This document shows positions 1 through 64,000 of a DNA stretch of 64,000 nucleotides, piece after piece. Source of the DNA: Cryobacterium sp. PH31-L1 (GTDB lineage: Bacteria; Actinomycetota; Actinomycetes; Actinomycetales; Microbacteriaceae); contig NZ_JASISM010000002.1 of assembly GCF_030063145.1 (NCBI RefSeq), forward strand, positions 186,001-250,000, read 5' to 3'. The notes beneath the pieces are model-generated. The model did not search any database. It worked only from the letters and a program-made list of their open reading frames with translations, and was not told the origin of the DNA. Made by a program: the position numbers and the translations under genes. Each line of letters starts with the position of its first letter. Position 1 is the stretch's first letter.

Positions 1-723
1 GGAGTCGGGAATCTGGCCGCGGCGGGTCGGGCTGCCGGGGGTGACGAGTTCGCTTCCGGTGGAGATGACGGCCACGCGCGGAGCGGGGTGAACGAGCACC
101 GAGCTGGTTCCGGCGCTCGCCGCTGCGGCGACCCGGGTGGGCCAGAGCACGCTGCCCGCGCGCAGCACCCGATCGCCCGCGTGGGCGTCTTCGCCGGCAC
201 GACGCACGTGCGCCGCGACATCGGGCGCTTGCACGATGGTGACGAGTTCGGTGCCCTGGTCGGTGTCTTCGATCGGTACGACGGCATCCGCTCCGTCGGG
301 AATCGGCGCGCCCGTCATGATGCGCGCCACCTGCCCGGGAACGAGGCGTGGGTTCTCTGCGGTGCCGGCCGCGAGATCGGCGACGACCGGCAGGGTGATC
401 GGATTCTGAGCGGATGCCCCCATCAGGTCAGCACGGATGACGGCGTAGCCGTCCATCGCGGAGTTGTCGAACGGAGGCGTGTCGGTCACCGTGAGCACGT
501 CTTCGGCCAGGACGAGTCCGCGGGCGGCGTCGAGCGTGACCCGCACGGGCGGCAGGGGAGCCAGGCTGCCGAGCACGACAGCGAGTTGCTCGGGAACGGT
601 GCGCGCGGTCGCCGCGGGGGCGCAGGCATCCGCCCGGTCGGTGTGGGTGTGGCCGTTCTCTGGGGGGCCGGGCGTGATCTCGCGTGCCCCGGAGGCGGCG
701 GCGAGACGTTCGTTGTCGGTCAC
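1..723 (-). CDS. moeA: Molybdopterin molybdotransferase MoeA (3' end outside window)
   Basis: This protein inserts molybdate into adenylylated molybdopterin in the last step of molybdenum cofactor synthesis in the cytoplasm. The 241 residues in the window show the MoeA hallmarks: a PFDNSAMDGYAV-type segment, the RIMTGAPIPDGADAV segment, and VISTGSELV near the window edge. The start is GTG at 721-723, only 3 nt after the stop of the upstream moeZ-like gene on the same strand, so the two are probably co-transcribed. The N-terminal ~35 residues before the conserved part are Pro/Ala-rich and not diagnostic. The C-terminal part lies beyond position 1. Confidence 0.93.
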   Translation of the reverse strand, partial: MTDNERLAAASGAREITPGPPENGHTHTDRADACAPAATARTVPEQLAVVLGSLAPLPPVRVTLDAARGLVLAEDVLTVTDTPPFDNSAMDGYAVIRADLMGASAQNPITLPVVADLAAGTAENPRLVPGQVARIMTGAPIPDGADAVVPIEDTDQGTELVTIVQAPDVAAHVRRAGEDAHAGDRVLRAGSVLWPTRVAAAASAGTSSVLVHPAPRVAVISTGSELVTPGSPTRRGQIPDS

Positions 724-726
724 CGC

Positions 727-2016
727 TCAGACCAGGCTGTCGGACTGGCCGGTACTGCCGGCGTCGTCTCGCGCGGAGGCGTGCCGCCCAGCCGGGGCGG
801 GCTCTGGCGCGGCCCAGCGACTGCCGAATCCGGGAGCTCGCCCGGCTGTGACGAGGTCATCCCAGGCGAGGATCCCTCCGGTGAACACCGACACATCGGT
901 GAATCCGGCCTCACGCAGGGCGTTGGCCGCCCGCGCGGCGCGACCGCCAGCGTGGCAGTGCACAATCAGCGGCACGTCCGTCGGCAGCGCAGCCCGGCCG
1001 CTGGTCGACAGTACGCCGTCCGTCAACAGTTCGCCGAGCGGCAGCAGTCGGGCCGTGGGGATCGAGCTTTCGGCGAATTCGCTCGGCTCGCGCACGTCCA
1101 CGACGAGAAAGTTGTCGGTACCGGCGCTCTGGGCAGCGAGGCGGTCGACGAGCTCGACGCTGGTGACCTCGGGGGTGCTGGTCATCGCCATTCGAGCGGC
1201 TTCCTCGGCTTGTTCGGCAGCGGTCGGCTCGGCGGCAATGCCGGTCCCGAGCAGCGGTATCTCGCTGAACCGGCCCGACAACGCATCGATCACGAGTACG
1301 CGGCCAATCAGCGGCGAGCCGATCCCGGTGATGAGCTTGATGGTTTCGGTAGCCATGAGCGACCCGACCTGGCCGCAGAGCGCGCCGAGCACACCGGCGT
1401 CGGCGCAGTTCGGTACTTCGCCCGCGGCTGGCGGCGTGGGAAACAGGTCGCGCAGGTGCACACCGGTCACGCCGGAACCCTCCGGCGGGGTGGCCCAGAA
1501 CACCGAGAGTTGGGCGTCGAATCGCAAAACGGATGCCCACACCAGCGGTAGCCCGAGCCGGGCGCAGGTGTCGTTCACGAGGAACCGGGTCGGAAAATTG
1601 TCGGTGCCATCGATGACCACGTCGTAGCCGCCGATGATCTCGGCGGCGTTGGCCGCGACGAGGCGTTCGGCGTGCCGAACGACCCTGGTCTCGGGGGCGA
1701 TCTCCATGATGCGCTCGGCGGCGCTGTCTACTTTTGGGCGGCCGACATCCGCTTGCCCGTGGGCAATCTGGCGCTGCAGGTTGCTGGGTTCCACGTCGTC
1801 GCCGTCGACGATGCCGATGGTGCCGACACCGGCCGCGGCCAGGTAGAGCAGGGCGGGCGAGCCGAGCCCGCCGGCGCCGAGCACGAGCACCCGGGCATTG
1901 GCGAGGCGGCGCTGGCCGAGTTCATTGAGCTGGGGGAGGCGACGCTGCCGGGCGGTACGCGCGGATTCGGACGCGCTGAGTTGATCAACGGGCTCAACAA
2001 GGGGAGGAATAGCCAT
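727..2016 (-). CDS. moeZ: MoeZ/MoeB-type adenylyltransferase with C-terminal rhodanese domain
   Basis: This is an E1-like enzyme that adenylates the C-terminal Gly-Gly of a sulfur-carrier protein (MoaD/ThiS type) and, through its rhodanese domain, can transfer sulfur. The N-terminal ThiF/MoeB domain has the nucleotide-binding GAGGLGSP at residues 47-54, followed by DGDDVEPSNLQRQ and DGTDNFPTRF. The rhodanese domain fills the last third, with the putative active-site Cys354 in CHAGGRA. The CxxC zinc pairs of E. coli MoeB are not evident, as is usual for MoeZ-like fusions. At 429 aa it has the expected length for the fusion. It sits directly upstream of moeA, which supports a role in Mo-cofactor sulfuration. 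Confidence 0.9.
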   Translation of the reverse strand: MAIPPLVEPVDQLSASESARTARQRRLPQLNELGQRRLANARVLVLGAGGLGSPALLYLAAAGVGTIGIVDGDDVEPSNLQRQIAHGQADVGRPKVDSAAERIMEIAPETRVVRHAERLVAANAAEIIGGYDVVIDGTDNFPTRFLVNDTCARLGLPLVWASVLRFDAQLSVFWATPPEGSGVTGVHLRDLFPTPPAAGEVPNCADAGVLGALCGQVGSLMATETIKLITGIGSPLIGRVLVIDALSGRFSEIPLLGTGIAAEPTAAEQAEEAARMAMTSTPEVTSVELVDRLAAQSAGTDNFLVVDVREPSEFAESSIPTARLLPLGELLTDGVLSTSGRAALPTDVPLIVHCHAGGRAARAANALREAGFTDVSVFTGGILAWDDLVTAGRAPGFGSRWAAPEPAPAGRHASARDDAGSTGQSDSLV

Positions 2017-2085
2017 GGCTTAACGCTAGGCGCTGCGGGGCCGGGCGGCCACCCGCATCCGGTCGTCGGTGTTCAACCGGCATAA

Positions 2086-2272
2086 CTCCTGCAATTTCTC
2101 GAGGCCCGAGCCGGCATGCCCCTGTTTCAGCGGGAGTCGAGAGGCGCGGCGAGCAATGTGCAGGAGGTGTGCCGAAGGTTTCGTCGTGCCTCGGTGGCTC
2201 AGTCAGGAAATCGTCGGCCGGATGGGCCCAAGCAGCCTCAACGTGGCAGGTTCGACCGGGATTTCCTGAATT
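2086..2272 (+). pseudogene. Possible LysR-family HTH remnant
   Basis: After an in-frame TAA the + strand reads LLQFLEARAGMPLFQRESRG. This matches the usual LysR pattern at the end of the winged helix (LE-x-x-x-G-x-x-LF-x-R-x-x-RG). No recognisition helix precedes it and no effector domain follows, and the frame ends at 2272. A chance match over about 18 residues cannot be excluded. Confidence 0.3.
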
Positions 2273-2331
2273 AGCCACGGGCGCCGGGGCACCGCTCAAC
2301 AGACAGGCTGCCCAAACCGCAGATGCGGTGC

Positions 2332-2337
2332 TATTGT
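2332..2337 (+). promoter_or_regulatory. -10 box of a probable leaderless molbindin/mod transcript
   Basis: TATTGT lies 7 nt before the ATG at 2345, so transcription would begin at or next to the start codon. The same spacing precedes several other genes in this window. No clear -35 box was recognised. Confidence 0.45.
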
Positions 2338-2344
2338 GCCTTTT

Positions 2345-2749
2345 ATGACGCAATATCGGATTAGTGAGGCCGCCGAGTTGCTCGGCGTCAGCGATGACAC
2401 TGTGCGACGCTGGGTCGATGGTGGCCGTCTCGCAGCGGATGCCGACGCATCCGGTCGGCTCGCCATTGACGGCGCCGCGCTCGCTGCCTTCGCCGTCGAC
2501 CAGGCGAGTACCCCGGCCGACCCGTCGAGCGTGGGCCGCAGTGCCCGCAACCGGTTCGTCGGCATCGTCACCGCCATCACCATGGACACGGTGATGGCCC
2601 AGGTCGAGTTGCAGTGTGGCCCGCACCGCGTCGTCTCGCTCATGTCGAGCGAGGCCGTGCGCGAACTCGGTCTCGAGATCGGTTCGCTCAGCGTGGCCGT
2701 GATCAAGGCCACCAACGTGATCGTCGAAACCCCGGGACGGATGCTGTGA
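2345..2749 (+). CDS. Molbindin-type regulator: HTH plus Mop/TOBE domain
   Basis: This is a small molybdate-responsive protein of 134 aa. Residues 1-50 form an excisionase/MerR-like winged helix (ISEAAELLGVSDDTVRRWVDGG). Residues 65-134 form one Mop (TOBE) oxyanion-binding domain (RNRFVGIVTAI ... VVSLMSSEAVRELGLEIGS ... AVIKATNVIVE). It probably binds molybdate and acts as a regulator or store for the downstream modABC genes, because its stop overlaps the modA start. A GTG at 2336 could add three residues; ATG 2345 is preferred because of the -10 box at 2332-2337. Confidence 0.85.
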   Translation: MTQYRISEAAELLGVSDDTVRRWVDGGRLAADADASGRLAIDGAALAAFAVDQASTPADPSSVGRSARNRFVGIVTAITMDTVMAQVELQCGPHRVVSLMSSEAVRELGLEIGSLSVAVIKATNVIVETPGRML

Positions 2750-3513
2750 CCCGCCTGGCCGTCGCCGCCCTGGCCGTGCTCGCCCTTTCCCTCACCGGCT
2801 GCGCGCCGTCGACCGCTCCGGGTATCGCCGCTGCCAGCGCGACCGCAGACCAAACCCTCACTGTCTACGCGGCTGCCTCCCTCAATCCGGCCTTCGACGA
2901 GCTTGCCACCCTGCTGGAACAGCAGAATCCGGGCGTCGACGTGCAGGTCACCTACGACGGATCCTCCACCCTCGCCACCCAGATCGCCGCCGGCGCTCCC
3001 GCCGACGTCTTCGCAAGCGCCGACCAGAAGAACCTGCAGCCGCTCGCCGACGACGAGCTCACCGGCCCGGGCACCCTGTTCGCGGGCAACACGCTTCGCA
3101 TTGCGGTCGCCCCCGGCAACCCGCTGGGCATCGAGAACCTCGAAGACCTCTCCGAGGTCATCACCGTACTGTGTGCGGCGCAGGTGCCGTGCGGGGCGGC
3201 ATCCGCTACCCTGCTCGCCAACGCTGGAGTCACCCTCACGCCCGCCAGCGAGGAGCAGAATGTCACCGCCGTCGTCACCAAGGTCGCCGGCGGCGAAGCA
3301 GATGCCGGCCTCGTCTACGCGACCGACGTCGCCGCCAACCCCGGCCGCATCGAGGGCGTGACCCCGGCCGGAGCAGACGCGGTCGTCGGGCACTATCCGA
3401 TCGCCGTCGTCAAGGACAGCACACACGCTGAGGCTGCTCAGGCTTTCGTCGACCTCGTGCTCTCTCCCGCCGGCCAGGCCGTGCTGGCCGCCCACGGTTT
3501 CCTCGCTCCGTGA
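2746..3513 (+). CDS. modA: Molybdate-binding lipoprotein ModA
   Basis: This is the extracytoplasmic solute-binding protein of the molybdate ABC importer (255 aa). The GTG start at 2746 overlaps the stop of the molbindin gene (GTGA), which implies translational coupling. An N-terminal signal with lipobox (LSLTGC) anchors it to the outer membrane face. The mature part begins LTVYAAASLNPAFDEL and continues with TYDGSSTLATQI and APADVFASAD, all characteristic of ModA/WtpA proteins. Two GGGCCC-rich palindromic elements separate it from modB. Confidence 0.93.
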   Translation: MTRLAVAALAVLALSLTGCAPSTAPGIAAASATADQTLTVYAAASLNPAFDELATLLEQQNPGVDVQVTYDGSSTLATQIAAGAPADVFASADQKNLQPLADDELTGPGTLFAGNTLRIAVAPGNPLGIENLEDLSEVITVLCAAQVPCGAASATLLANAGVTLTPASEEQNVTAVVTKVAGGEADAGLVYATDVAANPGRIEGVTPAGADAVVGHYPIAVVKDSTHAEAAQAFVDLVLSPAGQAVLAAHGFLAP

Positions 3514-3524
3514 CCTGGAGTGAC

Positions 3525-3595
3525 TTCCCGGGCCCGGGCCCGGCAACCGGGCCCACGATAGAACATGGGCCCAGCGACCGGGCCCGGGCCCGGAA
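3525..3595. repeat. GGGCCC palindromic element, copy A
   Basis: This 71-nt element lies between modA and modB. Near-perfect outer arms (TTCCCGGGCCCGGGCCCGG and its complement) enclose an inner stem of GGGCCC/GGGCCC around an ACGATAGAACAT loop. Its last ~51 nt recur almost identically (one mismatch) in copy B, 146 nt downstream. Confidence 0.85.
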
Positions 3596-3672
3596 ACTAT
3601 TGGTCCGCTCGCGGACCTTCGAGATCTGCGCCGACAAACGCGGCAACCCGAACGTGAAGGGGTGCGGCTCAA

Positions 3673-3743
3673 GCCCGGGCCCACCTTCGGAAACCGGGCC
3701 CACGATAGATCATGGGCCCAGCGACCGGGCCCGGGCCCGGAAA
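3673..3743. repeat. GGGCCC palindromic element, copy B
   Basis: This is a second copy in the modA-modB spacer, in the same orientation as copy A. Its inner stem reads GGGCCCACGATAGATCAT followed by GGGCCC. Its left flank (GCCCGGGCCCACCTTCGG) matches the right end of copy C in reverse complement, which helps to define the element boundaries. Confidence 0.85.
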
Positions 3744-3796
3744 GCAAGAGACGAAGGGGCAGATCCCCGCGGACCCAGCAGATTGGCCGGTCGCGC

Positions 3797-4579
3797 ATGA
3801 TCCCGCGCCTGCTGTACGTGCCCGCGAGCATCGGCCTCGCCCTACTAGTGCTTCCGCTCGCCGGACTCCTGCTCAAGGTCGACTGGCCAGGCCTCCCCGC
3901 CCTGCTCCTCTCGCCGGAGGCCCTGCAGCCGCTAGGACTCTCGCTCGCGACGGCATCGATTTCGACCGTGCTGTGTCTGCTGCTCGGCGTGCCGCTCGCC
4001 GTCGTCATCGCCCGATCGACGTCGCGGGTGGCCGGCCTGTTGCGGGCGCTCGTGACCGTGCCGCTCGTGCTGCCGCCTCTCGTCGGCGGCATCGCACTGC
4101 TCTCCCTGCTCGGTCGCGGTGGCGCGCTCGGCAACACCCTGGAGCTCGCCGGGCTGCGCATTCCGTTCACAACGACCGCGGTCGTCATCGCGCAAACTTT
4201 TGTGGCGCTCCCTTTTCTCGTGATCGCGGTCGAGGGTGCGCTGCGCACCGCCGGCGTGCGTTACGAACGCGTCGCCGCCACCCTCGGCGCCCACCGCGGC
4301 ACCGTCTTCGCCCGCATCACGCTGCCGCTCGTCGGTCCCGGCCTGCTCGCCGGTACGGTTTTGAGCTTCGCCCGCGCCCTCGGCGAGTTTGGTGCGACCG
4401 CCCTGTTCGCCGGCAACCAGGCCGGAGTCACCCGCACCATGCCCCTCGCCATCTACACCGCGTTCAACGGTTCTGGCGTCACGACCGACCAGGCCGTGGC
4501 ACTGTCGTTGCTGCTCATCGCGGTCGCCGTGATCATCCTCGTGCTGGTCGGAACCCGCCGGGCGAGCGTGCTCTCATGA
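3797..4579 (+). CDS. modB: Molybdate ABC transporter permease ModB
   Basis: This is the inner-membrane permease of the molybdate importer (260 aa). It has five to six hydrophobic segments and the binding-protein-dependent permease signature (the EAA loop region YERVAATLGAHRGTVFARITLPLVGPG), followed by FARALGEFGAT, which is typical of ModB/CysT. The ATG at 3797 follows the two palindromic elements. The stop TGA (4577-4579) is embedded in ATGA, where a small bridging ORF starts. Confidence 0.94.
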   Translation: MIPRLLYVPASIGLALLVLPLAGLLLKVDWPGLPALLLSPEALQPLGLSLATASISTVLCLLLGVPLAVVIARSTSRVAGLLRALVTVPLVLPPLVGGIALLSLLGRGGALGNTLELAGLRIPFTTTAVVIAQTFVALPFLVIAVEGALRTAGVRYERVAATLGAHRGTVFARITLPLVGPGLLAGTVLSFARALGEFGATALFAGNQAGVTRTMPLAIYTAFNGSGVTTDQAVALSLLLIAVAVIILVLVGTRRASVLS

Positions 4580-4764
4580 CCCTCATCAGAACGGATACTC
4601 GCAGCTCCCGCCCGCTCCGGCCCTCGTCTCCCGCAGGCTCCCCGATGACCAGGAATTCCTCCGGCCGCTGCCGACCCACGAGAAGACACCGGCCGACCGA
4701 GGCACCGGCCCAAGGCCAAGCCCCGAAGCCGAACCCGGCCCGGAATCGGAGCGTGCTCTCATGA
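4576..4764 (+). CDS. Small bridging ORF between modB and modC (62 aa, Pro/Arg-rich)
   Basis: This reading frame starts at ATG 4576, overlapping the modB stop by ATGA, and stops at 4762-4764, overlapping the modC start by ATGA. The product is Pro/Arg/Ser-rich with no recognisable domain, and it ends in SVLS like ModB. A 17-bp direct repeat (GAGCGTGCTCTCATGAC) at 4564-4580 and 4749-4765 marks both junctions, 185 bp apart. This suggests that the ancestral modB/modC overlap was duplicated or split by an insert. Whether a protein is made is uncertain; keeping ribosomes moving to modC may be the only role. Confidence 0.35.
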   Translation: MTLIRTDTRSSRPLRPSSPAGSPMTRNSSGRCRPTRRHRPTEAPAQGQAPKPNPARNRSVLS

Positions 4765-5924
4765 CGCCTGCCCTCTGGAAATCCGCTGCCAACGCCCTAC
4801 TTGAGGCAAACCTGCAGCTCACTCGTGGCTCGTTCACCCTCGACGTGCAGCTCTCCCTTGAGCCCGGTGAGGTGCTGGCGCTCCTCGGTCCGAACGGCTC
4901 GGGCAAATCGACCGTGCTCGACCTGATCGCCGGCCTCGCCGCGCCCGACCGCGGCACCGTCACCATCGACGGCGCCGTACTCACCGCCCCCGGCCGCTTC
5001 GTGGCGCCCGAACGACGTGCCATCGGCCTGCTCGGGCAGGAGCCGCTGTTGTTTCCGCACCTCAGCGCCCGCAACAATATCGCCTTCGCTCTTCGCGTCG
5101 GCGAAGCGCAATTGACCTCGGCACAGGCCCGCACACAGGCAGACCACTGGCTCGACCGCGTAGGTCTGGCAGGCTTCGGCGAGAGCAAACCCGGGGCGCT
5201 CTCCGGCGGCCAGCAGCAGCGCGTCGCTCTCGCCCGAGCCCTCGCGGCCGGGCCGCGCGTGCTCCTACTCGACGAGCCGATGGCCGCCCTCGACGCCGAA
5301 ACCGCGCCATTCATGCGCCAACTCATCCGCGAGCAGCTCGCCGAAACCGGAACCAGCGCCATCATCGTCACCCACGACATCGTCGACGCCGTCGTGCTCG
5401 CCGATCGTGTCGCCGTGCTGCACGACGGCGCCCTCATTGACGAGGGCACGACCGCAGCGGTGCTCGCTGCCCCGCGCAACCCGTTCGTCGCGGCCCTCGC
5501 CGGCGTCAACCTCGTGGTCGGCAGCGTGCAGAACGGCGCGGTCGCCGCCCCTGACGGCCGCATCTTTCACGTTCGCCCAGCGGATGCCGCCGCCCTCGCG
5601 CCCACGTCTTCCGGCACTACGGCGTCGGCGAGCGCCCTCGTTCTCGCCGGGTCCGACCAGAACGTTCCGGCCGCGGCCGTCTTTCGTCCGGCATCCGTCG
5701 TCGTGCAAACCGAGCAGCCGCGGCGCGCGAGCCCGCGCAACGTCTGGTCGGCCAGGGTGACCGGCATCGAGCCGGGCAGCGGCGGCGTGCGCCTGCGCAC
5801 GAGCGGTGACCCCGAGGTCATCGCCGAACTCACGCCCGCCGCCGTTGCCGACCTCGGCCTGCAACTCGGCTCCACCGTCTGGCTCTCGGTCAAGGCCACC
5901 GAGGTCAGCGCCTACCGCCGCTAA
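4761..5924 (+). CDS. modC: Molybdate ABC transporter ATPase ModC
   Basis: This is the ATPase subunit of the molybdate importer (387 aa). It shows Walker A GPNGSGKST (43-51), signature LSGGQ (147-151), Walker B VLLLDEP (167-173) and the switch His in VTHD. The C-terminal third carries a TOBE/Mop-like domain (NVWSARVTGIEPG ... GSTVWLSVKATEVSAY), as in ModC. The spacer between ATPase and TOBE is longer and more Ala/Ser-rich than in E. coli ModC. The start overlaps the preceding small ORF (ATGA). Confidence 0.94.
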   Translation: MTPALWKSAANALLEANLQLTRGSFTLDVQLSLEPGEVLALLGPNGSGKSTVLDLIAGLAAPDRGTVTIDGAVLTAPGRFVAPERRAIGLLGQEPLLFPHLSARNNIAFALRVGEAQLTSAQARTQADHWLDRVGLAGFGESKPGALSGGQQQRVALARALAAGPRVLLLDEPMAALDAETAPFMRQLIREQLAETGTSAIIVTHDIVDAVVLADRVAVLHDGALIDEGTTAAVLAAPRNPFVAALAGVNLVVGSVQNGAVAAPDGRIFHVRPADAAALAPTSSGTTASASALVLAGSDQNVPAAAVFRPASVVVQTEQPRRASPRNVWSARVTGIEPGSGGVRLRTSGDPEVIAELTPAAVADLGLQLGSTVWLSVKATEVSAYRR

Positions 5925-5979
5925 GCTCGAGCCAGTACGGTGCTACAAGGGGTATGTCGAGTCTGGCTGGGGGATGCTG

Positions 5980-6258
5980 ATGGCGGCTTTGCGCGTGACT
6001 GATTCGGTGCTCGACGATCTGTCGTCGACGCTGTCGGGGGCGGCCGGGCAGCTGAGCTTTTCGGACTGGACTTTTCGGTGGCCGGAGGGCGGGTTGCAGA
6101 GCGATGCGGTCGCAGCAGCGTTGCGAGGCGGCCAAGCGCAACAGGTCGAGCGCGCCGAACTCGCCGCGCTCACGGTGACCGAGCTCAGCTTGTTTCCGGC
6201 GACCGTGGCCGAAACGTTTCAGGCCACCGATACCGCCCTCGGCCGAAAGTTGAACTGA
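5980..6258 (+). CDS. Small helical WXG100-like protein
   Basis: This 92-aa protein is predicted mostly helical, with a central SDWTFRWPEGG turn between two helical halves. That arrangement resembles WXG100/ESX-type secretion partners, but a canonical W-x-G is not present. ATG 5980 is chosen because GGGGG at 5969-5973 gives a normal spacing; ATG 5974 is too close. It ends 2 nt before the DUF1023 hydrolase gene, so the two are surely co-expressed. The family assignment is inference from size, fold pattern and neighbour. Confidence 0.6.
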   Translation: MAALRVTDSVLDDLSSTLSGAAGQLSFSDWTFRWPEGGLQSDAVAAALRGGQAQQVERAELAALTVTELSLFPATVAETFQATDTALGRKLN

Positions 6259-6260
6259 CC

Positions 6261-8012
6261 GTGTGGACCGTCGCGAATCCGGGGCTGGGCGAGCCGGATA
6301 GCATTCTGTCCGAGTCCAGAGTTCGCTCCGCCAAGGCCGCGAATCTGCGCACGTTGCAGACGACGCTGGCCAGCGCGCGGTCCCACGCTGAAACGACCGG
6401 GTGGACCGCCCTCTCGCGTGACGCGTTTGTTGAGCGGCTCGTGGGGCTGGTACCGGAGATCGATCTGCTGATTCGAGGGTTGGACGCTCAGGCCGCCGCC
6501 CTCGAGACGTATTCCGTCACGGTCGATGAGATTCAGGGTGAGCAGCGTCTGCTGGAAGCGCAGCGCACCACCGCCGACACTGACCTCTACGATCTGCAAC
6601 TCGGCAAGACCGACTTCGCCCAGCCGGGTGACACCTTCATCTTCATGCCCACCACAGTTCTCCAGACTCGCCGGGAGGAAGCGTTCGAGGTCGCCTACGC
6701 GGCGATCGCCGGCATCGATGTGTTGTGGGACGAGTTGGCGACGCGGCGTCGCACCGCCGATGACGTCTGCGTGCGCGATCTGGGGTCCGATCAGGTTCTG
6801 GGTGCAACCTCCTGGTTTGGCTCGTCCTGGGCATCCGGGTCGTCAGTTGATGATCTGATCGCCCGCATGAATACGCTGTCCGAGGCCGATCTGGCCGTGC
6901 TGATCGCTACCAATCCCGACCTGGTGAAGCGGATGCTGACGGCCACCCCTGAGACCGTCGCCGAGCGGTGGCAGCAGCTGGGCGAACCCGCCCGGCTCGC
7001 CCTCATCGCCGGGGCCCCGGCCCTGCTCGGATCGTTGAACGGTCTGCCGGCTCTCGCCCGCGTCGCCGCCAACCGCCTCAACGCCAGCACCAGGATCACC
7101 GAAATCGACGCCGAATCCGCCAAGCTCGACGCTGAAAACGCCGGTATGGACCGCACACGGGGCCGGTGGGAGCAGAGTTACGGCAGAAGTGATCAGATCG
7201 CCAAGGAACTCGAACAGCTGGAGGACGAGCGCAGCTACCTGCAGCGAACGGTCGACGGTAAGAATCAGCTCTACCTTTACGATCATGAGGGCGCGCGCAT
7301 CGTGGAAATGCGCGGAACGCCGTCCAGTGAAACGCGTGAGCGCATCACCTACGTGCCCGGCACGATGAGCAATATGGATATGTTCTACGATGGCTCGGTC
7401 CAGCCGCTGTCCGATTGGTTCGTCGATAATCATCCAGACACCGTTGCGTTCATCTATAAAGATGGTCTCTTCCCCGGAGATTCGGGCGGCACTCGTGGTG
7501 GCCTGACGAAGGGAGTAGCTGATGCGAATTCGGCAGACTTCGCCAAGCAGACCGGCCCGGTACTGGCCGACTTCGAGACGGGCCTGGCCACGGACCCCCT
7601 GCTCACCGACGCAACCTCGACGGCCATCGGCCACAGCTGGGGACTCGCCAACATCACTTCGGCTGAGGTGGCCGGGGCCCACTACGACTCAGTGGTGTCC
7701 CTGTCGGGAGCGTGGATGCCACAGGATTGGGGAGCCGATCCAACGACCAACTACGCCGATTTTTCCTACGAAGATATTCTGCAAGTAGCACAGGGCACTG
7801 GGGCCGTGGGCGACGGCAACAATCCGCGCTCCAGCGACGCATTTCAAGCAGGAGCCTTCTACGAGGGGCCGAAGCCTGCTTATACCGTGGATGGCGACGG
7901 GACACTGATCTGGCACCCGACCGTGCTGATGGACAACCACAACCTCGTCGCCACCGACAATGTGAATAATCGAGAAGTTGTCAGAGACCTTCAGGAGCTG
8001 ATTTACGGATGA
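6261..8012 (+). CDS. DUF1023-type alpha/beta hydrolase with helical N-terminal domain
   Basis: This 583-aa protein has an N-terminal helical region (about 1-180) resembling WXG100/LXG targeting domains. A conserved segment typical of actinobacterial DUF1023 proteins follows (AERWQQLGEPARLALIAGAPALLGSLNG). After a short coiled coil comes an alpha/beta-hydrolase domain with nucleophile motif GHSWG and a later DNHNL histidine. It is probably an exported esterase or lipase-like enzyme; the substrate is unknown. The GTG start follows the small upstream gene by 2 nt, and the stop overlaps the lipoprotein start (ATGA). Toxin-like use is a hypothesis only. Confidence 0.75.
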   Translation: MWTVANPGLGEPDSILSESRVRSAKAANLRTLQTTLASARSHAETTGWTALSRDAFVERLVGLVPEIDLLIRGLDAQAAALETYSVTVDEIQGEQRLLEAQRTTADTDLYDLQLGKTDFAQPGDTFIFMPTTVLQTRREEAFEVAYAAIAGIDVLWDELATRRRTADDVCVRDLGSDQVLGATSWFGSSWASGSSVDDLIARMNTLSEADLAVLIATNPDLVKRMLTATPETVAERWQQLGEPARLALIAGAPALLGSLNGLPALARVAANRLNASTRITEIDAESAKLDAENAGMDRTRGRWEQSYGRSDQIAKELEQLEDERSYLQRTVDGKNQLYLYDHEGARIVEMRGTPSSETRERITYVPGTMSNMDMFYDGSVQPLSDWFVDNHPDTVAFIYKDGLFPGDSGGTRGGLTKGVADANSADFAKQTGPVLADFETGLATDPLLTDATSTAIGHSWGLANITSAEVAGAHYDSVVSLSGAWMPQDWGADPTTNYADFSYEDILQVAQGTGAVGDGNNPRSSDAFQAGAFYEGPKPAYTVDGDGTLIWHPTVLMDNHNLVATDNVNNREVVRDLQELIYG

Positions 8013-8512
8013 ATCCCAAGCAAAAATTCGTGGCTGTCCTCGGGATGCTTACCCTTACGGCGTTGTTGGCGTCGTGCACAATGATGAAAGAGGGAAGTGA
8101 GGCCACCATGGATCTCCAGACGGCGAAAGGCATCGCAATGGCGACGGAGGATGAGACCGCCGCGCTCGTTCCCCCCGAGAATGTCGGCGACCAGACCCAG
8201 AAGCAGACGGCACACCTCTTCGGCTGCGCGGATGGCCGATTGTCGTGGCCCGGTCTAACAACGGTCACCCTGATTGGTGACGTCGATGCTGAGGCCATGA
8301 TCGAAGTCATTGCGTCAGCATGGGAGAAGAAGGATGGAGTCGTCGTAAAGCGGCTGAAAACGCGGCAAGGAGCCCCGCGAGTAGACATGACCGGCACTCA
8401 GGGAGACTCCTACAGTGCGTCAATCTGGGCCCCTGGCACCGAACTGAAAATCGACTCCTTCTCGCCCTGTTTCGAGCTTGAGGAGGGGCAGCATCCGTCG
8501 GATGAATATTAG
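8009..8512 (+). CDS. Putative lipoprotein linked to the DUF1023 hydrolase
   Basis: This 167-aa protein has a signal peptide and lipobox (LLASC, Cys at residue 23). It is not recognised as a known family. It contains two further cysteines (FGCADGR and SPCFELEE) that could form a disulfide, and a central beta-rich region. Its start overlaps the hydrolase stop, implying coupled translation. A broken copy of the same gene follows immediately. A small lipoprotein coupled to a large exported enzyme fits an accessory or immunity role, but no direct evidence is available. Confidence 0.75.
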   Translation: MNPKQKFVAVLGMLTLTALLASCTMMKEGSEATMDLQTAKGIAMATEDETAALVPPENVGDQTQKQTAHLFGCADGRLSWPGLTTVTLIGDVDAEAMIEVIASAWEKKDGVVVKRLKTRQGAPRVDMTGTQGDSYSASIWAPGTELKIDSFSPCFELEEGQHPSDEY

Positions 8513-8521
8513 GCGCGTCGG

Positions 8522-8868
8522 ATGGTGAACGCAGGCGGCAGGCCGGCAGGGCGGAATTCGCGAGTAAGTCGTCGCCGCATCGGGGCCGCAGTGCTTGCCG
8601 TCGCGTGCTCCGTCGCGCTGTCGTCGTGCGTGTCAACGAACGAGGCAGCCACCATGGATCTTCGAACAGCGAAGGGCATCGCGATGGCGATGGAAGACGA
8701 GACTGCGGCCCTCGTTCCAGGCAGGGGGCACCGCGGGTGGATATGACGGGCGCTCAAGGCGACTTCTAGAGCGCGTCGATCTGGGCTCCCGGCACCGAAC
8801 TGAAAATTACGTCGTTCTCACCGTGTTTCGAGCTGGAGGAAGGACAGCATCCGTCGGAGGAGTATTAG
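8522..8868 (+). pseudogene. Decayed tandem copy of the lipoprotein gene
   Basis: The region keeps a signal peptide with lipobox (LSSC) and the segment TMDLRTAKGIAMAMEDETAALVP, nearly identical to the intact neighbour. An internal deletion of roughly 200 bp with a frameshift then removes the middle; the first frame stops at 8746. The C-terminal part resumes in another frame (APRVDMTGAQGDF, a TAG, then SASIWAPGTELKI and FELEEGQHPSEEY) and ends at 8866-8868. Three lesions (deletion, frameshift, internal stop) show that it is dead. Confidence 0.88.
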
Positions 8869-8919
8869 GGCGGCAGAATAGCCAGCCGGGGTACGTTAAA
8901 ACAACGACCAAGGAGACCC

Positions 8920-9432
8920 ATGACCCCGTCCGAACTGTTCATCGAAGAATTCTCCCGCATCCAGGGCACCGTGCACCGCACCCTGAAAAATGCCACCGTC
9001 GCCACGCTCACCTTTCGAGCGGATGCCGACGCCAACACCATTGCGTGGCTCATCTGGCACCTGGCCCGCGTGCAGGACGACCACCTCGCCGACCTCGCCA
9101 GCACCGCTCAGGTGTACACCGGGCAGGGCTGGGTCGAACGATTCGATCTGCCGTTCGGGCCGACGGCCACCGGCTACGGGCACACCTCCGCCGACGTCGC
9201 GGCCGTGCGCGCCGACGCTGACCTGCTCGGCGGCTACTACGACGCCGTGCACACGGCGAGCGTCGCCTACCTGGCCACGCTGTCGGGTGATGATCTCGAC
9301 CGGGTCGTCGACGAATCCTGGACTCCGGCCGTCACCGTCGGTGTGCGTCTGGCCAGTGTGCTCTCCGACGACCTGCAGCACGCCGGGCAGGCCGCCTTCG
9401 TGCGCGGCCTCGCCGACCGCGCCGGCGTCTAG
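8920..9432 (+). CDS. DinB-family protein (DUF664-like)
   Basis: This 170-aa four-helix-bundle protein belongs to the DinB/YfiT superfamily, whose actinobacterial members are often mycothiol-dependent transferases. The putative metal-binding histidines are in TIAWLIWHLARVQDDH and DDLQHAGQ. It stands alone; the following 150 nt contain CTGGTCGAG-type repeats and a tRNA. The exact substrate is unknown. Confidence 0.83.
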   Translation: MTPSELFIEEFSRIQGTVHRTLKNATVATLTFRADADANTIAWLIWHLARVQDDHLADLASTAQVYTGQGWVERFDLPFGPTATGYGHTSADVAAVRADADLLGGYYDAVHTASVAYLATLSGDDLDRVVDESWTPAVTVGVRLASVLSDDLQHAGQAAFVRGLADRAGV

Positions 9433-9443
9433 CGGTCTTCACC

Positions 9444-9566
9444 CCGCTGGTCGCGGTGCGAGCACCCGCTGGTCGAGGTGCGAGGAATGAGCATCCGCTG
9501 GTCGAGGCACGAGCGATCGAGACCTTCCAGCCCTTGATCTCGATCGCTCCCAAGCTCGCGCCTCGT
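9444..9566. repeat. CTGGTCGAG repeat cluster with inverted arms
   Basis: Three imperfect copies of CCGCTGGTCGAGGTGCGAG begin near 9444, 9466 and 9495. The last runs into a 12-bp inverted repeat, GAGCGATCGAGA (9511-9522) and TCTCGATCGCTC (9538-9549). A related CCGCTGGTCGAG word occurs in frame inside dnaX at 21714. It could serve as a terminator for the DinB gene. Confidence 0.7.
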
Positions 9567-9583
9567 TCGGCGGGCTGAATACG

Positions 9584-9671
9584 TGGCGGAGAATGGGGGA
9601 TTCGAACCCCCGAGGGCTTTCACCCAACACGCTTTCCAAGCGTGCGCCATAGGCCACTAGGCGAATTCTCC
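9584..9671 (-). tRNA. serT: tRNA-Ser (anticodon GGA), CCA encoded
   Basis: On the minus strand the acceptor arms GGAGAAT and ATTCTCC pair, followed by G and an encoded CCA. The anticodon stem (ACGC/GCGT) presents GGA in the TTGGAAA loop, and GGTTCGAATCC forms the T arm. The 88-nt length with a long variable arm fits a class II serine tRNA. Confidence 0.95.
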
Positions 9672-9758
9672 TGGCCGCCGTCGCGATAAAGCAACGGCAC
9701 CAGAGAATCTTACCTGTTTCCAGCGGATGCCGCCGCCACCTCCGCAGACCATCCCCGG

Positions 9759-9788
9759 TTGGTGCCGTCCAGCGTCGTACCCTAAACT
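9759..9788 (+). promoter_or_regulatory. Promoter of the SRP RNA gene
   Basis: TTGGTG (9759-9764) and TAAACT (9783-9788) are separated by 18 bp and lie 7 nt before the predicted RNA 5' end. They match -35 and -10 boxes moderately. Confidence 0.5.
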
Positions 9789-9795
9789 GAACTTC

Positions 9796-9889
9796 GGCTC
9801 CTCGCGTGGCGCCACCTTGGCCAATTCCCCCAGGACGGAAACGTAGCAAGGGTAACCGGGCTCTGGCGGGTGCGCGAGGAGTCTTTTTT
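9796..9889 (+). ncRNA. ffs: Signal recognition particle RNA, small bacterial type
   Basis: This is the 4.5S-like RNA that binds Ffh and guides membrane-protein targeting. The ends GGCTCCTCGCG and CGCGAGGAGTC pair. The apical domain contains the conserved asymmetric loop and tetraloop region CAGGACGGAAACGTAGCAAG, which is diagnostic. The closing stem followed by TTTTTT (9884-9889) doubles as an intrinsic terminator. A neighbouring tRNA-Ser is common in actinobacteria, as is dnaX, which here lies 10 kb further on. Confidence 0.95.
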
Positions 9890-9928
9890 ATACCCAAACG
9901 TCTGTACCCAAACGTCTGCCCACACGGC

Positions 9929-9989
9929 CGCGAAAGCGGGTGAACGGTTGCTTCGGCACCGTCAAGGCAACGTTTCACCCGCTTTCGCG
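9929..9989. repeat. Long-stem palindrome (CGCGAAAGCGGGTGAA arms)
   Basis: Perfect 16-bp arms (9929-9944 and 9974-9989) continue, after a 2x2 mismatch, into GTTGC/GCAAC. It lies after the SRP terminator and is not followed by a T-run. A tandem pair of TACCCAAACGTCTG precedes it. It is a member of the dispersed long-stem palindrome class. Confidence 0.85.
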
Positions 9990-10086
9990 TGAAGATCAGG
10001 CGAAGAATGCACCGATTCTTGCCCCCCATTTGGCCGACAACGCGGGAGTCAGGACCTTTGGCACTGGGGTAGACGCCGCGGCTCAA

Positions 10087-10092
10087 TAGGAT
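10087..10092 (+). promoter_or_regulatory. Possible -10 box of the xfp-pta-ackA operon
   Basis: TAGGAT sits 45 nt before the xfp ATG. No well-spaced -35 box was found; TTGGCA at 10058-10063 is too far upstream. Confidence 0.35.
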
Positions 10093-10105
10093 GGGAAGGA
10101 GCGCG

Positions 10106-10128
10106 GCGTTGTCGCCGCGCGACAACGC
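10106..10128 (+). promoter_or_regulatory. Palindrome in the xfp leader
   Basis: A 9-bp inverted repeat (GCGTTGTCG, CCGCG loop, CGACAACGC) ends just before the GGAGGA ribosome-binding site of xfp. It could be a repressor operator or an mRNA hairpin that controls access to the ribosome-binding site. Nothing in the sequence decides between these. Confidence 0.5.
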
Positions 10129-10137
10129 GGAGGACCG

Positions 10138-12609
10138 ATGATCGACGATTCCGGCACCATGACCTGGCCTTCACGCGCGCAAAAACCCCTCAGCGCTGCG
10201 GCCCTGGCGAGCATCGACGCCTGGTGGCGGGCTGCTAATTACCTCGCGGTCGGCCAGATCTACCTGCTCGGCAACGCCCTGCTCACCGAGCCGCTCACCC
10301 GCCACCACGTCAAACCGCGCCTGCTCGGCCACTGGGGCACCACCCCCGGACTCAACTTTCTCTACGCGCACCTCAACCGCGCGATCGCGGAACGTAGCCA
10401 GAGCACGATCTTCATCACCGGCCCCGGCCACGGTGGCCCCGGCATGGTCGCCAACGCCTACCTCGACGGCACTTACACCGAGGTCTACGCCGACATCGAG
10501 CAGAACGCCCACGGCGTGCAGAAGCTGTTCCGCCAGTTCTCCTTCCCCGGTGGAATCCCCAGCCACGCCTCGCCCGAGTTGCCCGGATCCATCCATGAGG
10601 GCGGCGAACTCGGCTACGCCCTGAGCCACGCCTACGGCGCAGCGTTCGACAACCCGAACCTGCTCGTGGCCGCCGTGGTCGGCGACGGTGAGGCCGAAAC
10701 CGGCCCGCTCGCCACCAGCTGGCACTCCAACAAGTTCATCAACCCGCTGCTTGACGGCGTCGTGCTGCCCATTCTGCACCTCAACGGGTACAAGATCGCC
10801 AACCCCACCGTGCTCGCGCGCATCCCCGAAGACGAGCTGCTCGATCTCATGCGCGGCTACGGTCACACTCCATATATAGTCTCCGGCGGTTTCGACGGCG
10901 AAGACCCCATGCTCGTGCACGCGCGCATGGCCGAGACCATCGACCTGGTGCTCAACCAGATCGCCGACATCAAGGCAGCAGCCGCCGCGGCCGACAAGAA
11001 CACCGAAGACTTCGCCCGTCCGCGCTGGCCCATGATCATCCTCCGCACCCCCAAGGGCTGGACCTGCCCCGCCGTGATCGACGGCGTGCAGGTGGAGAAT
11101 ACCTGGCGCGCACATCAGGTTCCGCTGGCCAATGCCCGCGACACCCCGGCGCACACCGCCCTGCTCGAACAGTGGATGCTGTCTTACCGTCCCCGAGACC
11201 TGTTCGACGCCAGCGGTGCTCCCGTGAAACAGATCACCGACCTCGCCCCACACGGCGAGCTGCGCATGAGCGCCAACCCCATCGCCAACGGCGGACTCCT
11301 GCGCCGCGACCTGCACCTGCCGGACTTTCGCGATTTCGCCGTCGATGTTCCCCAGCCGGGCGCGACGCTGAACGAAGCGACGCGGGTGCTCGGCGGCTAT
11401 CTGGCCGAGGTCATCCGCTTGAACCCGCAGAATTTTCGCATCTTCGGCCCGGATGAAACCGCGTCGAACCGGCTGGCGCCCGCGGTTTACGCGGCCACCG
11501 ACAAGCAGTGGGACGCCGAGATGCTTCCCGGTGACACCAACCTGGCGCGCGCCGGTCGGGTCATGGAGATGCTGAGCGAGCACCAGTGCCAGGGCTGGCT
11601 CGAGGGCTACCTGCTCACCGGGCGGCACGGACTGTTCAACTGCTACGAAGCGTTCATCCACATCGTCGATTCCATGTTCAACCAGCACGCCAAATGGCTC
11701 AAGGTGACCGCCGACATTCCGTGGCGAGCGCCGATCGCGAGCCTCAACTACCTGCTGAGCTCGCACGTCTGGCGGCAGGACCACAACGGGTTCAGCCATC
11801 AGGATCCCGGTTTCATCGACCACGTCGTCAACAAGAGCGCCGACGTCGTGCGCGTCTACCTGCCGTTCGACGCGAACACCCTGCTCTCCACCTACGACCA
11901 CTGCCTGAGCAGCGTCAACTATGTGAACGTCGTCGTGGCGGGCAAGCAGCCGGCGCCGAACCTGCTCACCATGGAGCAGGCTGTCGCGCACTGCACCCGG
12001 GGCCTCGGCATCTTCGACTGGGCTGGCACCGAGGTTGCCGGCCTCGCCCCGGATGTCGTGCTCGCCGCCGCCGGCGACGTGCCGACGCTCGAGATACTCG
12101 CCGCCGCCGAGATTCTGCGCGAGAACCTGCCGGGCCTCATGGTGCGGGTCGTGAACGTCGTCGACCTCATGCGGCTGCAGTCGGAGGACGATCACCCGCA
12201 CGGTCTCAGCGACAGCGCCTTCGACGCTGTCTTCACGCCCGACAAGCCGATTATTTTCGCCTATCACGGCTACCCGTGGCTGATCCATCGGCTCACCTAC
12301 AAGCGCCACGGCCACGAGAACCTGCACGCGCGCGGCTATAAGGAGATCGGCACCACGACGACGCCGTTCGACATGGTCATGCTCAACGACCTCGACCGGT
12401 ACCACCTCGTCATGGACGTCATCGACCGCACTCCCGGGCTCGCCGCCCGGGCCGGACTGCTGCGGCAGCAGATGCAGGATGCCCGCCTCGCCGCCCGCCA
12501 GTACACCCGCGACCACGGCGAAGACGTTCCGGCCATCACGAACTGGGCTTGGTCGTCGCAAGCGGACGCCGCCGCCCGCGCCGACGAGACCGGCAGCGAC
12601 AACGTGTAA
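10138..12609 (+). CDS. xfp: Phosphoketolase (xylulose-5-P / fructose-6-P)
   Basis: This thiamine diphosphate enzyme (823 aa, normal length) cleaves xylulose-5-phosphate, and often fructose-6-phosphate, to acetyl phosphate and an aldose phosphate. Hallmarks seen are [47 protein letters not shown] and the TPP/Mg motif [18 protein letters not shown]. Near the C-terminus come the conserved [11 protein letters not shown] and [19 protein letters not shown] precedes ATG 10138. It is the first gene of an operon with pta and ackA, so the acetyl phosphate is turned into acetyl-CoA or into acetate plus ATP. Confidence 0.96.
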
Positions 12610-12647
12610 CCCCGCGCCCGACACCCTCCCAACCCGAATACGCTTGA

Positions 12648-14861
12648 ATGGACATCGTGGCTCGAAGCATCTATATCACCAGCGCCGAAGGCAACACCGG
12701 CAAATCCTCGATCGCTCTCGGCGTGGTCGACACGCTCACCCACCTGGTCGAGCGCGTCGGCGTGTTCCGCCCGGTCGCCCGCACCGCAACCGAACCCGAC
12801 TACGTCGTCGAGCTCCTGCTGCGTCACCTGCAGTCCAACGCCGGCCCCGGTGCCGCGGCCGGGCAGACCTACGAGCAGAGCATCGGTGTCAGCTACGACG
12901 ACGTCAACACCGATCCTGATGCGGCACTGGCCGTGATCGTCGCCCGCTATAAGGCGATCGAAGCCAACTGCGACACGGTCGTCGTCATCGGCAGTGACTA
13001 CACCGACGTCGGCAGCCCCACCGAACTCGCCTTCAACGCCCGCATCGCAGCGAACCTCGGCGCCCCGGTACTACTCGTGCTCGGCGGTCGCGTCGGTCCA
13101 GGCGAGGGCGAACGCCTCGGCCAGAGTGACGCCCGTTCGGCCGTGGACATCGGCCACCAGACCGACGTGGCGCTCGCGGAACTCCGCGACGAGCACGCAT
13201 CCATTCTGGCGATCATCGTCAACCGCGCCGACGAAAAGGCACTGGCCGAGATCATCGGCTCGGTGCGCGCCACGACCAACGCCCAGCCGGCGCGTTCGGG
13301 CGGAGCCTTCGGCGTGCCGATCTGGGCCATTCCCGAAGATCCCTACCTGGTCGCCCCGAGTATGCAGAGCATCATGGAAGCGACAGAGGGCACCCTGATC
13401 AAGGGTGACCCCGCCCTGCTCGCCCGCGAGGCGCTCGGCGTCGTTGTCGCGGCTATGTCCATGGTCAACGTGCTGCCGCGCCTCATCGAAGGCGCCGTCG
13501 TCGTCGTACCGGGCGACCGCGAAGACGTGCTGCTGGCCGTGCTGCTGGCCAACGCCTCCGCCACCTTCCCCTCGATCGCCGGAATCGTGCTGAACGGCGG
13601 TTTCGACCTTCCCGACGCTATTCAGCAACTGATGGAGGGCCTCGCGCCCTCGCTGCCGATCATTCGCACCTCGCTCGGCTCCTACGACACGACCATGCGC
13701 ATCACCCGCACCCGCGGACGCCTCGCCGCCGACTCGCAGCGCAAGCACGACACGGCACTGGCGTTGTTCGAGACGCACGTCGACGCGGCAGCCCTGCTCG
13801 ACCGGCTCGATGTGAGTCGGGCCGAGGTCGTCACGCCGCTCATGTTCGAATATGCGCTGCTCGAGCGAGCGCGCCAAAATCGCCAGCACATCGTGCTGCC
13901 CGAGGGGGAGGACGACCGCGTGCTGCGCGCCGCCGCGACCCTGCTGGCCCGCGATGTAGTCGAGCTGACCATTCTCGGCGAGGAATTCGAGGTGCGCTCG
14001 CGCGCCATCGGCCTCGGCCTTGACATCTCCAAGGCACACGTCGTGAGCCCCTATGACGACCTGCTGCGCCTCAAATTCGCGCAGGAATATATGCAGTTGC
14101 GGGCACATAAGGGAATCACCCTCGACCAGGCCAATGAAACCGTCACCGACGTGAGCTACTTCGGCACCATGATGGTGCAGCTTGGGCTCGCCGATGGCAT
14201 GGTCTCCGGCGCCACCCACACCACCGCGCACACCATTCGGCCAAGCTTCGAGATCATCAAGACGCAGGTCGGCGTCGGCGTAGTGTCGAGTGTGTTCCTC
14301 ATGGCGCTCGCCGACCGCGTGCTGGTCTACGGCGACTGCGCCGTCATTCCGGTACCGACCGCCGAGCAGCTCGCCGACATCGCCATCTCCGCCGCTGCCA
14401 CAGCGGTGCAGTTCGGCATCGAGCCGCGCATCGCCATGCTGTCGTATTCCACCGGGTCTTCCGGCGAGGGCGCCGACGTCGAAAAGGTGCGCACCGCCAC
14501 CGCCCTGGTGCGGGAACGCCGCCCCGACCTGCTGGTCGAGGGTCCCATCCAGTACGATGCCGCAGCGGATGCCGCAGTAGCCGCCACCAAGATGCCCGGG
14601 TCCAGCGTGGCTGGCCGCGCCACCGTGTTCATCTTCCCCGACCTCAACACCGGCAATAACACGTACAAGGCCGTGCAGCGCAGCGCCGGCGCGGTCGCGA
14701 TCGGCCCCGTGTTGCAGGGCCTGCGCAAGGCGATCAACGACCTGTCGCGCGGCGCCCTGGTGCAGGACATCGTGAACACCGTCGCGATCACCGCCATCCA
14801 GGCGGCCGGGCTGACGAGTGCCGCGGCCCTGGACGCCACCCCGGCCGGAGCCACCCGATGA
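12648..14861 (+). CDS. pta: Phosphate acetyltransferase, long form
   Basis: This enzyme interconverts acetyl phosphate and acetyl-CoA (737 aa). It is the long three-domain type: an N-terminal P-loop/dethiobiotin-synthetase-like domain (SAEGNTGKSS), a central DRTGG-like domain, and the C-terminal PTA_PTB catalytic domain (HIVLPEGEDDRVLRAAATLL ... MLSYSTGSSG ... VFIFPDLNTGNNTYKAVQRS). ATG 12648 is used; GTG 12657 would shorten it by three residues. It is 38 nt behind xfp, and its end overlaps ackA by ATGA. Confidence 0.95.
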   Translation: MDIVARSIYITSAEGNTGKSSIALGVVDTLTHLVERVGVFRPVARTATEPDYVVELLLRHLQSNAGPGAAAGQTYEQSIGVSYDDVNTDPDAALAVIVARYKAIEANCDTVVVIGSDYTDVGSPTELAFNARIAANLGAPVLLVLGGRVGPGEGERLGQSDARSAVDIGHQTDVALAELRDEHASILAIIVNRADEKALAEIIGSVRATTNAQPARSGGAFGVPIWAIPEDPYLVAPSMQSIMEATEGTLIKGDPALLAREALGVVVAAMSMVNVLPRLIEGAVVVVPGDREDVLLAVLLANASATFPSIAGIVLNGGFDLPDAIQQLMEGLAPSLPIIRTSLGSYDTTMRITRTRGRLAADSQRKHDTALALFETHVDAAALLDRLDVSRAEVVTPLMFEYALLERARQNRQHIVLPEGEDDRVLRAAATLLARDVVELTILGEEFEVRSRAIGLGLDISKAHVVSPYDDLLRLKFAQEYMQLRAHKGITLDQANETVTDVSYFGTMMVQLGLADGMVSGATHTTAHTIRPSFEIIKTQVGVGVVSSVFLMALADRVLVYGDCAVIPVPTAEQLADIAISAAATAVQFGIEPRIAMLSYSTGSSGEGADVEKVRTATALVRERRPDLLVEGPIQYDAAADAAVAATKMPGSSVAGRATVFIFPDLNTGNNTYKAVQRSAGAVAIGPVLQGLRKAINDLSRGALVQDIVNTVAITAIQAAGLTSAAALDATPAGATR

Positions 14862-16108
14862 CGGCCGTTCTGGTCGTCAACTCCGGCTCGAGCTCGTTCA
14901 AATACCAGCTCATCGAGATGGACACCGAGACCACCCTGGCCAGCGGCCTGGTGGAGCGCATCGGCGAGGTCGTCGGCGATTCCGTGCACTCCATCGCCGG
15001 GGTGAAGGCCGAGGTCTCGGCGGCGGAGGCTTCTGCAGAGACGCACGTTCCGGCATCCGCGGATCGAAAGTGGAAGCGCGAGCTGCCCATCCCCGACCAC
15101 ACGGCCGGTTTCGCCGTGATGCTCGAAGCGTTCGCGACGCACGGGCCGTCACTGACGAAGCACGCTCCGGTCGCCGTCGGGCACCGCGTAGTGCACGGCG
15201 GGGCACGTTTTCACCAGCCGACCCTCGTCACGCCGAAGGTCGAGCGGGACATCGACGAGCTGTCGGGCCTGGCGCCGCTGCACAATCCGGGCGCGCTGCA
15301 GGGCATCGTCGCGGCCGTCGAAGCCTTCGCCGATGTGCCGCACGTGGCCATCTTCGACACGGCGTTCCACCAGACGCTGCCGCCCGAAGCCTTCACCTAC
15401 GCGATCAATGCCGACCTGGCCGAACGGTTTCGCATCCGCCGCTACGGTTTTCATGGCACCAGCCATGGCTTCGTCGCGCGCGAGGCGGCTGAGTTCCTAG
15501 GGCGACCGGTCGAAGACCTGAACCAGATCGTACTGCACCTCGGCAACGGCGGGTCGGCCTGCGCGGTTCAGGGTGGCCGTTCGGTCGAGACCAGCATGGG
15601 CATGACGCCGCTCGAGGGGCTCGTCATGGGCACCCGTTCCGGCGACATCGACCCGGGCGTGCTGTTCCACCTGCATCGCCGGGCCGGCCTGGACTTTCCC
15701 GAGATCGACAAGCTGCTCAACCGGGGTAGCGGACTCCTCGGCCTCACTGGCCGGGGCGATATGCGGGACGTGATCGTGGCGGCATCCGCCGGCGACGGGC
15801 CGTCGCAGCTCGCGATCGACGTCTACGTGCACCGGGTCAAGGGCTATGTCGGGGCGTATTACGCGCAGCTCGGCCGGGTCGACGTGATCTCGTTCACCGC
15901 CGGTGTCGGCGAGAACGCGCCACTCGTGCGCGAGCGCGCCCTCGCCGGCCTCGAGGCCATGGGTATTCGCATCGACCCCGAGCGCAACGCGGCAGCCGCC
16001 CGTGGTGCCCGCGTGATCAGTGCCGACGACTCAGCGGTCACGGTGCTCGTGATTCCGACCAACGAGGAGCTCGAGATCGCCCGCCAGACCTTGGCGACGG
16101 TGCGCTAG
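14858..16108 (+). CDS. ackA: Acetate kinase
   Basis: This enzyme converts acetyl phosphate plus ADP to acetate plus ATP, the ATP-yielding end of the phosphoketolase shunt (416 aa). It shows the ASKHA-fold signatures VLVVNSGSSSFKYQL at the N-terminus, GHRVVHGG, FHGTSHG, HLGNGGSACAV and FTAGVGENAPLVRE. It starts inside the pta stop (ATGA), so the two are translationally coupled. The gene converges on the DUF559 gene, with a long-stem palindrome in between. Confidence 0.96.
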   Translation: MTAVLVVNSGSSSFKYQLIEMDTETTLASGLVERIGEVVGDSVHSIAGVKAEVSAAEASAETHVPASADRKWKRELPIPDHTAGFAVMLEAFATHGPSLTKHAPVAVGHRVVHGGARFHQPTLVTPKVERDIDELSGLAPLHNPGALQGIVAAVEAFADVPHVAIFDTAFHQTLPPEAFTYAINADLAERFRIRRYGFHGTSHGFVAREAAEFLGRPVEDLNQIVLHLGNGGSACAVQGGRSVETSMGMTPLEGLVMGTRSGDIDPGVLFHLHRRAGLDFPEIDKLLNRGSGLLGLTGRGDMRDVIVAASAGDGPSQLAIDVYVHRVKGYVGAYYAQLGRVDVISFTAGVGENAPLVRERALAGLEAMGIRIDPERNAAAARGARVISADDSAVTVLVIPTNEELEIARQTLATVR

Positions 16109-16133
16109 CGAGATCTTCGCATTCGCCGTGCAG

Positions 16134-16204
16134 AACTGCGGAGAATGTCGCGTTTGGGCCAGAATCTGGCTCGGGCGGGGTGTTTCTGCCATTTCTCCGC
16201 AGTT
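16134..16204. repeat. Long-stem palindrome (AACTGCGGAGAA arms), left copy
   Basis: Perfect 12-bp arms (16134-16145 and 16193-16204) enclose a 47-nt interior that holds a smaller GCCAG/CTGGC hairpin. It lies between the convergent ackA and DUF559 genes. The arm word returns at 17339-17409 on the other side of the DUF559 gene. There is no T-run, so it is not a standard terminator. Confidence 0.85.
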
Positions 16205-16217
16205 ACGGATGGCGCTT

Positions 16218-17063
16218 TCAGGATGCGGCGTCCTCGGCGTCACGCACCATGCGATGCACGGTCTCAAGGGTTGTGGTCCAGGTATCGAAAATGTGTGGTC
16301 GGGCCAGACGGAGTGTGCGGATGCCATGCCGCTCAACTTCGCGGTCTTTGGTGCGGTCGGGCAGGAATCGATCCGCGCCGTGCCATTCTTCACCGTCAGT
16401 CTCAATTCCGACGCAGCCATTGACAAGCATGTCGACGTGGCCGGCTCCCGGCACATAAAACTGGGTCTCGACCCGAAAGCCGTCGCGGATGAAACCCACC
16501 CGGCTGAATGTTTCGAAACCGGATTGGGCACCGCGGTCTATGAGACTCAGAATTTTTCTCAGGCGGTCTGGTGCCGCGTCGATGAGTTCGCCGAGGTCGT
16601 CGTCGGAGATGAATTTCTTGAAGAGCGCGGACTCCAGGCACGCTAACGCGTCGACATCCTCCAGGCACGTCAAAGCCTGCAGCACAGCATCAAACGGCGA
16701 TACCTCGAACACCGGCCCCCACTCGCGGACGGCACGACTCCAGTGGAGTGCTGCGCCAGGTTCCAATCGTCGTTGATGGTGGTGCGGACGCAAGCGCAAG
16801 TGAAGGCCTGGCCGCGCGATTCCGCTCCAGATTCCAAGCTGGGACAGACGCGTCAGACAATCGACTCGGCCGCCAACCTGCAATGCGGTGACTGTCGGTT
16901 GATCGAGGTGCGTGCAGGAAAATACGCCCTTGGCGCTGTGTCGAATCAGCCCCGAGTCGACGGCAGATTTCACTGATCGCCGGGTGGCCCCGGTTGTAGC
17001 TAATTGCAGGGAGGTGGCGACGTGCCCTAGATGGCACAGAACGGTGGCAAGGTCGTAGCCCAT
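16218..17063 (-). CDS. DUF559 (Vsr-like) endonuclease-domain protein
   Basis: This 281-aa protein belongs to a type that is widespread in actinobacteria. Its N-terminal half resembles the AbiEi-like winged-helix part (ATTGATRRSVKSAVDSGLIRH), and the C-terminal ~110 residues form a DUF559/Vsr-type nuclease fold with VETQFYVPGAGHVDMLV, IETDGEEWHG and a KDREVERHG segment. ATG 17063 is chosen because it begins the conserved part. It is a single gene bracketed by two copies of an ACTGCGGAG-armed palindrome. Its biological role is unknown; the nuclease fold is inferred from the acidic/His pattern. Confidence 0.8.
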   Translation of the reverse strand: MGYDLATVLCHLGHVATSLQLATTGATRRSVKSAVDSGLIRHSAKGVFSCTHLDQPTVTALQVGGRVDCLTRLSQLGIWSGIARPGLHLRLRPHHHQRRLEPGAALHWSRAVREWGPVFEVSPFDAVLQALTCLEDVDALACLESALFKKFISDDDLGELIDAAPDRLRKILSLIDRGAQSGFETFSRVGFIRDGFRVETQFYVPGAGHVDMLVNGCVGIETDGEEWHGADRFLPDRTKDREVERHGIRTLRLARPHIFDTWTTTLETVHRMVRDAEDAAS

Positions 17064-17436
17064 GCCTGCATTGTGCGACCACGGAGGCTGCACTTGGCAG
17101 AGTGCTTGCCAGATGTGGAACACCCCCGCAAGCGGCGCTTGGGGAGGAGAGGTCGCCCTGTCTTCGGTGGTGGTCAGATGTGCGTAAAAAGATGCCTGAT
17201 CGTGCCTATCGTTGCCTGCTGCGACCGCGTCCGTGGAGAATTTCCGCAGTTGTGCACTGTGTGTGCGGGTCGAACGACGAGGCAAAGATCACGGTGGTTC
17301 AGCGGCGACAGCCGCGCCCTATCCGGGTGCAGTTCAATACTGCGGAGTTTTTGCCTCGTGGAGGTCGATTCTGTCGGATTCGAGCTGAAATCAGCCAGAT
17401 CTCCGCAGTTGTAAACGGGACCTTCATCCCGGCGGG
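17064..17436. other. Intergenic region rich in ACTGCGGAG inverted repeats
   Basis: This 373-nt region has no convincing gene. It holds TCCGCAGT at 17243-17250, and ACTGCGGAG/CTCCGCAGT at 17339-17347 and 17401-17409. The left word can also pair with the middle one. The DUF559 promoter should lie here but was not identified. Confidence 0.6.
17339..17409. repeat. Long-stem palindrome (ACTGCGGAG arms), right copy
   Basis: This 71-nt element has 9-bp perfect arms that share the ACTGCGGAG word with the left copy at 16134-16204, which is also 71 nt. The interior sequences differ. The two copies bracket the DUF559 gene. Confidence 0.75.
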
Positions 17437-17952
17437 TCAGGCGTTCGCGATCGTGCAGGTTCCGGCGCCCGCGAGCAGCGGGAACGTGGCGTGCGCGCTC
17501 GAGATGAGCGAGCGCCATCCGCTCGCGTGGGCGGCCGCAACGCCGACGTCGCCGGAACCCCCGAGCAGCCCGCCCAGAAGCGAGCCCTCAAACGTCGTCG
17601 TGTACGTTCCGGTCATCGGACCGGTCGTGCTCACACCGCTGCCGAGGGCAACCGGCGTGAGCCCTCCGACGCCGCTATTCGAGTTGTAATAGCGGGCGTT
17701 GCCCGCGGTATACCCGGCTGTGGGGTAATGCCAAGTCAGCACGACTCGTGGCGCGACGAGACTGACCGATACGAGCACGCTCGACGCCGTGCAGGTATCG
17801 ATCACCGGCGCCGGAACCACGAGGGCAGTCAAAGCGGACGACGCGTGCTCAGCATCCGTGAATGTCGCGTCGGTCCAGTGCGCGCCGGCCGGCACGAGCA
17901 CGCTGGCCAGCGCCGCCGCAATGACCAGAACGCCGAGCTGCCGCGGGATCAT
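17437..17952 (-). CDS. Exported protein of the SipW/TasA-like cluster
   Basis: This 171-aa protein has an N-terminal signal (LGVLVIAAALASVLVPAGAHW) and the WTDATFTDAEHAS segment, which resembles the processed start of SipW-dependent (CalY/TasA-like) proteins. The body is Gly/Thr/Val-rich and beta-prone. Its ATG overlaps the sipW stop (ATGA), making it the last gene of the four-gene operon. It is probably a fibre or surface component processed by the adjacent peptidase; this is inferred from context. Confidence 0.7.
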   Translation of the reverse strand: MIPRQLGVLVIAAALASVLVPAGAHWTDATFTDAEHASSALTALVVPAPVIDTCTASSVLVSVSLVAPRVVLTWHYPTAGYTAGNARYYNSNSGVGGLTPVALGSGVSTTGPMTGTYTTTFEGSLLGGLLGGSGDVGVAAAHASGWRSLISSAHATFPLLAGAGTCTIANA

Positions 17953-18698
17953 GGCCGGCCGTCCGGATGCTGCGGCGAATCAGCAGCCGACCCGTCGCGG
18001 TCGTCATCGCGGTCGGCGTCATCCCGTTCGTCGCGCGGCCAGAACGCCCAGGTCACGAGCACGGCCGCCCCGACCGCGAGCGCGGCGAGCACCCACGGGT
18101 TCGAGAACCAGACCACGACAACGGCGAGCCCCGGCACCGACGCGAGCACGATGCGCACGAGGGTGACGGTGTACGGCGCCGGGTCGGCCGCCGTGTTCGC
18201 GTCGCCCTTCAGCGTGATCACCCGGGCTTCGCTGGGCTGAGTAAGCGGGGCTCCCCCGGAGGTGGCGCTGATATCCGCACCGGCTGGGGCTTCGGGCAGG
18301 GTTGTGACCGAGGTGACCCGGTGCGTGATCGGCAGCGCGCCCGCGCGATCAACCGTCACGACGTCCCCGACGCGAATCTCACTCGCCGCAATCTCGTGCA
18401 CGAGCGCGACGGATCCGGCCGGAATACCCGGCCCCATCGACCCGGTGCGGAACATGATCAGGGTCAGGTTGAACCCGACCGCCATCACCACGAGCACGAG
18501 GCAGACGACTCCGCCGACCGCGGCGAGGTTGAGCCCAGTGCCGGCGATGAACCTTCCGGCTCGACGCGCCGACCCGTGAGTTTCAACCGCCGGCCCGTGA
18601 GTTTCGGCACCGATGTGGCCCGATTCGGGGCCGAAACTCACGGCTCGGCGAACGGATGCCCCACCAGAATCCCCGGCAGGGCCCGGCCCTCGACCCAT
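17949..18698 (-). CDS. sipW: SipW-type signal peptidase I (Ser/His type)
   Basis: This membrane signal peptidase (249 aa) probably processes the neighbouring exported proteins. A transmembrane segment at about 55-84 is followed by the nucleophile motif FRTGSM (Ser87). The position of the usual lysine is occupied by ITHRV (His126), as in SipW/ER-type S26B peptidases. KGDAN gives the third conserved site. A second transmembrane segment and a charged Asp/Arg tail end the protein. The start overlaps the upstream stop (TGATG). Residues 19-35 are encoded by a 49-nt palindrome embedded in the gene, an unusual N-terminal extension. Confidence 0.87.
   Translation of the reverse strand: MGRGPGPAGDSGGASVRRAVSFGPESGHIGAETHGPAVETHGSARRAGRFIAGTGLNLAAVGGVVCLVLVVMAVGFNLTLIMFRTGSMGPGIPAGSVALVHEIAASEIRVGDVVTVDRAGALPITHRVTSVTTLPEAPAGADISATSGGAPLTQPSEARVITLKGDANTAADPAPYTVTLVRIVLASVPGLAVVVVWFSNPWVLAALAVGAAVLVTWAFWPRDERDDADRDDDRDGSAADSPQHPDGRP
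18595..18643. repeat. Long-stem palindrome inside the sipW coding sequence
   Basis: Perfect 14-bp arms (CCGTGAGTTTCGGC at 18595-18608 and its complement at 18630-18643) enclose an inner GGCCC/GGGCC pairing. An additional CCCGTGAGTTTC word lies just upstream, near 18574. The whole element is translated as part of the N-terminal cytoplasmic tail of SipW. Confidence 0.85.
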
Positions 18699-19354
18699 CA
18701 CGACGCGACCGCCCCGAACGTATAGTGCAGCGTCACGGTCGTGCCCTGCGCGGCATTCACCGCCGAGCTCGGCAGCGTCACCGCGAAACAAAAATTCACA
18801 ACGGACGCCCCGGCCGCCGCCACCGCCTGCGTGGCGGCCGCGCTGACGGTCGGCACCGATCCCGGCGCCACGATCGAGGTTCCGCCGGCGAAGGTCGCTA
18901 CCGAGCAGATCGTTCCGGCAATGGCGGTGACCCCGTAGGTGAGGTAGGCGCCGAGGCCGGAGCCGTTCGCGGCATCCGCTGTGAGCTGCAGTGTGCCGGC
19001 CACGCTGGTGGGAGTGGTTTTCACCGAGTACAACGCGTAGACGACCGCGCCGGGAACCATCGCCGACGGCGAGACCGCGAATGCGAGGGTGGCGCCCGGC
19101 GCCGTCGGATGATCGGTGAAGGTAGCCCCGTCGGTGGCTCCGACGATCGAGAAGGTGCCGGCGGTGAGGGTGGCGCTGGCGTGTTCCTCGTCGGTCCAGG
19201 CGGCGACCGTCGCGGCCGCGCCGATGCCGAGAACGAGACCACCGGCCAGAATGGCGCGCACCCGCACGAACCGGCGGTGCCGATCCGCTCGGCTGGGCGC
19301 GCGGTTCGTCGAGAGCTCAGAACCGAATCGACGGCGTAATCCTGCGGGGTCCAT
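18698..19354 (-). CDS. SipW-dependent exported protein 2 (TasA/CalY-like)
   Basis: This 218-aa protein has the alternate-type signal typical of SipW substrates: a basic start, then GGLVLGIGAAATVAAWTDEEHASA, after which cleavage is expected, followed by TLTAGTFSIVGA. The rest is Thr/Ala/Val-rich and beta-prone, with a Cys (AGTICSVA) and a second near the C-terminus. It is 6 nt behind the first substrate gene and overlaps sipW by TGATG. It is likely an extracellular fibre or matrix subunit. Confidence 0.78.
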   Translation of the reverse strand: MDPAGLRRRFGSELSTNRAPSRADRHRRFVRVRAILAGGLVLGIGAAATVAAWTDEEHASATLTAGTFSIVGATDGATFTDHPTAPGATLAFAVSPSAMVPGAVVYALYSVKTTPTSVAGTLQLTADAANGSGLGAYLTYGVTAIAGTICSVATFAGGTSIVAPGSVPTVSAAATQAVAAAGASVVNFCFAVTLPSSAVNAAQGTTVTLHYTFGAVAS

Positions 19355-19360
19355 TACAAC

Positions 19361-19978
19361 CTACGGAACGGAAACGGCTTCGAACTGCCAGGTGCCTACG
19401 GCGGCCGTGCCCTGGCCGAGGGTGGGGCTCGCCGTCACTTGCAGACAGGTGAACACGTCGGCTCCGGGGACGACCCCGTCAACGCTTCGCGCCAGCGAGG
19501 CCGTGACGGGAGTGCCCACCGCGTCGAGGGCGGTTCCGGCGGCGACTATCTCGGTTCCGACAGCTGTCGGCGTGCACGCCGCAACACTGGCGACCGCGAT
19601 AAGTCCGTAGGTCAACTCGCTCTCGGCGGTTCCGGATCCGACAGCGGATGCAACGGTGAGCGACCCATCCTGGGTTGTCGCGGCGCTGAGGTGCAAGACG
19701 AACGGAGCCGCCAGCACATCCCCGGGAGACATTTCACTGACCGGCGTGCTGAACGCCAACGTCGCAGGTGTCTGGTCGTCGTGGATGCTGAAGGTTGCGC
19801 CGTCGACGCTGCCGAGAAGTTCGAACGTGCCGGTGGTGAACGGGCTGGTGGCGAATTCGGAATCGTTCCAGGCCGCCAGTACGACGGCGGCGCCGATTCC
19901 GAGCACGAGGCCGCCGGCCAGAACTGCCTTGACCTTGCGCCCGGTCAGGCCGGGAGAATTGTTGGACGAAGTAGACAT
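19361..19978 (-). CDS. SipW-dependent exported protein 1 (TasA/CalY-like)
   Basis: This is the first gene of the operon (205 aa). After a short hydrophilic start (MSTSSNNSPG) comes the hydrophobic AGGLVLGIGAAVVLAAWNDSEFA, then TTGTFELLGSVDGATFSIH. This is the same architecture as the next gene, of which it is clearly a paralogue. ATG 19978 is chosen as the first start directly before the conserved signal. The promoter region upstream holds a CCCC-ATACGA-GGGG palindrome at 20129-20142. Confidence 0.78.
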   Translation of the reverse strand: MSTSSNNSPGLTGRKVKAVLAGGLVLGIGAAVVLAAWNDSEFATSPFTTGTFELLGSVDGATFSIHDDQTPATLAFSTPVSEMSPGDVLAAPFVLHLSAATTQDGSLTVASAVGSGTAESELTYGLIAVASVAACTPTAVGTEIVAAGTALDAVGTPVTASLARSVDGVVPGADVFTCLQVTASPTLGQGTAAVGTWQFEAVSVP

Positions 19979-20128
19979 GGCGACGACCCTTGGTGCAAGC
20001 AATGACGGCATGCGCAAGGTCGCTTCAAGAGCACGAGGCGCCTGCAAGGCCAGCGGATGGCTCGCTCGGTGAGCGAGGCGGTGACGATTTTTCGAATGAA
20101 ACCGCGATGTTGAAGTACTCTACCCGCC

Positions 20129-20142
20129 CCCCATACGAGGGG
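20129..20142. promoter_or_regulatory. CCCC-N6-GGGG palindrome upstream of the sipW operon
   Basis: CCCCATACGAGGGG has perfect 4-bp arms. Similar words occur at 31909-31923 (ahead of the Hpt-like gene) and 33460-33474 (ahead of the OmpR-type regulator). This suggests a shared regulator-binding site; binding is not shown. Confidence 0.4.
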
Positions 20143-20338
20143 TACCTTTAATCTCTCAGACTCCCACTCGGCACTCAGGTAGTTACTGTGTACACCCGTG
20201 AACTAGGGCTTGATCTTTATCCCAAGGCATGTTTCTTTCGGCTGGATCAGACGCATGGCTGAGCCAATGTGTGAAACGGCATCCGCGTGACGAGTGCACA
20301 GCGAATGCTGCGCGGGGGCGAGTGTCGGTTGCGGCAAG

Positions 20339-20344
20339 TACCAT
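20339..20344 (+). promoter_or_regulatory. -10 box of a probable leaderless dnaX transcript
   Basis: TACCAT lies 7 nt before the GTG start of dnaX, the same geometry as at several other genes in this window. Confidence 0.4.
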
Positions 20345-20351
20345 TGAGAAC

Positions 20352-23195
20352 GTGGTTACCGCCCTGTATCGCCGCTACCGGCCAGAGACCTTTGCCGAGA
20401 TGATCGGCCAGTCCCAAGTGACCGATCCGCTGATGACGGCGCTGCGCACCAACCGGGTGAATCACGCCTATCTGTTCAGCGGACCGCGCGGGTGCGGCAA
20501 GACCACGTCGGCGCGCATCCTGGCCCGTTGTCTCAACTGTGCCGAGGGCCCCACCGACACGCCTTGCGGCGTCTGCCCGAGCTGCGTCGAGCTCGCGCGT
20601 GACGGTGGCGGCTCCCTAGATGTTGTCGAGATCGACGCGGCCAGCCACAACGGTGTCGACGATGCCCGCGACATTCGTGAGCGTGCCATTTTCGCGCCCG
20701 CCCGTGACCGCTACAAGATCTTCATCCTTGATGAGGCGCATATGGTCACGCCGCAGGGCTTCAACGCGCTGCTGAAGATCGTCGAAGAGCCGCCGGAACA
20801 CGTGAAGTTCATCTTCGCGACCACCGAACCCGAAAAGGTGATCGGAACCATCCGCTCACGTACACATCACTATCCGTTCCGGCTGGTGCCGCCGGGGCCG
20901 ATGCTCGAATACGTGCAGCAGATGTGCGACACCGAGAAGATGGTTGTCGCGCCCGGCGTGCTGCCGCTCGTGGTGCGCGCCGGCGGCGGCTCACCGCGCG
21001 ACACCCTGTCGCTGCTCGACCAGCTCATGGCCGGGTCTGATGGTCAATCCATTGAATACGAGCGCGCTGTGGCGCTGCTTGGCTACACCAGCGCGTCGCT
21101 GCTCGACGAGGCGGTCGACGCCATCGGTGCCCGCGATTCCTCCGCCGCGTTCGATGCGGTTGACCGGGTCATTCAGACCGGGCAAGATCCGCGCCGGTTC
21201 GTCGAAGACCTGCTGGAGCGCATGCGCGACCTCATCATTGTCGCCGCCACGAGTGTCGCGGGGGCCGCGGCCGTGCTGCGCGGGGTTCCGCAAGACGAAC
21301 TGGAGCGCATGAGCGGGCAGGCCGCCGCCTTCGGGCCGGCCGAACTCTCGCGAACCGCCGACATTCTGAACGCCGCGCTCACCGAGATGAGCGGGGCCAC
21401 CTCGCCGCGCCTGCACCTCGAGCTCATGATCGCCCGTGCCCTGATTCCCGCGACCGATGACTCGACTCGCGGCGCCCTCGCGAGGGTCGAGCGCCTGGAG
21501 CGTCGCATCGGAGTCGACGGCGTGGCGGCTGCGGCTGCGCCTAATGCTGCGCCCGCCGCGGCGCCGGGTGCCCTGGCCGCCGCTGTGCCCGCCGGAGCGC
21601 CCGCTGGTCGGCCCGCCGCTGTCGCTGCGTCGGCCGGTGCCCGCGGGTCCGCCGTTGCCCCCGCATCCGTCGGCGCCGCTAGGCCCGCTGCTGCCCCCGC
21701 GTCCGCCCCCGATCCGCTGGTCGAGCCTGTCGAGACCGCCATTCCGGGAACGCAGGCTGCCTCGGCAACCCAGCCATCCCCGGCGAGCATCGTCCCCGGC
21801 GCTCCCGTCACCCTGCAGCAGCTCAAAGACGCCTGGCCCGAGATTCTCGAAGTCGTCAAGAACGAGAAGACCACCGCGTGGCTCGTCGTCTACACCGCGC
21901 ACGTGCTCGGACTCAACGGTGACGTGCTCGCCCTCTCTTTCCCGAGCCAGGCCGACGTCGACAGCTTCAAGCAGCAGAAGGTTCCCGGAATGGGAACCAG
22001 CGATTTTCTGCGCACCGCGATCGTTGCCGTGCTCGGACTGCGGGTCAAGTTCATCGCGCGGGTCGAAGTCGGCCGTGAGGCGTCCTCGTCCAGCACGTCA
22101 TCCGACGGCTCGCCGACCGTCGCCGCGGAGCCTGCGCCAGCGGTTCCCGCAGCGACTGAACCAGCACCACCCGCAGCGGATGCCGTCAGCTCGGCCGCCC
22201 GAAACGCCGAGGCCGCGGATTCGCAGTCGCCTTCGACCGCCGCGACCGCACCGACAGTAACCGCACCGACAGTAACCGCACCGACAGTAACCGCACCGGC
22301 AGTAAGCGCGGTTACTGTGACCGTGCCGACCGTGTCGCGCACCGCGCCGGCCCCTCCAGCTGCTGCGCGAGTGACGGCACCGTCGGCCGCCGCCGGCGCG
22401 TCCACGGTCGCGGCATCCACGAGCGGATGGGCCACCGTGGCTATCCCCGGCTCGCCCAACGGACCGGCACTGCCCGTCGTTGACGACGACACCACGGCTG
22501 CCGCTTCTCTCGACCCCGCGCTGCCGGAAGCGGATGCCGCCACGGTCCCCGAATCGTTGTCTTCCGTTCCGGCGCACTCGACTGGGGCGGGTGCATCCGG
22601 GGGAGCGGCGTCAGACGAACCGTGGGCCGCGACGGTTTTTGTACCGCAGTCCCTCACCGAGCCGCAGTCCCTCGATTCGCAGTCCGCCGACGAGCCGCCG
22701 TTCGATGACGTGCCGCCGCCGTTCGACGACGACGTGCCGCCCGAGATGGACGCGCCCGCCGACGAGCGAGTGCCGAACTACGAGGCGCAGGCCGAGGCAT
22801 CCGCAGTGCCGAGCAACGCAGTGCCGAGCAACGCAGTGTCGAGCAACGCAGTGCCGAGCAACGCAGTGTCGAGCAACGCGGGGTCGAGCAACGCTGTGTC
22901 GAGCAACGCGGGCGCGAGCGCCGCTTTCTCGACCGACGCTCAGCCGAGCCGGCAGTCTCCGGGTGCGCCCCAGCACAACCCCGGCCAGCAGCAAGCCGGC
23001 GCGCAGACCGACCCGGCGCAGCGCCAGCACCCGAACGCGTCGGCCCAGCGCGGCGCAACGAAGGATCCGTCACGGGCGCCGTCCTTCGCCGAGAAGCAGC
23101 GTTACGGCGAGGCTGTCGTGCGTGAGATTCTCGGTGCCACTTTCATCGAAGAGCAGCCGTACTCCGCTGCGCCCCGAACCAGAAACGACTACTAG
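20352..23195 (+). CDS. dnaX: DNA polymerase III subunits gamma/tau
   Basis: This is the clamp-loader ATPase (947 aa). It shows Walker A GPRGCGKT (44-51), a zinc module with Cys60, 63, 72, 75 and 78, Walker B FILDEAHM and sensor FATTEPEKV. GTG 20352 begins VVTALYRRYRPETF, the family's standard N-terminus. Domain III is followed by a very long Ala/Pro/Ser-rich tail interrupted by a conserved block (LKDAWPEILEVVKNEKTTAWL), as in actinobacterial tau. The tail contains two 15-bp tandem repeat arrays and an in-frame CTGGTCGAG repeat encoding LVEPVET. recR follows by 3 nt. Confidence 0.95.
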   Translation: MVTALYRRYRPETFAEMIGQSQVTDPLMTALRTNRVNHAYLFSGPRGCGKTTSARILARCLNCAEGPTDTPCGVCPSCVELARDGGGSLDVVEIDAASHNGVDDARDIRERAIFAPARDRYKIFILDEAHMVTPQGFNALLKIVEEPPEHVKFIFATTEPEKVIGTIRSRTHHYPFRLVPPGPMLEYVQQMCDTEKMVVAPGVLPLVVRAGGGSPRDTLSLLDQLMAGSDGQSIEYERAVALLGYTSASLLDEAVDAIGARDSSAAFDAVDRVIQTGQDPRRFVEDLLERMRDLIIVAATSVAGAAAVLRGVPQDELERMSGQAAAFGPAELSRTADILNAALTEMSGATSPRLHLELMIARALIPATDDSTRGALARVERLERRIGVDGVAAAAAPNAAPAAAPGALAAAVPAGAPAGRPAAVAASAGARGSAVAPASVGAARPAAAPASAPDPLVEPVETAIPGTQAASATQPSPASIVPGAPVTLQQLKDAWPEILEVVKNEKTTAWLVVYTAHVLGLNGDVLALSFPSQADVDSFKQQKVPGMGTSDFLRTAIVAVLGLRVKFIARVEVGREASSSSTSSDGSPTVAAEPAPAVPAATEPAPPAADAVSSAARNAEAADSQSPSTAATAPTVTAPTVTAPTVTAPAVSAVTVTVPTVSRTAPAPPAAARVTAPSAAAGASTVAASTSGWATVAIPGSPNGPALPVVDDDTTAAASLDPALPEADAATVPESLSSVPAHSTGAGASGGAASDEPWAATVFVPQSLTEPQSLDSQSADEPPFDDVPPPFDDDVPPEMDAPADERVPNYEAQAEASAVPSNAVPSNAVSSNAVPSNAVSSNAGSSNAVSSNAGASAAFSTDAQPSRQSPGAPQHNPGQQQAGAQTDPAQRQHPNASAQRGATKDPSRAPSFAEKQRYGEAVVREILGATFIEEQPYSAAPRTRNDY
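21714..21737. repeat. CTGGTCGAG repeat translated inside dnaX
   Basis: CCGCTGGTCGAG followed by CCTGTCGAGACC matches the intergenic repeat near 9444-9524. It reads in frame as PLVEPVET, in the linker after domain III. Confidence 0.6.
22250..22312 (+). repeat. 15-bp tandem repeats in the dnaX tail (TVTAP units)
   Basis: ACCGCACCGACAGTA-type units repeat three to four times and encode APTVT. Being a multiple of 3, unit gain or loss keeps the frame. Confidence 0.75.
22806..22916 (+). repeat. 15-bp tandem repeats in the dnaX tail (SNAVP/SNAVS units)
   Basis: About seven to eight units of GTGCCGAGCAACGCA and close variants encode VPSNA or VSSNA pentapeptides. Near-identity of neighbouring units points to recent slippage. 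Confidence 0.85.
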
Positions 23196-23198
23196 ACC

Positions 23199-23798
23199 AT
23201 GTATGAAGGAATCGTTCAGGAACTGATCGACGAGCTGGGCCAGCTTCCGGGCATCGGGCCGAAGTCGGCGCAGCGCATCGCGTTCCACATTCTGCAGACC
23301 GAGAAGTTCGACGTGACCAGGCTTGCCAACGTGCTGCTCGAGGTGCGCGACAAGGTGCGGTTCTGCGACATCTGCGGCAACGTCTCCGAGCAGCCCACCT
23401 GCCTGATCTGCCGGGATCCGCGGCGCAACCCGACCTCGATCTGCGTGGTCGAAGAGGCCAAGGACGTCGTCGCCATCGAGCGCACCCGCGAGTTCAAGGG
23501 GCTTTATCACGTGCTGGGCGGAGCCATCAGCCCGATCGACGGTGTCGGCCCGGACGACCTGCGCATCCGCCAGCTGATGCAGCGCCTCGCCGACAACACC
23601 GTGCAGGAGGTCATCATCGCGACCGATCCGAACCTCGAGGGGGAGGCCACCGCAACGTACCTCTCGCGCCTGCTCACCACGCTCGAGATCAAGGTCACCC
23701 GCTTGGCCTCCGGCCTGCCCGTCGGCGGCGACCTTGAGTATGCCGACGAGGTCACCCTCGGCCGGGCCTTCGAGGGGCGCCGAGAGGTCACCAACTAG
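23199..23798 (+). CDS. recR: Recombination mediator RecR
   Basis: This protein works with RecF/RecO in loading RecA during gap repair (199 aa, normal length). It shows an N-terminal helix-hairpin-helix ([17 protein letters not shown]), a zinc finger ([18 protein letters not shown]), and a Toprim domain with [14 protein letters not shown] and [12 protein letters not shown]. It is 3 nt downstream of dnaX, the classic dnaX-recR pairing. A GGGCCC element follows the stop directly. Confidence 0.96.
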
Positions 23799-23808
23799 CC
23801 TTCACCCC

Positions 23809-23877
23809 TTCCCGGGCCTGGGCCCGGACACTGGGCCCAGGCTAGATCATGGGCCTGGTTCCCGAAGGTGGGCCCGA
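23809..23877. repeat. GGGCCC palindromic element, copy C
   Basis: It lies in the recR-lysC spacer, in inverted orientation relative to copies A and B. It matches the reverse complement of copy B over about 70 nt (for example GGTTCCCGAAGGTGGGCCCG against GGTTTCCGAAGGTGGGCCCG). This fixes the length of the element at about 70 nt. Confidence 0.85.
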
Positions 23878-23977
23878 CGAGCGGATGCCACCCCCGCACG
23901 TCCGCCCCGGCACGCGCCCACTCCGCACACCTCCGCCGCGCAACGTCACATGGCACCCGCCCGCCAGCACCAGCATT

Positions 23978-23983
23978 TAGGAT
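23978..23983 (+). promoter_or_regulatory. -10 box upstream of lysC
   Basis: TAGGAT lies 55 nt before the lysC ATG, which has its own GGAG ribosome-binding site. lysC therefore probably has a leader of about 48 nt. No -35 box was recognised. Confidence 0.35.
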
Positions 23984-24038
23984 GGGAACTTGGACGCGGC
24001 CCGCACAACAGGCCGCACACCCCCATCTCAGGAGTCCC

Positions 24039-25316
24039 ATGGCCTTGATCGTGCAGAAGTTCGGCGGATCATCCGTCGCCGACGCCGAAAGCATCAAGCG
24101 GGTCGCCAAGCGCATCGTCGATACCCGCAAGGCAGGCAACGAGGTCGTCGTCGCCGTCTCGGCGATGGGCGACAGCACCGACGAGCTGCTTGACCTCGCC
24201 CACCAGGTCACCCCGCTGCCCGCCCCGCGTGAGCTCGACATGCTGCTCACCGCTGGCGAACGCATCTCGATGGCGCTGCTCGCGATGGCCATCAAGAGCC
24301 TCGGCTACGACGCCCGCTCTTTCACCGGCAGCCAGGCCGGCATGATCACGGATGCCCGCCACGGCTCAGCGCGCATCGTCGACGTCACGCCCGGGCGCAT
24401 CCGCTCGGCACTCGACGAGGGCGCCGTCGCCATCGTCGCCGGCTTCCAGGGCTTCAACCGCGACACCCAGGACATCACTACCCTCGGCCGCGGCGGCTCC
24501 GACACCACCGCGGTGGCCCTGGCCGCCGCCCTCGGCGCCGACATCTGCGAAATCTATACGGATGTCGATGGCGTCTTCACCGCCGACCCGCGCGTCGTTC
24601 CCCGCGCCCGCAAACTCGAGCGCGTCACGAGTGAAGAAATGCTCGAACTCGCCGCTGCCGGGGCCAAGGTTTTGTATATTCGCGCTGTGGAATATGCCCG
24701 CCGCCACGGCGTCACGCTGCACGTGCGCTCCTCGTTCAACAACAACACCGGCACCATCGTGTACAACGCCGCGACCGCGCGAGAAAATGGAGAAATCGTG
24801 GAAGAGCCAATCATCGCCGGAATCGCCGCTGACCTGAGCGAAGCGAAGGTCACCGTGGTCGGTGTGCCCGACATCCCCGGCAAGGCTGCGCTCATCTTCA
24901 AGATCGTCGCGCGCACCAACGCCAACGTCGACATGATCGTGCAGAACGTGTCGGCCGCCTCGACCGGCCTCACCGACATTTCGTTCACGCTGCCGAAGTC
25001 GGAAGGCCAGCAGGTGCTGACCGCGCTGACCAACGAGAAAGAGCTCATCGGATTCAAGAGCCTGCAGTACGACGACCAGATCGCCAAGCTCGCCCTGGTC
25101 GGCGGCGGAATGCGCACCAACACGGGGGTCTCCGCGAAGCTGTTCGAGGCACTCTACGAGGCCGGAATCAACATCGAGATGATCTCGACCAGTGAGATCC
25201 GCATCTCGGTGGTCACCCGCGCAGACACCATCAACGAGGCCCTCCGCGTGGTGCACACCGCGTTCGGGCTCGACGGCGAGATCGAAGCTGTCGTGCACGG
25301 CGGCTCCGGCCGCTAA
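24039..25316 (+). CDS. lysC: Aspartate kinase
   Basis: This enzyme phosphorylates aspartate, the committed step to lysine, threonine, methionine and diaminopimelate (425 aa). It starts [18 protein letters not shown], with [18 protein letters not shown] as a second catalytic block. Two ACT domains at the C-terminus ([17 protein letters not shown] and [23 protein letters not shown]) bind feedback effectors. An internal GTG at 24798 with its own GGAG site probably also yields a separate beta subunit. asd follows 100 nt downstream. Confidence 0.96.
24798..25316 (+). other. Probable internal start for the aspartate kinase beta subunit
   Basis: GTG 24798 is in frame with lysC (codon 254) and is preceded by GGAGAAATC, a well-spaced Shine-Dalgarno sequence. 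The product would start [19 protein letters not shown], exactly where the beta subunit of heteromeric aspartokinases such as that of Corynebacterium begins. Overlapping alpha/beta expression is known in that family; here it is inferred. Confidence 0.65.
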
Positions 25317-25374
25317 CTCGCCGCGGTGTGAGTTCGAGCCCTGAATTGGCTTCACTACTCAGACCTCGCCACAC

Positions 25375-25394
25375 GGATGCCCCGGAAGGCATCC
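25375..25394. promoter_or_regulatory. GGATGCC hairpin between lysC and asd
   Basis: GGATGCC (25375-25381), a CCGGAA loop and GGCATCC (25388-25394) form a 7-bp hairpin shortly before the asd GTG. It could be a processing or attenuation site; there is no T-run. Confidence 0.4.
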
Positions 25395-25407
25395 CCACAG
25401 ACGTTAG

Positions 25408-26487
<1,080 letters not shown>

Positions 26488-26504
26488 TCGCCCTCTTTTT
26501 ACTG

Positions 26505-26576
26505 TCCGGGCCTGAGCCCGGAAACCGGGACCACGATATATCATGGTCCCGGTTTCATAACATGGGCCCGGCCCGA
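26505..26576. repeat. GGGCCC palindromic element, copy D (covarying stem)
   Basis: It lies in the asd-GGDEF spacer. The central stem is a perfect 12-bp AAACCGGGACCA/TGGTCCCGGTTT around CGATATATCA (26522-26555). Compared with copies A and B, a C-G pair has become A-T on both arms, so pairing is preserved. The outer parts TCCGGGCCTGAGCCCGGA and GGGCCCGGCCCG match the family. Confidence 0.88.
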
Positions 26577-26661
26577 TTTAGGTACGCCCCGAGCACGGGC
26601 GCGGCCGGACGATCAAGGCACCAATTCCCACCCACGCGCCCTCATTGGGGGCCAAGTCGCG

Positions 26662-26667
26662 TAGGCT
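26662..26667 (+). promoter_or_regulatory. -10 box of a probable leaderless GGDEF-EAL transcript
   Basis: TAGGCT ends 8 nt before the GTG start at 26676. Confidence 0.4.
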
Positions 26668-26675
26668 TTGACTGC

Positions 26676-29045
26676 GTGAGCCGAAGTGGGGTGTCGGGCG
26701 TGCTGCAGCGCGTCTCCTTCGGCGTGTTCACGGCCATGCTGCTGGTGTTCGTTCCCGGTGCCGTTGCCACCGTTCTGGCTGATCCGGGCACCAGAATCGC
26801 CGCCGCAGTGACCGGAATCGTGTGCGTTGCCGCCCTCGAACTGGCCTGGATCCGCGTCGGCAGTGTGCCCCATCGCACGCCGACTATCAGTGTGCCCGTG
26901 CTTGCCGTGCCGGCGCTCGTTCCGGTGCTGCCGAGCCCGGCCATCATCGGCGTCGTCATGCTCGGAATCCTCGTCGTGCTGCTCGTCGAATCCCGCCGCA
27001 TCGGTGTGTCCGTTTACAGCGCCGGCCTGGTGGGCATCGGCTGCACGATCTACTTCTGCATCGATTGGCTGCTCGACCGGGTCGGGGTAGCGGCGCTGCC
27101 GACCGTGGCCGCGGCATCCGTTGGGTACGTACTGGTCGTGCTGGCCCTGGAAATTATCAGGGTGCGCCTGACCAACGCCCCGGCCGACCGGGGCGGCCGG
27201 CCGCTCGTCTCGCCCCTGCGGCTCGGCGCACTGCTGGTCACGGTCGCTGCGTTGACCGCGTTCTCGGCGCGCTGGGCCGAGATCGGCCTGCCGACCCCGG
27301 GCGAGGGCCGCACCAGCATCCAAACCGCGGTCGGCACGCTGATGGGCAGTTTCGCCGTGGCGCTGATCGCCATCGTGCTGCGCACGGTGTGGGACATGCG
27401 GCGGCGCCTCAACGGCCTCGTGGTCGGCAGCCGCGCGCTGAGCACCACCCGCAGCATCGACAACGTGGCCGAGGCGCTCTGCGATGCGGCTGCCACCGCG
27501 GTGGGTGTGCAGTCGATCGTCGTACAGGATGGCCCCGCCGAGGGCGGCGCCGTCGGGGTACCGGTCATGTTCGTTCCCGGTGAACCGCGCTTTCTCGTCG
27601 CCCGCCGCGACCCGATGGACGGCTCCTTCTCCGGCGTTGATCGCCGCGCCCTGCAGGCACTCGCCGCCACTGCCGAACTTGCCGTGCAGGCCAGGCAGAA
27701 TGTGGCCGGCCTGACGATGAAGGCCAATACCGATCCGCTCACCGGCCTGCCCAACTACGGCGCTTTTCAGGAGGCGCTCGACACCATCAACAGCACCCGC
27801 AGCGACGCCGAGGCCATCGCTGTGCTCTTCATGGACGTCGACGGTTTCAAACGCCTCAACGACACTTACGGGCATCAGACCGGCGACGAGGTGCTGCGGG
27901 TTCTCGGCCAGCGGCTGCGCCAGTCGGTGCGCCCCCACGATGTCGTCGCGCGGGTCGGCGGCGACGAATTCGTCATCATCCTCACCCGCCTGGCGTCCCT
28001 CGCCGAAGCCAAGTCGGTCGCCGAGAGAGTGCTCGCGGCATCCGCTCTGCCGCTCGCCGTCGGTGCCGACACGATCAGTCCCAGACTCAGCATCGGCCTG
28101 GCCTACTCCGTTTCCATAGAAACGGATGTTGCGTCGCTCGTTCACGACGCCGACCACAGCATGCTCATGGTCAAGAAAAGCCGCCGGCGTGGTAGCGCCG
28201 ACGGCGAGGCGAGCATCAACGTCTCCGGCCACAGCTCCTCGCAGTTCAACGACACGATCGCCCGTGCCATCGACGAGAACCGGCTGCCGCTGGCCTACCA
28301 GCCCATCGTCAGTCTCGTCACCGGTCGAATCTGGGCGTTCGAGGCGTTGCTGCGCTACGTCGACCCGGAACTTGGTGCGATCTCACCACCGTCGCTGGTC
28401 GAAAAGGCCAAGAGCCTGGGCCGGTTCGACAAGCTGACCCGTCAGATCGCCGAGACGGCGATGGCCGCAGCCGCCGAATTCCGCCTGGTCGAACCGGGCA
28501 TCGTCTGCATGACCGTCAATGTGGAAGCCGGGCAGCTCGCGCCGGATCGGCTCGGCCTGTTCGTGGAGGATCTGAACAATCGCTACCCCGAGATCTCGCT
28601 CTGCCTGGAACTCAACGAGCGCTCGGTCGTGCGGGTGTCGGCCGAGATTCGCGAGCAGGTCAACCGGCTGCGTGATCTCGGCGTTCTGATCGCACTCGAC
28701 GACTACGGTTCCGAAGACTCCTCGGTCGATTCGCTCGTGCGTGTTGCGATGGATATCCTCAAGATCGACCGCAGCCTGGTCGACGACCTCGCTGATATTC
28801 GCCAGCGCGAGGTTCTCACGGCGCTGCAGAGTTTCGGCGACAAGCTCGAGTACTCGATGATCGTCGAAGGGGTTGAGAACGAACTCATGGCCCAGCAGTT
28901 GGCCCAGCTCGGCATTCGCAGCGCTCAGGGCTTCCATTTTGGGGTGCCGCAGGGGTTCGCCGAGACCGCCGACCGGCTCGACGAATTCGGGGCGAAGGCC
29001 GTGCTGCCCACCCAGAGCGCGCACGCCAGGGTGGCGCCATCATGA
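26676..29045 (+). CDS. Membrane GGDEF-EAL protein (c-di-GMP turnover)
   Basis: This 789-aa protein has an N-terminal membrane part of about seven to eight helices (1-260). A short GAF-like stretch follows, then a GGDEF domain starting ADPLTGLPNYGAF-like with the active motif GGDEF at 428-432. The C-terminal EAL domain has FEALLRY (Glu556), ALDDYGSEDSS, LKIDRSLVDDL and VEGVENE. Both catalytic motifs look intact, so it could make and degrade c-di-GMP. GTG 26676 is chosen because of the -10 box just upstream. Its end overlaps the histidine kinase start, the beginning of a four-gene signalling cluster. Confidence 0.9.
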   Translation: MSRSGVSGVLQRVSFGVFTAMLLVFVPGAVATVLADPGTRIAAAVTGIVCVAALELAWIRVGSVPHRTPTISVPVLAVPALVPVLPSPAIIGVVMLGILVVLLVESRRIGVSVYSAGLVGIGCTIYFCIDWLLDRVGVAALPTVAAASVGYVLVVLALEIIRVRLTNAPADRGGRPLVSPLRLGALLVTVAALTAFSARWAEIGLPTPGEGRTSIQTAVGTLMGSFAVALIAIVLRTVWDMRRRLNGLVVGSRALSTTRSIDNVAEALCDAAATAVGVQSIVVQDGPAEGGAVGVPVMFVPGEPRFLVARRDPMDGSFSGVDRRALQALAATAELAVQARQNVAGLTMKANTDPLTGLPNYGAFQEALDTINSTRSDAEAIAVLFMDVDGFKRLNDTYGHQTGDEVLRVLGQRLRQSVRPHDVVARVGGDEFVIILTRLASLAEAKSVAERVLAASALPLAVGADTISPRLSIGLAYSVSIETDVASLVHDADHSMLMVKKSRRRGSADGEASINVSGHSSSQFNDTIARAIDENRLPLAYQPIVSLVTGRIWAFEALLRYVDPELGAISPPSLVEKAKSLGRFDKLTRQIAETAMAAAAEFRLVEPGIVCMTVNVEAGQLAPDRLGLFVEDLNNRYPEISLCLELNERSVVRVSAEIREQVNRLRDLGVLIALDDYGSEDSSVDSLVRVAMDILKIDRSLVDDLADIRQREVLTALQSFGDKLEYSMIVEGVENELMAQQLAQLGIRSAQGFHFGVPQGFAETADRLDEFGAKAVLPTQSAHARVAPS

Positions 29046-30676
29046 TGCAAATCCGCCTGCGACCTGACCAGGCACGCCGGTACCGGGTAGAACGATCAGT
29101 CTTTCTCTCCCAACTGCTGGTCGGATCATCGACCCTGCTGTTGGTGGCCGTTTCGGGGCTGCTCGACCGTCAACTTTTCACCAACCAGTTGTTCCTGGCT
29201 GGTATCCTCATCATCTTCGTCGCCACCGCGGTCGCCGCCGGGGTGCCATGGCGGCAGGTCGACAAGAAGTGGATTATCGTCCTGCCCATCGTTGACGTCG
29301 TCGGCTTGGTCATCGCCCGCGAGGGAGCACCCCTTCTCGGCACGACGTTCCTCCTGGTCTTTCCCATCATTTGGCTGTCGACGCACTTCGGCGGCCGGGG
29401 CGCGATCGGCGGCGTGGTTCTCACGACGGCGTTGCTCTGGACCGCAGGGCTGCTGCGCGTCGAGCCGGTATCGGGCACCGAGATTCCGCGGCTGGCCATC
29501 GTACCGATCGTGCTGGCCTTCGTCGCCGCCACGACCTACACGACCACGAAGCGTGCGGCGGCGCAGCGGGTGCTGCTCACCCAGCAGGCCGTGTTGTTCG
29601 AGGGGGCCCTGCGCCGGTCCCGCCGCCAGGAATGCACCCTCGACGCGATCTTCAACACCGTTGACTTCGGCGTTGTCGGTTTCAGCCGCGAGGCCAGGCC
29701 CAATCTCATCAATCGGGCCCAGCGCGAGATGTTCTCCCGCTTCGGGGTGAAAGACGGCCAGCTCTCCACTATCGCGGTTTACCACGAAGACCAGGTCACC
29801 CCCTTCGCAGAGCAGGACCGGCCGTTTCAGCGGGCGATGCGCGGCGAGACGGTCGACCGCATGACCCTCTGGGTGGGGGAGCCGGACCAGCAGCAGGCTG
29901 CCGTGCTCATCTCGGCCCGGCCTATTCTCGACGAGAACGACAACTACGATGGCGGCGTCATGGTGTCGCGCGACGTGACCGCCGAACTGCGTGCGATCAA
30001 AGCGCGGGATGACCTGGTCGCATCCGTTTCGCATGAATTACGCACCCCGCTGACCTCAATCCTGGGCTATCTCGAGCTCGCCCTCGATGACGACACCCTC
30101 GATCCGTCGACTCGGCGCATGCTCGAGGTGGCGTCGAAGAACTCCGACCGGCTGCAGGCGCTGGTTGCTGACCTGCTCACCACCGCCGCCGCTGCCAGGC
30201 ACGAACTCGCGATCACCCTGGCACCGTGTGACCTGTCGGTGATCGTCACCGACGCCATCGAATCGCTGCGACCGGTGGCCGCTGACCGCAACATTATGTT
30301 CGTGCTGGATGCCCTGCCAACGGTACGGCTCGAAGCGGATGCCTTGCGCCTGCGCCAGGTGGTCGACAACCTGTTCTCCAACGCGGTGAAGTACAACATC
30401 TCCGGCGGTCGCATCGAGGTGACCCTGCTCGATTCCACCAGCCAGGTCGAGCTGCGTATTGCCGATACCGGCCGGGGCATGACGCCTGGCGAGCAGGTGA
30501 ACCTGTTCGATCGGTTCTACCGCGCCGATTCGGTGCGCGGATCGAGCATCCACGGCACCGGGCTTGGACTCAGCATCAGCCGGGAGATCTGCCGCCAGCA
30601 CGGCGGGGATCTGAGGCTCGAATCGGCTCCGGGCAAGGGCACCACCGCGATCGCGACGCTGCCGCGCACATCATGA
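29042..30676 (+). CDS. PAS-containing sensor histidine kinase
   Basis: This 544-aa protein has about five to six membrane helices (residues 20-165), a PAS-like domain (about 190-310), and a HisKA domain with His331 in SVSHELRTPLTSILGYLEL. The HATPase domain shows RQVVDNLFSNAVKYN, IADTGRGMTPGE and GTGLGLSISREI. It overlaps the upstream GGDEF-EAL gene (ATGA). The OmpR-type regulator gene 1.8 kb downstream on the other strand is a plausible partner; no regulator gene is adjacent on the same strand. Confidence 0.92.
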   Translation: MMQIRLRPDQARRYRVERSVFLSQLLVGSSTLLLVAVSGLLDRQLFTNQLFLAGILIIFVATAVAAGVPWRQVDKKWIIVLPIVDVVGLVIAREGAPLLGTTFLLVFPIIWLSTHFGGRGAIGGVVLTTALLWTAGLLRVEPVSGTEIPRLAIVPIVLAFVAATTYTTTKRAAAQRVLLTQQAVLFEGALRRSRRQECTLDAIFNTVDFGVVGFSREARPNLINRAQREMFSRFGVKDGQLSTIAVYHEDQVTPFAEQDRPFQRAMRGETVDRMTLWVGEPDQQQAAVLISARPILDENDNYDGGVMVSRDVTAELRAIKARDDLVASVSHELRTPLTSILGYLELALDDDTLDPSTRRMLEVASKNSDRLQALVADLLTTAAAARHELAITLAPCDLSVIVTDAIESLRPVAADRNIMFVLDALPTVRLEADALRLRQVVDNLFSNAVKYNISGGRIEVTLLDSTSQVELRIADTGRGMTPGEQVNLFDRFYRADSVRGSSIHGTGLGLSISREICRQHGGDLRLESAPGKGTTAIATLPRTS

Positions 30677-30698
30677 ACAGCTTTCAAGGAGTAGGCGA

Positions 30699-31877
30699 AT
30701 GCAACTGGACACCATGACACTGCTCCAACTGAACGGTGTCGTCATCGCACTGTGCGGAGTGGTTTTCATTCTGAACACCGCGTTCAATCGCAACGATTCG
30801 GTCGGCCGCATTTGGAGCCTTGCCTTCATCGCCGGCATGATGGTCACCATCGCGCACGGAGCCTCCGAGACCGGGCAGATGATCTGGTGGGCCATCGTCG
30901 TGGCCAACGTGGCGCTGACCATCGCCGTCGGGTCGGTCTGGGCTGGCCTGCGTCGGTACAACGGCCGCAGCCGCGGCTTCTGGGTGATCGCCGCTTTCAG
31001 CGTGCTTGTGCTCGCCGCGACGTTGCTGCACGGCGAAGTGGCTGGGCGCTGGGCCGGCGCCGCCGAGCTGTGGATGGGCCTCGCGGTGCTCGCGGTGCTC
31101 GGTGCGCTCGAAGCGGTACGCGCACGGTTGCGCCGCGACCTGAGCGCACGCATCCTGTCTGTTGTCCTCTGGATCGTCGCGGTGGCTGCCACGGCCCGTG
31201 CCGTCGTCTTCACTGTTGACGGTGTGGGCGGAGCGGTGTTCGCGACCTACTTCAGCACCGCACAGTTTGCGGCGCTCAGCCTGTGCCTCGTCGTGCTGAT
31301 GACCGTTGCCGCCGCCGCCCTGCGCGCCCAGCAGGGGTCGGGCAGCGCCGTCGGCGACGTGACCGACGGCATCCACTCGGCGGCGGGCGTGCTGTCGGCC
31401 GCTGCATTCGTGCAGGCCGCGACCGACCACCTCGATCGGGCTGAGAATGCCGGGGTCGGCCTGGCCCTGATCGGCGCCGATATCGACAACCTGCCCGAAA
31501 TCAACATCGCCTTCGGCCGGGTCGCCGGCGACGAGGCCATTGCCCGATTCGCCACGAAATTGCGCGCGAGCGCGCCGGTGCTCTCGATCGTCGGACACCG
31601 GGCCAGCGGACGGTTTCTCGTGCTGGCCGGGGCGGCATCGGCGGCAGAGGCACGCGCGCTCGCCGAACGCATCCAGACGACCCTCGTTGACGAAACGTTG
31701 ACGGAGGCCTCCCTGATTCGCCTGACCGCGAGTTTCGGCATCGCCGACACCTTCGACCACGGGTTCACCCTCCCCGCGCTCAGCATCGCGGTCAATACCG
31801 CCATCGACACCGTCAAGACGGCCGGCGGCAACGACATCGCGGTCGAGCTCGCGGCGACCGACAGTGCCCGATCTTGA
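30699..31877 (+). CDS. Membrane protein with degenerate GGDEF domain
   Basis: This 392-aa protein has about six membrane helices (1-210), then a cytoplasmic domain with the GGDEF fold pattern (GVGLALIGADIDNLPEINIAFGRVAGDEAI). In place of GGDEF it has ASGRF (HRASGRFLVLAG). It should therefore be catalytically dead and may bind c-di-GMP or GTP, or act as a partner of the GGDEF-EAL protein. AAGGAG precedes ATG 30699. Its membrane part resembles the two neighbouring sensors in general layout only. Confidence 0.78.
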   Translation: MQLDTMTLLQLNGVVIALCGVVFILNTAFNRNDSVGRIWSLAFIAGMMVTIAHGASETGQMIWWAIVVANVALTIAVGSVWAGLRRYNGRSRGFWVIAAFSVLVLAATLLHGEVAGRWAGAAELWMGLAVLAVLGALEAVRARLRRDLSARILSVVLWIVAVAATARAVVFTVDGVGGAVFATYFSTAQFAALSLCLVVLMTVAAAALRAQQGSGSAVGDVTDGIHSAAGVLSAAAFVQAATDHLDRAENAGVGLALIGADIDNLPEINIAFGRVAGDEAIARFATKLRASAPVLSIVGHRASGRFLVLAGAASAAEARALAERIQTTLVDETLTEASLIRLTASFGIADTFDHGFTLPALSIAVNTAIDTVKTAGGNDIAVELAATDSARS

Positions 31878-31908
31878 TCAGATCTTGACGCGAAGCAGAC
31901 CAAAACTG

Positions 31909-31923
31909 CCCCTACAACAGGGG
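31909..31923. promoter_or_regulatory. CCCCT-N5-AGGGG palindrome ahead of the Hpt-like gene
   Basis: CCCCTACAACAGGGG has perfect 5-bp arms and lies 75 nt before the Hpt-like gene. It resembles the sites at 20129 and 33460. Confidence 0.45.
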
Positions 31924-31983
31924 TCGACCTGTCAGAGTTGGCAGAGTGATCCTGCCCCTGACTGACACCATGCCGACCAGCGG

Positions 31984-32343
31984 ATGCCTGGCATGAGTCC
32001 GCTCGTCGATCCGGCGCCGCTGCAGCGGCTGCGCCACGATCTCGGCGGTGATGTCACCGTGCAGAACCGCTTCGTCACAGACTTCCTCTTCCTGTGGAAC
32101 TTGCGTGAGCTGCGCCTGCAGACCGCGCTGGCTTCGGCTGACCTCGAGGATGCCGACATCGTGCTGCTGAGCATCCGGTCAAGCAGCCGGATGCTCGGAG
32201 CCGTACGCCTTGAAAACGCTGCCGGTCGGCTGCACAGCACGCTGAAGAGCAAGGACCTGGCCGGCTGCCGGCAGCAGCTGCCGCACCTGAGCGAGGTCGG
32301 CCTTGACACCTGCCTGGCGCTGTCCCGCCACATCTCCGCCTAG
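31984..32343 (+). CDS. Hpt-like helical protein lacking the phospho-accepting histidine
   Basis: This small helical protein (119 aa) follows the sensor cluster. The segment LLSIRSSSRMLGAVRLENAAGRLHSTL aligns with the Hpt signature (AHTLKGSAANLGA-xx-L), including the following helix. The histidine position is Leu and the Lys-Gly pair is Arg-Ser. It may bind a receiver domain without passing phosphate. ATG 31993 is an equally possible start. It converges on the OmpR-type regulator gene, with a GGGCCC element between. Confidence 0.62.
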   Translation: MPGMSPLVDPAPLQRLRHDLGGDVTVQNRFVTDFLFLWNLRELRLQTALASADLEDADIVLLSIRSSSRMLGAVRLENAAGRLHSTLKSKDLAGCRQQLPHLSEVGLDTCLALSRHISA

Positions 32344-32370
32344 CCCCCTGCCTCGCCCCGCTCCAGGGAC

Positions 32371-32460
32371 GAGACCCGGGGACTGGGCCCGGGCTGCACG
32401 GTGGGCCCGGTGGCCTTCAGTACCGGAGAACGTCAGTGCGCGGCCCGGCCCGGGGGCCCC
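32371..32460. repeat. GGGCCC palindromic element, copy E (diverged)
   Basis: It lies between the convergent Hpt-like and regulator genes. The centre ACTGGGCCCGGGCTG, then CACGGTGGGCCCGGT, parallels copies C and F. The outer arms are degenerate (GACCCGGGG and CGGCCCGGCCCGGGG). Confidence 0.65.
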
Positions 32461-32484
32461 GCAGCCGGCACGACGTCGGGGCTG

Positions 32485-33447
32485 CTACTCGTGGGCGGCG
32501 AGGCGATAGCCGACACCGCGCACGGTTTCCAGCCAGCGCGGAGTGGCGCTGCTGTCACCGAGTTTGCGCCGCAGGTTGCCCATGTGCACTTCTACCGCGC
32601 GGCGGTCCGCCTCGTTCACCGGAAAGGCGCTCGCGTAGGCCTCGCCTCGCAGCAACAGGGCCAGATCATTCTTGCTGCGCACCCTCCGCTGGGATTCGAG
32701 CAGCGCGGCGAGCAGGTCGAACTCGGTGCGGGTCAGCTCGAGCTGGGCGCCGGCCAGTCGCACGAGGCGTTCTGCCGGGTTCAGCCGCAGGTCGTTGTGC
32801 TCGAACCAGCCGCCGTGCGGTGCGGCATCGACCACCGGGTTCGCCGCATCTTGCGCCGGCACGAACGTGGGAGCGGATGCGACGGGAGTCTGCCGAAATA
32901 CCGGAGTGGGTGCGGTGTGAAGCGACGCGGCGGCGGTCAACGGGGCATCGAGGGGATCTGCGGCGGCCCCGCCGGCGGGCGCGGCGACCTGCTGCGGGGC
33001 CACGACCACAGCGGGAGGTGAGGCGGTCGGCGCGGACGAGGTAGCGGCATCCGCGGTGACGGGGTGGCGGGGGCGGCGCAGCATGGCTTCGATGCGGGCG
33101 CGCAGTTCGCGTGGGCGAAACGGCTTGGTCAGGTAGTCGTCGGCGCCGGCCTCAAGGCCCTGCAGGGTGTCGATCTCGTCGTCGCGGGCGGTGAGCATGA
33201 CGATATAGGTGGGGCTGAAGGCGCGCAGGCGTTTGGCGGTCTCGAAGCCGTCCATGCCGGGCATGCTCACGTCGAGGGTCGTGACGATCGGATCGTAAGC
33301 GCGCACCGCAGCAATGCCGTCGAGGCCGTTGCTCGTGGCGATCGTCTCGAACCCCGCCTGGGTGAGCACGGCCTCGAGCAGGTTGCGAATGTCGGCGTCA
33401 TCCTCAATGATGACGGCGACGCGCCGCTCGGCGTTGTCAGAAAGCAT
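32485..33447 (-). CDS. OmpR-family response regulator with long linker
   Basis: This 320-aa protein has a receiver domain (1-125) with acidic pair EDD, phospho-acceptor Asp59 in TTLDVSMPG and Lys in YLTKPF. An unusually long, Ala/Pro-rich linker of about 85 residues follows (family linkers are normally under 20). The C-terminal winged helix contains LTRTEFDLLAALLES, VEVHMGNLRRKLGD and VRGVGYRL. A GTG at 33453 could add two residues. It is divergent from mqo, and a CCCT-TATAC-AGGGG palindrome lies just upstream, a possible autoregulatory site. Confidence 0.92.
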   Translation of the reverse strand: MLSDNAERRVAVIIEDDADIRNLLEAVLTQAGFETIATSNGLDGIAAVRAYDPIVTTLDVSMPGMDGFETAKRLRAFSPTYIVMLTARDDEIDTLQGLEAGADDYLTKPFRPRELRARIEAMLRRPRHPVTADAATSSAPTASPPAVVVAPQQVAAPAGGAAADPLDAPLTAAASLHTAPTPVFRQTPVASAPTFVPAQDAANPVVDAAPHGGWFEHNDLRLNPAERLVRLAGAQLELTRTEFDLLAALLESQRRVRSKNDLALLLRGEAYASAFPVNEADRRAVEVHMGNLRRKLGDSSATPRWLETVRGVGYRLAAHE

Positions 33448-33459
33448 ACCCACCAGTAT

Positions 33460-33474
33460 CCCTTATACAGGGGG
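33460..33474. promoter_or_regulatory. CCCT-N5-AGGGG palindrome between the regulator gene and mqo
   Basis: CCCTTATACAGGGGG lies 13 nt upstream of the regulator start codon and resembles the sites at 20129 and 31909. Confidence 0.45.
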
Positions 33475-33521
33475 CGGTTTGGGGACCATCTGGAGCGGTC
33501 GGGCGCATCCGCTCGCAGCGA

Positions 33522-33527
33522 TACACT
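33522..33527 (+). promoter_or_regulatory. -10 box of a probable leaderless mqo transcript
   Basis: TACACT ends 7 nt before the GTG start at 33535. Confidence 0.5.
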
Positions 33528-33534
33528 CGACAGT

Positions 33535-35013
33535 GTGAATTCTCAGGGAACCGTTGACGTAGTCCTCATTGGTGGCGGCATCATGAGTGCCACCCTCGGC
33601 ACGCTCCTGAAGGAGCTGCAGCCCGACTGGCGCATCGAGGTGTACGAGCGCCTCGGCGAGCTGGCCCAGGAGAGCTCGAACCCGTGGAACAACGCCGGCA
33701 CGGGCCACGCCGGGCTCTGCGAACTCAACTACATGCCGCAGGCTGCGGACGGTTCGGTCACCGCCGACAAAGCCGTCGTCATCAATGAGCAGTTTCAGAT
33801 CAGCCGCCAGCTGTGGGCGCACCTGGTTTCGATCGGCGCCCTGCCTGAGCCGGGTAAGTTCATCAACTCCACTCCGCACATGACCTTCGTGCACGGCAAA
33901 GCCAACGTGGAATACCTGCGCAAGCGTCACGCCGTGCTCGCGCCCGAGCCGTTGTTCGCCGGCATGGAATTCAGTGATGACGCCGCCACCATCGGCACCT
34001 GGACCCCGCTGCTCACCCGCAAGCGCCCCGCCGGCCAGAAAATCGCCGCCACCCGCATCACGAGCGGCACCGACGTCGACTTCGGTGCCCTCACCCGGCT
34101 CCTATTCGAGAATCTCGAACAGCAGGGAGCCACGATGCACATGAATGAGCAGGTCGTCGGCCTCAAGCACAAAGCGGATGGCACCTGGAACCTTAAATTG
34201 CTGCGCCAGGTCGGGCAGACCCGCAGTACCGTCAACGCCCGCTTCGTGTTCGTCGGAGCCGGTGGCGGCGCACTCGCGCTGCTGCAGCAGAGCGGGATTC
34301 CCGAGATCAAGGGCTTCGGTGGCTTTCCGATCAGCGGCCAGTTTCTGCGCACCACCAACCCGAAGCTCGTCGCCCAGCACCAGGCCAAGGTCTACGGCAA
34401 GGCGGCCAAGGGTGCCCCGCCGATGTCGGTGCCGCACCTGGACACCCGCGTGGTCGATGGTGAAATGTCGCTGTTGTTCGGCCCGTACGCCGGGTTCAGT
34501 CCCAAGTTCTTGAAGACGAGCACCTGGTTCGACCTGCCGTTCTCCATTCGCACGCACAACCTCGGCCCGATGCTCGCCGTCGCGAAGAACAACTTCGACC
34601 TGATGAAATACCTGATCGGCGAGGTGTTCGCGTCGCGGTCCGCCAAGATCAAGGCCCTGCGCGAGTTCATTCCCGCTGCGGATTCGAAGGACTGGGAGCT
34701 GATCACAGCCGGCCAGCGCGTTCAGGTCATGAAGAAGGATCCCAAGCTTGGGGGAGTGCTGCAGTTCGGCACCGAGGTCATCACCTCGAGCGATGGCTCG
34801 ATCGCCGGCCTGCTCGGCGCCTCGCCGGGAGCCTCGACGGCCGCGCCGATTATGGTGGATCTGCTGGCCCGCTGCTTCCCCGACCGTATCGAGGGCTGGA
34901 AGCCGCGCATCCGTCAGATGATCCCGAGCTACGGCACCCGCCTGTCTGACGACCCTGCTGCTGCTGCCGCGTCCCTGGCCGCCACCGCCGAAGTATTGAA
35001 CCTCACGAACTAG
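33535..35013 (+). CDS. mqo: Malate:quinone oxidoreductase
   Basis: This membrane-associated FAD enzyme oxidises malate to oxaloacetate and passes electrons to the quinone pool (492 aa, normal length). The N-terminal dinucleotide motif is VVLIGGGIMSATLGTLLKEL. Family blocks SSNPWNNAGTGHAGLCELNY, FINSTPHMTFVHG and LLGASPGASTAAPIM are all present. GTG 33535 is supported by the -10 box 7 nt upstream. A very strong 61-nt palindrome follows 13 nt after the stop. Confidence 0.96.
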   Translation: MNSQGTVDVVLIGGGIMSATLGTLLKELQPDWRIEVYERLGELAQESSNPWNNAGTGHAGLCELNYMPQAADGSVTADKAVVINEQFQISRQLWAHLVSIGALPEPGKFINSTPHMTFVHGKANVEYLRKRHAVLAPEPLFAGMEFSDDAATIGTWTPLLTRKRPAGQKIAATRITSGTDVDFGALTRLLFENLEQQGATMHMNEQVVGLKHKADGTWNLKLLRQVGQTRSTVNARFVFVGAGGGALALLQQSGIPEIKGFGGFPISGQFLRTTNPKLVAQHQAKVYGKAAKGAPPMSVPHLDTRVVDGEMSLLFGPYAGFSPKFLKTSTWFDLPFSIRTHNLGPMLAVAKNNFDLMKYLIGEVFASRSAKIKALREFIPAADSKDWELITAGQRVQVMKKDPKLGGVLQFGTEVITSSDGSIAGLLGASPGASTAAPIMVDLLARCFPDRIEGWKPRIRQMIPSYGTRLSDDPAAAAASLAATAEVLNLTN

Positions 35014-35026
35014 TACCAGCTCGCCT

Positions 35027-35087
35027 CGCGAAAGCGCAAAATGTGCCCGATTGGAGTGTCCAATCGGGCACTTTTTGCGCTCTCGCG
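35027..35087. repeat. Long-stem palindrome (GTGCCCGATTGG arms), left copy
   Basis: Two 29-nt arms pair at 27 of 29 positions around a GTG loop. The arms read CGCGAAAGCGCAAAA, T, then GTGCCCGATTGGA. It lies after mqo. The same arm sequence recurs at 35507-35566, beyond the next gene. There is no T-run after the stem. Confidence 0.92.
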
Positions 35088-35198
35088 GAACGAAAATTGG
35101 AGCCGGGTGGGAATCGCGTAGGAGGGTGCTGTCAACCCCTTGAATGCGAGAGTCAGCAGATGTCTACTTAAGGCCCAAAGCGGCCCAGGAGGCGGCAC

Positions 35199-35495
35199 GT
35201 GAACCCGAACAATGGCGTTTCGGATGCCCAGAATCTGCGCGTATCGCAGCTCGGCATTCTCCAGCTCACCCCGACCGAATGGTTGGTGCGAGATTCGCAA
35301 ATGCTCGATGGCGACCCAGCCGCCCTGCTCGGAGTGATCCAGCAGAGCGGAGACGCTTATGAGGTGACCAAGCTCGGCGTGCTGACCACGAGGTGGTTCT
35401 ATTCCTCGTTCGATCGGGCCCAGGCCAGCTTTCTGGTGCGCGGCACCGCCGCCCCGCGGCAGACGCGCCAGCGAGTCTCCCAGATCACCGACTAG
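35199..35495 (+). CDS. Small conserved-looking protein of unknown function
   Basis: This 98-aa protein starts at GTG 35199 with an excellent AGGAGG ribosome-binding site at 35190-35195. It is a mixed alpha/beta protein with TPTEWLVRDSQM and GVLTTRWFYSSFDRAQASFLVRG and no recognised domain. The gene is bracketed by two copies of the same GTGCCCGATTG-armed palindrome and lies between mqo and a convergent small gene. Confidence 0.7.
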   Translation: MNPNNGVSDAQNLRVSQLGILQLTPTEWLVRDSQMLDGDPAALLGVIQQSGDAYEVTKLGVLTTRWFYSSFDRAQASFLVRGTAAPRQTRQRVSQITD

Positions 35496-35506
35496 CTTCG
35501 CCGGGT

Positions 35507-35566
35507 CGCGAGAGCGCAAAAAGTGCCCGATTGAGCATCTCAACCGGGCACTTGCGCGCCCTCGCG
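35507..35566. repeat. Long-stem palindrome (GTGCCCGATTGA arms), right copy
   Basis: The left arm CGCGAGAGCGCAAAA then AGTGCCCGATTGA pairs with TCAACCGGGCACTT...CTCGCG, with a few mismatches and an A bulge. It is a diverged copy of the element at 35027-35087, in the same orientation and 480 bp away. It sits between convergent genes. Confidence 0.88.
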
Positions 35567-35583
35567 GGGTGACGCGAGGCGGT

Positions 35584-35865
35584 CTAGACCTCGTAATTAT
35601 CGCCATCTGTTGAGGGGTCGGTCTTGCGCTCCTCTTTCTTGACGGATGCTTCGGTGCGATCCAGCAGATCGCTTACCTTGGTCTGCGCCACGGAGGCGGC
35701 GTCGCGCGCGATCGTCTCGGCCTGCGAGATGACCTTCTGCGTGGCCGGGTCGCCCCACATTTCGTGGGCTTTCGCGCTGAGCCGGTCATAGGCCTGGCGG
35801 CCGGCCTTGGATCCGAGAACGAAGCCGGTCGCGGTACCGGCGAGGAACAACAGCTTGCCTTTCAT
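35584..35865 (-). CDS. YtxH-like small membrane-anchored protein
   Basis: This 93-aa protein has an N-terminal hydrophobic segment (LLFLAGTATGFVLGSKAGRQAYDRL). The AG-x-x-G-x-x-xG-SKAGR pattern is common to YtxH-domain proteins. A helical, charged remainder ends in an acidic tail. AAGGAG lies just upstream of the ATG. Family members are often envelope or stress-associated; the role is not defined. Confidence 0.72.
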   Translation of the reverse strand: MKGKLLFLAGTATGFVLGSKAGRQAYDRLSAKAHEMWGDPATQKVISQAETIARDAASVAQTKVSDLLDRTEASVKKEERKTDPSTDGDNYEV

Positions 35866-35990
35866 TGGAACTCCTTAGGGGTTGCGGGGTATAGAGGTCG
35901 GGACGTCGGGCGGTCGGCTCGGCGCGGGTGGCGTCGCCGTCGGCCGGTCGCGGCTGACGAGATCGGGCCTCGAGGATACGCGCGGCGGGT

Positions 35991-36416
35991 CTACGCCGTG
36001 GGTTCAGCGAGGCGGGGGTCTTCCTCGTCGGCGTCGTGTCCGACGAGATCAGGGTTCGAGGGGTTGTCTGCCGGGTCGATGTCGTCGAGGTTCGGCTCGT
36101 TGTCTGCCGGGTCGATGTCGTCGAGGTTCGGCTCGTTGTCGAGGTTGTCTTGCTCGTCTTCGGCATCGCTGTCGGGCTGGGCCGCGGCGGCTTCCCCGGC
36201 GGTCGAACCGTCGTCGCTCGGGGCCGGCCCGTCGGGACCGGTGCCCGCGCTCGGGGCCGGAACGGCTGAATCTGCGTGCTCTTCGTCAGGCCCGTCCGGC
36301 CCGTCCGGCCCGACCAGCTGGTCGGGGTTGGTCGGCGACGCCGGGGCGTCGGGCGCAGATTGCGTGTCGGGGGCGTCGAGCGGCGGCTGGTTGTCGGGGT
36401 CGGAGTCGTTATTCAC
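35991..36416 (-). CDS. Acidic, disordered repeat protein
   Basis: This 141-aa protein is made almost entirely of Asp, Pro, Ala, Glu and Asn. A 12-residue unit NEPNLDDIDPAD is present twice in tandem (36-bp DNA repeat near 36055-36140), and GPDGPDGPD lies upstream. It starts at GTG 36416 after AAAGGTATCACC. There is no signal peptide or hydrophobic segment. It is probably cytoplasmic and intrinsically disordered, with no known family recognised. Confidence 0.6.
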   Translation of the reverse strand: MNNDSDPDNQPPLDAPDTQSAPDAPASPTNPDQLVGPDGPDGPDEEHADSAVPAPSAGTGPDGPAPSDDGSTAGEAAAAQPDSDAEDEQDNLDNEPNLDDIDPADNEPNLDDIDPADNPSNPDLVGHDADEEDPRLAEPTA

Positions 36417-36499
36417 GGTGATACCTTTCTGGTTCGGTCGGGTCGCGGCGGCGACCGGGCGGGCGGCACTCAAGTTATACCCCGAACGGGTGACATCCA

Positions 36500-37666
36500 T
36501 CAGGTCGCATCGCCGAGCAAAAGTGTACGAAGCGCCGTCTCGACCGAGACCCGGCCCACGGGGTCGATGGTCTCGCCGGCAAGATACAGGTCGACCACAC
36601 GCGGATCCACGTAGCTGGTGCGAGCGATCGCGGGCGTGTTGCCCAGCGCATCCGCTGCCTGCCGCATGGCTTCGGCGATGGCACGGTTGTCCTGACGCCG
36701 GCTGCGCGTCGCAGCACGCGGCGGCCGGGCAGCGGATGCCGCGGGCGCGGTCGATCCCGCCGGCCCACCAGCTGAGGCTTGCGCGCCCGGCGAACCTGCA
36801 GCACCTGCGCCGCCAGACGAGCGTGGCCGCCCAGCAGAGCCCGCCGCACCGGATACCGCCGGGAGCCCGGTCGACTCCGAGGTTGACTTCAAGCTCTCGG
36901 CGAGACTGACCGCCAGACTCTGCGCGGCGGCGGCCGTGCCCCGCAGGGTGCGAAAGTCCTTGGCCGTGAACTCGCCGCCGGTTCGTTCCTTGATGAACTC
37001 GTTGATGTCGGCGGCCGACACGATGTCCTCGATGTCGTCCAGCACCCAGGACAGTAGCGGTGCGGCCGGCCGTTCGCGCAGGCGGGCGCGCAGATACAAC
37101 GCGAGGTCGGCATCCGTTATGACGCCCTGAAACTGCTGCCCACTCTTCGCCGGAAAATTCAGCCGCACGACGTGGCCGCGTACCGTGACGTGGGAGCAGA
37201 GCAGGGTGGAAAGGCCGTGGCTGCCGTAGGTGTCGGCGTAGCGCTCGCTGCCGATGCGCAGCGAGGCGAGGTCGAGCATGCGAAACGCGGCCGCGAGGGC
37301 CCGGGTGCGCGGCGGGCCGTCGCCACGCAGCTCCCGGGTGACCTGGCCGCGCACCCGTGGCAGCGATTCGGCCAGCTGCAGCGCGCGCTCGAACTTGAGA
37401 CGGTCCTTCTGTTCGCGCCAAACCGGATGGTAGATGTACTGGCGGCGCCCGGCGGCATCGATGCCGATCGCCTGGATATGCCCGTTCGGGTGCGGCGAGA
37501 TCCAAACGTCGTTCCACGCGGGCGGAATCGCGAGCGCCGCGAATCGCTCGCGCAGCGCCGTCTCGGTGACGTTCTGCCCGGCGGGGTCGCGGTAGCTGAA
37601 GCCCGTGCCGGCGCGCCTTCGTGTGTACCCCGGCCGGGTCGGGTCACTGCGTCGTAGCCGGGTCAT
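36500..37666 (-). CDS. DNA topoisomerase IB
   Basis: This is a poxvirus/bacterial-type topoisomerase I that relaxes supercoils through a 3'-phosphotyrosine intermediate (388 aa). It shows GFSYRDPAGQNVT, IPPAWNDVWISPHPNGHIQA, YHPVWREQKDRLKF, LDLASLRIGSERYA, TAKDFRTLRGT and the catalytic Tyr352 in SYVDPRVVDLY. An insertion of about 65 Gly/Ala/Ser/Pro-rich residues (about 255-320) separates the KDFRTLRGT helix from the tyrosine segment. ATG 37666 begins the conserved part. It diverges from the radical SAM gene. Confidence 0.92.
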   Translation of the reverse strand: MTRLRRSDPTRPGYTRRRAGTGFSYRDPAGQNVTETALRERFAALAIPPAWNDVWISPHPNGHIQAIGIDAAGRRQYIYHPVWREQKDRLKFERALQLAESLPRVRGQVTRELRGDGPPRTRALAAAFRMLDLASLRIGSERYADTYGSHGLSTLLCSHVTVRGHVVRLNFPAKSGQQFQGVITDADLALYLRARLRERPAAPLLSWVLDDIEDIVSAADINEFIKERTGGEFTAKDFRTLRGTAAAAQSLAVSLAESLKSTSESTGLPAVSGAAGSAGRPRSSGGAGAAGSPGAQASAGGPAGSTAPAASAARPPRAATRSRRQDNRAIAEAMRQAADALGNTPAIARTSYVDPRVVDLYLAGETIDPVGRVSVETALRTLLLGDAT

Positions 37667-37787
37667 GCCGGTGTGGCTTCTGGTCGCATGCCGGCACACT
37701 AGTGCGATTCGCAGCCGAGCGGATGCCGTGGGCGCGGCCCGCCCGTGCCCGCTCGTGACCCTTGAACGCGCTGGCGGCACCTGTTAC

Positions 37788-37842
37788 TGCTCGCGGCACC
37801 CCTACGTAGGAGTTCCGCGAACTCTACTGAGTGCCGCGAGCA
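37788..37842. repeat. Long-stem palindrome (TGCTCGCGGCAC arms)
   Basis: Perfect 12-bp arms (37788-37799 and 37831-37842) enclose two smaller perfect palindromes, CCTACGTAGG (37801-37810) and AGTTCCGCGAACT (37811-37823). A three-way cruciform is possible. It lies between divergent genes, so a terminator role is unlikely. Confidence 0.85.
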
Positions 37843-37925
37843 AGGCGCGGGCAGCGGGCATCCGCTCGCTCCGGGTTTCTCGACCGACACTTGCAATTCA
37901 ATCGTACTTGTGTTCGACTTGCCGC

Positions 37926-39107
37926 ATGCGGTGGAGCTCACAAGAACTACAGACCGAGCGGCCAGGCGCCCTGCCGGGACTGGCCCGCCTGAACAACCTC
38001 GTGCGCAGCGTGCAGACGCCCGAGTTCGCGGGGATCACGTTCCACGAGATCCTCGCCAAGTCGGCGCTCAACCACGTGCCCGGGCAGAGCGCGCTGCCGT
38101 TCGGCTACACGATCAATCCCTATCGCGGATGCTCCCATGCCTGCACCTACTGCTTCGCCCGCCCGACGCACCAATACCTCGACCTTGATGCCGGCAAGGA
38201 TTTTGACAGCGAGATCATCGTGAAGGTGAACGTGGCCGAGGTCTTGAGAAAAGAGTTGGCGAAACCGACGTGGGGGAAGCATCCGGTGGCGCTCGGTACC
38301 AATACCGACCCGTACCAGCGCGCCGAGGGACGCTACCGCCTCATGCCGGGCATCATCGCGGCCCTCGCCGACAGCAAGACACCCATCTCCATTCTCACTA
38401 AGGGCACCCTGCTGCGCCGCGATCTCGACCTGTTGGTCGAGGCGAGCGAGCATGTTCCGGTCGATTTGGCCATGTCGATCGCCATCTACGACGACGAGTT
38501 GCAGCAATCGGTCGAGCCGGGCACCCCCACGACCACGGCACGCCTCGCCACGGTCACCGCGGTGCGCGAACGCGGCCTGGACTGCGGCATCTTTCTTATG
38601 CCCATTTTGCCTTTTCTCACCGACACCCGAGCCCACCTCGACGAGGCGCTGCGCCAGGCCAAGGCTGCCGGGGCGACGAGCGTGCTCTACTCGGGGCTCA
38701 ACCTCAAGCCCGCAGTCAAGGACTGGTATCTGCACTGGCTCGACCGCGAGCATCCCGAATTGGTCGGCCGCTACCGGGAGCTCTACGCCCGCGGACAGTA
38801 CGCCCCCAAGGAGTACCGCACCTGGCTCGCCGCCCGTATCACACCCCTCATTCGGGCGCACGGCCTCGAGCGCGGGGTCGTCGACCCTTCCACCGGCGGG
38901 CTGCGCTCCAGCGCCCTCCCGTCCTCCCCGGATCGGATGCCCGCGCCCGCCTCCCGCGCGCCCGCTCAGTTCCCGGCACCGGGCCCAGGCGCAGCACCCA
39001 GTTTAGAAACTGGGCCCGGGGTCGCAGGGTGGGCCCTGGGCTCCGAGTCCCCGCGGTCGCTGATCGCCGCCGAGCTCCCGCCCGAACTCTCACCCACCCT
39101 GTTCTGA
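37926..39107 (+). CDS. Radical SAM protein (Rv2578c-like) with repeat-encoded insertion
   Basis: This 393-aa protein has the 4Fe-4S motif CSHACTYC (Cys69, 73, 76), preceded by YTINPYRGC and followed by FARPTHQYLDLD. That is typical of the Rv2578c/SPL-like radical SAM proteins of actinobacteria, whose substrate is unknown. GTNTDPYQRAEG and ILTKGTLLRRDLDLL complete the core. Residues about 349-373 are encoded by copy F of the GGGCCC element, just before a conserved-looking tail (LIAAELPPELSPTLF). ATG 37926 is the first start ahead of the conserved region. Confidence 0.88.
   Translation: MRWSSQELQTERPGALPGLARLNNLVRSVQTPEFAGITFHEILAKSALNHVPGQSALPFGYTINPYRGCSHACTYCFARPTHQYLDLDAGKDFDSEIIVKVNVAEVLRKELAKPTWGKHPVALGTNTDPYQRAEGRYRLMPGIIAALADSKTPISILTKGTLLRRDLDLLVEASEHVPVDLAMSIAIYDDELQQSVEPGTPTTTARLATVTAVRERGLDCGIFLMPILPFLTDTRAHLDEALRQAKAAGATSVLYSGLNLKPAVKDWYLHWLDREHPELVGRYRELYARGQYAPKEYRTWLAARITPLIRAHGLERGVVDPSTGGLRSSALPSSPDRMPAPASRAPAQFPAPGPGAAPSLETGPGVAGWALGSESPRSLIAAELPPELSPTLF
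38970..39044. repeat. GGGCCC palindromic element, copy F, inside a coding sequence
   Basis: It lies within the 3' part of the radical SAM gene. It has TTCCCGGCACCGGGCCC on the left, a perfect CCCAGTTT-AG-AAACTGGG (38997-39014) and GGGTGGGCCCTGGG on the right. It is read in frame as a Pro/Gly/Ala-rich linker. Confidence 0.8.
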
Positions 39108-39119
39108 CCGGTCAAAATT

Positions 39120-39152
39120 TACGGGCCCCGGGCCCGAAAACTGGGTCCCACC
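39120..39152. repeat. GGGCCC palindromic element, partial copy G
   Basis: ACGGGCCCCGGGCCCG then AAAACTGGGTCCCA matches the left half of the family. The right half is missing. It lies 75 nt downstream of copy F. Confidence 0.65.
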
Positions 39153-39203
39153 CGCACAACCGCCCCACTCCGCCCCGGTGGCATACTTGACCAGGGGGAA
39201 AAT

Positions 39204-40520
39204 ATGTCGCTAGGTCTACCCGGCCACTTGGTGCAGTTGACGCTGGCGCGCGCCCTCGCGCGGGCGGCGCACTGGTTCGCGCTGACCTGCCTGATGGCCG
39301 CGGTCGTGTCTGTCGGCATTCTCAGCCTCACCCGCAGCCCCGAACTCTGGATCACCATCGTGGTCGTGGCCGCCATGGGTGCCCTGCTCATTCTCTTCAC
39401 CCGGCACCGCCGAATCGCACTCGCGGTCGCCTATCTCATCGTCGGAACCCTGGGCGTATACGTCTTCACCAGGAACGTGCTCGGCGTTCCCGAAGTATTC
39501 CCGGCGTCGAATATGTTCCTTGTGGCCCTGCCGAAAATGGCACTCGTCATGGTCGGCGGAGCCGGAACCACCGCCCTCGCCGGGGTGCTGTGGAGCACCG
39601 CGGCCTTCATGCTCGCCGAGACCGCCGCGTTCCTCGGCATCCTCAATACCACCGTGCCCTACCGACCCGACCTGTTCACCCTCTCCACCTACCTCGTGCT
39701 CGTCGGCGCCATGGTGCTCGCCGGAATCGACCGGCGCGCGAGTAACGCCGCCCAGCCCGCAATCCACCGTGCCGTGCAAGACGGATCCAACCGCCAGCTC
39801 CGCGACGCCCTCGACACCCGCGCCATCGCCCTACTCAACGACACGACCGTGGCCCAGCTCGTGGCTCTGTCCCTGGCCGAACCCGGCGCCCTCTCGCCGG
39901 GCCTCAAGGCGAGCCTCAACTACACGCTCGCGACCCTGCACGACACCAACTGGCTCACCGACATCGACGCCCGCACCAACACCGCCCCGCAACCGACCCT
40001 CACCCGCAAAGCCACTGAGATCGCCCCGCAACCGCCTCTCGCCGCTCCGGCCGCCAGCGACGCCTGGCTGTCGAGCGCCGTCTACACCGCCATCGAGCGT
40101 TCACGCGACCGCGGACTCGTGGTCGAAGTCACCGGCGACCGCGCCGCCCTCGCCCGCCTCGACGCCGGCAGCGACCGCGACGTGGGCCTCGCCGGGGAGC
40201 AGTGCCTCGTCAACGTCATCCTGCATGCCGGAGTCGCCTCGGCCGAGGTCGCCATCGAATCCGACGCAACCACCATTTCACTGCTCATAACGGATGCCGG
40301 CCGCGGCTTCACCGAATCGGAATCTGCCGCAGACCGTCTCGGTCTGCGGCAGTCCGTGCGGCGCCGCATCGAACAGCTCGGCGGATCCGTGCTGATCTGG
40401 AGCCGCCCCGGCGCCGGCACCAGCGTGCGCCTGACGGTCCCGGCCGCAACACACACGACCATGAACCCTGCCACCAGCCAGAACGCGCGAAACCGCCCGA
40501 CCCCGCGGACGCCCCGATGA
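39204..40520 (+). CDS. Membrane sensor-kinase-like protein, His replaced by Asn (split partner 1)
   Basis: This 438-aa protein has about six membrane helices (20-175). A short helical segment then aligns with the H-box of the larger kinase encoded at 43353-45716: IALLNDTTVAQL against INALVHDSVLSTL, so the phospho-accepting His is Asn212. A GHKL/HATPase-like domain follows (GEQCLVNVILHAG, LLITDAGRGFTE, LGLRQSVRRRIEQLGGSVLIWSRPGAGTSVRL). AGGGGG precedes the ATG. It probably acts as a pseudokinase or in trans. The stop overlaps a small bridging ORF. Confidence 0.75.
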   Translation: MSLGLPGHLVQLTLARALARAAHWFALTCLMAAVVSVGILSLTRSPELWITIVVVAAMGALLILFTRHRRIALAVAYLIVGTLGVYVFTRNVLGVPEVFPASNMFLVALPKMALVMVGGAGTTALAGVLWSTAAFMLAETAAFLGILNTTVPYRPDLFTLSTYLVLVGAMVLAGIDRRASNAAQPAIHRAVQDGSNRQLRDALDTRAIALLNDTTVAQLVALSLAEPGALSPGLKASLNYTLATLHDTNWLTDIDARTNTAPQPTLTRKATEIAPQPPLAAPAASDAWLSSAVYTAIERSRDRGLVVEVTGDRAALARLDAGSDRDVGLAGEQCLVNVILHAGVASAEVAIESDATTISLLITDAGRGFTESESAADRLGLRQSVRRRIEQLGGSVLIWSRPGAGTSVRLTVPAATHTTMNPATSQNARNRPTPRTPR

Positions 40521-40606
40521 CCCGCGCGACCCCGCCCGGCCACGCCCCAATGACCCGCGCGACCCCGCCCAGCCCCAACTGCCCGACCCGGCGGAGCCCC
40601 CGATGA
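40517..40606 (+). CDS. Small bridging ORF between the kinase-like genes (29 aa)
   Basis: It starts at ATG 40517 (overlapping the upstream stop, ATGA) and ends at TGA 40604-40606 (overlapping the next ATG, ATGA). The word ATGACCCGCGCGACCCC occurs three times, at 40517, 40550 and 40603, so the gene junction has been multiplied. The product is Pro/Thr/Arg-rich. It may exist only to carry ribosomes across the expanded junction. Confidence 0.3.
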   Translation: MTRATPPGHAPMTRATPPSPNCPTRRSPR

Positions 40607-42018
40607 CCCGCGCGACCCCCACTCCGCGCCGGCCTCGCGCGCCGGCATCCGCATCGCAGCAGCGCCTCGACCCCATCGGCGGCCTCGCCGCCTGGCCCCT
40701 CGCGCCGGTCGTCGCCCTCATCGTCGTGACCTACGCCATCGTCGCGACGATTTCGCGCATGCACGAGATCCAGATCACTGAGCTTGCCGCGGCTTCCGTC
40801 GCCGTGCTCACGATCGCGGCCGCCTTGCTGGTCTGGGCTGCGCGCCCCGACCTGGCCCCGTTCACCCGCACGCGCGCCGTTGTGATCGTCTCCCTGGGGC
40901 TCGCGGCGCACCTGCTCGCCGCGGCGAGCACCTGGCAGTTCAACGGCATGATCCAGGACGACTTCGCCCCGATCGGACTCGGCCTGCTGCTCCTCGCCCT
41001 CGCCCCGTTCCGCCCGTGGAAAGAGATCCTCGCGCTCGGCGTCTGCTCCGCGCTCGTCGTCGGCGTCACGGCCCTGGCCCAATCGCCGTTTCTCGGCATC
41101 CAGACCCCGCCTATCCTCTTCGCCATCATCGCCATGACCCAGGTGCTCGCCCCCGCCCTGGCCTCGGCGGCCTATTCTCGCCAGGTCGTCAACTCCATTC
41201 ACCGCTGGCAAACGGATGCCCGCCGCGCCATCCGCGCGCGCACCGAAGAGAGCCGCGGTCTCCTCGCTACCGAGGTGGTCGATCAGCGTCTGAAGAACCT
41301 CGGCACCGATGTGCTGCCCTTTCTGGCCGACGTCCTCGAGCGGCAGGAGCTCACCCCGGCCGACATTAAACGTGCGCGCTCCCTCGCCTTCCAGGTGCGG
41401 AGGGTGCTCGTGGCCGAGGTCGACCACACCTGGCTCGACGACCTCATCGACCGCGAACGCCTCAAACTCACCGAGCGCGGCCTCAGCCCGCTCTGCGTGA
41501 TCGCCGACCCGGAACGCCGCGCGACCGGTTTCGATTCCGATCAGCGCGCCGCCGTCGGTGCCCTGATCGTGGCCCTCTGCCGACTCAAGGGCTTCGACCC
41601 CACCAGCCTGGTCGTGCAGATCGACGGATCCGGCCAAGCCCCCGCCGACACCGACCAGATCACCCAGGCCTTCGGCCACAGCGGAGCCCGCCCGACACCG
41701 GCCGCCGACACCACGACCATTGCCATCGTGACCGCCTCCGAACAGCAGGCTGCCACCCAGGCCAAGGCCCTGGCCCGCGCGCAGGCCCGGGTGCACGCCG
41801 CCACCGCCCCCAGGCCGCGCACAACCGGGTTGAGTGCGATCGACACCATCACGATCCAGGCCGGCATCTCCCTGCCGCCGTTTCACCGCCGTCGCGCTCT
41901 GCGCCCGTACCTCAGCGTGCTGCGCGCCGTCTTCACCCGGGTGAGCGTGACCAGCCGACATCCGCTTCTCACGCTAGAATTTGACGCTGAACGCACCACG
42001 ACCAAGGGCATCAAATAA
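40603..42018 (+). CDS. Membrane signalling protein, split partner 2
   Basis: This 471-aa protein has about six membrane helices (30-190), then a cytoplasmic domain with no kinase motif. The part from VVDQRLKNLGTDVLPFLADVL to RLKGFDPTSLVVQID is similar in pattern to the C-terminal ~150 residues of the 787-aa kinase encoded at 43353-45716. The C-terminal 90 residues are basic and less conserved. Together with the preceding gene it corresponds to the two halves of that larger protein. The thymidine kinase gene overlaps its stop (TAATG). Confidence 0.65.
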   Translation: MTRATPTPRRPRAPASASQQRLDPIGGLAAWPLAPVVALIVVTYAIVATISRMHEIQITELAAASVAVLTIAAALLVWAARPDLAPFTRTRAVVIVSLGLAAHLLAAASTWQFNGMIQDDFAPIGLGLLLLALAPFRPWKEILALGVCSALVVGVTALAQSPFLGIQTPPILFAIIAMTQVLAPALASAAYSRQVVNSIHRWQTDARRAIRARTEESRGLLATEVVDQRLKNLGTDVLPFLADVLERQELTPADIKRARSLAFQVRRVLVAEVDHTWLDDLIDRERLKLTERGLSPLCVIADPERRATGFDSDQRAAVGALIVALCRLKGFDPTSLVVQIDGSGQAPADTDQITQAFGHSGARPTPAADTTTIAIVTASEQQAATQAKALARAQARVHAATAPRPRTTGLSAIDTITIQAGISLPPFHRRRALRPYLSVLRAVFTRVSVTSRHPLLTLEFDAERTTTKGIK

Positions 42019-42647
42019 TGGCGAAACTGTACTTTCGATACGGCGCCATGAACAGCGGCAAGAGCACGTCTATGCTGCAAGCGGCCTATAACTATGAGGA
42101 GCGCGGGCATCACGTGCTGCTCGCCAAACCCAGCGTTGACACTAAGGGCGACCGCGGCATCCTGTCCCGCCTCGGCGTGACCCGCGCCGTCGATTTTCTG
42201 CTCACGCCCGAAACGGATGCCTACGCCGCCTTCCAGCAGCACCGCGCGCTGGTTGTGAAAGAGTCGGGCCGTGACGTGAGCGCCCTGCTACTCGACGAAG
42301 CCCAGTTTCTCACCGAAACCCAGGTCGACGACCTGCTGCGCATCGCGATCCTGGAGAACGTGCCCGTGCTGGCCTACGGTATCCGCACGGACTTTCAAAC
42401 CGTCGCCTTTCCCGGAAGCCGGCGGCTTCTGGAGGTCTCCCACAGCCTGGAAGAGCTCAAGACCATCTGCCGCTGCGGGCGCAAAGCGGTGTTCAACGGG
42501 CGCAAGATCGACGGTGCGTTCGTATTCGACGGCGACCAGGTGGCCATCGACGGCGAAGAGGTCACCTACGAGTCGCTCTGCGGTAGCTGCTATCTCGATG
42601 AAAGCCACGGAGTGCTCAACAACCGCAGCCGGCCAGGGCCCGAATAA
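42018..42647 (+). CDS. tdk: Thymidine kinase (TK1 type)
   Basis: This enzyme phosphorylates thymidine to dTMP in nucleoside salvage (209 aa). It shows the P-loop GAMNSGKST (9-17), Walker B LLLDEAQFL, the lid-region YGIRTDFQTVAFPGSRRLLE, and the zinc-binding CRCGRKAVFNGR with CGSCY. It overlaps the previous gene (TAATG), so it appears to be translated with a signalling membrane protein, an unexpected pairing. Confidence 0.94.
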   Translation: MAKLYFRYGAMNSGKSTSMLQAAYNYEERGHHVLLAKPSVDTKGDRGILSRLGVTRAVDFLLTPETDAYAAFQQHRALVVKESGRDVSALLLDEAQFLTETQVDDLLRIAILENVPVLAYGIRTDFQTVAFPGSRRLLEVSHSLEELKTICRCGRKAVFNGRKIDGAFVFDGDQVAIDGEEVTYESLCGSCYLDESHGVLNNRSRPGPE

Positions 42648-42686
42648 AACCCAGGACGGGTTGCCGGCGGATGCGAAAAGTCACAT

Positions 42687-42692
42687 TAGGGT
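42687..42692 (+). promoter_or_regulatory. -10 box of a probable leaderless regulator transcript
   Basis: TAGGGT ends 7 nt before the ATG at 42700. Confidence 0.4.
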
Positions 42693-42699
42693 AAAACCC

Positions 42700-43353
42700 A
42701 TGTACCGCTATCGAGTGGCCCTCATCGATGACCACGAGATCGTTGCGCGCGGATTCGCCGAATTGTTCTCCACGATCCCCGAAATCGACGTCGCTGGCAC
42801 TGTCGCCACGGTGAGCGAATTGCTTGAAGCTACGCCATACGGCACCCGCATCGACCTGGTCATCCTCGACCTGCGACTCTCCGACGGGTCAACGGTCACG
42901 AGCAATGTCGACCGCCTTCGCGCCCGCGGTGCGGCCGTGCTCGCCTTCACCGGGGGAGACGACGCGCAGCTCATGCGGGCCGCAGCCCGCGCCGGCGTGC
43001 TCGGCGTCGTGCGCAAATCCGAGCCGACCGCCGTGCTGCTCGACGCCATCAGGCGGGCCGCGCGCGGTGAAACCATCGCCTCGACCGACTGGGCCGCAGC
43101 CCTCGACGGCGACCCCGACCTCGCTGACGCGGGACTCAGCCCGCGCGAACGCGAGGTACTCTCTCTCTACGCGGCCGGCGCGAAGGCGCCCCTCGTGGCG
43201 TCGCGCACCGCACTCTCCGAGGCCACCGTCATCGACTATATTCGCCGCGTCCGGTCCAAGTACGAGCGGGTCGGCCGCCCGGCCAACACCAAGATCGACC
43301 TGTACAAGCGCGCTCTGGAAGACGGCATCCTGCCCGTCCCCGGCCGCTCCTAA
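42700..43353 (+). CDS. NarL/FixJ-family response regulator
   Basis: This 217-aa protein has a receiver domain with acidic DD at 10-11, phospho-acceptor Asp57 in LVILDLRLSDGS and the Lys switch in VVRKSE. The C-terminal LuxR-type helix-turn-helix is LSPREREVLSLYAAGAKAPLVASRTALSEATV. It overlaps the large kinase gene (TAATG), which is therefore its likely cognate sensor. The DNA target is unknown. Confidence 0.92.
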   Translation: MYRYRVALIDDHEIVARGFAELFSTIPEIDVAGTVATVSELLEATPYGTRIDLVILDLRLSDGSTVTSNVDRLRARGAAVLAFTGGDDAQLMRAAARAGVLGVVRKSEPTAVLLDAIRRAARGETIASTDWAAALDGDPDLADAGLSPREREVLSLYAAGAKAPLVASRTALSEATVIDYIRRVRSKYERVGRPANTKIDLYKRALEDGILPVPGRS

Positions 43354-45716
43354 TGCCTCCAGGAAATGCACGCGAAGCGGATGCTCCGCCGTGCCCTCCC
43401 AAAGCGCGTCCCGACCCCGACACGGCCGCTAGGACCTACGCAACCGAGGTCGACGACGTTTCCGCCACCGAACGACTCACCCGAATGCTCTACCTTGGCG
43501 TCGGTGCCACCGCGCTGATCTTCGGCGTGCTGTCCCTCGACGTGTTCCTGCGCCAGGTCTACAGCCCGTTCCCGGTCGCGTCGACCCTCGGCTGGTTGTT
43601 CATCGTGGGGTTGCCGGCCACCCTCGGTTTTCTCTCCCACGTAGTGCCGCTGCGAATATTACGGCGCATCGCGATCACCGAAGGCTTCACCTTCTCGTTC
43701 ATTCTCTGCTGGTGGCTGGTCATGCGGCTCGAACCCCTCCCGGCGGGCGCCGACGTGCCGTGGGTGCTCATGCTGTCTGGCATTCCCACGGTTACCATCG
43801 CCATCATCGTGCGCCCCTGGACAGCGCGGATCTATGCCCTGCTGGCGTCCATCGCGAGCGGGCTCATTCGCGGCGCGACCTCGGCGGAAGCCAGCCCACT
43901 CCTCGTGGGGTTGCAGGATGCCCTCTATATGCTCTTGTTGTCGAGCGTTCTGGTGGGGCTGACGCTGACCATCCGGCGCAGCGCCGCTCGAGTCGATGGC
44001 GAGGAATACGTGCGACGGGCCGCCGAATCCGAACAGGCAGCCCGGCTCGCCCGGCGCGCGGAGCGGCAGACCATCAACGCTCTCGTGCACGACAGCGTGC
44101 TCTCCACCCTGCTGATGGCTGGCCGGAACCGGGCTTCGCCCACCGTGGTCGCCCGCCAAGCGCGTTTCACGCTTGACCAGCTCGACGCTCTCAGCACGGA
44201 AGCCCCGCCGACACCGATCACCGGGGATGACTTCGCGAACGAGTTGCGACACCAGTGTCAGCAGCTCGCGGCCGAGGTGCACGTCACGATTCTGCAGAAC
44301 GATCTCAAGCCGATCCCCGCCCCGGTCGTACGGGCGCTGCTCGGCGCCGCAGGCGAGGCCCTGCGCAACTCGGTCGCCGCCGCCGGAGTCGGGCATCCGC
44401 ATGAGGTGCACCGTCGGGTCATTCTGAGTGCCGACCGCAATGCGATCCACCTGGCGGTCACCGACGACGGGGTGGGCTTCGACAGCGCCCGAGTCCCTGA
44501 CCACCGGCTGGGAATAGTGGAGAGCATCGTCGGTCGCATGGAACGCCTGCCGGGCGGAAGCGCCGTCATCACGAGCCGGCCGGGTGATGGAGTCACGGTC
44601 GACCTGTTCTGGGTTCGAACGATAGCGCCCGCGATCTGGGCCCCGCCTGTGGCCGCTCCGCCGGCCGTGACCGCGACGAGTCTCCTCGCCCGGATACCCG
44701 GGGCAGCGCCGCGTCCACTGTCGTTCTCGGCGTCGCTCGGGATTTCCGTGCACCTGTCCCGGCTCGTCGTGGTGCTCTTCATCGTCGTGCACTCGGTGCT
44801 CGCCGCCGCCAACTCCGATCGAATCACCGTGATGCCACTGGGCATCTTTGCCTTTCTCGTGCTCTCCAGCGCGGCGATCCTGGTCACCGGTGATGCCGCT
44901 GATCCGATGCCGATGATCCGCACGCTGGGGGTTCTCCTGCTCTGCACTGTCACTGCCGTCCTGATGTTCTTCCACATTCCGAGCGGTCCGGTTGGACCGT
45001 TCGCCCACTGGCACCTGGGTGCCATCACGCTGCTGCTCGTCGTGTTGGTCGCCCGGGGACGAACAGGCTGGGCCTGGGCGGGGTACGCCATGATGGCGCT
45101 CAGCTCCATCGCCTTGGCGGTGCGCACCGGGCTCACCGTCGGCGACGGCGTTCTGCAGGCGAGCAGTCACGCGGGTACCCTCCTGGCGGGCACTCTGTTC
45201 GCCGTGGCCCTGCGGCATTACTCACGCAATCTCGACGAACTGTATCGAGATCGCATGCAGAGGGAAACCTTTGTGGCGCGCACCGGCGCGACTACGTCCG
45301 AACGTCAGGTGCAGGTCGCCCGATTGAACGCGATGGCGCGCCCATCGCTCGAACGTCTCACCCGCATCGACCCGGTGACGGATTTTCAGCGCGACGAGTT
45401 CCTGCTGATCGAGGCCAGCCTGCGTGACGCCATTCGAGCACGCTGTCTGTTCGTCGAACCCATCATCGGGGCAGCCTGGGCTGCACGCTCCCGCGGGGTC
45501 GAGGTCGTGCTGCTCGACGACAGCGGTGACCGGCCACTAGCATCCGTTGTGTTGATGGCTGCGATCGTCAGTGGTGAGCTAGACCGGCTCACGCAGGGGC
45601 GGCTCACAGTGCGGGTGCTTCCCCCTGGCAGGCCGGAATTTGCAACGATCATTGTGGAAAGCGGGCAGAGCCGCATTCTTCTGGTGAGCCGTGACGGCAT
45701 CGTGCGCGAAAGGTGA
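43353..45716 (+). CDS. Double-module membrane histidine kinase
   Basis: This 787-aa protein is built of two modules. Module 1 has about six membrane helices (45-210), an H-box with His246 in NALVHDSVLSTLL, and a HATPase domain (AAGEALRNSVAAAG, LAVTDDGVGFDSARV, LGIVESIVGRMERLPGG). Module 2 (about 470-787) has a second set of membrane helices and a C-terminal domain (LIEASLRDAIRARCLFVE ... ARSRGVEVVLLDD) with no kinase motif. Modules 1 and 2 correspond to the separate proteins encoded at 39204 and 40603. It is co-translated with the NarL-type regulator. Confidence 0.83.
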   Translation: MPPGNAREADAPPCPPKARPDPDTAARTYATEVDDVSATERLTRMLYLGVGATALIFGVLSLDVFLRQVYSPFPVASTLGWLFIVGLPATLGFLSHVVPLRILRRIAITEGFTFSFILCWWLVMRLEPLPAGADVPWVLMLSGIPTVTIAIIVRPWTARIYALLASIASGLIRGATSAEASPLLVGLQDALYMLLLSSVLVGLTLTIRRSAARVDGEEYVRRAAESEQAARLARRAERQTINALVHDSVLSTLLMAGRNRASPTVVARQARFTLDQLDALSTEAPPTPITGDDFANELRHQCQQLAAEVHVTILQNDLKPIPAPVVRALLGAAGEALRNSVAAAGVGHPHEVHRRVILSADRNAIHLAVTDDGVGFDSARVPDHRLGIVESIVGRMERLPGGSAVITSRPGDGVTVDLFWVRTIAPAIWAPPVAAPPAVTATSLLARIPGAAPRPLSFSASLGISVHLSRLVVVLFIVVHSVLAAANSDRITVMPLGIFAFLVLSSAAILVTGDAADPMPMIRTLGVLLLCTVTAVLMFFHIPSGPVGPFAHWHLGAITLLLVVLVARGRTGWAWAGYAMMALSSIALAVRTGLTVGDGVLQASSHAGTLLAGTLFAVALRHYSRNLDELYRDRMQRETFVARTGATTSERQVQVARLNAMARPSLERLTRIDPVTDFQRDEFLLIEASLRDAIRARCLFVEPIIGAAWAARSRGVEVVLLDDSGDRPLASVVLMAAIVSGELDRLTQGRLTVRVLPPGRPEFATIIVESGQSRILLVSRDGIVRER

Positions 45717-45728
45717 TCACTGGCGCCC

Positions 45729-45747
45729 GCACCCCCACTACGGGTGC
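45729..45747. terminator. Palindrome after the kinase gene
   Basis: GCACCC-CCACTAC-GGGTGC is a 6-bp perfect hairpin 12 nt after the stop, without a T-run. It may be a weak terminator. Confidence 0.35.
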
Positions 45748-45790
45748 TTAACAACGTTTCTGCGGCGATTCTGCAAAGAAAAAAGCAAAT

Positions 45791-45824
45791 CGATTGTGTA
45801 TTGCACCAATCGCCCCGCTAACCT
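45791..45824 (+). promoter_or_regulatory. Promoter/operator region of the first LAxTG surface protein gene
   Basis: An inverted repeat CGATTG-N10-CAATCG (45791-45812) overlaps TTGTGT (45794-45799), a possible -35 box. TAACCT (45819-45824) is a possible -10 box. The leader then contains an ATATGCCG/CGGCGTAT stem and a GGGGGG ribosome-binding site. Confidence 0.4.
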
Positions 45825-45911
45825 GAGAGTCGCCTAGGTATCTCACGACGATATGCCGGGACACGCCGATTTCGGCGTATCAGCCATTCACTTACCGGGG
45901 GGACCCTCACT

Positions 45912-46448
45912 ATGTTCAAGAAAAGCCTCGCTACTGCGGCACTCGCCGTGATCGCCGCTTTCGCCTTCGCGCCGGCCGCCAACGCTGCCGAGTATGTTCC
46001 CGCAGCACTCACCTCCGTCACCGACTCCACGCCGGCCCCCGGCGCAGCCACGACCGTGTCGTTCGCGTCGAAGGCTTTCACCGCTGGCGAGAACGTCAGC
46101 TTCACTGCTGAAGGAACCCCCGCTGCTACGCTCAGCGTCGTCAAGGCCGCGACCTCCAACACCGTCACGAAGGTCGCTTCGGGCACTGGTTCGACCTCGG
46201 CCGTCATCACCGTGCCGTCCAACGCAACCGGCATTTACACCGTGAAGGCCACTGGCGCAACCTCCGGCAACGTGGGCACCGCTGTACTGACCGTCACGGC
46301 CGCCGACGCTGGCACGTCTAAGGGCCTCGCGTCCACCGGCTTCAACGCTCCGGTCCTCGTCATCTGGGGTGCCGCTGGCCTCCTGGTTCTCGGTGGTGCA
46401 CTCATCGCCGTGCGCATCTCGGTTCGTCGTCAGCACGCTGCCGCGTAA
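45912..46448 (+). CDS. Sortase-type surface protein (LAxTG anchor)
   Basis: This 178-aa protein has a signal peptide ending ANAAEY, a Thr/Ala/Val-rich beta-sandwich-like body, and a C-terminal sorting signal: LASTGF, a hydrophobic span (LVIWGAAGLLVLGGALIAV) and the positive tail RISVRRQ. LAxTG motifs are recognised by class E sortases in high-GC Gram-positives. It is a paralogue of the protein encoded at 51421. A strong promoter/leader region precedes it and a clear terminator follows, so it may be abundant. Confidence 0.85.
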   Translation: MFKKSLATAALAVIAAFAFAPAANAAEYVPAALTSVTDSTPAPGAATTVSFASKAFTAGENVSFTAEGTPAATLSVVKAATSNTVTKVASGTGSTSAVITVPSNATGIYTVKATGATSGNVGTAVLTVTAADAGTSKGLASTGFNAPVLVIWGAAGLLVLGGALIAVRISVRRQHAAA

Positions 46449-46483
46449 TTAGCTTCATCGTGTAGCTGCTGGCTGCTCTCAAG

Positions 46484-46518
46484 AACGCCTCGACTCCCTT
46501 CGGAGTCGGGGCGTTTTG
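46484..46518 (+). terminator. Intrinsic terminator after the surface protein gene
   Basis: AACGCC-T-CGACTCC pairs with GGAGTCG-G-GGCGTT around CTTC, followed by TTTT. Confidence 0.85.
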
Positions 46519-46621
46519 GGTACCCGAGCCGCCCGGAGCCGCCCAGCGGGCGCAGAAAAGCCCGGCCAGAGATCCGGCCGGGCTGGGAAACTTCGTGGGC
46601 CAGAGCGGCCCGTGCGCTGCG

Positions 46622-46930
46622 CTAGAAGGTGCGCGGCGGCGGTTCGGTCACGATCTGCAAACCGGACGACGAGTTGGCCGACAGCGTCAACGCCTCGACC
46701 CAGTCGCGGTTGAGGGACGGCATCTTGCTGCCGAAATACTTGAAGGCCAGGGAGATGCCTGGATGCACCCAGACGGTGCTGCGCCCTCCGCCCACGAGCG
46801 GATCATCACGCCAGGAGAAATAGAACGATTCCCCGCGGCGCAGCTTGGCACCGATGACGATCTGAATGTGTGCGAGCGCCCGGTCATCGAAATCGACCGT
46901 GATGCTCGAGTCGTACGTAAATTTGCCCAT
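46622..46930 (-). CDS. DUF7882-type conserved small protein
   Basis: This 102-aa protein starts MGKFTYDSSITVDFDDRALAH and has KLRRGESFYFSW, VWVHPGISLAFKYFG and PSLNRDWVEALTLSANS. These are the fixed blocks of a small protein family common in Microbacteriaceae and often mislabelled as a DNA ligase fragment. ATG 46930 is chosen because it begins the conserved part. Function unknown; probably cytoplasmic. Confidence 0.82.
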   Translation of the reverse strand: MGKFTYDSSITVDFDDRALAHIQIVIGAKLRRGESFYFSWRDDPLVGGGRSTVWVHPGISLAFKYFGSKMPSLNRDWVEALTLSANSSSGLQIVTEPPPRTF

Positions 46931-47143
46931 TCTGGTGCCTCGCGCTGGTTCTTCGGCGAACGCGAACGGGCAGGCCGAGTCGCATACAACCACGGTTTCG
47001 TTCCCGGTTTGGGAGCGATAATTGTTATGCGTTTTTGATCTTACCGATGCGGGCCGCTAAGTGCCTCGCCTAGTTAGCCAAATCCCAGCCCCAATGCTGG
47101 GGACACTGAGAGCGGTCCGACACCGGTACGGGGTGCGTCGGTC

Positions 47144-47890
47144 TCAGAACGCCAGCAGTGCCGGCACCACGACGAGCCCGTTGAACGTCACGTGCGCAAC
47201 GATCGCGCCGCCGATACGCCCGGTCGCCAGCGAAACGGATGCCGCAGCCAGCCCAAAAATCAGCGTCGAGACTCCGACCACCACGATGGTCTGCGGGTTC
47301 CCGACCTCAATGGTCACCAGGTGCATGAGCGCGAAGGTCAGCCCGCTGACGGCAACCGCGATCATACCGGCTGTGCCGCCTGAGTGCGGCGGACGGGCAT
47401 CCTGAGCGGCCGCAGCCTGGCCGTAAACGGCTCGCAGCACGAGCCCGCGAAAGAAGAGCTCCTCCACGAACGGGGCCAGCAGCACCGGGGCCAGCAGTGC
47501 CCCGAACAGCCACCAGAGATCGTAGACGGTCTCGCCGAAGCTGACGCCGCTGGTTCCGATACTGCCGTAGATCCCGAGTTCGATCAGACTGGCCGCCGTG
47601 CGGGTCAGAAGCCCAATGGCGAGGCCCCAGACCAGGTCAATCGGGCGAATCGACAGACGCAGAAAGCGCACCGCTGCGCCGCGTTGCTCCCCCGCCGCAT
47701 GACCGACGCCGATCGCCGTCACGCCGATCGCAACGAGGAGCGGCACCCAGACGCAGAGATAGCCCAAAAGCAGGGCCAGGTTGCCGTCGCGAAACGACGT
47801 TGCTCCCACGGCCCCCAGCAGCACCATGGCCGCCACGATGCCGATGCCGGCGGGCACGAGCGGGTTCGAATGCCGAGCTGTTACCCCCAT
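47144..47890 (-). CDS. CPBP-family intramembrane metalloprotease
   Basis: This 248-aa membrane protein has about seven to eight helices. The CPBP (Abi/CAAX-like) motifs are present in order: APFVEELFFRGLVLR (EExxxR), FALMH (FxxxH) and HVTFN (HxxxN). Members of this family are site-2-like membrane proteases or act in bacteriocin self-protection. The start is ATG 47890. It diverges from the first Wzz/BY-kinase gene. Confidence 0.88.
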   Translation of the reverse strand: MGVTARHSNPLVPAGIGIVAAMVLLGAVGATSFRDGNLALLLGYLCVWVPLLVAIGVTAIGVGHAAGEQRGAAVRFLRLSIRPIDLVWGLAIGLLTRTAASLIELGIYGSIGTSGVSFGETVYDLWWLFGALLAPVLLAPFVEELFFRGLVLRAVYGQAAAAQDARPPHSGGTAGMIAVAVSGLTFALMHLVTIEVGNPQTIVVVGVSTLIFGLAAASVSLATGRIGGAIVAHVTFNGLVVVPALLAF

Positions 47891-48056
47891 GAATACACAC
47901 TCCCCATGACCCCAAACTACCGGCACCGGCTGTCGGTCAGCGCCCGGGTCAAAGTTCGGTACCCTCAAAGCAGGGGAGCCGCACGCTCGTGCAGTGAAGT
48001 ACGCGCCGTATCGGGAGCTACCAAACCCGTTCACGACTCGAGGGGGATCAGGCCGC

Positions 48057-49502
48057 ATGGAACTTCGCGACTACATTCGCATTCTGCGCAAGAGCTGGGT
48101 ACTCATCGTGCTGAGCATGCTCGTGGCCGTGGCTGCGGCATCCGCTTATTCGATACTGCAGACACCGCAGTACGGTGCCACCTCCAAGGTTTTCGTCTCC
48201 ACGCAGTCAAGCGGGTCCACCGCCGACCTCGCCCAGGGCAACAATTTCTCGGTGGCGAGAGTGAAGACGTACTCCGCGCTCGTGACCACTCCCATCGTGC
48301 TGTTGCCGGTCATTGCCAGCCTCGACCTCGGCATCACGTCCGACGAGCTGGCGAAGAAGGTCGCTGCCTCGGCCCAGCTCGACACCTCGATCATCGAGAT
48401 CACCGTCACCGACACCGATCCGGTTCGTGCTGCTGACAGCGCCAACGCTATTTCGGCCAGCCTCGAGCTCATCGTGCAAGACATCGAAACTCCCGATACG
48501 GCTGATGCGGTCTCGCCGGTCAAACTGACTCGTGCGCAGGAAGCGACTGTGCCAACCGTTCCGGTGAGCCCCAACGTGCCCCTGAACATTGCCCTCGGCG
48601 TTCTCGTGGGCCTGGCTCTCGGTGTGGGGATCGCGGTGCTGCGCGAAACTCTGGAAACCCGCATCCGCAACACCCGCGACGTGGAACAGCTCACCGATCT
48701 GCCCATTCTTGGCGGCATCGTCTTCGATCCCAAGGCCAAAGACCGGCCGCTCATCGTGCACGTCGACCCGCGCAGCCCGCGTGCCGAGTCGTTCCGCACC
48801 CTGCGCACCAACCTGCAGTTTCTCGACGTGGGCCGGGTCGATCGTGCCTTCGTCGTCACCTCGTCGATCGAGAGCGAGGGCAAGAGCACGACCGGTGCCA
48901 ACCTTGCCATCGCCCTGGCCGATGCCGGATCGCGTGTTTTGCTCGTCGACGCCGACCTGCGCCGTCCCAAGGTCGCCGAGTACATGGACGTCGAGGGTGC
49001 CGTCGGCCTCACCGACGTACTCATCGGCCGGGCCGACCTGGCCGACGTCATTCAGCCCTGGGGCCGCAGTAAGCTGTTCGTCCTGCCGGCCGGCCATGTG
49101 CCGCCCAACCCGAGCGAACTGCTCGGCTCCACCCGCATGACCCAGCTCATCGCAGAGTTCAACCGCACGTTTGATTTCGTCATCTTCGACGCGCCGCCGC
49201 TCTTGCCCGTGACGGATGCCGCCATCCTCGCCAAAAACGTGGGCGGCGCCCTCGTCGTCGTCGCTGCCGGGCGCACCCACAAGAACCAGCTCACCGGCGC
49301 CATCGCCGCTTTGAACAATGTGGGAGCCCCCATTTCAGGGCTCGTGCTGACCATGCTGCCCACGAGCGGGCCTGATGCCTACGGTTACGGCCATTACGGC
49401 TACGGCTATAGCTATGGCGACACCACGACCGACCCGGCGCTGTCGATTCCCGCAGTGGATGCCGCTCCCGCACGCGCTCGCGGCACGCGAGTCAAGCCCT
49501 GA
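48057..49502 (+). CDS. Wzz/BY-kinase fusion, copy 1 (exopolysaccharide chain-length control)
   Basis: This 481-aa protein has an N-terminal Wzz-type periplasmic domain flanked by membrane helices (about 16-34 and 175-195). A cytoplasmic bacterial tyrosine kinase domain follows, with Walker A SSIESEGKSTTGANL (269-283), Walker A' LLVDADLRRPK and Walker B FVIFDAPPLLPVTD. The C-terminus carries the tyrosine cluster YGYGHYGYGYSYG, the usual autophosphorylation site. ATG 48057 begins MELRDYIRIL, identical in layout to copy 2 encoded at 52054. DUF4012 and surface-protein genes follow. Confidence 0.92.
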   Translation: MELRDYIRILRKSWVLIVLSMLVAVAAASAYSILQTPQYGATSKVFVSTQSSGSTADLAQGNNFSVARVKTYSALVTTPIVLLPVIASLDLGITSDELAKKVAASAQLDTSIIEITVTDTDPVRAADSANAISASLELIVQDIETPDTADAVSPVKLTRAQEATVPTVPVSPNVPLNIALGVLVGLALGVGIAVLRETLETRIRNTRDVEQLTDLPILGGIVFDPKAKDRPLIVHVDPRSPRAESFRTLRTNLQFLDVGRVDRAFVVTSSIESEGKSTTGANLAIALADAGSRVLLVDADLRRPKVAEYMDVEGAVGLTDVLIGRADLADVIQPWGRSKLFVLPAGHVPPNPSELLGSTRMTQLIAEFNRTFDFVIFDAPPLLPVTDAAILAKNVGGALVVVAAGRTHKNQLTGAIAALNNVGAPISGLVLTMLPTSGPDAYGYGHYGYGYSYGDTTTDPALSIPAVDAAPARARGTRVKP

Positions 49503-49532
49503 CCGACCCCCGCGCTCTGCTTGAATAGGGCC

Positions 49533-51329
49533 ATGTCTTCCTCCAGTTCGACCCACGCCGCACCCCCGAAGCGCTCGCGAACGCGCCGTGTCACGGGGTT
49601 CGTCGTGCTCGGTGTGCTCGTCATCGTGGTCGCGGCCACCGCCTGGGTCGGCATTCGCGGCCTGCAGGCCAAGGACGCCCTCGAGGCGGCAGTGCCGCTG
49701 GCGACGAGCATCAAGGACCAGGTCGTCGCGGGTGACGGCGAGGCCGCAGGCCAGACCGCCGCCAAGCTGGCCGACTTCGCAGCCACCGCCCAGGAGCGCA
49801 CCAGCGACCCCATTTGGCGCACCTACGAACTACTGCCGTTTCTCGGCCCCAACCTGTCGGCCGTTCGCCAGCTCGCCGCAGTGGTTGACGACGTCGCTCA
49901 GAACGCCGTCACGCCCCTCGCCGCGCTTGCAGGCAACCTCGACCTGACCGACTTCAAGCCCGTTGACGGCTCCATCGCCCTGCAGCCACTTCTCGATGCG
50001 CAGCCCGCGGTGACGTCGGCCAACACGGCCTTGGCCCGCGCGGTCGCCAACGTAACGGTCATTGAGACCGACAACGTGTTGGGCGTCGTACGAAGCGCTG
50101 TGACCCAACTCAAGACCGTCACCGTGGAGACCTCGACCACCCTCGATGGCATGAACCGCGCCGTCACCCTGCTGCCGGCCATGCTCGGTGCCACCGGCCC
50201 GCGCGACTACATTGTGCTGTTCCAGAACCCGGCCGAACTGCGGTCCACCGGCGGCATTCCCGGCGCACTCGCCCTGCTACACACCGACAATGGCAGTATC
50301 GAACTGGCCCAACAGGCCAGTTCAACGTCGTTTCCGCAGTACCCGGCCCCGGTGCTTCCTCTCGGCGACGAAATCCGGAGCGTCTACGGCGACATCACGG
50401 GCCAGTTCATTCAAAACGTCACGATGACCCCCGACTTCGCGCAATCCGGTGCACTTGCCCGCGAAATGTGGCGCCTCGAATTCGGCACCGACGCCAACGG
50501 CGTGCTCTCGATCGACCCGGTCGCGCTCAGCTACCTGCTCGAAGCGACCGGGCCGATCACCCTCGCCACCGGCGACGAGCTCACCGCCGACAACGCGGTG
50601 AAGCTGCTGCTGAGCGACGTCTACGCGCGCTACAAGAACCCTCAGGAGCAGGACGTCTTCTTCGCGGCTGCTGCCGGCGCCGTGTTCGACGCCGTAAAGA
50701 GCGGCAATGCCGACCCGACCAAGCTCATCGCCGCACTGGCCCGCGCCGCGAGCGAGAACCGGGTGTTGGTCTACAACGCCGATGAAGCCGAGCAGGCAGT
50801 TCTCGAAGGCACCACCCTGGCCGGCGCTCGGCCGGTCAGCGACGATTCAACCAACCGGTTCGGGCTCTACCTCAACGATGGCACCGGCTCCAAGATGGAT
50901 GTCTACCTCGACGTACAAACGGCCATCGGCCAGCAGACCTGCCGCAAAGACCAGCGCCCGCAGTACGCGTTCGAGGTCACTCTCACCAATACCGCCCCAG
51001 CGGATGCCGCCACCAGCCTCCCCGCCTACGTCACCGGCGCCGGCGCCTTCGGGGTGACGCCCGGAAACATCAAGACCCTGGTCTCGGGCTACGGCAGCCC
51101 GGCAATGCAGAACCTCGGTCTCACCCGGGACGGTGTCGAAGCTGAATATCATCCTGCCGCCGACGCCGGCTATCCCGTGAGCACCATCGGCGTCGAACTG
51201 GCGCCCGGCGAGAGCACCGTGTTGCACTTCACGTGGCTGGGTCCTGCGCCCTTCACCGGCAATCTCGAACTTCGGAGCACACCAATGATCGCGCTGCACG
51301 ACACCACATCACTAGACTTCAGTTGTTAG
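49533..51329 (+). CDS. DUF4012 membrane-anchored extracellular protein
   Basis: This 598-aa protein has one N-terminal membrane helix (VTGFVVLGVLVIVVAATAWVG) and a large extracellular domain. The DUF4012 signature DYIVLFQNPAELRSTGGIPGA is present, followed by PLGDEIRSVYGDITGQFIQNVTMTPDFA. Proteins of this family are found in exopolysaccharide or wall-polymer gene clusters and may be transferases related to LytR-CpsA-Psr functions; this is not proven. It lies 30 nt after BY-kinase 1. Confidence 0.85.
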   Translation: MSSSSSTHAAPPKRSRTRRVTGFVVLGVLVIVVAATAWVGIRGLQAKDALEAAVPLATSIKDQVVAGDGEAAGQTAAKLADFAATAQERTSDPIWRTYELLPFLGPNLSAVRQLAAVVDDVAQNAVTPLAALAGNLDLTDFKPVDGSIALQPLLDAQPAVTSANTALARAVANVTVIETDNVLGVVRSAVTQLKTVTVETSTTLDGMNRAVTLLPAMLGATGPRDYIVLFQNPAELRSTGGIPGALALLHTDNGSIELAQQASSTSFPQYPAPVLPLGDEIRSVYGDITGQFIQNVTMTPDFAQSGALAREMWRLEFGTDANGVLSIDPVALSYLLEATGPITLATGDELTADNAVKLLLSDVYARYKNPQEQDVFFAAAAGAVFDAVKSGNADPTKLIAALARAASENRVLVYNADEAEQAVLEGTTLAGARPVSDDSTNRFGLYLNDGTGSKMDVYLDVQTAIGQQTCRKDQRPQYAFEVTLTNTAPADAATSLPAYVTGAGAFGVTPGNIKTLVSGYGSPAMQNLGLTRDGVEAEYHPAADAGYPVSTIGVELAPGESTVLHFTWLGPAPFTGNLELRSTPMIALHDTTSLDFSC

Positions 51330-51420
51330 TGTTCGCCGCGGGGCAACCCAGCGGTCGCAGAACCACAGCGACCGGGGCCTTCACCGACATCCGGTACCAA
51401 CGCACCATGGGGGATTCACC

Positions 51421-51945
51421 TTGATCAAGAAGCTCATTGCCACTCTCGCGCTCGCTGGAGTTGCATTGCTGGCCGGCCCGGTTGCCGCGCACGCCGCCGG
51501 TTATGTGGCCGCAGACCTGATCAGTGTTTCCGGCAGCCAAACGGCTGGCAGCACGGTCGCAATCGCCTTCGACGATGGCGCTTTTGCCGCCAGCGAAACC
51601 GTTTCGGTAGCCGTTTCCGGTGAAGGGTCGGTCATTCTCGCCGCTGTGCGCGCGGCAACGGTCGATCTCCGGAAGACGTCAACCAGCGTCGGTGCCCTCG
51701 ACCTCAAGGTCACCCTGCCAGCGGATGCGACCGGCTCGTACACGCTCACCGCGACCGGCCTCAGCTCGCAGAGTGTCGGTACCGCCACGATCACCGTGGT
51801 CGCCGCAGACGAAACCGGTCTGGCCTCCGCCGGTTTCGACGCCCCGATGGTGCTCATCTACTCTGCCGCCGGCGCTTTGCTGCTGGGCCTCGGCCTGGTC
51901 ATCGCGCTGCGCCTCACCATGCGCCGCCGCGGCGCCACCGTCTAG
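51421..51945 (+). CDS. Surface protein paralogue with altered sorting motif (LASAG)
   Basis: This 174-aa protein starts at TTG 51421 after GGGGGATTCACC. It has a signal peptide ending AAHAAGY, a beta-rich body and a C-terminal hydrophobic span (LIYSAAGALLLGLGLVIAL) with an Arg-rich tail. It aligns end to end with the protein encoded at 45912, but the sorting motif reads LASAGF instead of LASTGF, replacing the Thr that sortases normally attack. It may therefore stay membrane-anchored. Confidence 0.8.
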   Translation: MIKKLIATLALAGVALLAGPVAAHAAGYVAADLISVSGSQTAGSTVAIAFDDGAFAASETVSVAVSGEGSVILAAVRAATVDLRKTSTSVGALDLKVTLPADATGSYTLTATGLSSQSVGTATITVVAADETGLASAGFDAPMVLIYSAAGALLLGLGLVIALRLTMRRRGATV

Positions 51946-51970
51946 TTTCACGGTTTCACCCCCTGATCGT

Positions 51971-51996
51971 GGGTCGCTCGTGTAACCGAGCGGCCC
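51971..51996 (+). terminator. Hairpin after the second surface protein gene
   Basis: GGTCGCTCG (51972-51980) pairs with CGAGCGGCC (51987-51995) with one G-T. There is only a short T stretch after it. Confidence 0.5.
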
Positions 51997-52053
51997 CTTC
52001 GCCTGTGTCAAGCTACAGGTTGGCAACTGTGTATCGCAACGAAAGGTAGCAGC

Positions 52054-53490
52054 GTGGAACTCCGCGACTACATCCGCATCCTGCAGAAGAGTTGGATGCT
52101 CATCGTGGCGCTGACCCTGGTGGCTGTGGCCGCGGCATCCGTTTTCTCGATTCTGCAGACACCGACCTACAGCGCCACCTCGAAAGTTTTCGTCTCGACC
52201 GAATCGAGCGGTACGACGAGCGATCTCGTGCAGGGCGCGAGCTTCACTGTGGCCAGGGTCAAGACCTACTCAAGCCTCGCCGTCACTCCACTCGTGCTGC
52301 TACCGGTCATCGAGACGCTCACGCTTGACCTTTCGGCGGCCGAATTGGCTGAGAACATCGCCGTCTCGGCGCCGCTCGACACGTCGATCATCGATATCAC
52401 CGTCACCGATCCCGACCCGCGCCGGGCCGCGGACATTGCCAACGAGGTATCGCAGAGCCTCACCCTTCAGGTGCAGGAGATCGAGCAGCCCGAAGCCGTC
52501 ACGGAAGCTCCGGCCGTGAAACTCACCCGGGTGCAGGTGGCCAGTGTGCCGTTGGTGTCGGTGGGCCCGAACGTTCCCCTCAATATCGCGCTCGGGGCTC
52601 TCGTAGGACTGGCCCTCGGCGTGGGCCTCGCCGTGCTGCGCGAAACGCTCGACACCCGCATTCGCAGCCAGCGCGACGTTGAACAGGTCACCGAGCTGCC
52701 CATCATCGGCGGCATCGTGTTCGACCCCAAAGCCGCCGAGCGCCCGCTCATCGTGCACGCCGACCCGCGCAGCCCGCGGGCGGAATCCTTTCGCACGCTG
52801 CGCACCAACCTGCAATACCTCGACGTGGAGCGGGTCGACCGCTCGTTCGTGGTCACCTCGTCGATCGGCAGCGAGGGCAAGAGCACCACGAGCGCCAACC
52901 TGGCCATTTCACTGGCCGATTCCGGTGCCCGCGTGCTGCTCGTCGACGCTGACCTGCGCAAGCCGCGCGTCGCCGACTACATGAACATCGAGGGCGGCGT
53001 CGGCCTCACCGACGTGCTCGTCGGCCGGGCCGAGATCGAGGACGTGCTTCAGCCCTGGGGCCGAGGTCAGCTGTTCGTGCTGCCAGCCGGCCACATTCCG
53101 CCCAACCCGAGCGAGCTGCTCGGGTCGTCGCGCATGGCGCAACTCATCGAGGACTTCAACCACACCTTCGACGTGGTCATCTTCGACTGCCCGCCGCTGC
53201 TTCCCGTAACGGATGCCGCCATCCTCGCCAAGAGCGTCGGCGGCGCCATTCTCATCGTCGCGGCCGGCCGCACCCAGAAGAACCAGCTCACCGGCGCCAT
53301 CGCGGCGCTCGCGAATGTCGGCGCCCCGATCAGCGGTGTCGTCATGACAATGCTGCCGACCAGGGGACCCGATGCCTACGGTTACGGCCACTACGGCCAG
53401 TACGGCTACGGACACACCTACGGCGAGGTCGGCCCGGCACCCGAGATCGTTGCTCCCAACTACTCCCGCCGATCGAGAGCCCAAGCATGA
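52054..53490 (+). CDS. Wzz/BY-kinase fusion, copy 2
   Basis: This 478-aa paralogue of the protein encoded at 48057 starts at GTG 52054 with GAAAGGTAG upstream. The Wzz domain and its helices, Walker A SSIGSEGKSTTSANL, Walker A' LLVDADLRKPR and Walker B VVIFDCPPLLPVTD are all present. The C-terminal tyrosine cluster is YGYGHYGQYGYGHTYG. Its stop overlaps the phosphatase start (ATGA), the classic kinase/phosphatase pair of exopolysaccharide control. Confidence 0.93.
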   Translation: MELRDYIRILQKSWMLIVALTLVAVAAASVFSILQTPTYSATSKVFVSTESSGTTSDLVQGASFTVARVKTYSSLAVTPLVLLPVIETLTLDLSAAELAENIAVSAPLDTSIIDITVTDPDPRRAADIANEVSQSLTLQVQEIEQPEAVTEAPAVKLTRVQVASVPLVSVGPNVPLNIALGALVGLALGVGLAVLRETLDTRIRSQRDVEQVTELPIIGGIVFDPKAAERPLIVHADPRSPRAESFRTLRTNLQYLDVERVDRSFVVTSSIGSEGKSTTSANLAISLADSGARVLLVDADLRKPRVADYMNIEGGVGLTDVLVGRAEIEDVLQPWGRGQLFVLPAGHIPPNPSELLGSSRMAQLIEDFNHTFDVVIFDCPPLLPVTDAAILAKSVGGAILIVAAGRTQKNQLTGAIAALANVGAPISGVVMTMLPTRGPDAYGYGHYGQYGYGHTYGEVGPAPEIVAPNYSRRSRAQA

Positions 53491-54098
53491 CCGCCCCCCG
53501 CGATCTCCCCGACGAGACCCCGCGCGACCTCCCGGCCGCAGCCCCCCGAATCCTCATCGTCTGCACCGGCAACATCTGCCGGTCGCCGCTGGCCGAGCAG
53601 CTGTTGCGGCAGAATCTGACCGCGGCGGGCATCGATGCCGTCGTCAGGAGTGCCGGAACGCGTGCCATGACCGGCAGCGCAATGACGCCGGAAGCGGCGG
53701 CGTTGTCGCAACAATACGGGGCGTCGAACACCCACCATGTCGCTCGGCAGCTCACCGAGAAGCTCATCGCCGACGCCGACCTGGTGCTCACGGCCACGCG
53801 CGACCACCGCCGAGACGTCGTGACAATGCTGCCCAAGGCCACCCGTTACACCTTCACGCTCAACCAGTTCGCGCGTCTGGTGTCCGCCGCCGAACCAACC
53901 CGACCGCCGCTCGACTTCGCGGCCTATGTCGCGGACATCGCCTCGACCCGCGGACTCCACCCCTCGCCCACACCGCCCACCCTCGACGACGTCGATGACC
54001 CCTACCGCCAGTCCGCGGCCGTCTACGCCCGTGCCGCCGCGGCCATCAACGCGTCCGTCACGACGATCACTGCCGCCCTGGTCGCGGCCGGAGCCTGA
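53487..54098 (+). CDS. Low-molecular-weight protein tyrosine phosphatase (Wzb-like)
   Basis: This 203-aa enzyme should dephosphorylate the tyrosine cluster of the adjacent BY-kinase. The P-loop CTGNICRS (Cys26-x5-Arg32) and the general-acid region DVDDPYRQS are present. It has about 20 extra N-terminal residues and a longer middle part than the usual ~150-aa enzyme. It overlaps BY-kinase 2 by ATGA and the next gene by TGATG, so three genes are translationally linked. Confidence 0.93.
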   Translation: MTAPRDLPDETPRDLPAAAPRILIVCTGNICRSPLAEQLLRQNLTAAGIDAVVRSAGTRAMTGSAMTPEAAALSQQYGASNTHHVARQLTEKLIADADLVLTATRDHRRDVVTMLPKATRYTFTLNQFARLVSAAEPTRPPLDFAAYVADIASTRGLHPSPTPPTLDDVDDPYRQSAAVYARAAAAINASVTTITAALVAAGA

Positions 54099-55087
54099 TG
54101 CCTCACTCACGTCGTCGTCGCCTCATCGCGTACTCCGCTATCGGATTGTTCGTGCTGATCGACGCCGTGCTCGTCACGAGCGCACTCACCTCCACCTCGG
54201 TTGACGCGGCCACAGACGCGTCATCGACGCCGGCGGCGACGGCATCCGTTTTCCCCACTCCGAGCGCCAGCCCGTCGCCCACCCTTGCCGCGACGCCGAC
54301 TCCCACTCCCACCTTCGCACCCGCGGTCAGCCCGATGCCGGCCTCTCGCCTGCTCTCGGCCGTTTCGGCCACCGCTGCCTGGCGCGCCACCACCGGAGCC
54401 TGCCCGGCCACGGCGGCCTCGCCCGAGCTCAGCACCGATTCCGGCGCCACCTGGGTGCCCAGCAACGCGACCGCACCGACCGGGGTCACCGCCCTGCAGA
54501 ACATCTTTGCCCAGAGTGAGTCCGTGGCCGAATTCGTGGGTCTCGCTGACGAAGACTGCGCCCCGCAGTTCGTCAAGACCTTCGTCGGTGGTGAGAACTA
54601 CTCCAGCTACCCCGATGAGCTCGACGTGGCCTGGTACATCGACCCCGCCGACCGCGCCACCGTGCACGGCCCCGATGGCCTCGCCACTGCCCCGTGCGAC
54701 GCCGTCGTCACCGTCGCCCCAGGCCTGGGAGACGCCGACTCGGCCGCCGTGCTCTGCGCCGACGGCCGGTTGTTCTCCACAACGGATGCCGCCGCCACTT
54801 GGTCGCAGCCGGTAACCGTCGCCGGAATGGTCACCCTCACCGCCACCACAACGGGCTACCTGGCCGTCGCTACCACCAGCTCGACCACGCCCACCGACTG
54901 CATCGGTGTGGACCTCGTCGCCCTCACGGCCGACCTCGTGCCCACGGTAACCGGCTGCTACCCGACCGAGCAAACTCCGGCTGCCTTGGCGGGCAACGTC
55001 GCGGTCGCCGCCGCCGATGACACGCTCTGGCTCTGGATCGGCGACGCCACCCTCCGTTCGACCGACTCCGGCCGCACCTGGCTCTAG
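54098..55087 (+). CDS. Exported BNR/Asp-box repeat protein
   Basis: This 329-aa protein has a basic N-terminus and a membrane-spanning signal (LIAYSAIGLFVLIDAVLVTSAL). A Pro/Thr/Ser-rich stalk (about 45-85) and a beta-propeller-like domain with Asp-box motifs follow (STDSGATW, STTDAAATW, STDSGRTW). It is probably anchored outside the cell. It is coupled to the phosphatase gene by TGATG and ends the exopolysaccharide operon. Confidence 0.78.
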   Translation: MPHSRRRRLIAYSAIGLFVLIDAVLVTSALTSTSVDAATDASSTPAATASVFPTPSASPSPTLAATPTPTPTFAPAVSPMPASRLLSAVSATAAWRATTGACPATAASPELSTDSGATWVPSNATAPTGVTALQNIFAQSESVAEFVGLADEDCAPQFVKTFVGGENYSSYPDELDVAWYIDPADRATVHGPDGLATAPCDAVVTVAPGLGDADSAAVLCADGRLFSTTDAAATWSQPVTVAGMVTLTATTTGYLAVATTSSTTPTDCIGVDLVALTADLVPTVTGCYPTEQTPAALAGNVAVAAADDTLWLWIGDATLRSTDSGRTWL

Positions 55088-55194
55088 CGGCCCGGCCGCC
55101 CCGCCCTGCGCCGCCCCGCGCCGCCCCGCCTTGCGCGGGCCGGCCGCGCTGCGCCCACATCCCGGTCCCGCCGGTCGCCCTGCGCCGCCCCTTG

Positions 55195-55263
55195 TGCCGG
55201 TAAATTTACGACACGCCGAGCTTTTCGTCCGAAATCCACGGTGAGTCGCGAAATTTACCGGCA
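55195..55263. repeat. Long-stem palindrome (GCCGGTAAATTT arms)
   Basis: Perfect 13-bp arms including the outer T-A pair (55195-55207 and 55251-55263) continue internally with CGAC/GTCG. It lies downstream of the BNR gene in a GC-rich spacer, without a T-run. It is a member of the dispersed long-stem class. Confidence 0.85.
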
Positions 55264-55333
55264 TTGCGTGCAACGCCGACCGCCCAATTCTCCACAGGGC
55301 GTGCAATTCCCACCACGCCCCGGCCGGCGGGAC

Positions 55334-55339
55334 TAGTCT
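55334..55339 (+). promoter_or_regulatory. -10 box of a probable leaderless zinc-ribbon gene transcript
   Basis: TAGTCT ends 6 nt before the ATG at 55346. Confidence 0.4.
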
Positions 55340-55345
55340 CACCGC

Positions 55346-55666
55346 ATGGACGATAACGTCGCGTGGGTCTTCGAAAAGAAAGACGTCGATCAGCCGCGCC
55401 TCTGCCCGCAGTGCGGCGACCCCCTGGAAGTCACTTGGCACGGCACGGGTTACGACTACGGCTGCGCCAACTTCGCCTGCCCGCAGCTGTACTTCGGTCC
55501 GCCCTATTCTGAGGCCGAGCTGGCCAGCGCCGTCCCGGCCGAGGTGCGTACCCCCAACTGCCCGCGCTGCCTCATTCCCATGCACATCGTGCCCGACGGC
55601 GAGAACTGGCAATTCGCCTGCCGACAAAGCGGATGCGACGGCATCTGGCCCCCCACCGGCTCCTGA
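55346..55666 (+). CDS. Small protein with zinc-ribbon-like Cys pairs
   Basis: This 106-aa protein has CPQCGDPL, CANFACPQ, CPRCLIPM and CRQSGCDG, four Cys pairs that suggest two zinc-binding units. It has no signal peptide and no recognised family. It stands alone between a palindrome and the P-loop kinase gene. Confidence 0.7.
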   Translation: MDDNVAWVFEKKDVDQPRLCPQCGDPLEVTWHGTGYDYGCANFACPQLYFGPPYSEAELASAVPAEVRTPNCPRCLIPMHIVPDGENWQFACRQSGCDGIWPPTGS

Positions 55667-55765
55667 CCCGCCGCCCCTGCCACAGCCCGCCTTCGCAGTG
55701 CCCCCGTCAGCGCCGCCGCCCAGCAGCTGACTCACGTTGAACCGCTCGCGCTCCCGCCGCTCCCC

Positions 55766-55771
55766 TATAGT
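55766..55771 (+). promoter_or_regulatory. -10 box of a probable leaderless kinase transcript
   Basis: TATAGT ends 6 nt before the ATG at 55778. Confidence 0.5.
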
Positions 55772-55777
55772 CAACTC

Positions 55778-56443
55778 ATGTCGAACAGCGGCCACGAGCC
55801 CACAGCATCCACTCAACTGACCGACCTCGCCCGCCGGGTCATCGCGCTTCTGCCCGAGCACGGGCGCATCCTGGTCGGCATCGCCGGCAGCCCCGGCGCC
55901 GGCAAGACCACCCTCGCGATGCAGGTCGCCGCGACGGTGAACGATCTGCTCGGCAGCACGGAGGTCGCCGTGCACCTCCCGATGGACGGTTTTCACCTCG
56001 CCAACGCCACCCTCGACCGCCTCGGCCGGCACGATCGCAAGGGCGCGATCGACACCTTCGACGGCTGGGGATTCATCGCCCTGCTCCGTCGCCTGATCAC
56101 CGAGTACGACCACACGGTCTATGCGCCGAGCTTTAATCGGCACGTCGACGAGGGCATCGCGGCCGAGATCGCCGTGCTGCCGAGTGCCCGCGTGGTCATG
56201 GTCGAAGGAAACTATCTGCTCGCCGACTCCGAGCCGTGGATTCAGATCTCCAGCCTCCTCGCCGAATCCTGGTTCTGCGAGACCAGCGAACGCGAGCGCC
56301 TCCGCCGACTGGTCGACCGGCATGAGCGCCACGGACGCACCCCCGAGGCCGCCTTGGCCTGGGCCGAGTCCGTCGACGGAAAGAACGCCGAGCTCATCGA
56401 GGCCACCCGCCCGCGCGCCACCCGCACGATCTCCGGCCAGTAG
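55778..56443 (+). CDS. Nucleoside/sugar kinase family P-loop protein (PanK/uridine-kinase fold)
   Basis: This 221-aa protein has Walker A GIAGSPGAGKTTLA at about 35-48 and the substrate-side LPMDGFHLANATLDRLGRHDRKGA and DTFDGWGF blocks. YAPSFNRHVDEGIA and VVMVEGNYLLADSEPW follow. These blocks mark the nucleoside/fructose kinase subgroup of the PRK/uridine kinase family. The substrate cannot be told from sequence alone. The gene is monocistronic with a leaderless-type promoter. Confidence 0.85.
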   Translation: MSNSGHEPTASTQLTDLARRVIALLPEHGRILVGIAGSPGAGKTTLAMQVAATVNDLLGSTEVAVHLPMDGFHLANATLDRLGRHDRKGAIDTFDGWGFIALLRRLITEYDHTVYAPSFNRHVDEGIAAEIAVLPSARVVMVEGNYLLADSEPWIQISSLLAESWFCETSERERLRRLVDRHERHGRTPEAALAWAESVDGKNAELIEATRPRATRTISGQ

Positions 56444-56487
56444 CCCTCGCCCGCTGCCCACGGCGGCCCCCACCGCCACCTGCAGGC

Positions 56488-56721
56488 GACGACTCGCGCA
56501 TCATATTGGGAATCTGGGACGCCGAGCCGGGGCTCTCCCGGAGAAAATTCCTCGAGCACAGTGAAGGGATCCATGTGCTCGTCGGCCGCATGGTCGTCGC
56601 CGAAGACGGCGGCGAAGCCGTCACCCTGCAGGCCGGAACGGCCGCCGTGCTCCCGATCGGATGGCAGGAGCCAGGGAAGTTCAGGAACGAACCAAAAAGT
56701 CTTGTCATCTTCACGACCTGA
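56488..56721 (+). pseudogene. Cupin-domain fragment
   Basis: The frame from GDDSRIILGIWDAEPGLSR through LEHSEGIHVLVGRMVVAEDGGEAVTL to AGTAAVLPIGWQ matches the second half of small EutQ/DUF861-type cupins. The first ~35 residues of such proteins are missing. The end (EPGKFRNEPKSLVIFTT) keeps the usual closing strand. The only starts are TTG 56506 or further upstream without a ribosome-binding site. It is most likely a truncated remnant. Confidence 0.55.
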
Positions 56722-56774
56722 CCCGAGAGCTCTGCCGCTTCAGAGGTGAGCGCTCGACCGGGCTCGGCCGTTCG

Positions 56775-56975
56775 TCAAGCCTGTTCGTCTTCCTCCGGTT
56801 CGAAGCTCGAAGCGGTGCCGGTGTGGCCCTCGGCTATCCCTCCGGGGTGATTGGGAATAGTGCCGTCCTTGCCGAGGCCGTTCGGCTCCTTGGAATCGGT
56901 GTGGGTTTCCACGTCCGGGCCTTCGAACGAGTTGTCGTCGGCGTTGTCGGGCATGCTCGTGTTTTCGGAGGGCAT
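56775..56975 (-). CDS. Small acidic hydrophilic protein
   Basis: This 66-aa protein is rich in Asp, Glu, Asn, Gly and Pro, with no hydrophobic segment and no known domain. AAGGA lies 8 nt upstream of the ATG. A palindrome TCTAGT-GAG-ACTAGA (57006-57020) with a TAGATT -10-like box on the minus strand precedes it, which supports a real gene. The composition suggests a disordered stress-type protein; this is inference. Confidence 0.6.
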   Translation of the reverse strand: MPSENTSMPDNADDNSFEGPDVETHTDSKEPNGLGKDGTIPNHPGGIAEGHTGTASSFEPEEDEQA

Positions 56976-57003
56976 TTCTGGGTTCCTTCGTTTGTTCAGG
57001 TCG

Positions 57004-57020
57004 AATCTAGTGAGACTAGA
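57004..57020 (-). promoter_or_regulatory. Palindrome and -10 box ahead of the small acidic gene
   Basis: TCTAGT-GAG-ACTAGA is a perfect 6-bp inverted repeat. Read on the minus strand it runs into TAGATT (57004-57009), a good -10 box. A repressor site is plausible. Confidence 0.4.
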
Positions 57021-57071
57021 CCGCTCTGACCATCTCGGGAAGGGCGCACCGCGCCATCTGCTCGCCGCGTC

Positions 57072-59894
57072 TTACGCCGGGCGAGTCTGGTCGGCGAGCA
57101 ACTCCAGTATGTGCCGGTAGGGCTCCTCGGTGGCCCGGGTCATGCCGAGCTCACAGGTGCGGTTGCACGACGCGTGCGCGGTGGCTCCGAGCGCCACCAC
57201 CTCGGCGGCCTGAACCCGGGTCGCCGACGCCGTCAACTCCGGATGCAGCATGCCGCGGTCTCCGGCAAAGCCGCAGCATCCCCAGCCTTCCGGCACGTCG
57301 ACCCGGTCGGCGACGGCACTGGCCACGGTCTGAAGCGCATCGTTTATTCCCATGCGTGTTGACGAGCAGGTGGGGTGCAAGGCCAACGAGTCGAGCTTTG
57401 CGTAGGCGGGCAGCGACGGCAGAATGTTCAGGGCAGCGAACTCCAGCGCGTCCATCACGGTGAGTCGATTCTCGCTGGTGTCACTCTCGATGGTCTGTCG
57501 CAACCCCTCGGTGCACGACGACGCATCGCAGATGATCGTGAGGTCGCCGTTGTTTGTGGCCGCATGCAGCGCCGCCAGTGTGCGGGCGCGCATACTGGCC
57601 TGGCCGGCGGCCATGCCCTTCGACGCCCACGGGGTTCCGCAACACAGACTGTCGATGGCCGGCGGCACGAGCAGGGTAATATTCGCGCGCTCGCACAGCT
57701 CCTCGAAGCTCAGTTGCACGCCGGGGGTGGCGGCATCCGCTGGCCCAAACATGGTGCTGACACAGGCGGGAAAATACACCACGGATGCCGCAGCTGGCGG
57801 CCTCTTGCGCGCCCTCGATACCCCGCCCGCCGGCAGCTCGCCCGAGTACAGCGGCACCGTGTCTGCCCCGAGCACCGCGCGCGCCAGCTTGTTCGGCCCG
57901 AGCACAAGCGGAGTCGGTACCTTCTGCACCACCGATAACGCCAGCCCGGCGCCACGGGTGACCGTGCCCCAGCTTGTGGCCGCCGCGTTCCACACCGCGC
58001 CGGCCACCGCAGTGGCATCGGCGGCGCGCAGGCTCTTCACGAGCAGACCGGTGTCAATGTTCACCGGGCACGCCGTTTGGCACATGCCGTCGACCGCGCA
58101 GGTTTGCACGGCGTTGTAGTCGTAATCTTTCGTGAGTGAAGCGGCCAACGCGGTGTCGCCATCCAGGCGCGCCTGTTCAATAGCGCGCAGGGTGACAATG
58201 CGTTGCCGGGGTGTGAGCGTAATCTCGCGGCTCGGGCAGACCGGTTCGCAGTAGCCGCACGACACGCAGCGGTCCACGAGTTCGGCCACGGGTGGGGTGC
58301 TCTTGATGTTGCGCAGGTGCACCTCGGCATCATCATTCATGAGCACGCCGGGGTTGAGTAGGCCCGCGGGGTCGCAGAGCAGTTTGATCTGGCGCATCAC
58401 GTCGTAGAGCTCGTCGCCATACTGCCGGCGCACGTAGGGCGCCATCACGCGGCCGGTGCCGTGTTCGGCCTTCAGCGATCCGCCCTCGCCGAGCACCAGC
58501 GACACCATGTCTTCGGTGAAATCGCGGTACCGGTCGAGGGAGGCAGACCCGGCAAAGCTGTCGGTGAGCATGAAGTGAATGTTGCCGTCCTTGGCATGCC
58601 CAAAGATCACGCTGTCGCGATAGGCATACTTGTCAAAGAGCGAGATTAGCTCGATGCAGGTGCGGCCCAGTGCGGGAACCGGCACCACCACGTCTTCGAG
58701 CAGCGCGGTGGTGCCCTGCGGCCGAGCTCCGGCCACGGCGGCGTAGAGGCCCTTTCGCAGATGCCACATCTGGGCTCGCGCGGCCGCATCGGCGCTAAAA
58801 TGTGCCGGGCTCGAAAGCCCCAGGCTGCCAGCGAGCGTCTCGCCCGTGGCCTGCAGGTCGGTCAACAGTTCGGGGCTGTCGGCGTGATATTCCACGAGTA
58901 GCGCAGCGTGGGCGCGCACGGCCAAACCGGCAATAATCGGGGGAGCATCGGGAAGGCTCTGCCCCACCTTCAGCGACAGGGCATCCATCAGTTCCAGCGT
59001 GGCGGCGCCGGTCGACACCAGCGCCGGCAGCGCCGCATTGGCCGCTTCGAGGTCGTCGAAAATCATGAGGCTCGTGGTGACGTGGGCGAGCTTGGCAACC
59101 GTACGAAAGACGGCTTCGGCCACAAACCCGAGCGTGCCCTCGCTGCCCACAATGAGGTGCGCGAGAATATCGGCCGGCCGCTCAAAGTCGAGCAGGCTGT
59201 TCACGCCGTAACCCATGGTGTTCTTCATGGAAAACTGGTGCCGAATCGTGGCGACGGATGCCGGGTCGCCGCACACGCGCTGCCTCAGCCGCACGAGCCC
59301 GGCGTGGAGTGCGGGTTCGAGCGCGCGCAGCCGCTCGTCGGCATCCGCTGCCCCGGTATCGATCACCGTGCCGCTCGGCAACACCACGGTGACCGATTCG
59401 AGGGTTCGATAGGTGTTGTCACTCGTGCCGCAGGCCATGCCCGAAGAGTTATTGGCAATGACGCCGCCAATGGTGCAGGCAATTTCGCTCGCCGGGTCTG
59501 GCCCCAATTTGCGGCCGTAGCGGGCGAGCCGGTTGTTCAGCGCCCGCACGGTCACGCCGGGCTGCACGCGTACACGGGCGCCACCGTCGAGTACCTCGAT
59601 CTTCTTGAAGTTGCGGCGCACGTCGACCAGCACGCCGTCGGTCAGGGCCTGGCCACTCAGGCTGGTCCCTCCAGAGCGAAAGGTGAGTGGAACACCCTGC
59701 GCGGCGCTCGCGGCCAGAAGCTGGCCCATTTCGTGCGCGTCGCTGGCCACGACAACCGCCTGCGGCACGAGCAGAAAGTGCGAGGCGTCGTGCGCGTTGG
59801 CGTGCCGGTCGATGTCCCGGGTCAGCACGCGGGCGGGATCGGTCACGGCCTGCTGTAGCGCACTCACCAGTGGCGTTGCGGTGGAGGTCGGCAT
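57072..59894 (-). CDS. FAD/FeS D-lactate-type dehydrogenase (GlcD-GlcF-like fusion)
   Basis: This 940-aa membrane-associated enzyme probably oxidises D-lactate (or another 2-hydroxyacid) and feeds electrons to the quinone pool. The N-terminal FAD domain has PLTFRSGGTSLSGQ, CTIGGVIANNSSGMACG and VGSEGTLGFVAE. The C-terminal FAD-oxidase block has FGHAKDGNIHFML and LKAEHGTGRVMAP. Two 4Fe-4S motifs follow (CVSCGYCEPVCP and CAVDGMCQTACP), then a CCG-type domain. It starts directly after the lactate permease stop on the same strand, which points to lactate as substrate. Confidence 0.88.
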   Translation of the reverse strand: MPTSTATPLVSALQQAVTDPARVLTRDIDRHANAHDASHFLLVPQAVVVASDAHEMGQLLAASAAQGVPLTFRSGGTSLSGQALTDGVLVDVRRNFKKIEVLDGGARVRVQPGVTVRALNNRLARYGRKLGPDPASEIACTIGGVIANNSSGMACGTSDNTYRTLESVTVVLPSGTVIDTGAADADERLRALEPALHAGLVRLRQRVCGDPASVATIRHQFSMKNTMGYGVNSLLDFERPADILAHLIVGSEGTLGFVAEAVFRTVAKLAHVTTSLMIFDDLEAANAALPALVSTGAATLELMDALSLKVGQSLPDAPPIIAGLAVRAHAALLVEYHADSPELLTDLQATGETLAGSLGLSSPAHFSADAAARAQMWHLRKGLYAAVAGARPQGTTALLEDVVVPVPALGRTCIELISLFDKYAYRDSVIFGHAKDGNIHFMLTDSFAGSASLDRYRDFTEDMVSLVLGEGGSLKAEHGTGRVMAPYVRRQYGDELYDVMRQIKLLCDPAGLLNPGVLMNDDAEVHLRNIKSTPPVAELVDRCVSCGYCEPVCPSREITLTPRQRIVTLRAIEQARLDGDTALAASLTKDYDYNAVQTCAVDGMCQTACPVNIDTGLLVKSLRAADATAVAGAVWNAAATSWGTVTRGAGLALSVVQKVPTPLVLGPNKLARAVLGADTVPLYSGELPAGGVSRARKRPPAAASVVYFPACVSTMFGPADAATPGVQLSFEELCERANITLLVPPAIDSLCCGTPWASKGMAAGQASMRARTLAALHAATNNGDLTIICDASSCTEGLRQTIESDTSENRLTVMDALEFAALNILPSLPAYAKLDSLALHPTCSSTRMGINDALQTVASAVADRVDVPEGWGCCGFAGDRGMLHPELTASATRVQAAEVVALGATAHASCNRTCELGMTRATEEPYRHILELLADQTRPA

Positions 59895-61676
59895 TTACGG
59901 AACCATCCAGCCCAGTACGGGAGTGGACTGCAGAACGATCAGCACGGTGATGAGCACGAGTAGCGCAAGGCTCCAGCCGATGAGCTTGCGAAACAGCGTG
60001 CCCTCCTCGCCGGCCATGCCCACGGCGGCGGCGGCCACGGCCAGGTTCTGCACGCTGAGCATCTTGCCGAGAACCCCGGCCGAGCTGTTCGCGGCAGCCA
60101 TCAAGACCGGCGACAGCCCGGTCTGGTTGGCGGCGGAAACCTGCAACTGGCCAAACAGCGAGTTCGACGAGGTGTCACTGCCGGTGAGCGCCACGCCCAA
60201 CCAGCCGATTACGGGGGAGAGCACGGCAAAAAACGCGCCGGTGGTGGCAAGGGCAACGCCGAGCGAGTTGGTCTGGCCCGAGAGATTCATGACGAAGGAG
60301 AGGCTGAGCACGCTCGTGACGGTCACGATGGTCCAGCGCAGCTGCACGAGCGTCTGCCAGTAGATGGCGAGGCCGCGGCGAACCGACAGCCCATACATCA
60401 TCATGGTGATGATGCCCGAGAGCATGAGCAGGGTGCCGGTGGCCTTCAGGTGGTCGAGCTTAAAGGTCTGGGCGGCCACGGGTTCTCCGCCGGCGGTGAC
60501 CACGTCGAGCCCGGGCCAGGAAAACGTCACGCTGCCGACCTGACCGAGCCAGGTTTTCACGGCGGGAATCTGCGCGACCGAGAAGACGATCATAATCACG
60601 AGGTACGGAGCGATGGCCTTCCACACCTGGCCGGCCGGCGGGCGGATGGTTTTCTCCAGCACGGCGGTCGAGCCGGTCATGGGAGCCGGCGATGACGTGG
60701 AGGTCGTGGGTGGCGCAGACCCAAACCCAGACCCAGCGGCAGGCCCAGCGGCAGACGAAGCGCGGCCAGCCGATGCCGTGGGCGCAGCGGCCGGGCGGGC
60801 CTCGGCCGGCGGCGCACCGGCATCCGTTATGCCGATGATCTCCCGCGGCTGCCAGAACCGCAGCATGATGAGCACGACGGCTACGGTGGCGACGGCGGCC
60901 ACGACATCGGTCAGCTCCACGGCGAAGAAGTTGGAGGTGACGAACTGGGCCAGGCCGAAGACCACGCCGGCTACGAGGGCTACCGGCCAGGTCTGCTTGA
61001 GACCGCGCTTGCCGTCAACCATAAACACCAGAATCAGCGGAACGAGAACGGCAACGAACGGCGTCTGGCGGCCGGCCATCTGGGCGAGGTCGTGAATGGG
61101 CAAACCGGTAACTCCGTTGAGAGCAATGATCGGTGCTGCCATGGCGCCAAAGGCCACCGGGGCGGTGTTGGCGAGCAGGGAGACCAGCGCAGATTTCAAC
61201 GGTTTCATGCCGGCGGCCATGAGCATCGCGGCCGAGATGGCCACCGGGGCGCCGAAGCCGGCGAGCGATTCGAGCAGCGCGCCGAAACAGAACGCAATGA
61301 GAATAGAAAGAATGCGCAGGTCATTGGTGATGGAGCGGATGGTGCGGCCCAGCACCTCAAACCACGGGGTGGCCACGGTGAGCTTGTAGATCCACAGCGC
61401 GTTGACCAGAATCCACAAGATGGGGAACAGTCCATAGAAGGCTCCGGCGGCGGCGGCGCTTATGGCCTGGCCCATCGGCATCTGCCAGCCCACGATGGCC
61501 AGCACGATCGAGAGCAGCAGGCTCGCGAGAGCGGCCTTATGGGCCTTTATGCGAAACACGCCAAGAAGCACAAACAAGAGCGCGAGAGGGAGGGCGGCGC
61601 AGAGGGCCGACAACAGCAGGTTGCCGAAGATGGGATCGGTGATCTGTTCAAAAAGGTCTGTACGACGTAACAACAT
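59895..61676 (-). CDS. lldP: L-lactate permease
   Basis: This 593-aa proton-coupled lactate transporter has about 12 to 14 helices. It shows IPV-type family blocks such as LLESLAGFGAPVAISAAML, NTAPVAFGAMAAPI and ANSSAGVLGKMLSVQNL. The central cytoplasmic loop carries an unusually long Pro/Ala/Ser-rich insertion (about 60 residues). ATG 61676 begins MLLRRTDLFEQ. The promoter and a palindromic operator lie in the divergent region shared with the GntR gene. Confidence 0.9.
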   Translation of the reverse strand: MLLRRTDLFEQITDPIFGNLLLSALCAALPLALLFVLLGVFRIKAHKAALASLLLSIVLAIVGWQMPMGQAISAAAAGAFYGLFPILWILVNALWIYKLTVATPWFEVLGRTIRSITNDLRILSILIAFCFGALLESLAGFGAPVAISAAMLMAAGMKPLKSALVSLLANTAPVAFGAMAAPIIALNGVTGLPIHDLAQMAGRQTPFVAVLVPLILVFMVDGKRGLKQTWPVALVAGVVFGLAQFVTSNFFAVELTDVVAAVATVAVVLIMLRFWQPREIIGITDAGAPPAEARPAAAPTASAGRASSAAGPAAGSGFGSAPPTTSTSSPAPMTGSTAVLEKTIRPPAGQVWKAIAPYLVIMIVFSVAQIPAVKTWLGQVGSVTFSWPGLDVVTAGGEPVAAQTFKLDHLKATGTLLMLSGIITMMMYGLSVRRGLAIYWQTLVQLRWTIVTVTSVLSLSFVMNLSGQTNSLGVALATTGAFFAVLSPVIGWLGVALTGSDTSSNSLFGQLQVSAANQTGLSPVLMAAANSSAGVLGKMLSVQNLAVAAAAVGMAGEEGTLFRKLIGWSLALLVLITVLIVLQSTPVLGWMVP

Positions 61677-61720
61677 TGGTCTCCACACTGAGAACGCGTC
61701 ACAGGCGTAACGACTCATTG

Positions 61721-61749
61721 ATTGTCTAACAAGTGTGCACGTAAGTCAA
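61721..61749 (-). promoter_or_regulatory. Promoter of the lldP-dehydrogenase operon
   Basis: On the minus strand TTGACT (61744-61749) and GACAAT (61721-61726) are separated by exactly 17 bp. They lie about 45 nt before the lldP start. Confidence 0.6.
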
Positions 61750-61751
61750 TG

Positions 61752-61773
61752 TGCCAGGTTGACTGGTCTGGCA
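61752..61773. promoter_or_regulatory. Candidate GntR operator between lldP and its regulator
   Basis: TGCCAG-N10-CTGGCA is a perfect 6-bp inverted repeat, with an inner CCAG-GTTGA-CTGG. The core CTGGTCTGG resembles the TGGTC half-sites of FadR/LldR-type regulators. It abuts the lldP -35 box. Confidence 0.5.
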
Positions 61774-61809
61774 TGATGAATGCTCCTCCGTTATGAAAGG
61801 TGAGCCCTC

Positions 61810-62499
61810 GTGCGCATCCCCGTCGCGGCGACGTCCATCGTCGACGCCATCACCACTGACCTTCGCAATCGCCTGTTTTCGGGGGAGTTAACCCCCGAGG
61901 TTGCGCTGACCGAAACCGAGATCGCTGCCTCCTACAACGTCGCCCGACCCACTGCGAAAGCCGCGATCGAACGACTCGTGGGCGAGGGCCTGCTCATGCG
62001 TGGTCTGCACAAGACCGCCCGGGTGGCCGTTCTCGGACCGGACGCCGTGCGCGACATCTACCTGGCCCGCGCGTATTTAGAAAGCGAAATTGTGCGCCGG
62101 CTCGCAGCACAGAAACTGGCACCTACGGGTGCCGTCGCCGCCAACCAAGAGATTGCCAACCTTACCGCGGGTTCGCCGATGGACCTTATTGAGCCCGATA
62201 TTCGCTTTCACCTGAGCCTCATCGATGCTGTCGGTAGCGAGCGTGTGAACAAGATGTATCAATCGCTCATGAGCGAGGTACGCCTCTGCATGACGCGGGT
62301 GCAGTCATTGAACCTGCTTGAGCCTGGGCTCATTCATGCCGAACACCAGCGCATTCTCGAACTTCTCGAGGCTGGCGACGGCGAGGCCGCCGCCCAGCTG
62401 CTCGACGACCATTTGGGCCGAGCCCGTGAGCGCCTGGTCGCCGCCCTTGGTGGCGAGGCCGGCCCGCAGGCCGCCATCGCTACCCCGCTCCTAGGCTGA
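61810..62499 (+). CDS. GntR/FadR-family regulator of lactate use
   Basis: This 229-aa protein has an N-terminal winged helix (LTETEIAASYNVARPTAKAAIERLVGEGLLMR) and an FCD ligand-binding domain with the metal-site histidines in DIRFHLSLID and IHAEHQRILELL. It starts at GTG 61810 after AAAGGTGAG. Being divergent from lldP, with a palindrome in between, it most likely controls lactate uptake and oxidation, by analogy to LldR. Its 3' end overlaps the BLUF gene by 9 nt in convergent orientation. Confidence 0.88.
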   Translation: MRIPVAATSIVDAITTDLRNRLFSGELTPEVALTETEIAASYNVARPTAKAAIERLVGEGLLMRGLHKTARVAVLGPDAVRDIYLARAYLESEIVRRLAAQKLAPTGAVAANQEIANLTAGSPMDLIEPDIRFHLSLIDAVGSERVNKMYQSLMSEVRLCMTRVQSLNLLEPGLIHAEHQRILELLEAGDGEAAAQLLDDHLGRARERLVAALGGEAGPQAAIATPLLG

Positions 62500-62925
62500 G
62501 ACGGGGGAGAACCAGTACCGGGCGAGCCATTCAAGAAGGGCCTGCGCCTGCTCGGAATCCTGTTCCAGATGCACTTCGCCGGTAGCCCCATCGAAGATGT
62601 CGTCGTATCCGGCCAAGTTTTTCACCGCAGTGTCGGAGAGGGGGCGAAAGCCCATGGTCCACTCGGGAAATTGGCGTTGCGTTATCGATTCTTCACTGAC
62701 CATATGGATGCTGCGATGGCGCGGGTCGGCGGTGATGGCCTGCAACCGGGAGCGAACCTCCTGGTCGGGCCCCTCGATGATTTGAATGAATTTGCGATCG
62801 TGATAAATGAGGGCGCCGGTGAGCCGGTGCGCAACGTTATTCGCTCGCGCCTGCACCAAAATTGCGGCAATATCGTCGTCGCTCATCGCGGTCGCCGCGG
62901 CGCTCACATAGGCAATGGATAGCAC
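62491..62925 (-). CDS. BLUF-domain blue-light photoreceptor
   Basis: This 144-aa protein consists of a single BLUF domain that binds FAD and senses blue light. The key residues are all present: Tyr6 (IAYVS), Asn30 (RANN), Gln48 (FIQIIEGP) and Trp89 (FPEWTMGF). HRLTGALIYHDRKF completes the flavin site. GTG 62925 is chosen because it begins the first strand (VLSIAYVS). There is no output domain, so it must act on a partner protein. None of the nearest neighbours is an obvious partner, but the GntR gene is convergent and overlapping. Confidence 0.88.
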   Translation of the reverse strand: MLSIAYVSAAATAMSDDDIAAILVQARANNVAHRLTGALIYHDRKFIQIIEGPDQEVRSRLQAITADPRHRSIHMVSEESITQRQFPEWTMGFRPLSDTAVKNLAGYDDIFDGATGEVHLEQDSEQAQALLEWLARYWFSPVSA

Positions 62926-63116
62926 GGTGTTCCCCAAACGTTTAGTACGCCTTACGTTTCTCCCTCGCAAAGTAGCTGTCCAGCCCCCGAGAGAGGGTCG
63001 TGCCGCTTGACGGAGTTGCCAATGCGCAGCACAATCTGCACCAGTGCACCGATGGGCAGGGGAGATTGCATGCTGCAAGCAAGGCACGGTTCAAATGCAC
63101 GGCCACTCTGCGGGGT

Positions 63117-63632
63117 GTGCCGGTGATTCCCGGCCGGGCCGACGTTCCCCAGGCCGACACTCCGCAGGCTGACGCTGCTCAGGCTGACGACGCGCCGGAT
63201 GCCGCGCACCGGCGCCCCGCCGGCATGACCGACGCCGAGGTAGCGGCGCTCGGCAAGCTCTCCGAAGCGCTCGAGACCATCGAGCATGCCCGCGGCCTGT
63301 TGTATGGGTTTCACCGGCTCACCGGAAAGGGAGATCTCGCGTTGGGCGAGGCGGTGCAATTGCTGAGGGACGCCGGCCACCCGAGCATTGCCGAGCAGAT
63401 CGATCGCACCCTGGTGGGCCGCAACGTGATCGATGGGCGCTGGACCTTTCAGATCGTCGAGGACTACGACGACAACTACTACAGCGAGATCAAATCGACC
63501 GAGGCACGCGTTCGGCAGGTTCTGGGCGATGGCCGCCGGCACCTCTACGAGGCGGAGATGAAAGAAGACCGCCGCACGCAGGGTCTGCGGCACCACGAAG
63601 CGACACCGGATGCGCCTCGGACAGTCGAATGA
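63117..63632 (+). CDS. Conserved hypothetical actinobacterial protein
   Basis: This protein of about 171 aa is charged. The N-terminal ~35 residues carry QAD repeats (PQADTPQADAAQADDA). The conserved part is helical: LSEALETIEHARGLLYGFHRLTGKGDLALGEAV and RTLVGRNVIDGRWTFQIVEDYDDNYYSE. The start is uncertain: GTG 63117 or 63123 keeps the QAD repeats, and ATG 63225 would remove them. There is no signal or membrane segment. Function unknown. Confidence 0.65.
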   Translation: MPVIPGRADVPQADTPQADAAQADDAPDAAHRRPAGMTDAEVAALGKLSEALETIEHARGLLYGFHRLTGKGDLALGEAVQLLRDAGHPSIAEQIDRTLVGRNVIDGRWTFQIVEDYDDNYYSEIKSTEARVRQVLGDGRRHLYEAEMKEDRRTQGLRHHEATPDAPRTVE

Positions 63633-63699
63633 CCCCCGCGCGGCCCCACCGCGTCGGCCTAAACGTTCACGCACCGACGAAAGCTGAAGGGAAGGCGAC

Positions 63700-64000
63700 G
63701 TGAACCTTCAAGAGTGGATCGAGACGGCCGGTAAAGCCGTGGATGCGGCCGGAGTCATCGCCGTCGTGCTGGGCGTCGTGCTGGCCACGGTCTTCGCCCT
63801 GAGCCGGCTCCTGCGGCGGCAATCCGACGTCTACGGCCGGTTTCGGCGCTTTCTGGGCCGTTCCATTTTGCTCGGGCTTGAACTGCTGGTGGCCGCGGAC
63901 ATCATTCGCACGGTCGCCGTCACCCCAACCGCCGAAAGCGTCGGGGTGCTGGCGGGCATCATTCTCATTCGAACCTTTCTCAGCTGGTCCCTCGAGCTCG
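63700..64000 (+). CDS. DUF1622-type membrane protein (3' end outside window)
   Basis: The first 100 residues are visible. The start is GTG 63700 after GAAGGGAAGG. Two to three membrane helices (AAGVIAVVLGVVLATVFAL, SILLGLELLVAADIIRTVAV, VGVLAGIILIRTFLSWSLEL) and the RRFLGRSILLGLELLVAADIIRT block match the DUF1622 family of small membrane proteins. Function unknown. Confidence 0.8.
   Translation, partial: MNLQEWIETAGKAVDAAGVIAVVLGVVLATVFALSRLLRRQSDVYGRFRRFLGRSILLGLELLVAADIIRTVAVTPTAESVGVLAGIILIRTFLSWSLEL

Follow-up and report, generated by a model that had tools for sequence, protein, structure and literature searches.

Palindromic repeat families associated with AbiEi-Vsr nuclease-like genes in Cryobacterium

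Most of the long palindromes in the 64,000 nt of Cryobacterium sp. PH31-L1 DNA analyzed here (hereafter, the window) probably belong to nuclease-associated palindromic repeat families, in which a gene for an AbiEi-Vsr protein has palindromes with its own arm sequence on each side, and the other palindromes are solo or orphan copies; we assign this interpretation a probability of roughly 0.57. Seven of the eight palindromes listed in an earlier note on this DNA are members of repeat families that flank nuclease-like genes here or in relatives. That note recognized neither the nuclease link nor the lineage specificity of the arms, nor the dispersal of the copies. The features concerned are listed below (no strand is assigned to the palindromes).

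2194..2278: palindrome of the AATTCAGGAAA type, outside the earlier list of eight; similar arms adjoin nuclease genes at loci L106, L118 and L137
9929..9989: solo palindrome CGCGAAAGCGGGTGAA..., past the small SRP RNA gene
16134..16204: palindrome AACTGCGGAGAA...TTCTCCGCAGTT, in the gap between the nuclease gene, whose stop it directly follows, and ackA
16218..17063, minus strand: putative nuclease gene, 281 aa from the likely start at 17063; the reading frame is open to 17285
17339..17409: palindrome ACTGCGGAG...CTCCGCAGT (perfect over 9 bp) on the upstream side of the nuclease gene; arm as at 16134
18567..18650: class B palindrome CGCCGRCCCGTGAGTTTC...GAAACTCACGGCTCGGCG with a doubled left arm (site 18595 of the earlier list)
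35027..35087: solo copy of class A (CGCGAAAGCGCAAAATGTGCCCGATTGGA), located 13 nt past the mqo stop codon; its stem contains a T5 run
35507..35566: imperfect solo copy of class A, sharing its arm with 35027
37788..37842: palindrome TGCTCGCGGCAC...GTGCCGCGAGCA; second copy at L021:19316-19387
55195..55263: solo palindrome TGCCGGTAAATTT...AAATTTACCGGCA; in other Cryobacterium genomes, this arm type adjoins a related nuclease located after ackA

Inverted repeats are indeed present at all eight sites, and both arm-sharing pairs that had been proposed, 16134/17339 and 35027/35507, are confirmed. When the arms were required to be perfect over 12 bp or more, with loops of 3-60 nt, 11 inverted repeats were found in the window, compared to a mean of 0.7 and a maximum of 3 in 40 dinucleotide shuffles of the same sequence, so that the count exceeds the shuffled background, a check that had been named beforehand. 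Lowering the required arm length to 9 bp leaves a small excess (51 inverted repeats vs 32 in the shuffles, maximum 43). Perfect arms of 12 bp are reached at 6 of the 8 sites; the 17339 inverted repeat, with its 9 bp, was identified by eye and is absent from both computed lists, and the one at 35507 is imperfect. The arms are not locus-specific in the strict sense because arm families recur in the genome, and the outer CGCGAAAGCG is common to the 9929 and 35027 palindromes. The placement of one palindrome inside a gene appears doubtful: the palindrome at 18567-18650 falls within the 5' portion of the minus-strand reading frame 17949-18791, before a hydrophobic segment, and may be located ahead of the true start of this frame. 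At gathering thresholds, Rfam matches in the window were confined to SRP RNA and tRNA.

The two ACTGCGGAG palindromes (16134 and 17339) flank an intact copy of the putative nuclease gene. For these two sites, the earlier suggestion of ends of small mobile units comes close, given that they are both flanks of one nuclease-gene unit. The 16134 arm type is present at the corresponding site in genomes G209 and G078, and the 17339 arm is also found upstream of the orthologous nuclease gene at loci L040/L329 and L330. One further candidate of this arm type was seen in 424 kb, and a genome-wide BLAST search yielded no further copies.

The encoded protein is predicted to consist of a DNA-binding, AbiEi-like N-terminal half with the two-domain AbiEi fold and a C-terminal half similar to Vsr and homing endonucleases (MTES_1575/DUF559), in which the PD-(D/E)xK fold is accompanied by conserved acidic catalytic residues. 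The fold matches are AbiEi (6Y8Q), the homing endonuclease I-Bth0305I and Vsr; Rv2827c matches the N-terminal half more weakly than 6Y8Q. Among five scanned proteins, the MTES_1575 profile matches all five, each below the cut-off, the DUF559 profile is above the cut-off in two, and Pfam detects no transposase domain in five of the nuclease proteins. The protein is a putative nuclease that may bind, cut and mobilize DNA, and the protein-binding cruciforms of the earlier note become plausible given the predicted DNA-binding half. The resemblance to AbiEi antitoxins of type IV AbiE systems, a family that binds inverted repeats (PMC7319586, accessible text), is limited to the N-terminal half; unlike these antitoxins, the protein bears a Vsr-like domain, and neither of the two window neighbors tested, acetate kinase and a reading frame without a Pfam match, is an AbiEii toxin (DUF1814) by Pfam. 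It differs from Vsr and I-Bth0305I-type homing endonucleases in its AbiEi-like head and the palindromes around its gene, and from the name-giving MTES_1575 protein, which the accessible text of PMC3710099 describes as large and multidomain, with helicase and wHTH parts.

With such domains, the gene could be imagined as a selfish restriction-like or defense gene whose nuclease attacks foreign-type palindromes, its own arm type being the mark of self. Defense and conflict systems contain both AbiEi parts (PADLOC AbiEi matches) and Vsr parts (a Vsr REase in PMC3710099), and the arms diversify fast. However, several palindrome families coexist in one genome, and no modification or immunity gene is recognizable by Pfam among the tested window neighbors; we regard this explanation as very unlikely.

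The association between nuclease genes and palindromes extends across the protein family. Sequences of at least 14 nt are common to the upstream and downstream flanks at 28 of 67 family-wide nuclease loci, compared to 0.9% of 1316 permuted flank pairs and 1 of 114 control genes. In the genus-only locus sets, the permutation backgrounds reach 10% and 25% because related loci have arms in common, and therefore the test rests on the family-wide set. A palindrome was detected upstream at 32, downstream at 23 and on both sides at 12 of 69 nuclease loci, whereas about 13% upstream and 8% downstream would be expected from the rate of 0.31 per kb seen elsewhere; 26 of the 69 have no flanking palindrome at the threshold used. 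Within one nuclease clade (39 palindromes), pairing involves 84% of the arm cells, compared to 60% after shuffling, and compensated cells number 237 vs 85. The arms often match within a locus and differ between protein lineages, although the partner is the best match at only 11 of 17 two-palindrome loci, and no convincing paired palindromes were found at five loci (Cellulomonas, Serinibacter, Nostocoides and two MAGs). In the accessible literature outside subscription journals, we found no report of palindromes around AbiEi-Vsr nucleases.

Covariation of the arms with the protein could also arise if the palindromes served the nuclease gene as operators and terminators, under self-repression of the AbiEi type, with the copies elsewhere acting as regulatory targets. 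This possibility, to which we give a fairly low probability, draws on the AbiEi-like fold and on the binding of promoter inverted repeats by AbiEi and Rv2827c (accessible part of PMC7319586). It is countered by the palindromes downstream, which overlap the stop end of the gene in six loci (L040, L053, L058, L101, L123 and L136), and by the solo copies, which are many, differ between sister species, follow unrelated genes wherever they were read and remain in genomes where the nuclease was not found.

Nuclease genes flanked by the arm types of 9929, 18567, 35027/35507 and 55195 are present in other Cryobacterium genomes, and class C arms, too, bracket nucleases in the genus. Both class A and class B combine enzyme-flanking and dispersed palindromes in one genome, class A arms bracketing the nuclease gene in G209, G216 and G223 and class B arms in G248, G225 and G245. 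These nucleases, found with P0002, are diverged branches relative to the window protein, and no close relatives of the latter were detected beside class A and B copies at 1e-4. In G212 (L071) and C. glaciale (L343), the nuclease has the 55195 arm type on either side, and the outer 14-16 nt of the 9929 arm bracket nuclease genes in G246, G237, G193 and G210, the inner part being different. For the 37788 palindrome, there was no nuclease partner in the loci fetched. Elsewhere in the source genome, fragments of a class B nuclease adjoin a class B palindrome.

In two families, copies are more common where a related nuclease is present, with exceptions. Of 57 genomes, the three richest in class A copies are those in which the nuclease itself carries class A arms, as assessed among 30 P0003 loci. 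Next come the source genome (20 matches), which has no P0003 match at 1e-30, and G231 (18 matches), where the nuclease carries other arms although it looks cognate by protein identity. Class B-rich genomes without a nuclease at least 69% identical are G204 (14 matches), G207 (12) and G226 (11). Because many class A and B copies lack a matching nuclease, the copies outlive or do not need it; copy number is weakly rank-correlated with the similarity of the nuclease (partial coefficients 0.24 and 0.28). Other arm types were counted genome-wide in the source genome only. At least one neighbor of one locus is retained in 29 of 30 P0003 loci, and hence this gene behaves like a mostly vertically inherited one, which weighs against the favored interpretation.

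The solo copies found at orthologous sites vary from species to species. In 17 relatives, the mqo site (35027) holds a complete class C palindrome in 8, class A in 2, the class C left arm only in G248 and neither family, by the scan, in 6. The earlier note had held that ordinary terminators of unrelated sequence at the same positions would speak against special palindromes; 8 of the 17 relatives have a palindrome of another family here, and some of the six show, by eye, only short GC hairpins, which may act as ordinary terminators. At the 35507 place, a class A pair was found in none of the 17 relatives searched, including the sister G209. No target-site duplication is definable, and the intergenic DNA has diverged.

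These hairpins bear on a further alternative, in which the palindromes act as ordinary intrinsic terminators in both directions, recombination has spread them and the nuclease link is incidental. The earlier argument against termination, that no palindrome is followed by a T-run, fails for 35027: the inner hairpin 35043-35071, which scores as a terminator with TTTTT, is followed by TTTTTGCGC within the outer stem. In a scan that covered 34800-35800, a GC-rich hairpin with a T-run was found there and on the minus strand of the 35507 copy (35537-35524, where CTTTTT follows a short stem). Thus, the 35027 palindrome also looks like a terminator, and class A copies lie close past stop codons in the loci read. 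We nevertheless consider this alternative unlikely given the sequence matches on both sides of nuclease genes, far above control genes, the long loops of the 16134, 55195 and class C types, and the different palindrome families that hold the mqo site.

Returning to nuclease-associated repeat families, we infer that the nuclease spreads the palindromes. The AbiEi-like winged-helix half would recognize the arm sequence, as a duplex or an extruded hairpin, the Vsr-like half would nick or cut at the recognized arm, and host repair or recombination would copy the palindrome, sometimes with the whole unit, to new places. Just past stop codons, where copies often lie in the loci read, a hairpin would do little harm and could serve as a terminator. 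The arms and the reading head would co-evolve, and thus each nuclease lineage would possess its own arms; solo and orphan palindromes would be those with the cognate nuclease in relatives.

REP palindromes are abundant intergenic repeats of bacteria. Together with RAYT (TnpA-REP), REPs and REPINs form "REPtrons", which, in the accessible text of PMC3733652, comprise a palindrome-flanked enzyme gene, dispersed solo palindromes that are lineage-specific, and orphans. All these traits appear to be common to both systems; the differences are that RAYT is a Y1 HUH transposase and the protein here an AbiEi-Vsr fusion, and that the palindromes here span about 40-110 nt. RAYT, the enzyme family tied to REP palindromes in the literature accessible to us, was rejected as the mobilizer: the Y1 transposase (PF01797) was found in none of the 57 genomes of the genus, and the profile matches 5 of 14 control genomes. 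By analogy, the palindromes may form a REP/RAYT-like system with an unrelated nuclease in the role of RAYT, which suggests small selfish DNA of a new kind. Somewhat more tentatively, at slightly less than even odds, they could represent a new class of mobile DNA, with transposase-free hairpin copying by an AbiEi-Vsr nuclease whose head and arms co-diverge fast, yielding about eight arm types at one syntenic locus. If so, the REP lifestyle would have arisen at least twice, here with a second enzyme that is unrelated to RAYT but likewise has matched palindromes, a function could be proposed for DUF559/MTES_1575 proteins bearing AbiEi heads, and many natural matched protein-DNA pairs would be at hand for studying the evolution of DNA recognition. 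Distant relatives of the nuclease also occur in plasmids and phages (5, 1 and 3 records).

The earlier note had placed inverted repeats at eight sites of the window (bases 186001-250000 of a 518-kb contig in a 3.66-Mb genome). Named relatives of the nuclease described below assign this genome to the genus Cryobacterium, in the family Microbacteriaceae. The repeats are present at 8/8 sites, and the window contains 11 perfect inverted repeats with arms of at least 12 bp, compared with a mean of 0.7 in 40 dinucleotide shuffles. Two of the eight sites lie on either side of a putative nuclease gene:

16134..16204, palindrome
16218..17063 (-), putative nuclease with predicted AbiEi-like N-terminal and Vsr-like C-terminal halves
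17339..17409, palindrome

Matching palindromes flank the nuclease, and this architecture is general across the nuclease family. Relatives were found in 132 of the 199 genomes searched in the bacterial family, and we surveyed the flanks of 69 loci from the top of the list of relatives (29 plus the next 40). A palindrome, defined by arms that pair perfectly over 10 bp or more and a span of 45-115, occurs upstream of the gene at 32 of these loci, downstream at 23, on both sides at 12 and on either side at 43; the background elsewhere in the same loci is 0.31 per kb. Clear pairs with matching arms are those of L111, L123, L127, L114, L113, L131, L102, L056, L053 and L040. With no palindrome finder involved, 28 of 67 loci had an identical run of 14 nt or more in both flanks (2 of the 69 were removed for flanks that were too short). 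Such sharing was seen in 0.9% of 1316 permuted pairs, at 1 of 270 random positions in the own genome and around 1 of 114 ordinary ORFs (240-420 aa). A distant relative of the third branch of the family (P0003), at 30% identity, is encoded by a 6.7-kb phage record (MT837503.1:4956-5930).

The arms follow the nuclease, being both lineage-specific and compensated. Of the best 30 P0003 loci from matches in 51 genomes, 29 retain at least one of the two neighbour genes, left or right, of a single locus, and therefore most of the 30 are orthologues. About eight arm types, counted by eye, occur at these 30 loci; the outer CGCGARAG is retained in most, and the inner part varies. For the pairing analysis, a row had to score at least 20 of 29, which retained 45 of 60 rows, 39 of them in the core set L239-L262. 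In these 39 palindromes, 84% of arm cells pair versus 60% (maximum 63%) after shuffling, and 237 cells are compensated versus 85 (maximum 105). At the 17 two-palindrome loci, arm similarity is 0.87 within a locus versus 0.61 between loci, and the best-matching palindrome is the same-locus partner at 11.

The arm families recur in the own genome. They were counted, with mismatches allowed, in 424 kb (the window plus 18 stretches), which is not a fair sample because several stretches were picked for having arm matches in earlier genome searches.

Copies in the 424-kb own-genome sample
Class A (type of 35027 and 35507), AAAAAGTGCCCGATT: 8
Class B (type of 18567..18650), CCGTGAGTTT: 6
Class C, ATAACTCCTGCAA: 3
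AATTCAGGAAA type: 3
16134 type: 2
37788 type: 2
9929 type: 1
55195 type: 1

A AATTCAGGAAA-type palindrome absent from the earlier list lies at 2194-2278, and similar arms adjoin nuclease genes in other genomes.

Most of these types have a nuclease partner in relatives; for 37788, one was sought in the fetched loci and none was found.

Nuclease partners of solo palindromes
Class B: brackets a nuclease of the second branch (P0002) in G248, G225, G245
Class B variant arm: brackets a P0002-branch nuclease in G212, G078
Class A: brackets a P0003-branch nuclease in G216, G209, G223
9929 arm, outer part: brackets a P0003-branch nuclease in G246, G237, G193, G210
55195 arm: adjoins nucleases related to the window's own, after ackA, in G212 (both sides), G248, G225; also present on both sides of the nuclease in L343
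Class C: both sides of nucleases in C. cryoconiti, C. gelidum, C. cheniae, C. adonitolivorans, PH31-O1 (37/46 loci examined)

The own genome holds a second palindrome-bracketed nuclease gene (C11:244772-246018, equal to L377:573-1819) with matching arms TCACCGCGCC, as well as class B nuclease fragments that adjoin a class B palindrome.

Palindrome copies differ between species at syntenic places. The P0003 locus was searched in 15 genomes and its status called in 13: a nuclease with another arm type in 3 (G231, G204, G245), a single palindrome plus a remnant of the nuclease in 1, a class C palindrome alone in 6, including the own genome, and an empty site in 3. G209, G216 and G223 carry a class A palindrome-nuclease-palindrome unit there; as judged by BLAST ends, the stretch missing from G212 relative to G209 begins ~8 nt ahead of the first palindrome and stops ~10 nt beyond the second. 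After mqo (the 35027 site), 2 of 17 relatives have class A and 8 have a complete class C palindrome, accompanied in two of the 8 by a AATTCAGGAAA palindrome; 1 has just the class C left arm and, by scan, 6 have neither class. A class A pair at the 35507 place was found in 0 of the 17. At ackA, matched in 56 genomes, a nuclease is present at 13 of the 30 loci read.

Copy number was compared with the resident nuclease. Class A matches, counted on both strands, number 32 in G216, 27 in G209, 21 in G223, 20 in the own genome and 18 in G231, and at most 9 in every other genome. The three richest have class A arms at their nuclease, yet G231 has other arms there, and the own genome, despite its 20 class A matches, gives no P0003 hit at 1e-30. 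The seven genomes whose nuclease reaches 69% identity have 4-18 class B matches; many copies also occur where such a nuclease is missing, with 11 matches each in the own genome and G226, 12 in G207 and 14 in G204. With genomes labelled by nuclease identity, so that G231 counted as cognate, the Mann-Whitney p value for class A was 7e-5, or 0.0014 when the comparison was restricted to 18 near genomes; for class B it was 3e-6, or 0.003 under the restriction to near genomes. These values are optimistic because the genomes are related; rank correlations controlled for ackA similarity were weak (0.24, 0.28).

Under the mechanism that we propose, the AbiEi-like half would read the arm, the Vsr-like half would cut, and repair would then copy the palindrome. 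Strand joining is not known for Vsr-like nucleases, and repair copying therefore seems likelier than true transposition. The segment 35043-35071 scores as a terminator, and this mechanism would allow some copies to act as terminators as well.

A similar enzyme-palindrome association is that of REP palindromes and RAYT transposases (PMC3733652); a search of 57 genomes of the genus detected no Y1 transposase. The promoters of AbiEi proteins contain inverted repeats to which these proteins bind (PMC7319586), and the MTES_1575 domain has been named a Vsr-type REase (PMC3710099). Titles and abstract beginnings in the open-access literature yielded no description of palindromes around these nucleases. 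As a way of life, the association is REPtron-like; by the defining test of REP/RAYT, the only similar system seen, the nuclease protein falls outside it.

Other repeats were also observed. A GGGCCCGG-rich palindrome class at 3525-3596, with a GATAGAACATGGGCCC centre, and at 26506-26571 has further copies in the own genome (L023, L026). Ahead of a tRNA-Ser gene, 9439-9560 contains CGCTGGTCGAGG- and GAGCGATCGAGA-type repeats, possibly another interspersed repeat. In the sampled part of the genome, the word AGCGGATGCC/GGCATCCGCT is shared by several short hairpins (L020, L024, L036), and L020:14196-14248 and L035:10536-10589 belong to a further palindrome family, whose arms end in CCGGGG and whose loop contains CGAAAAGC or its complement.
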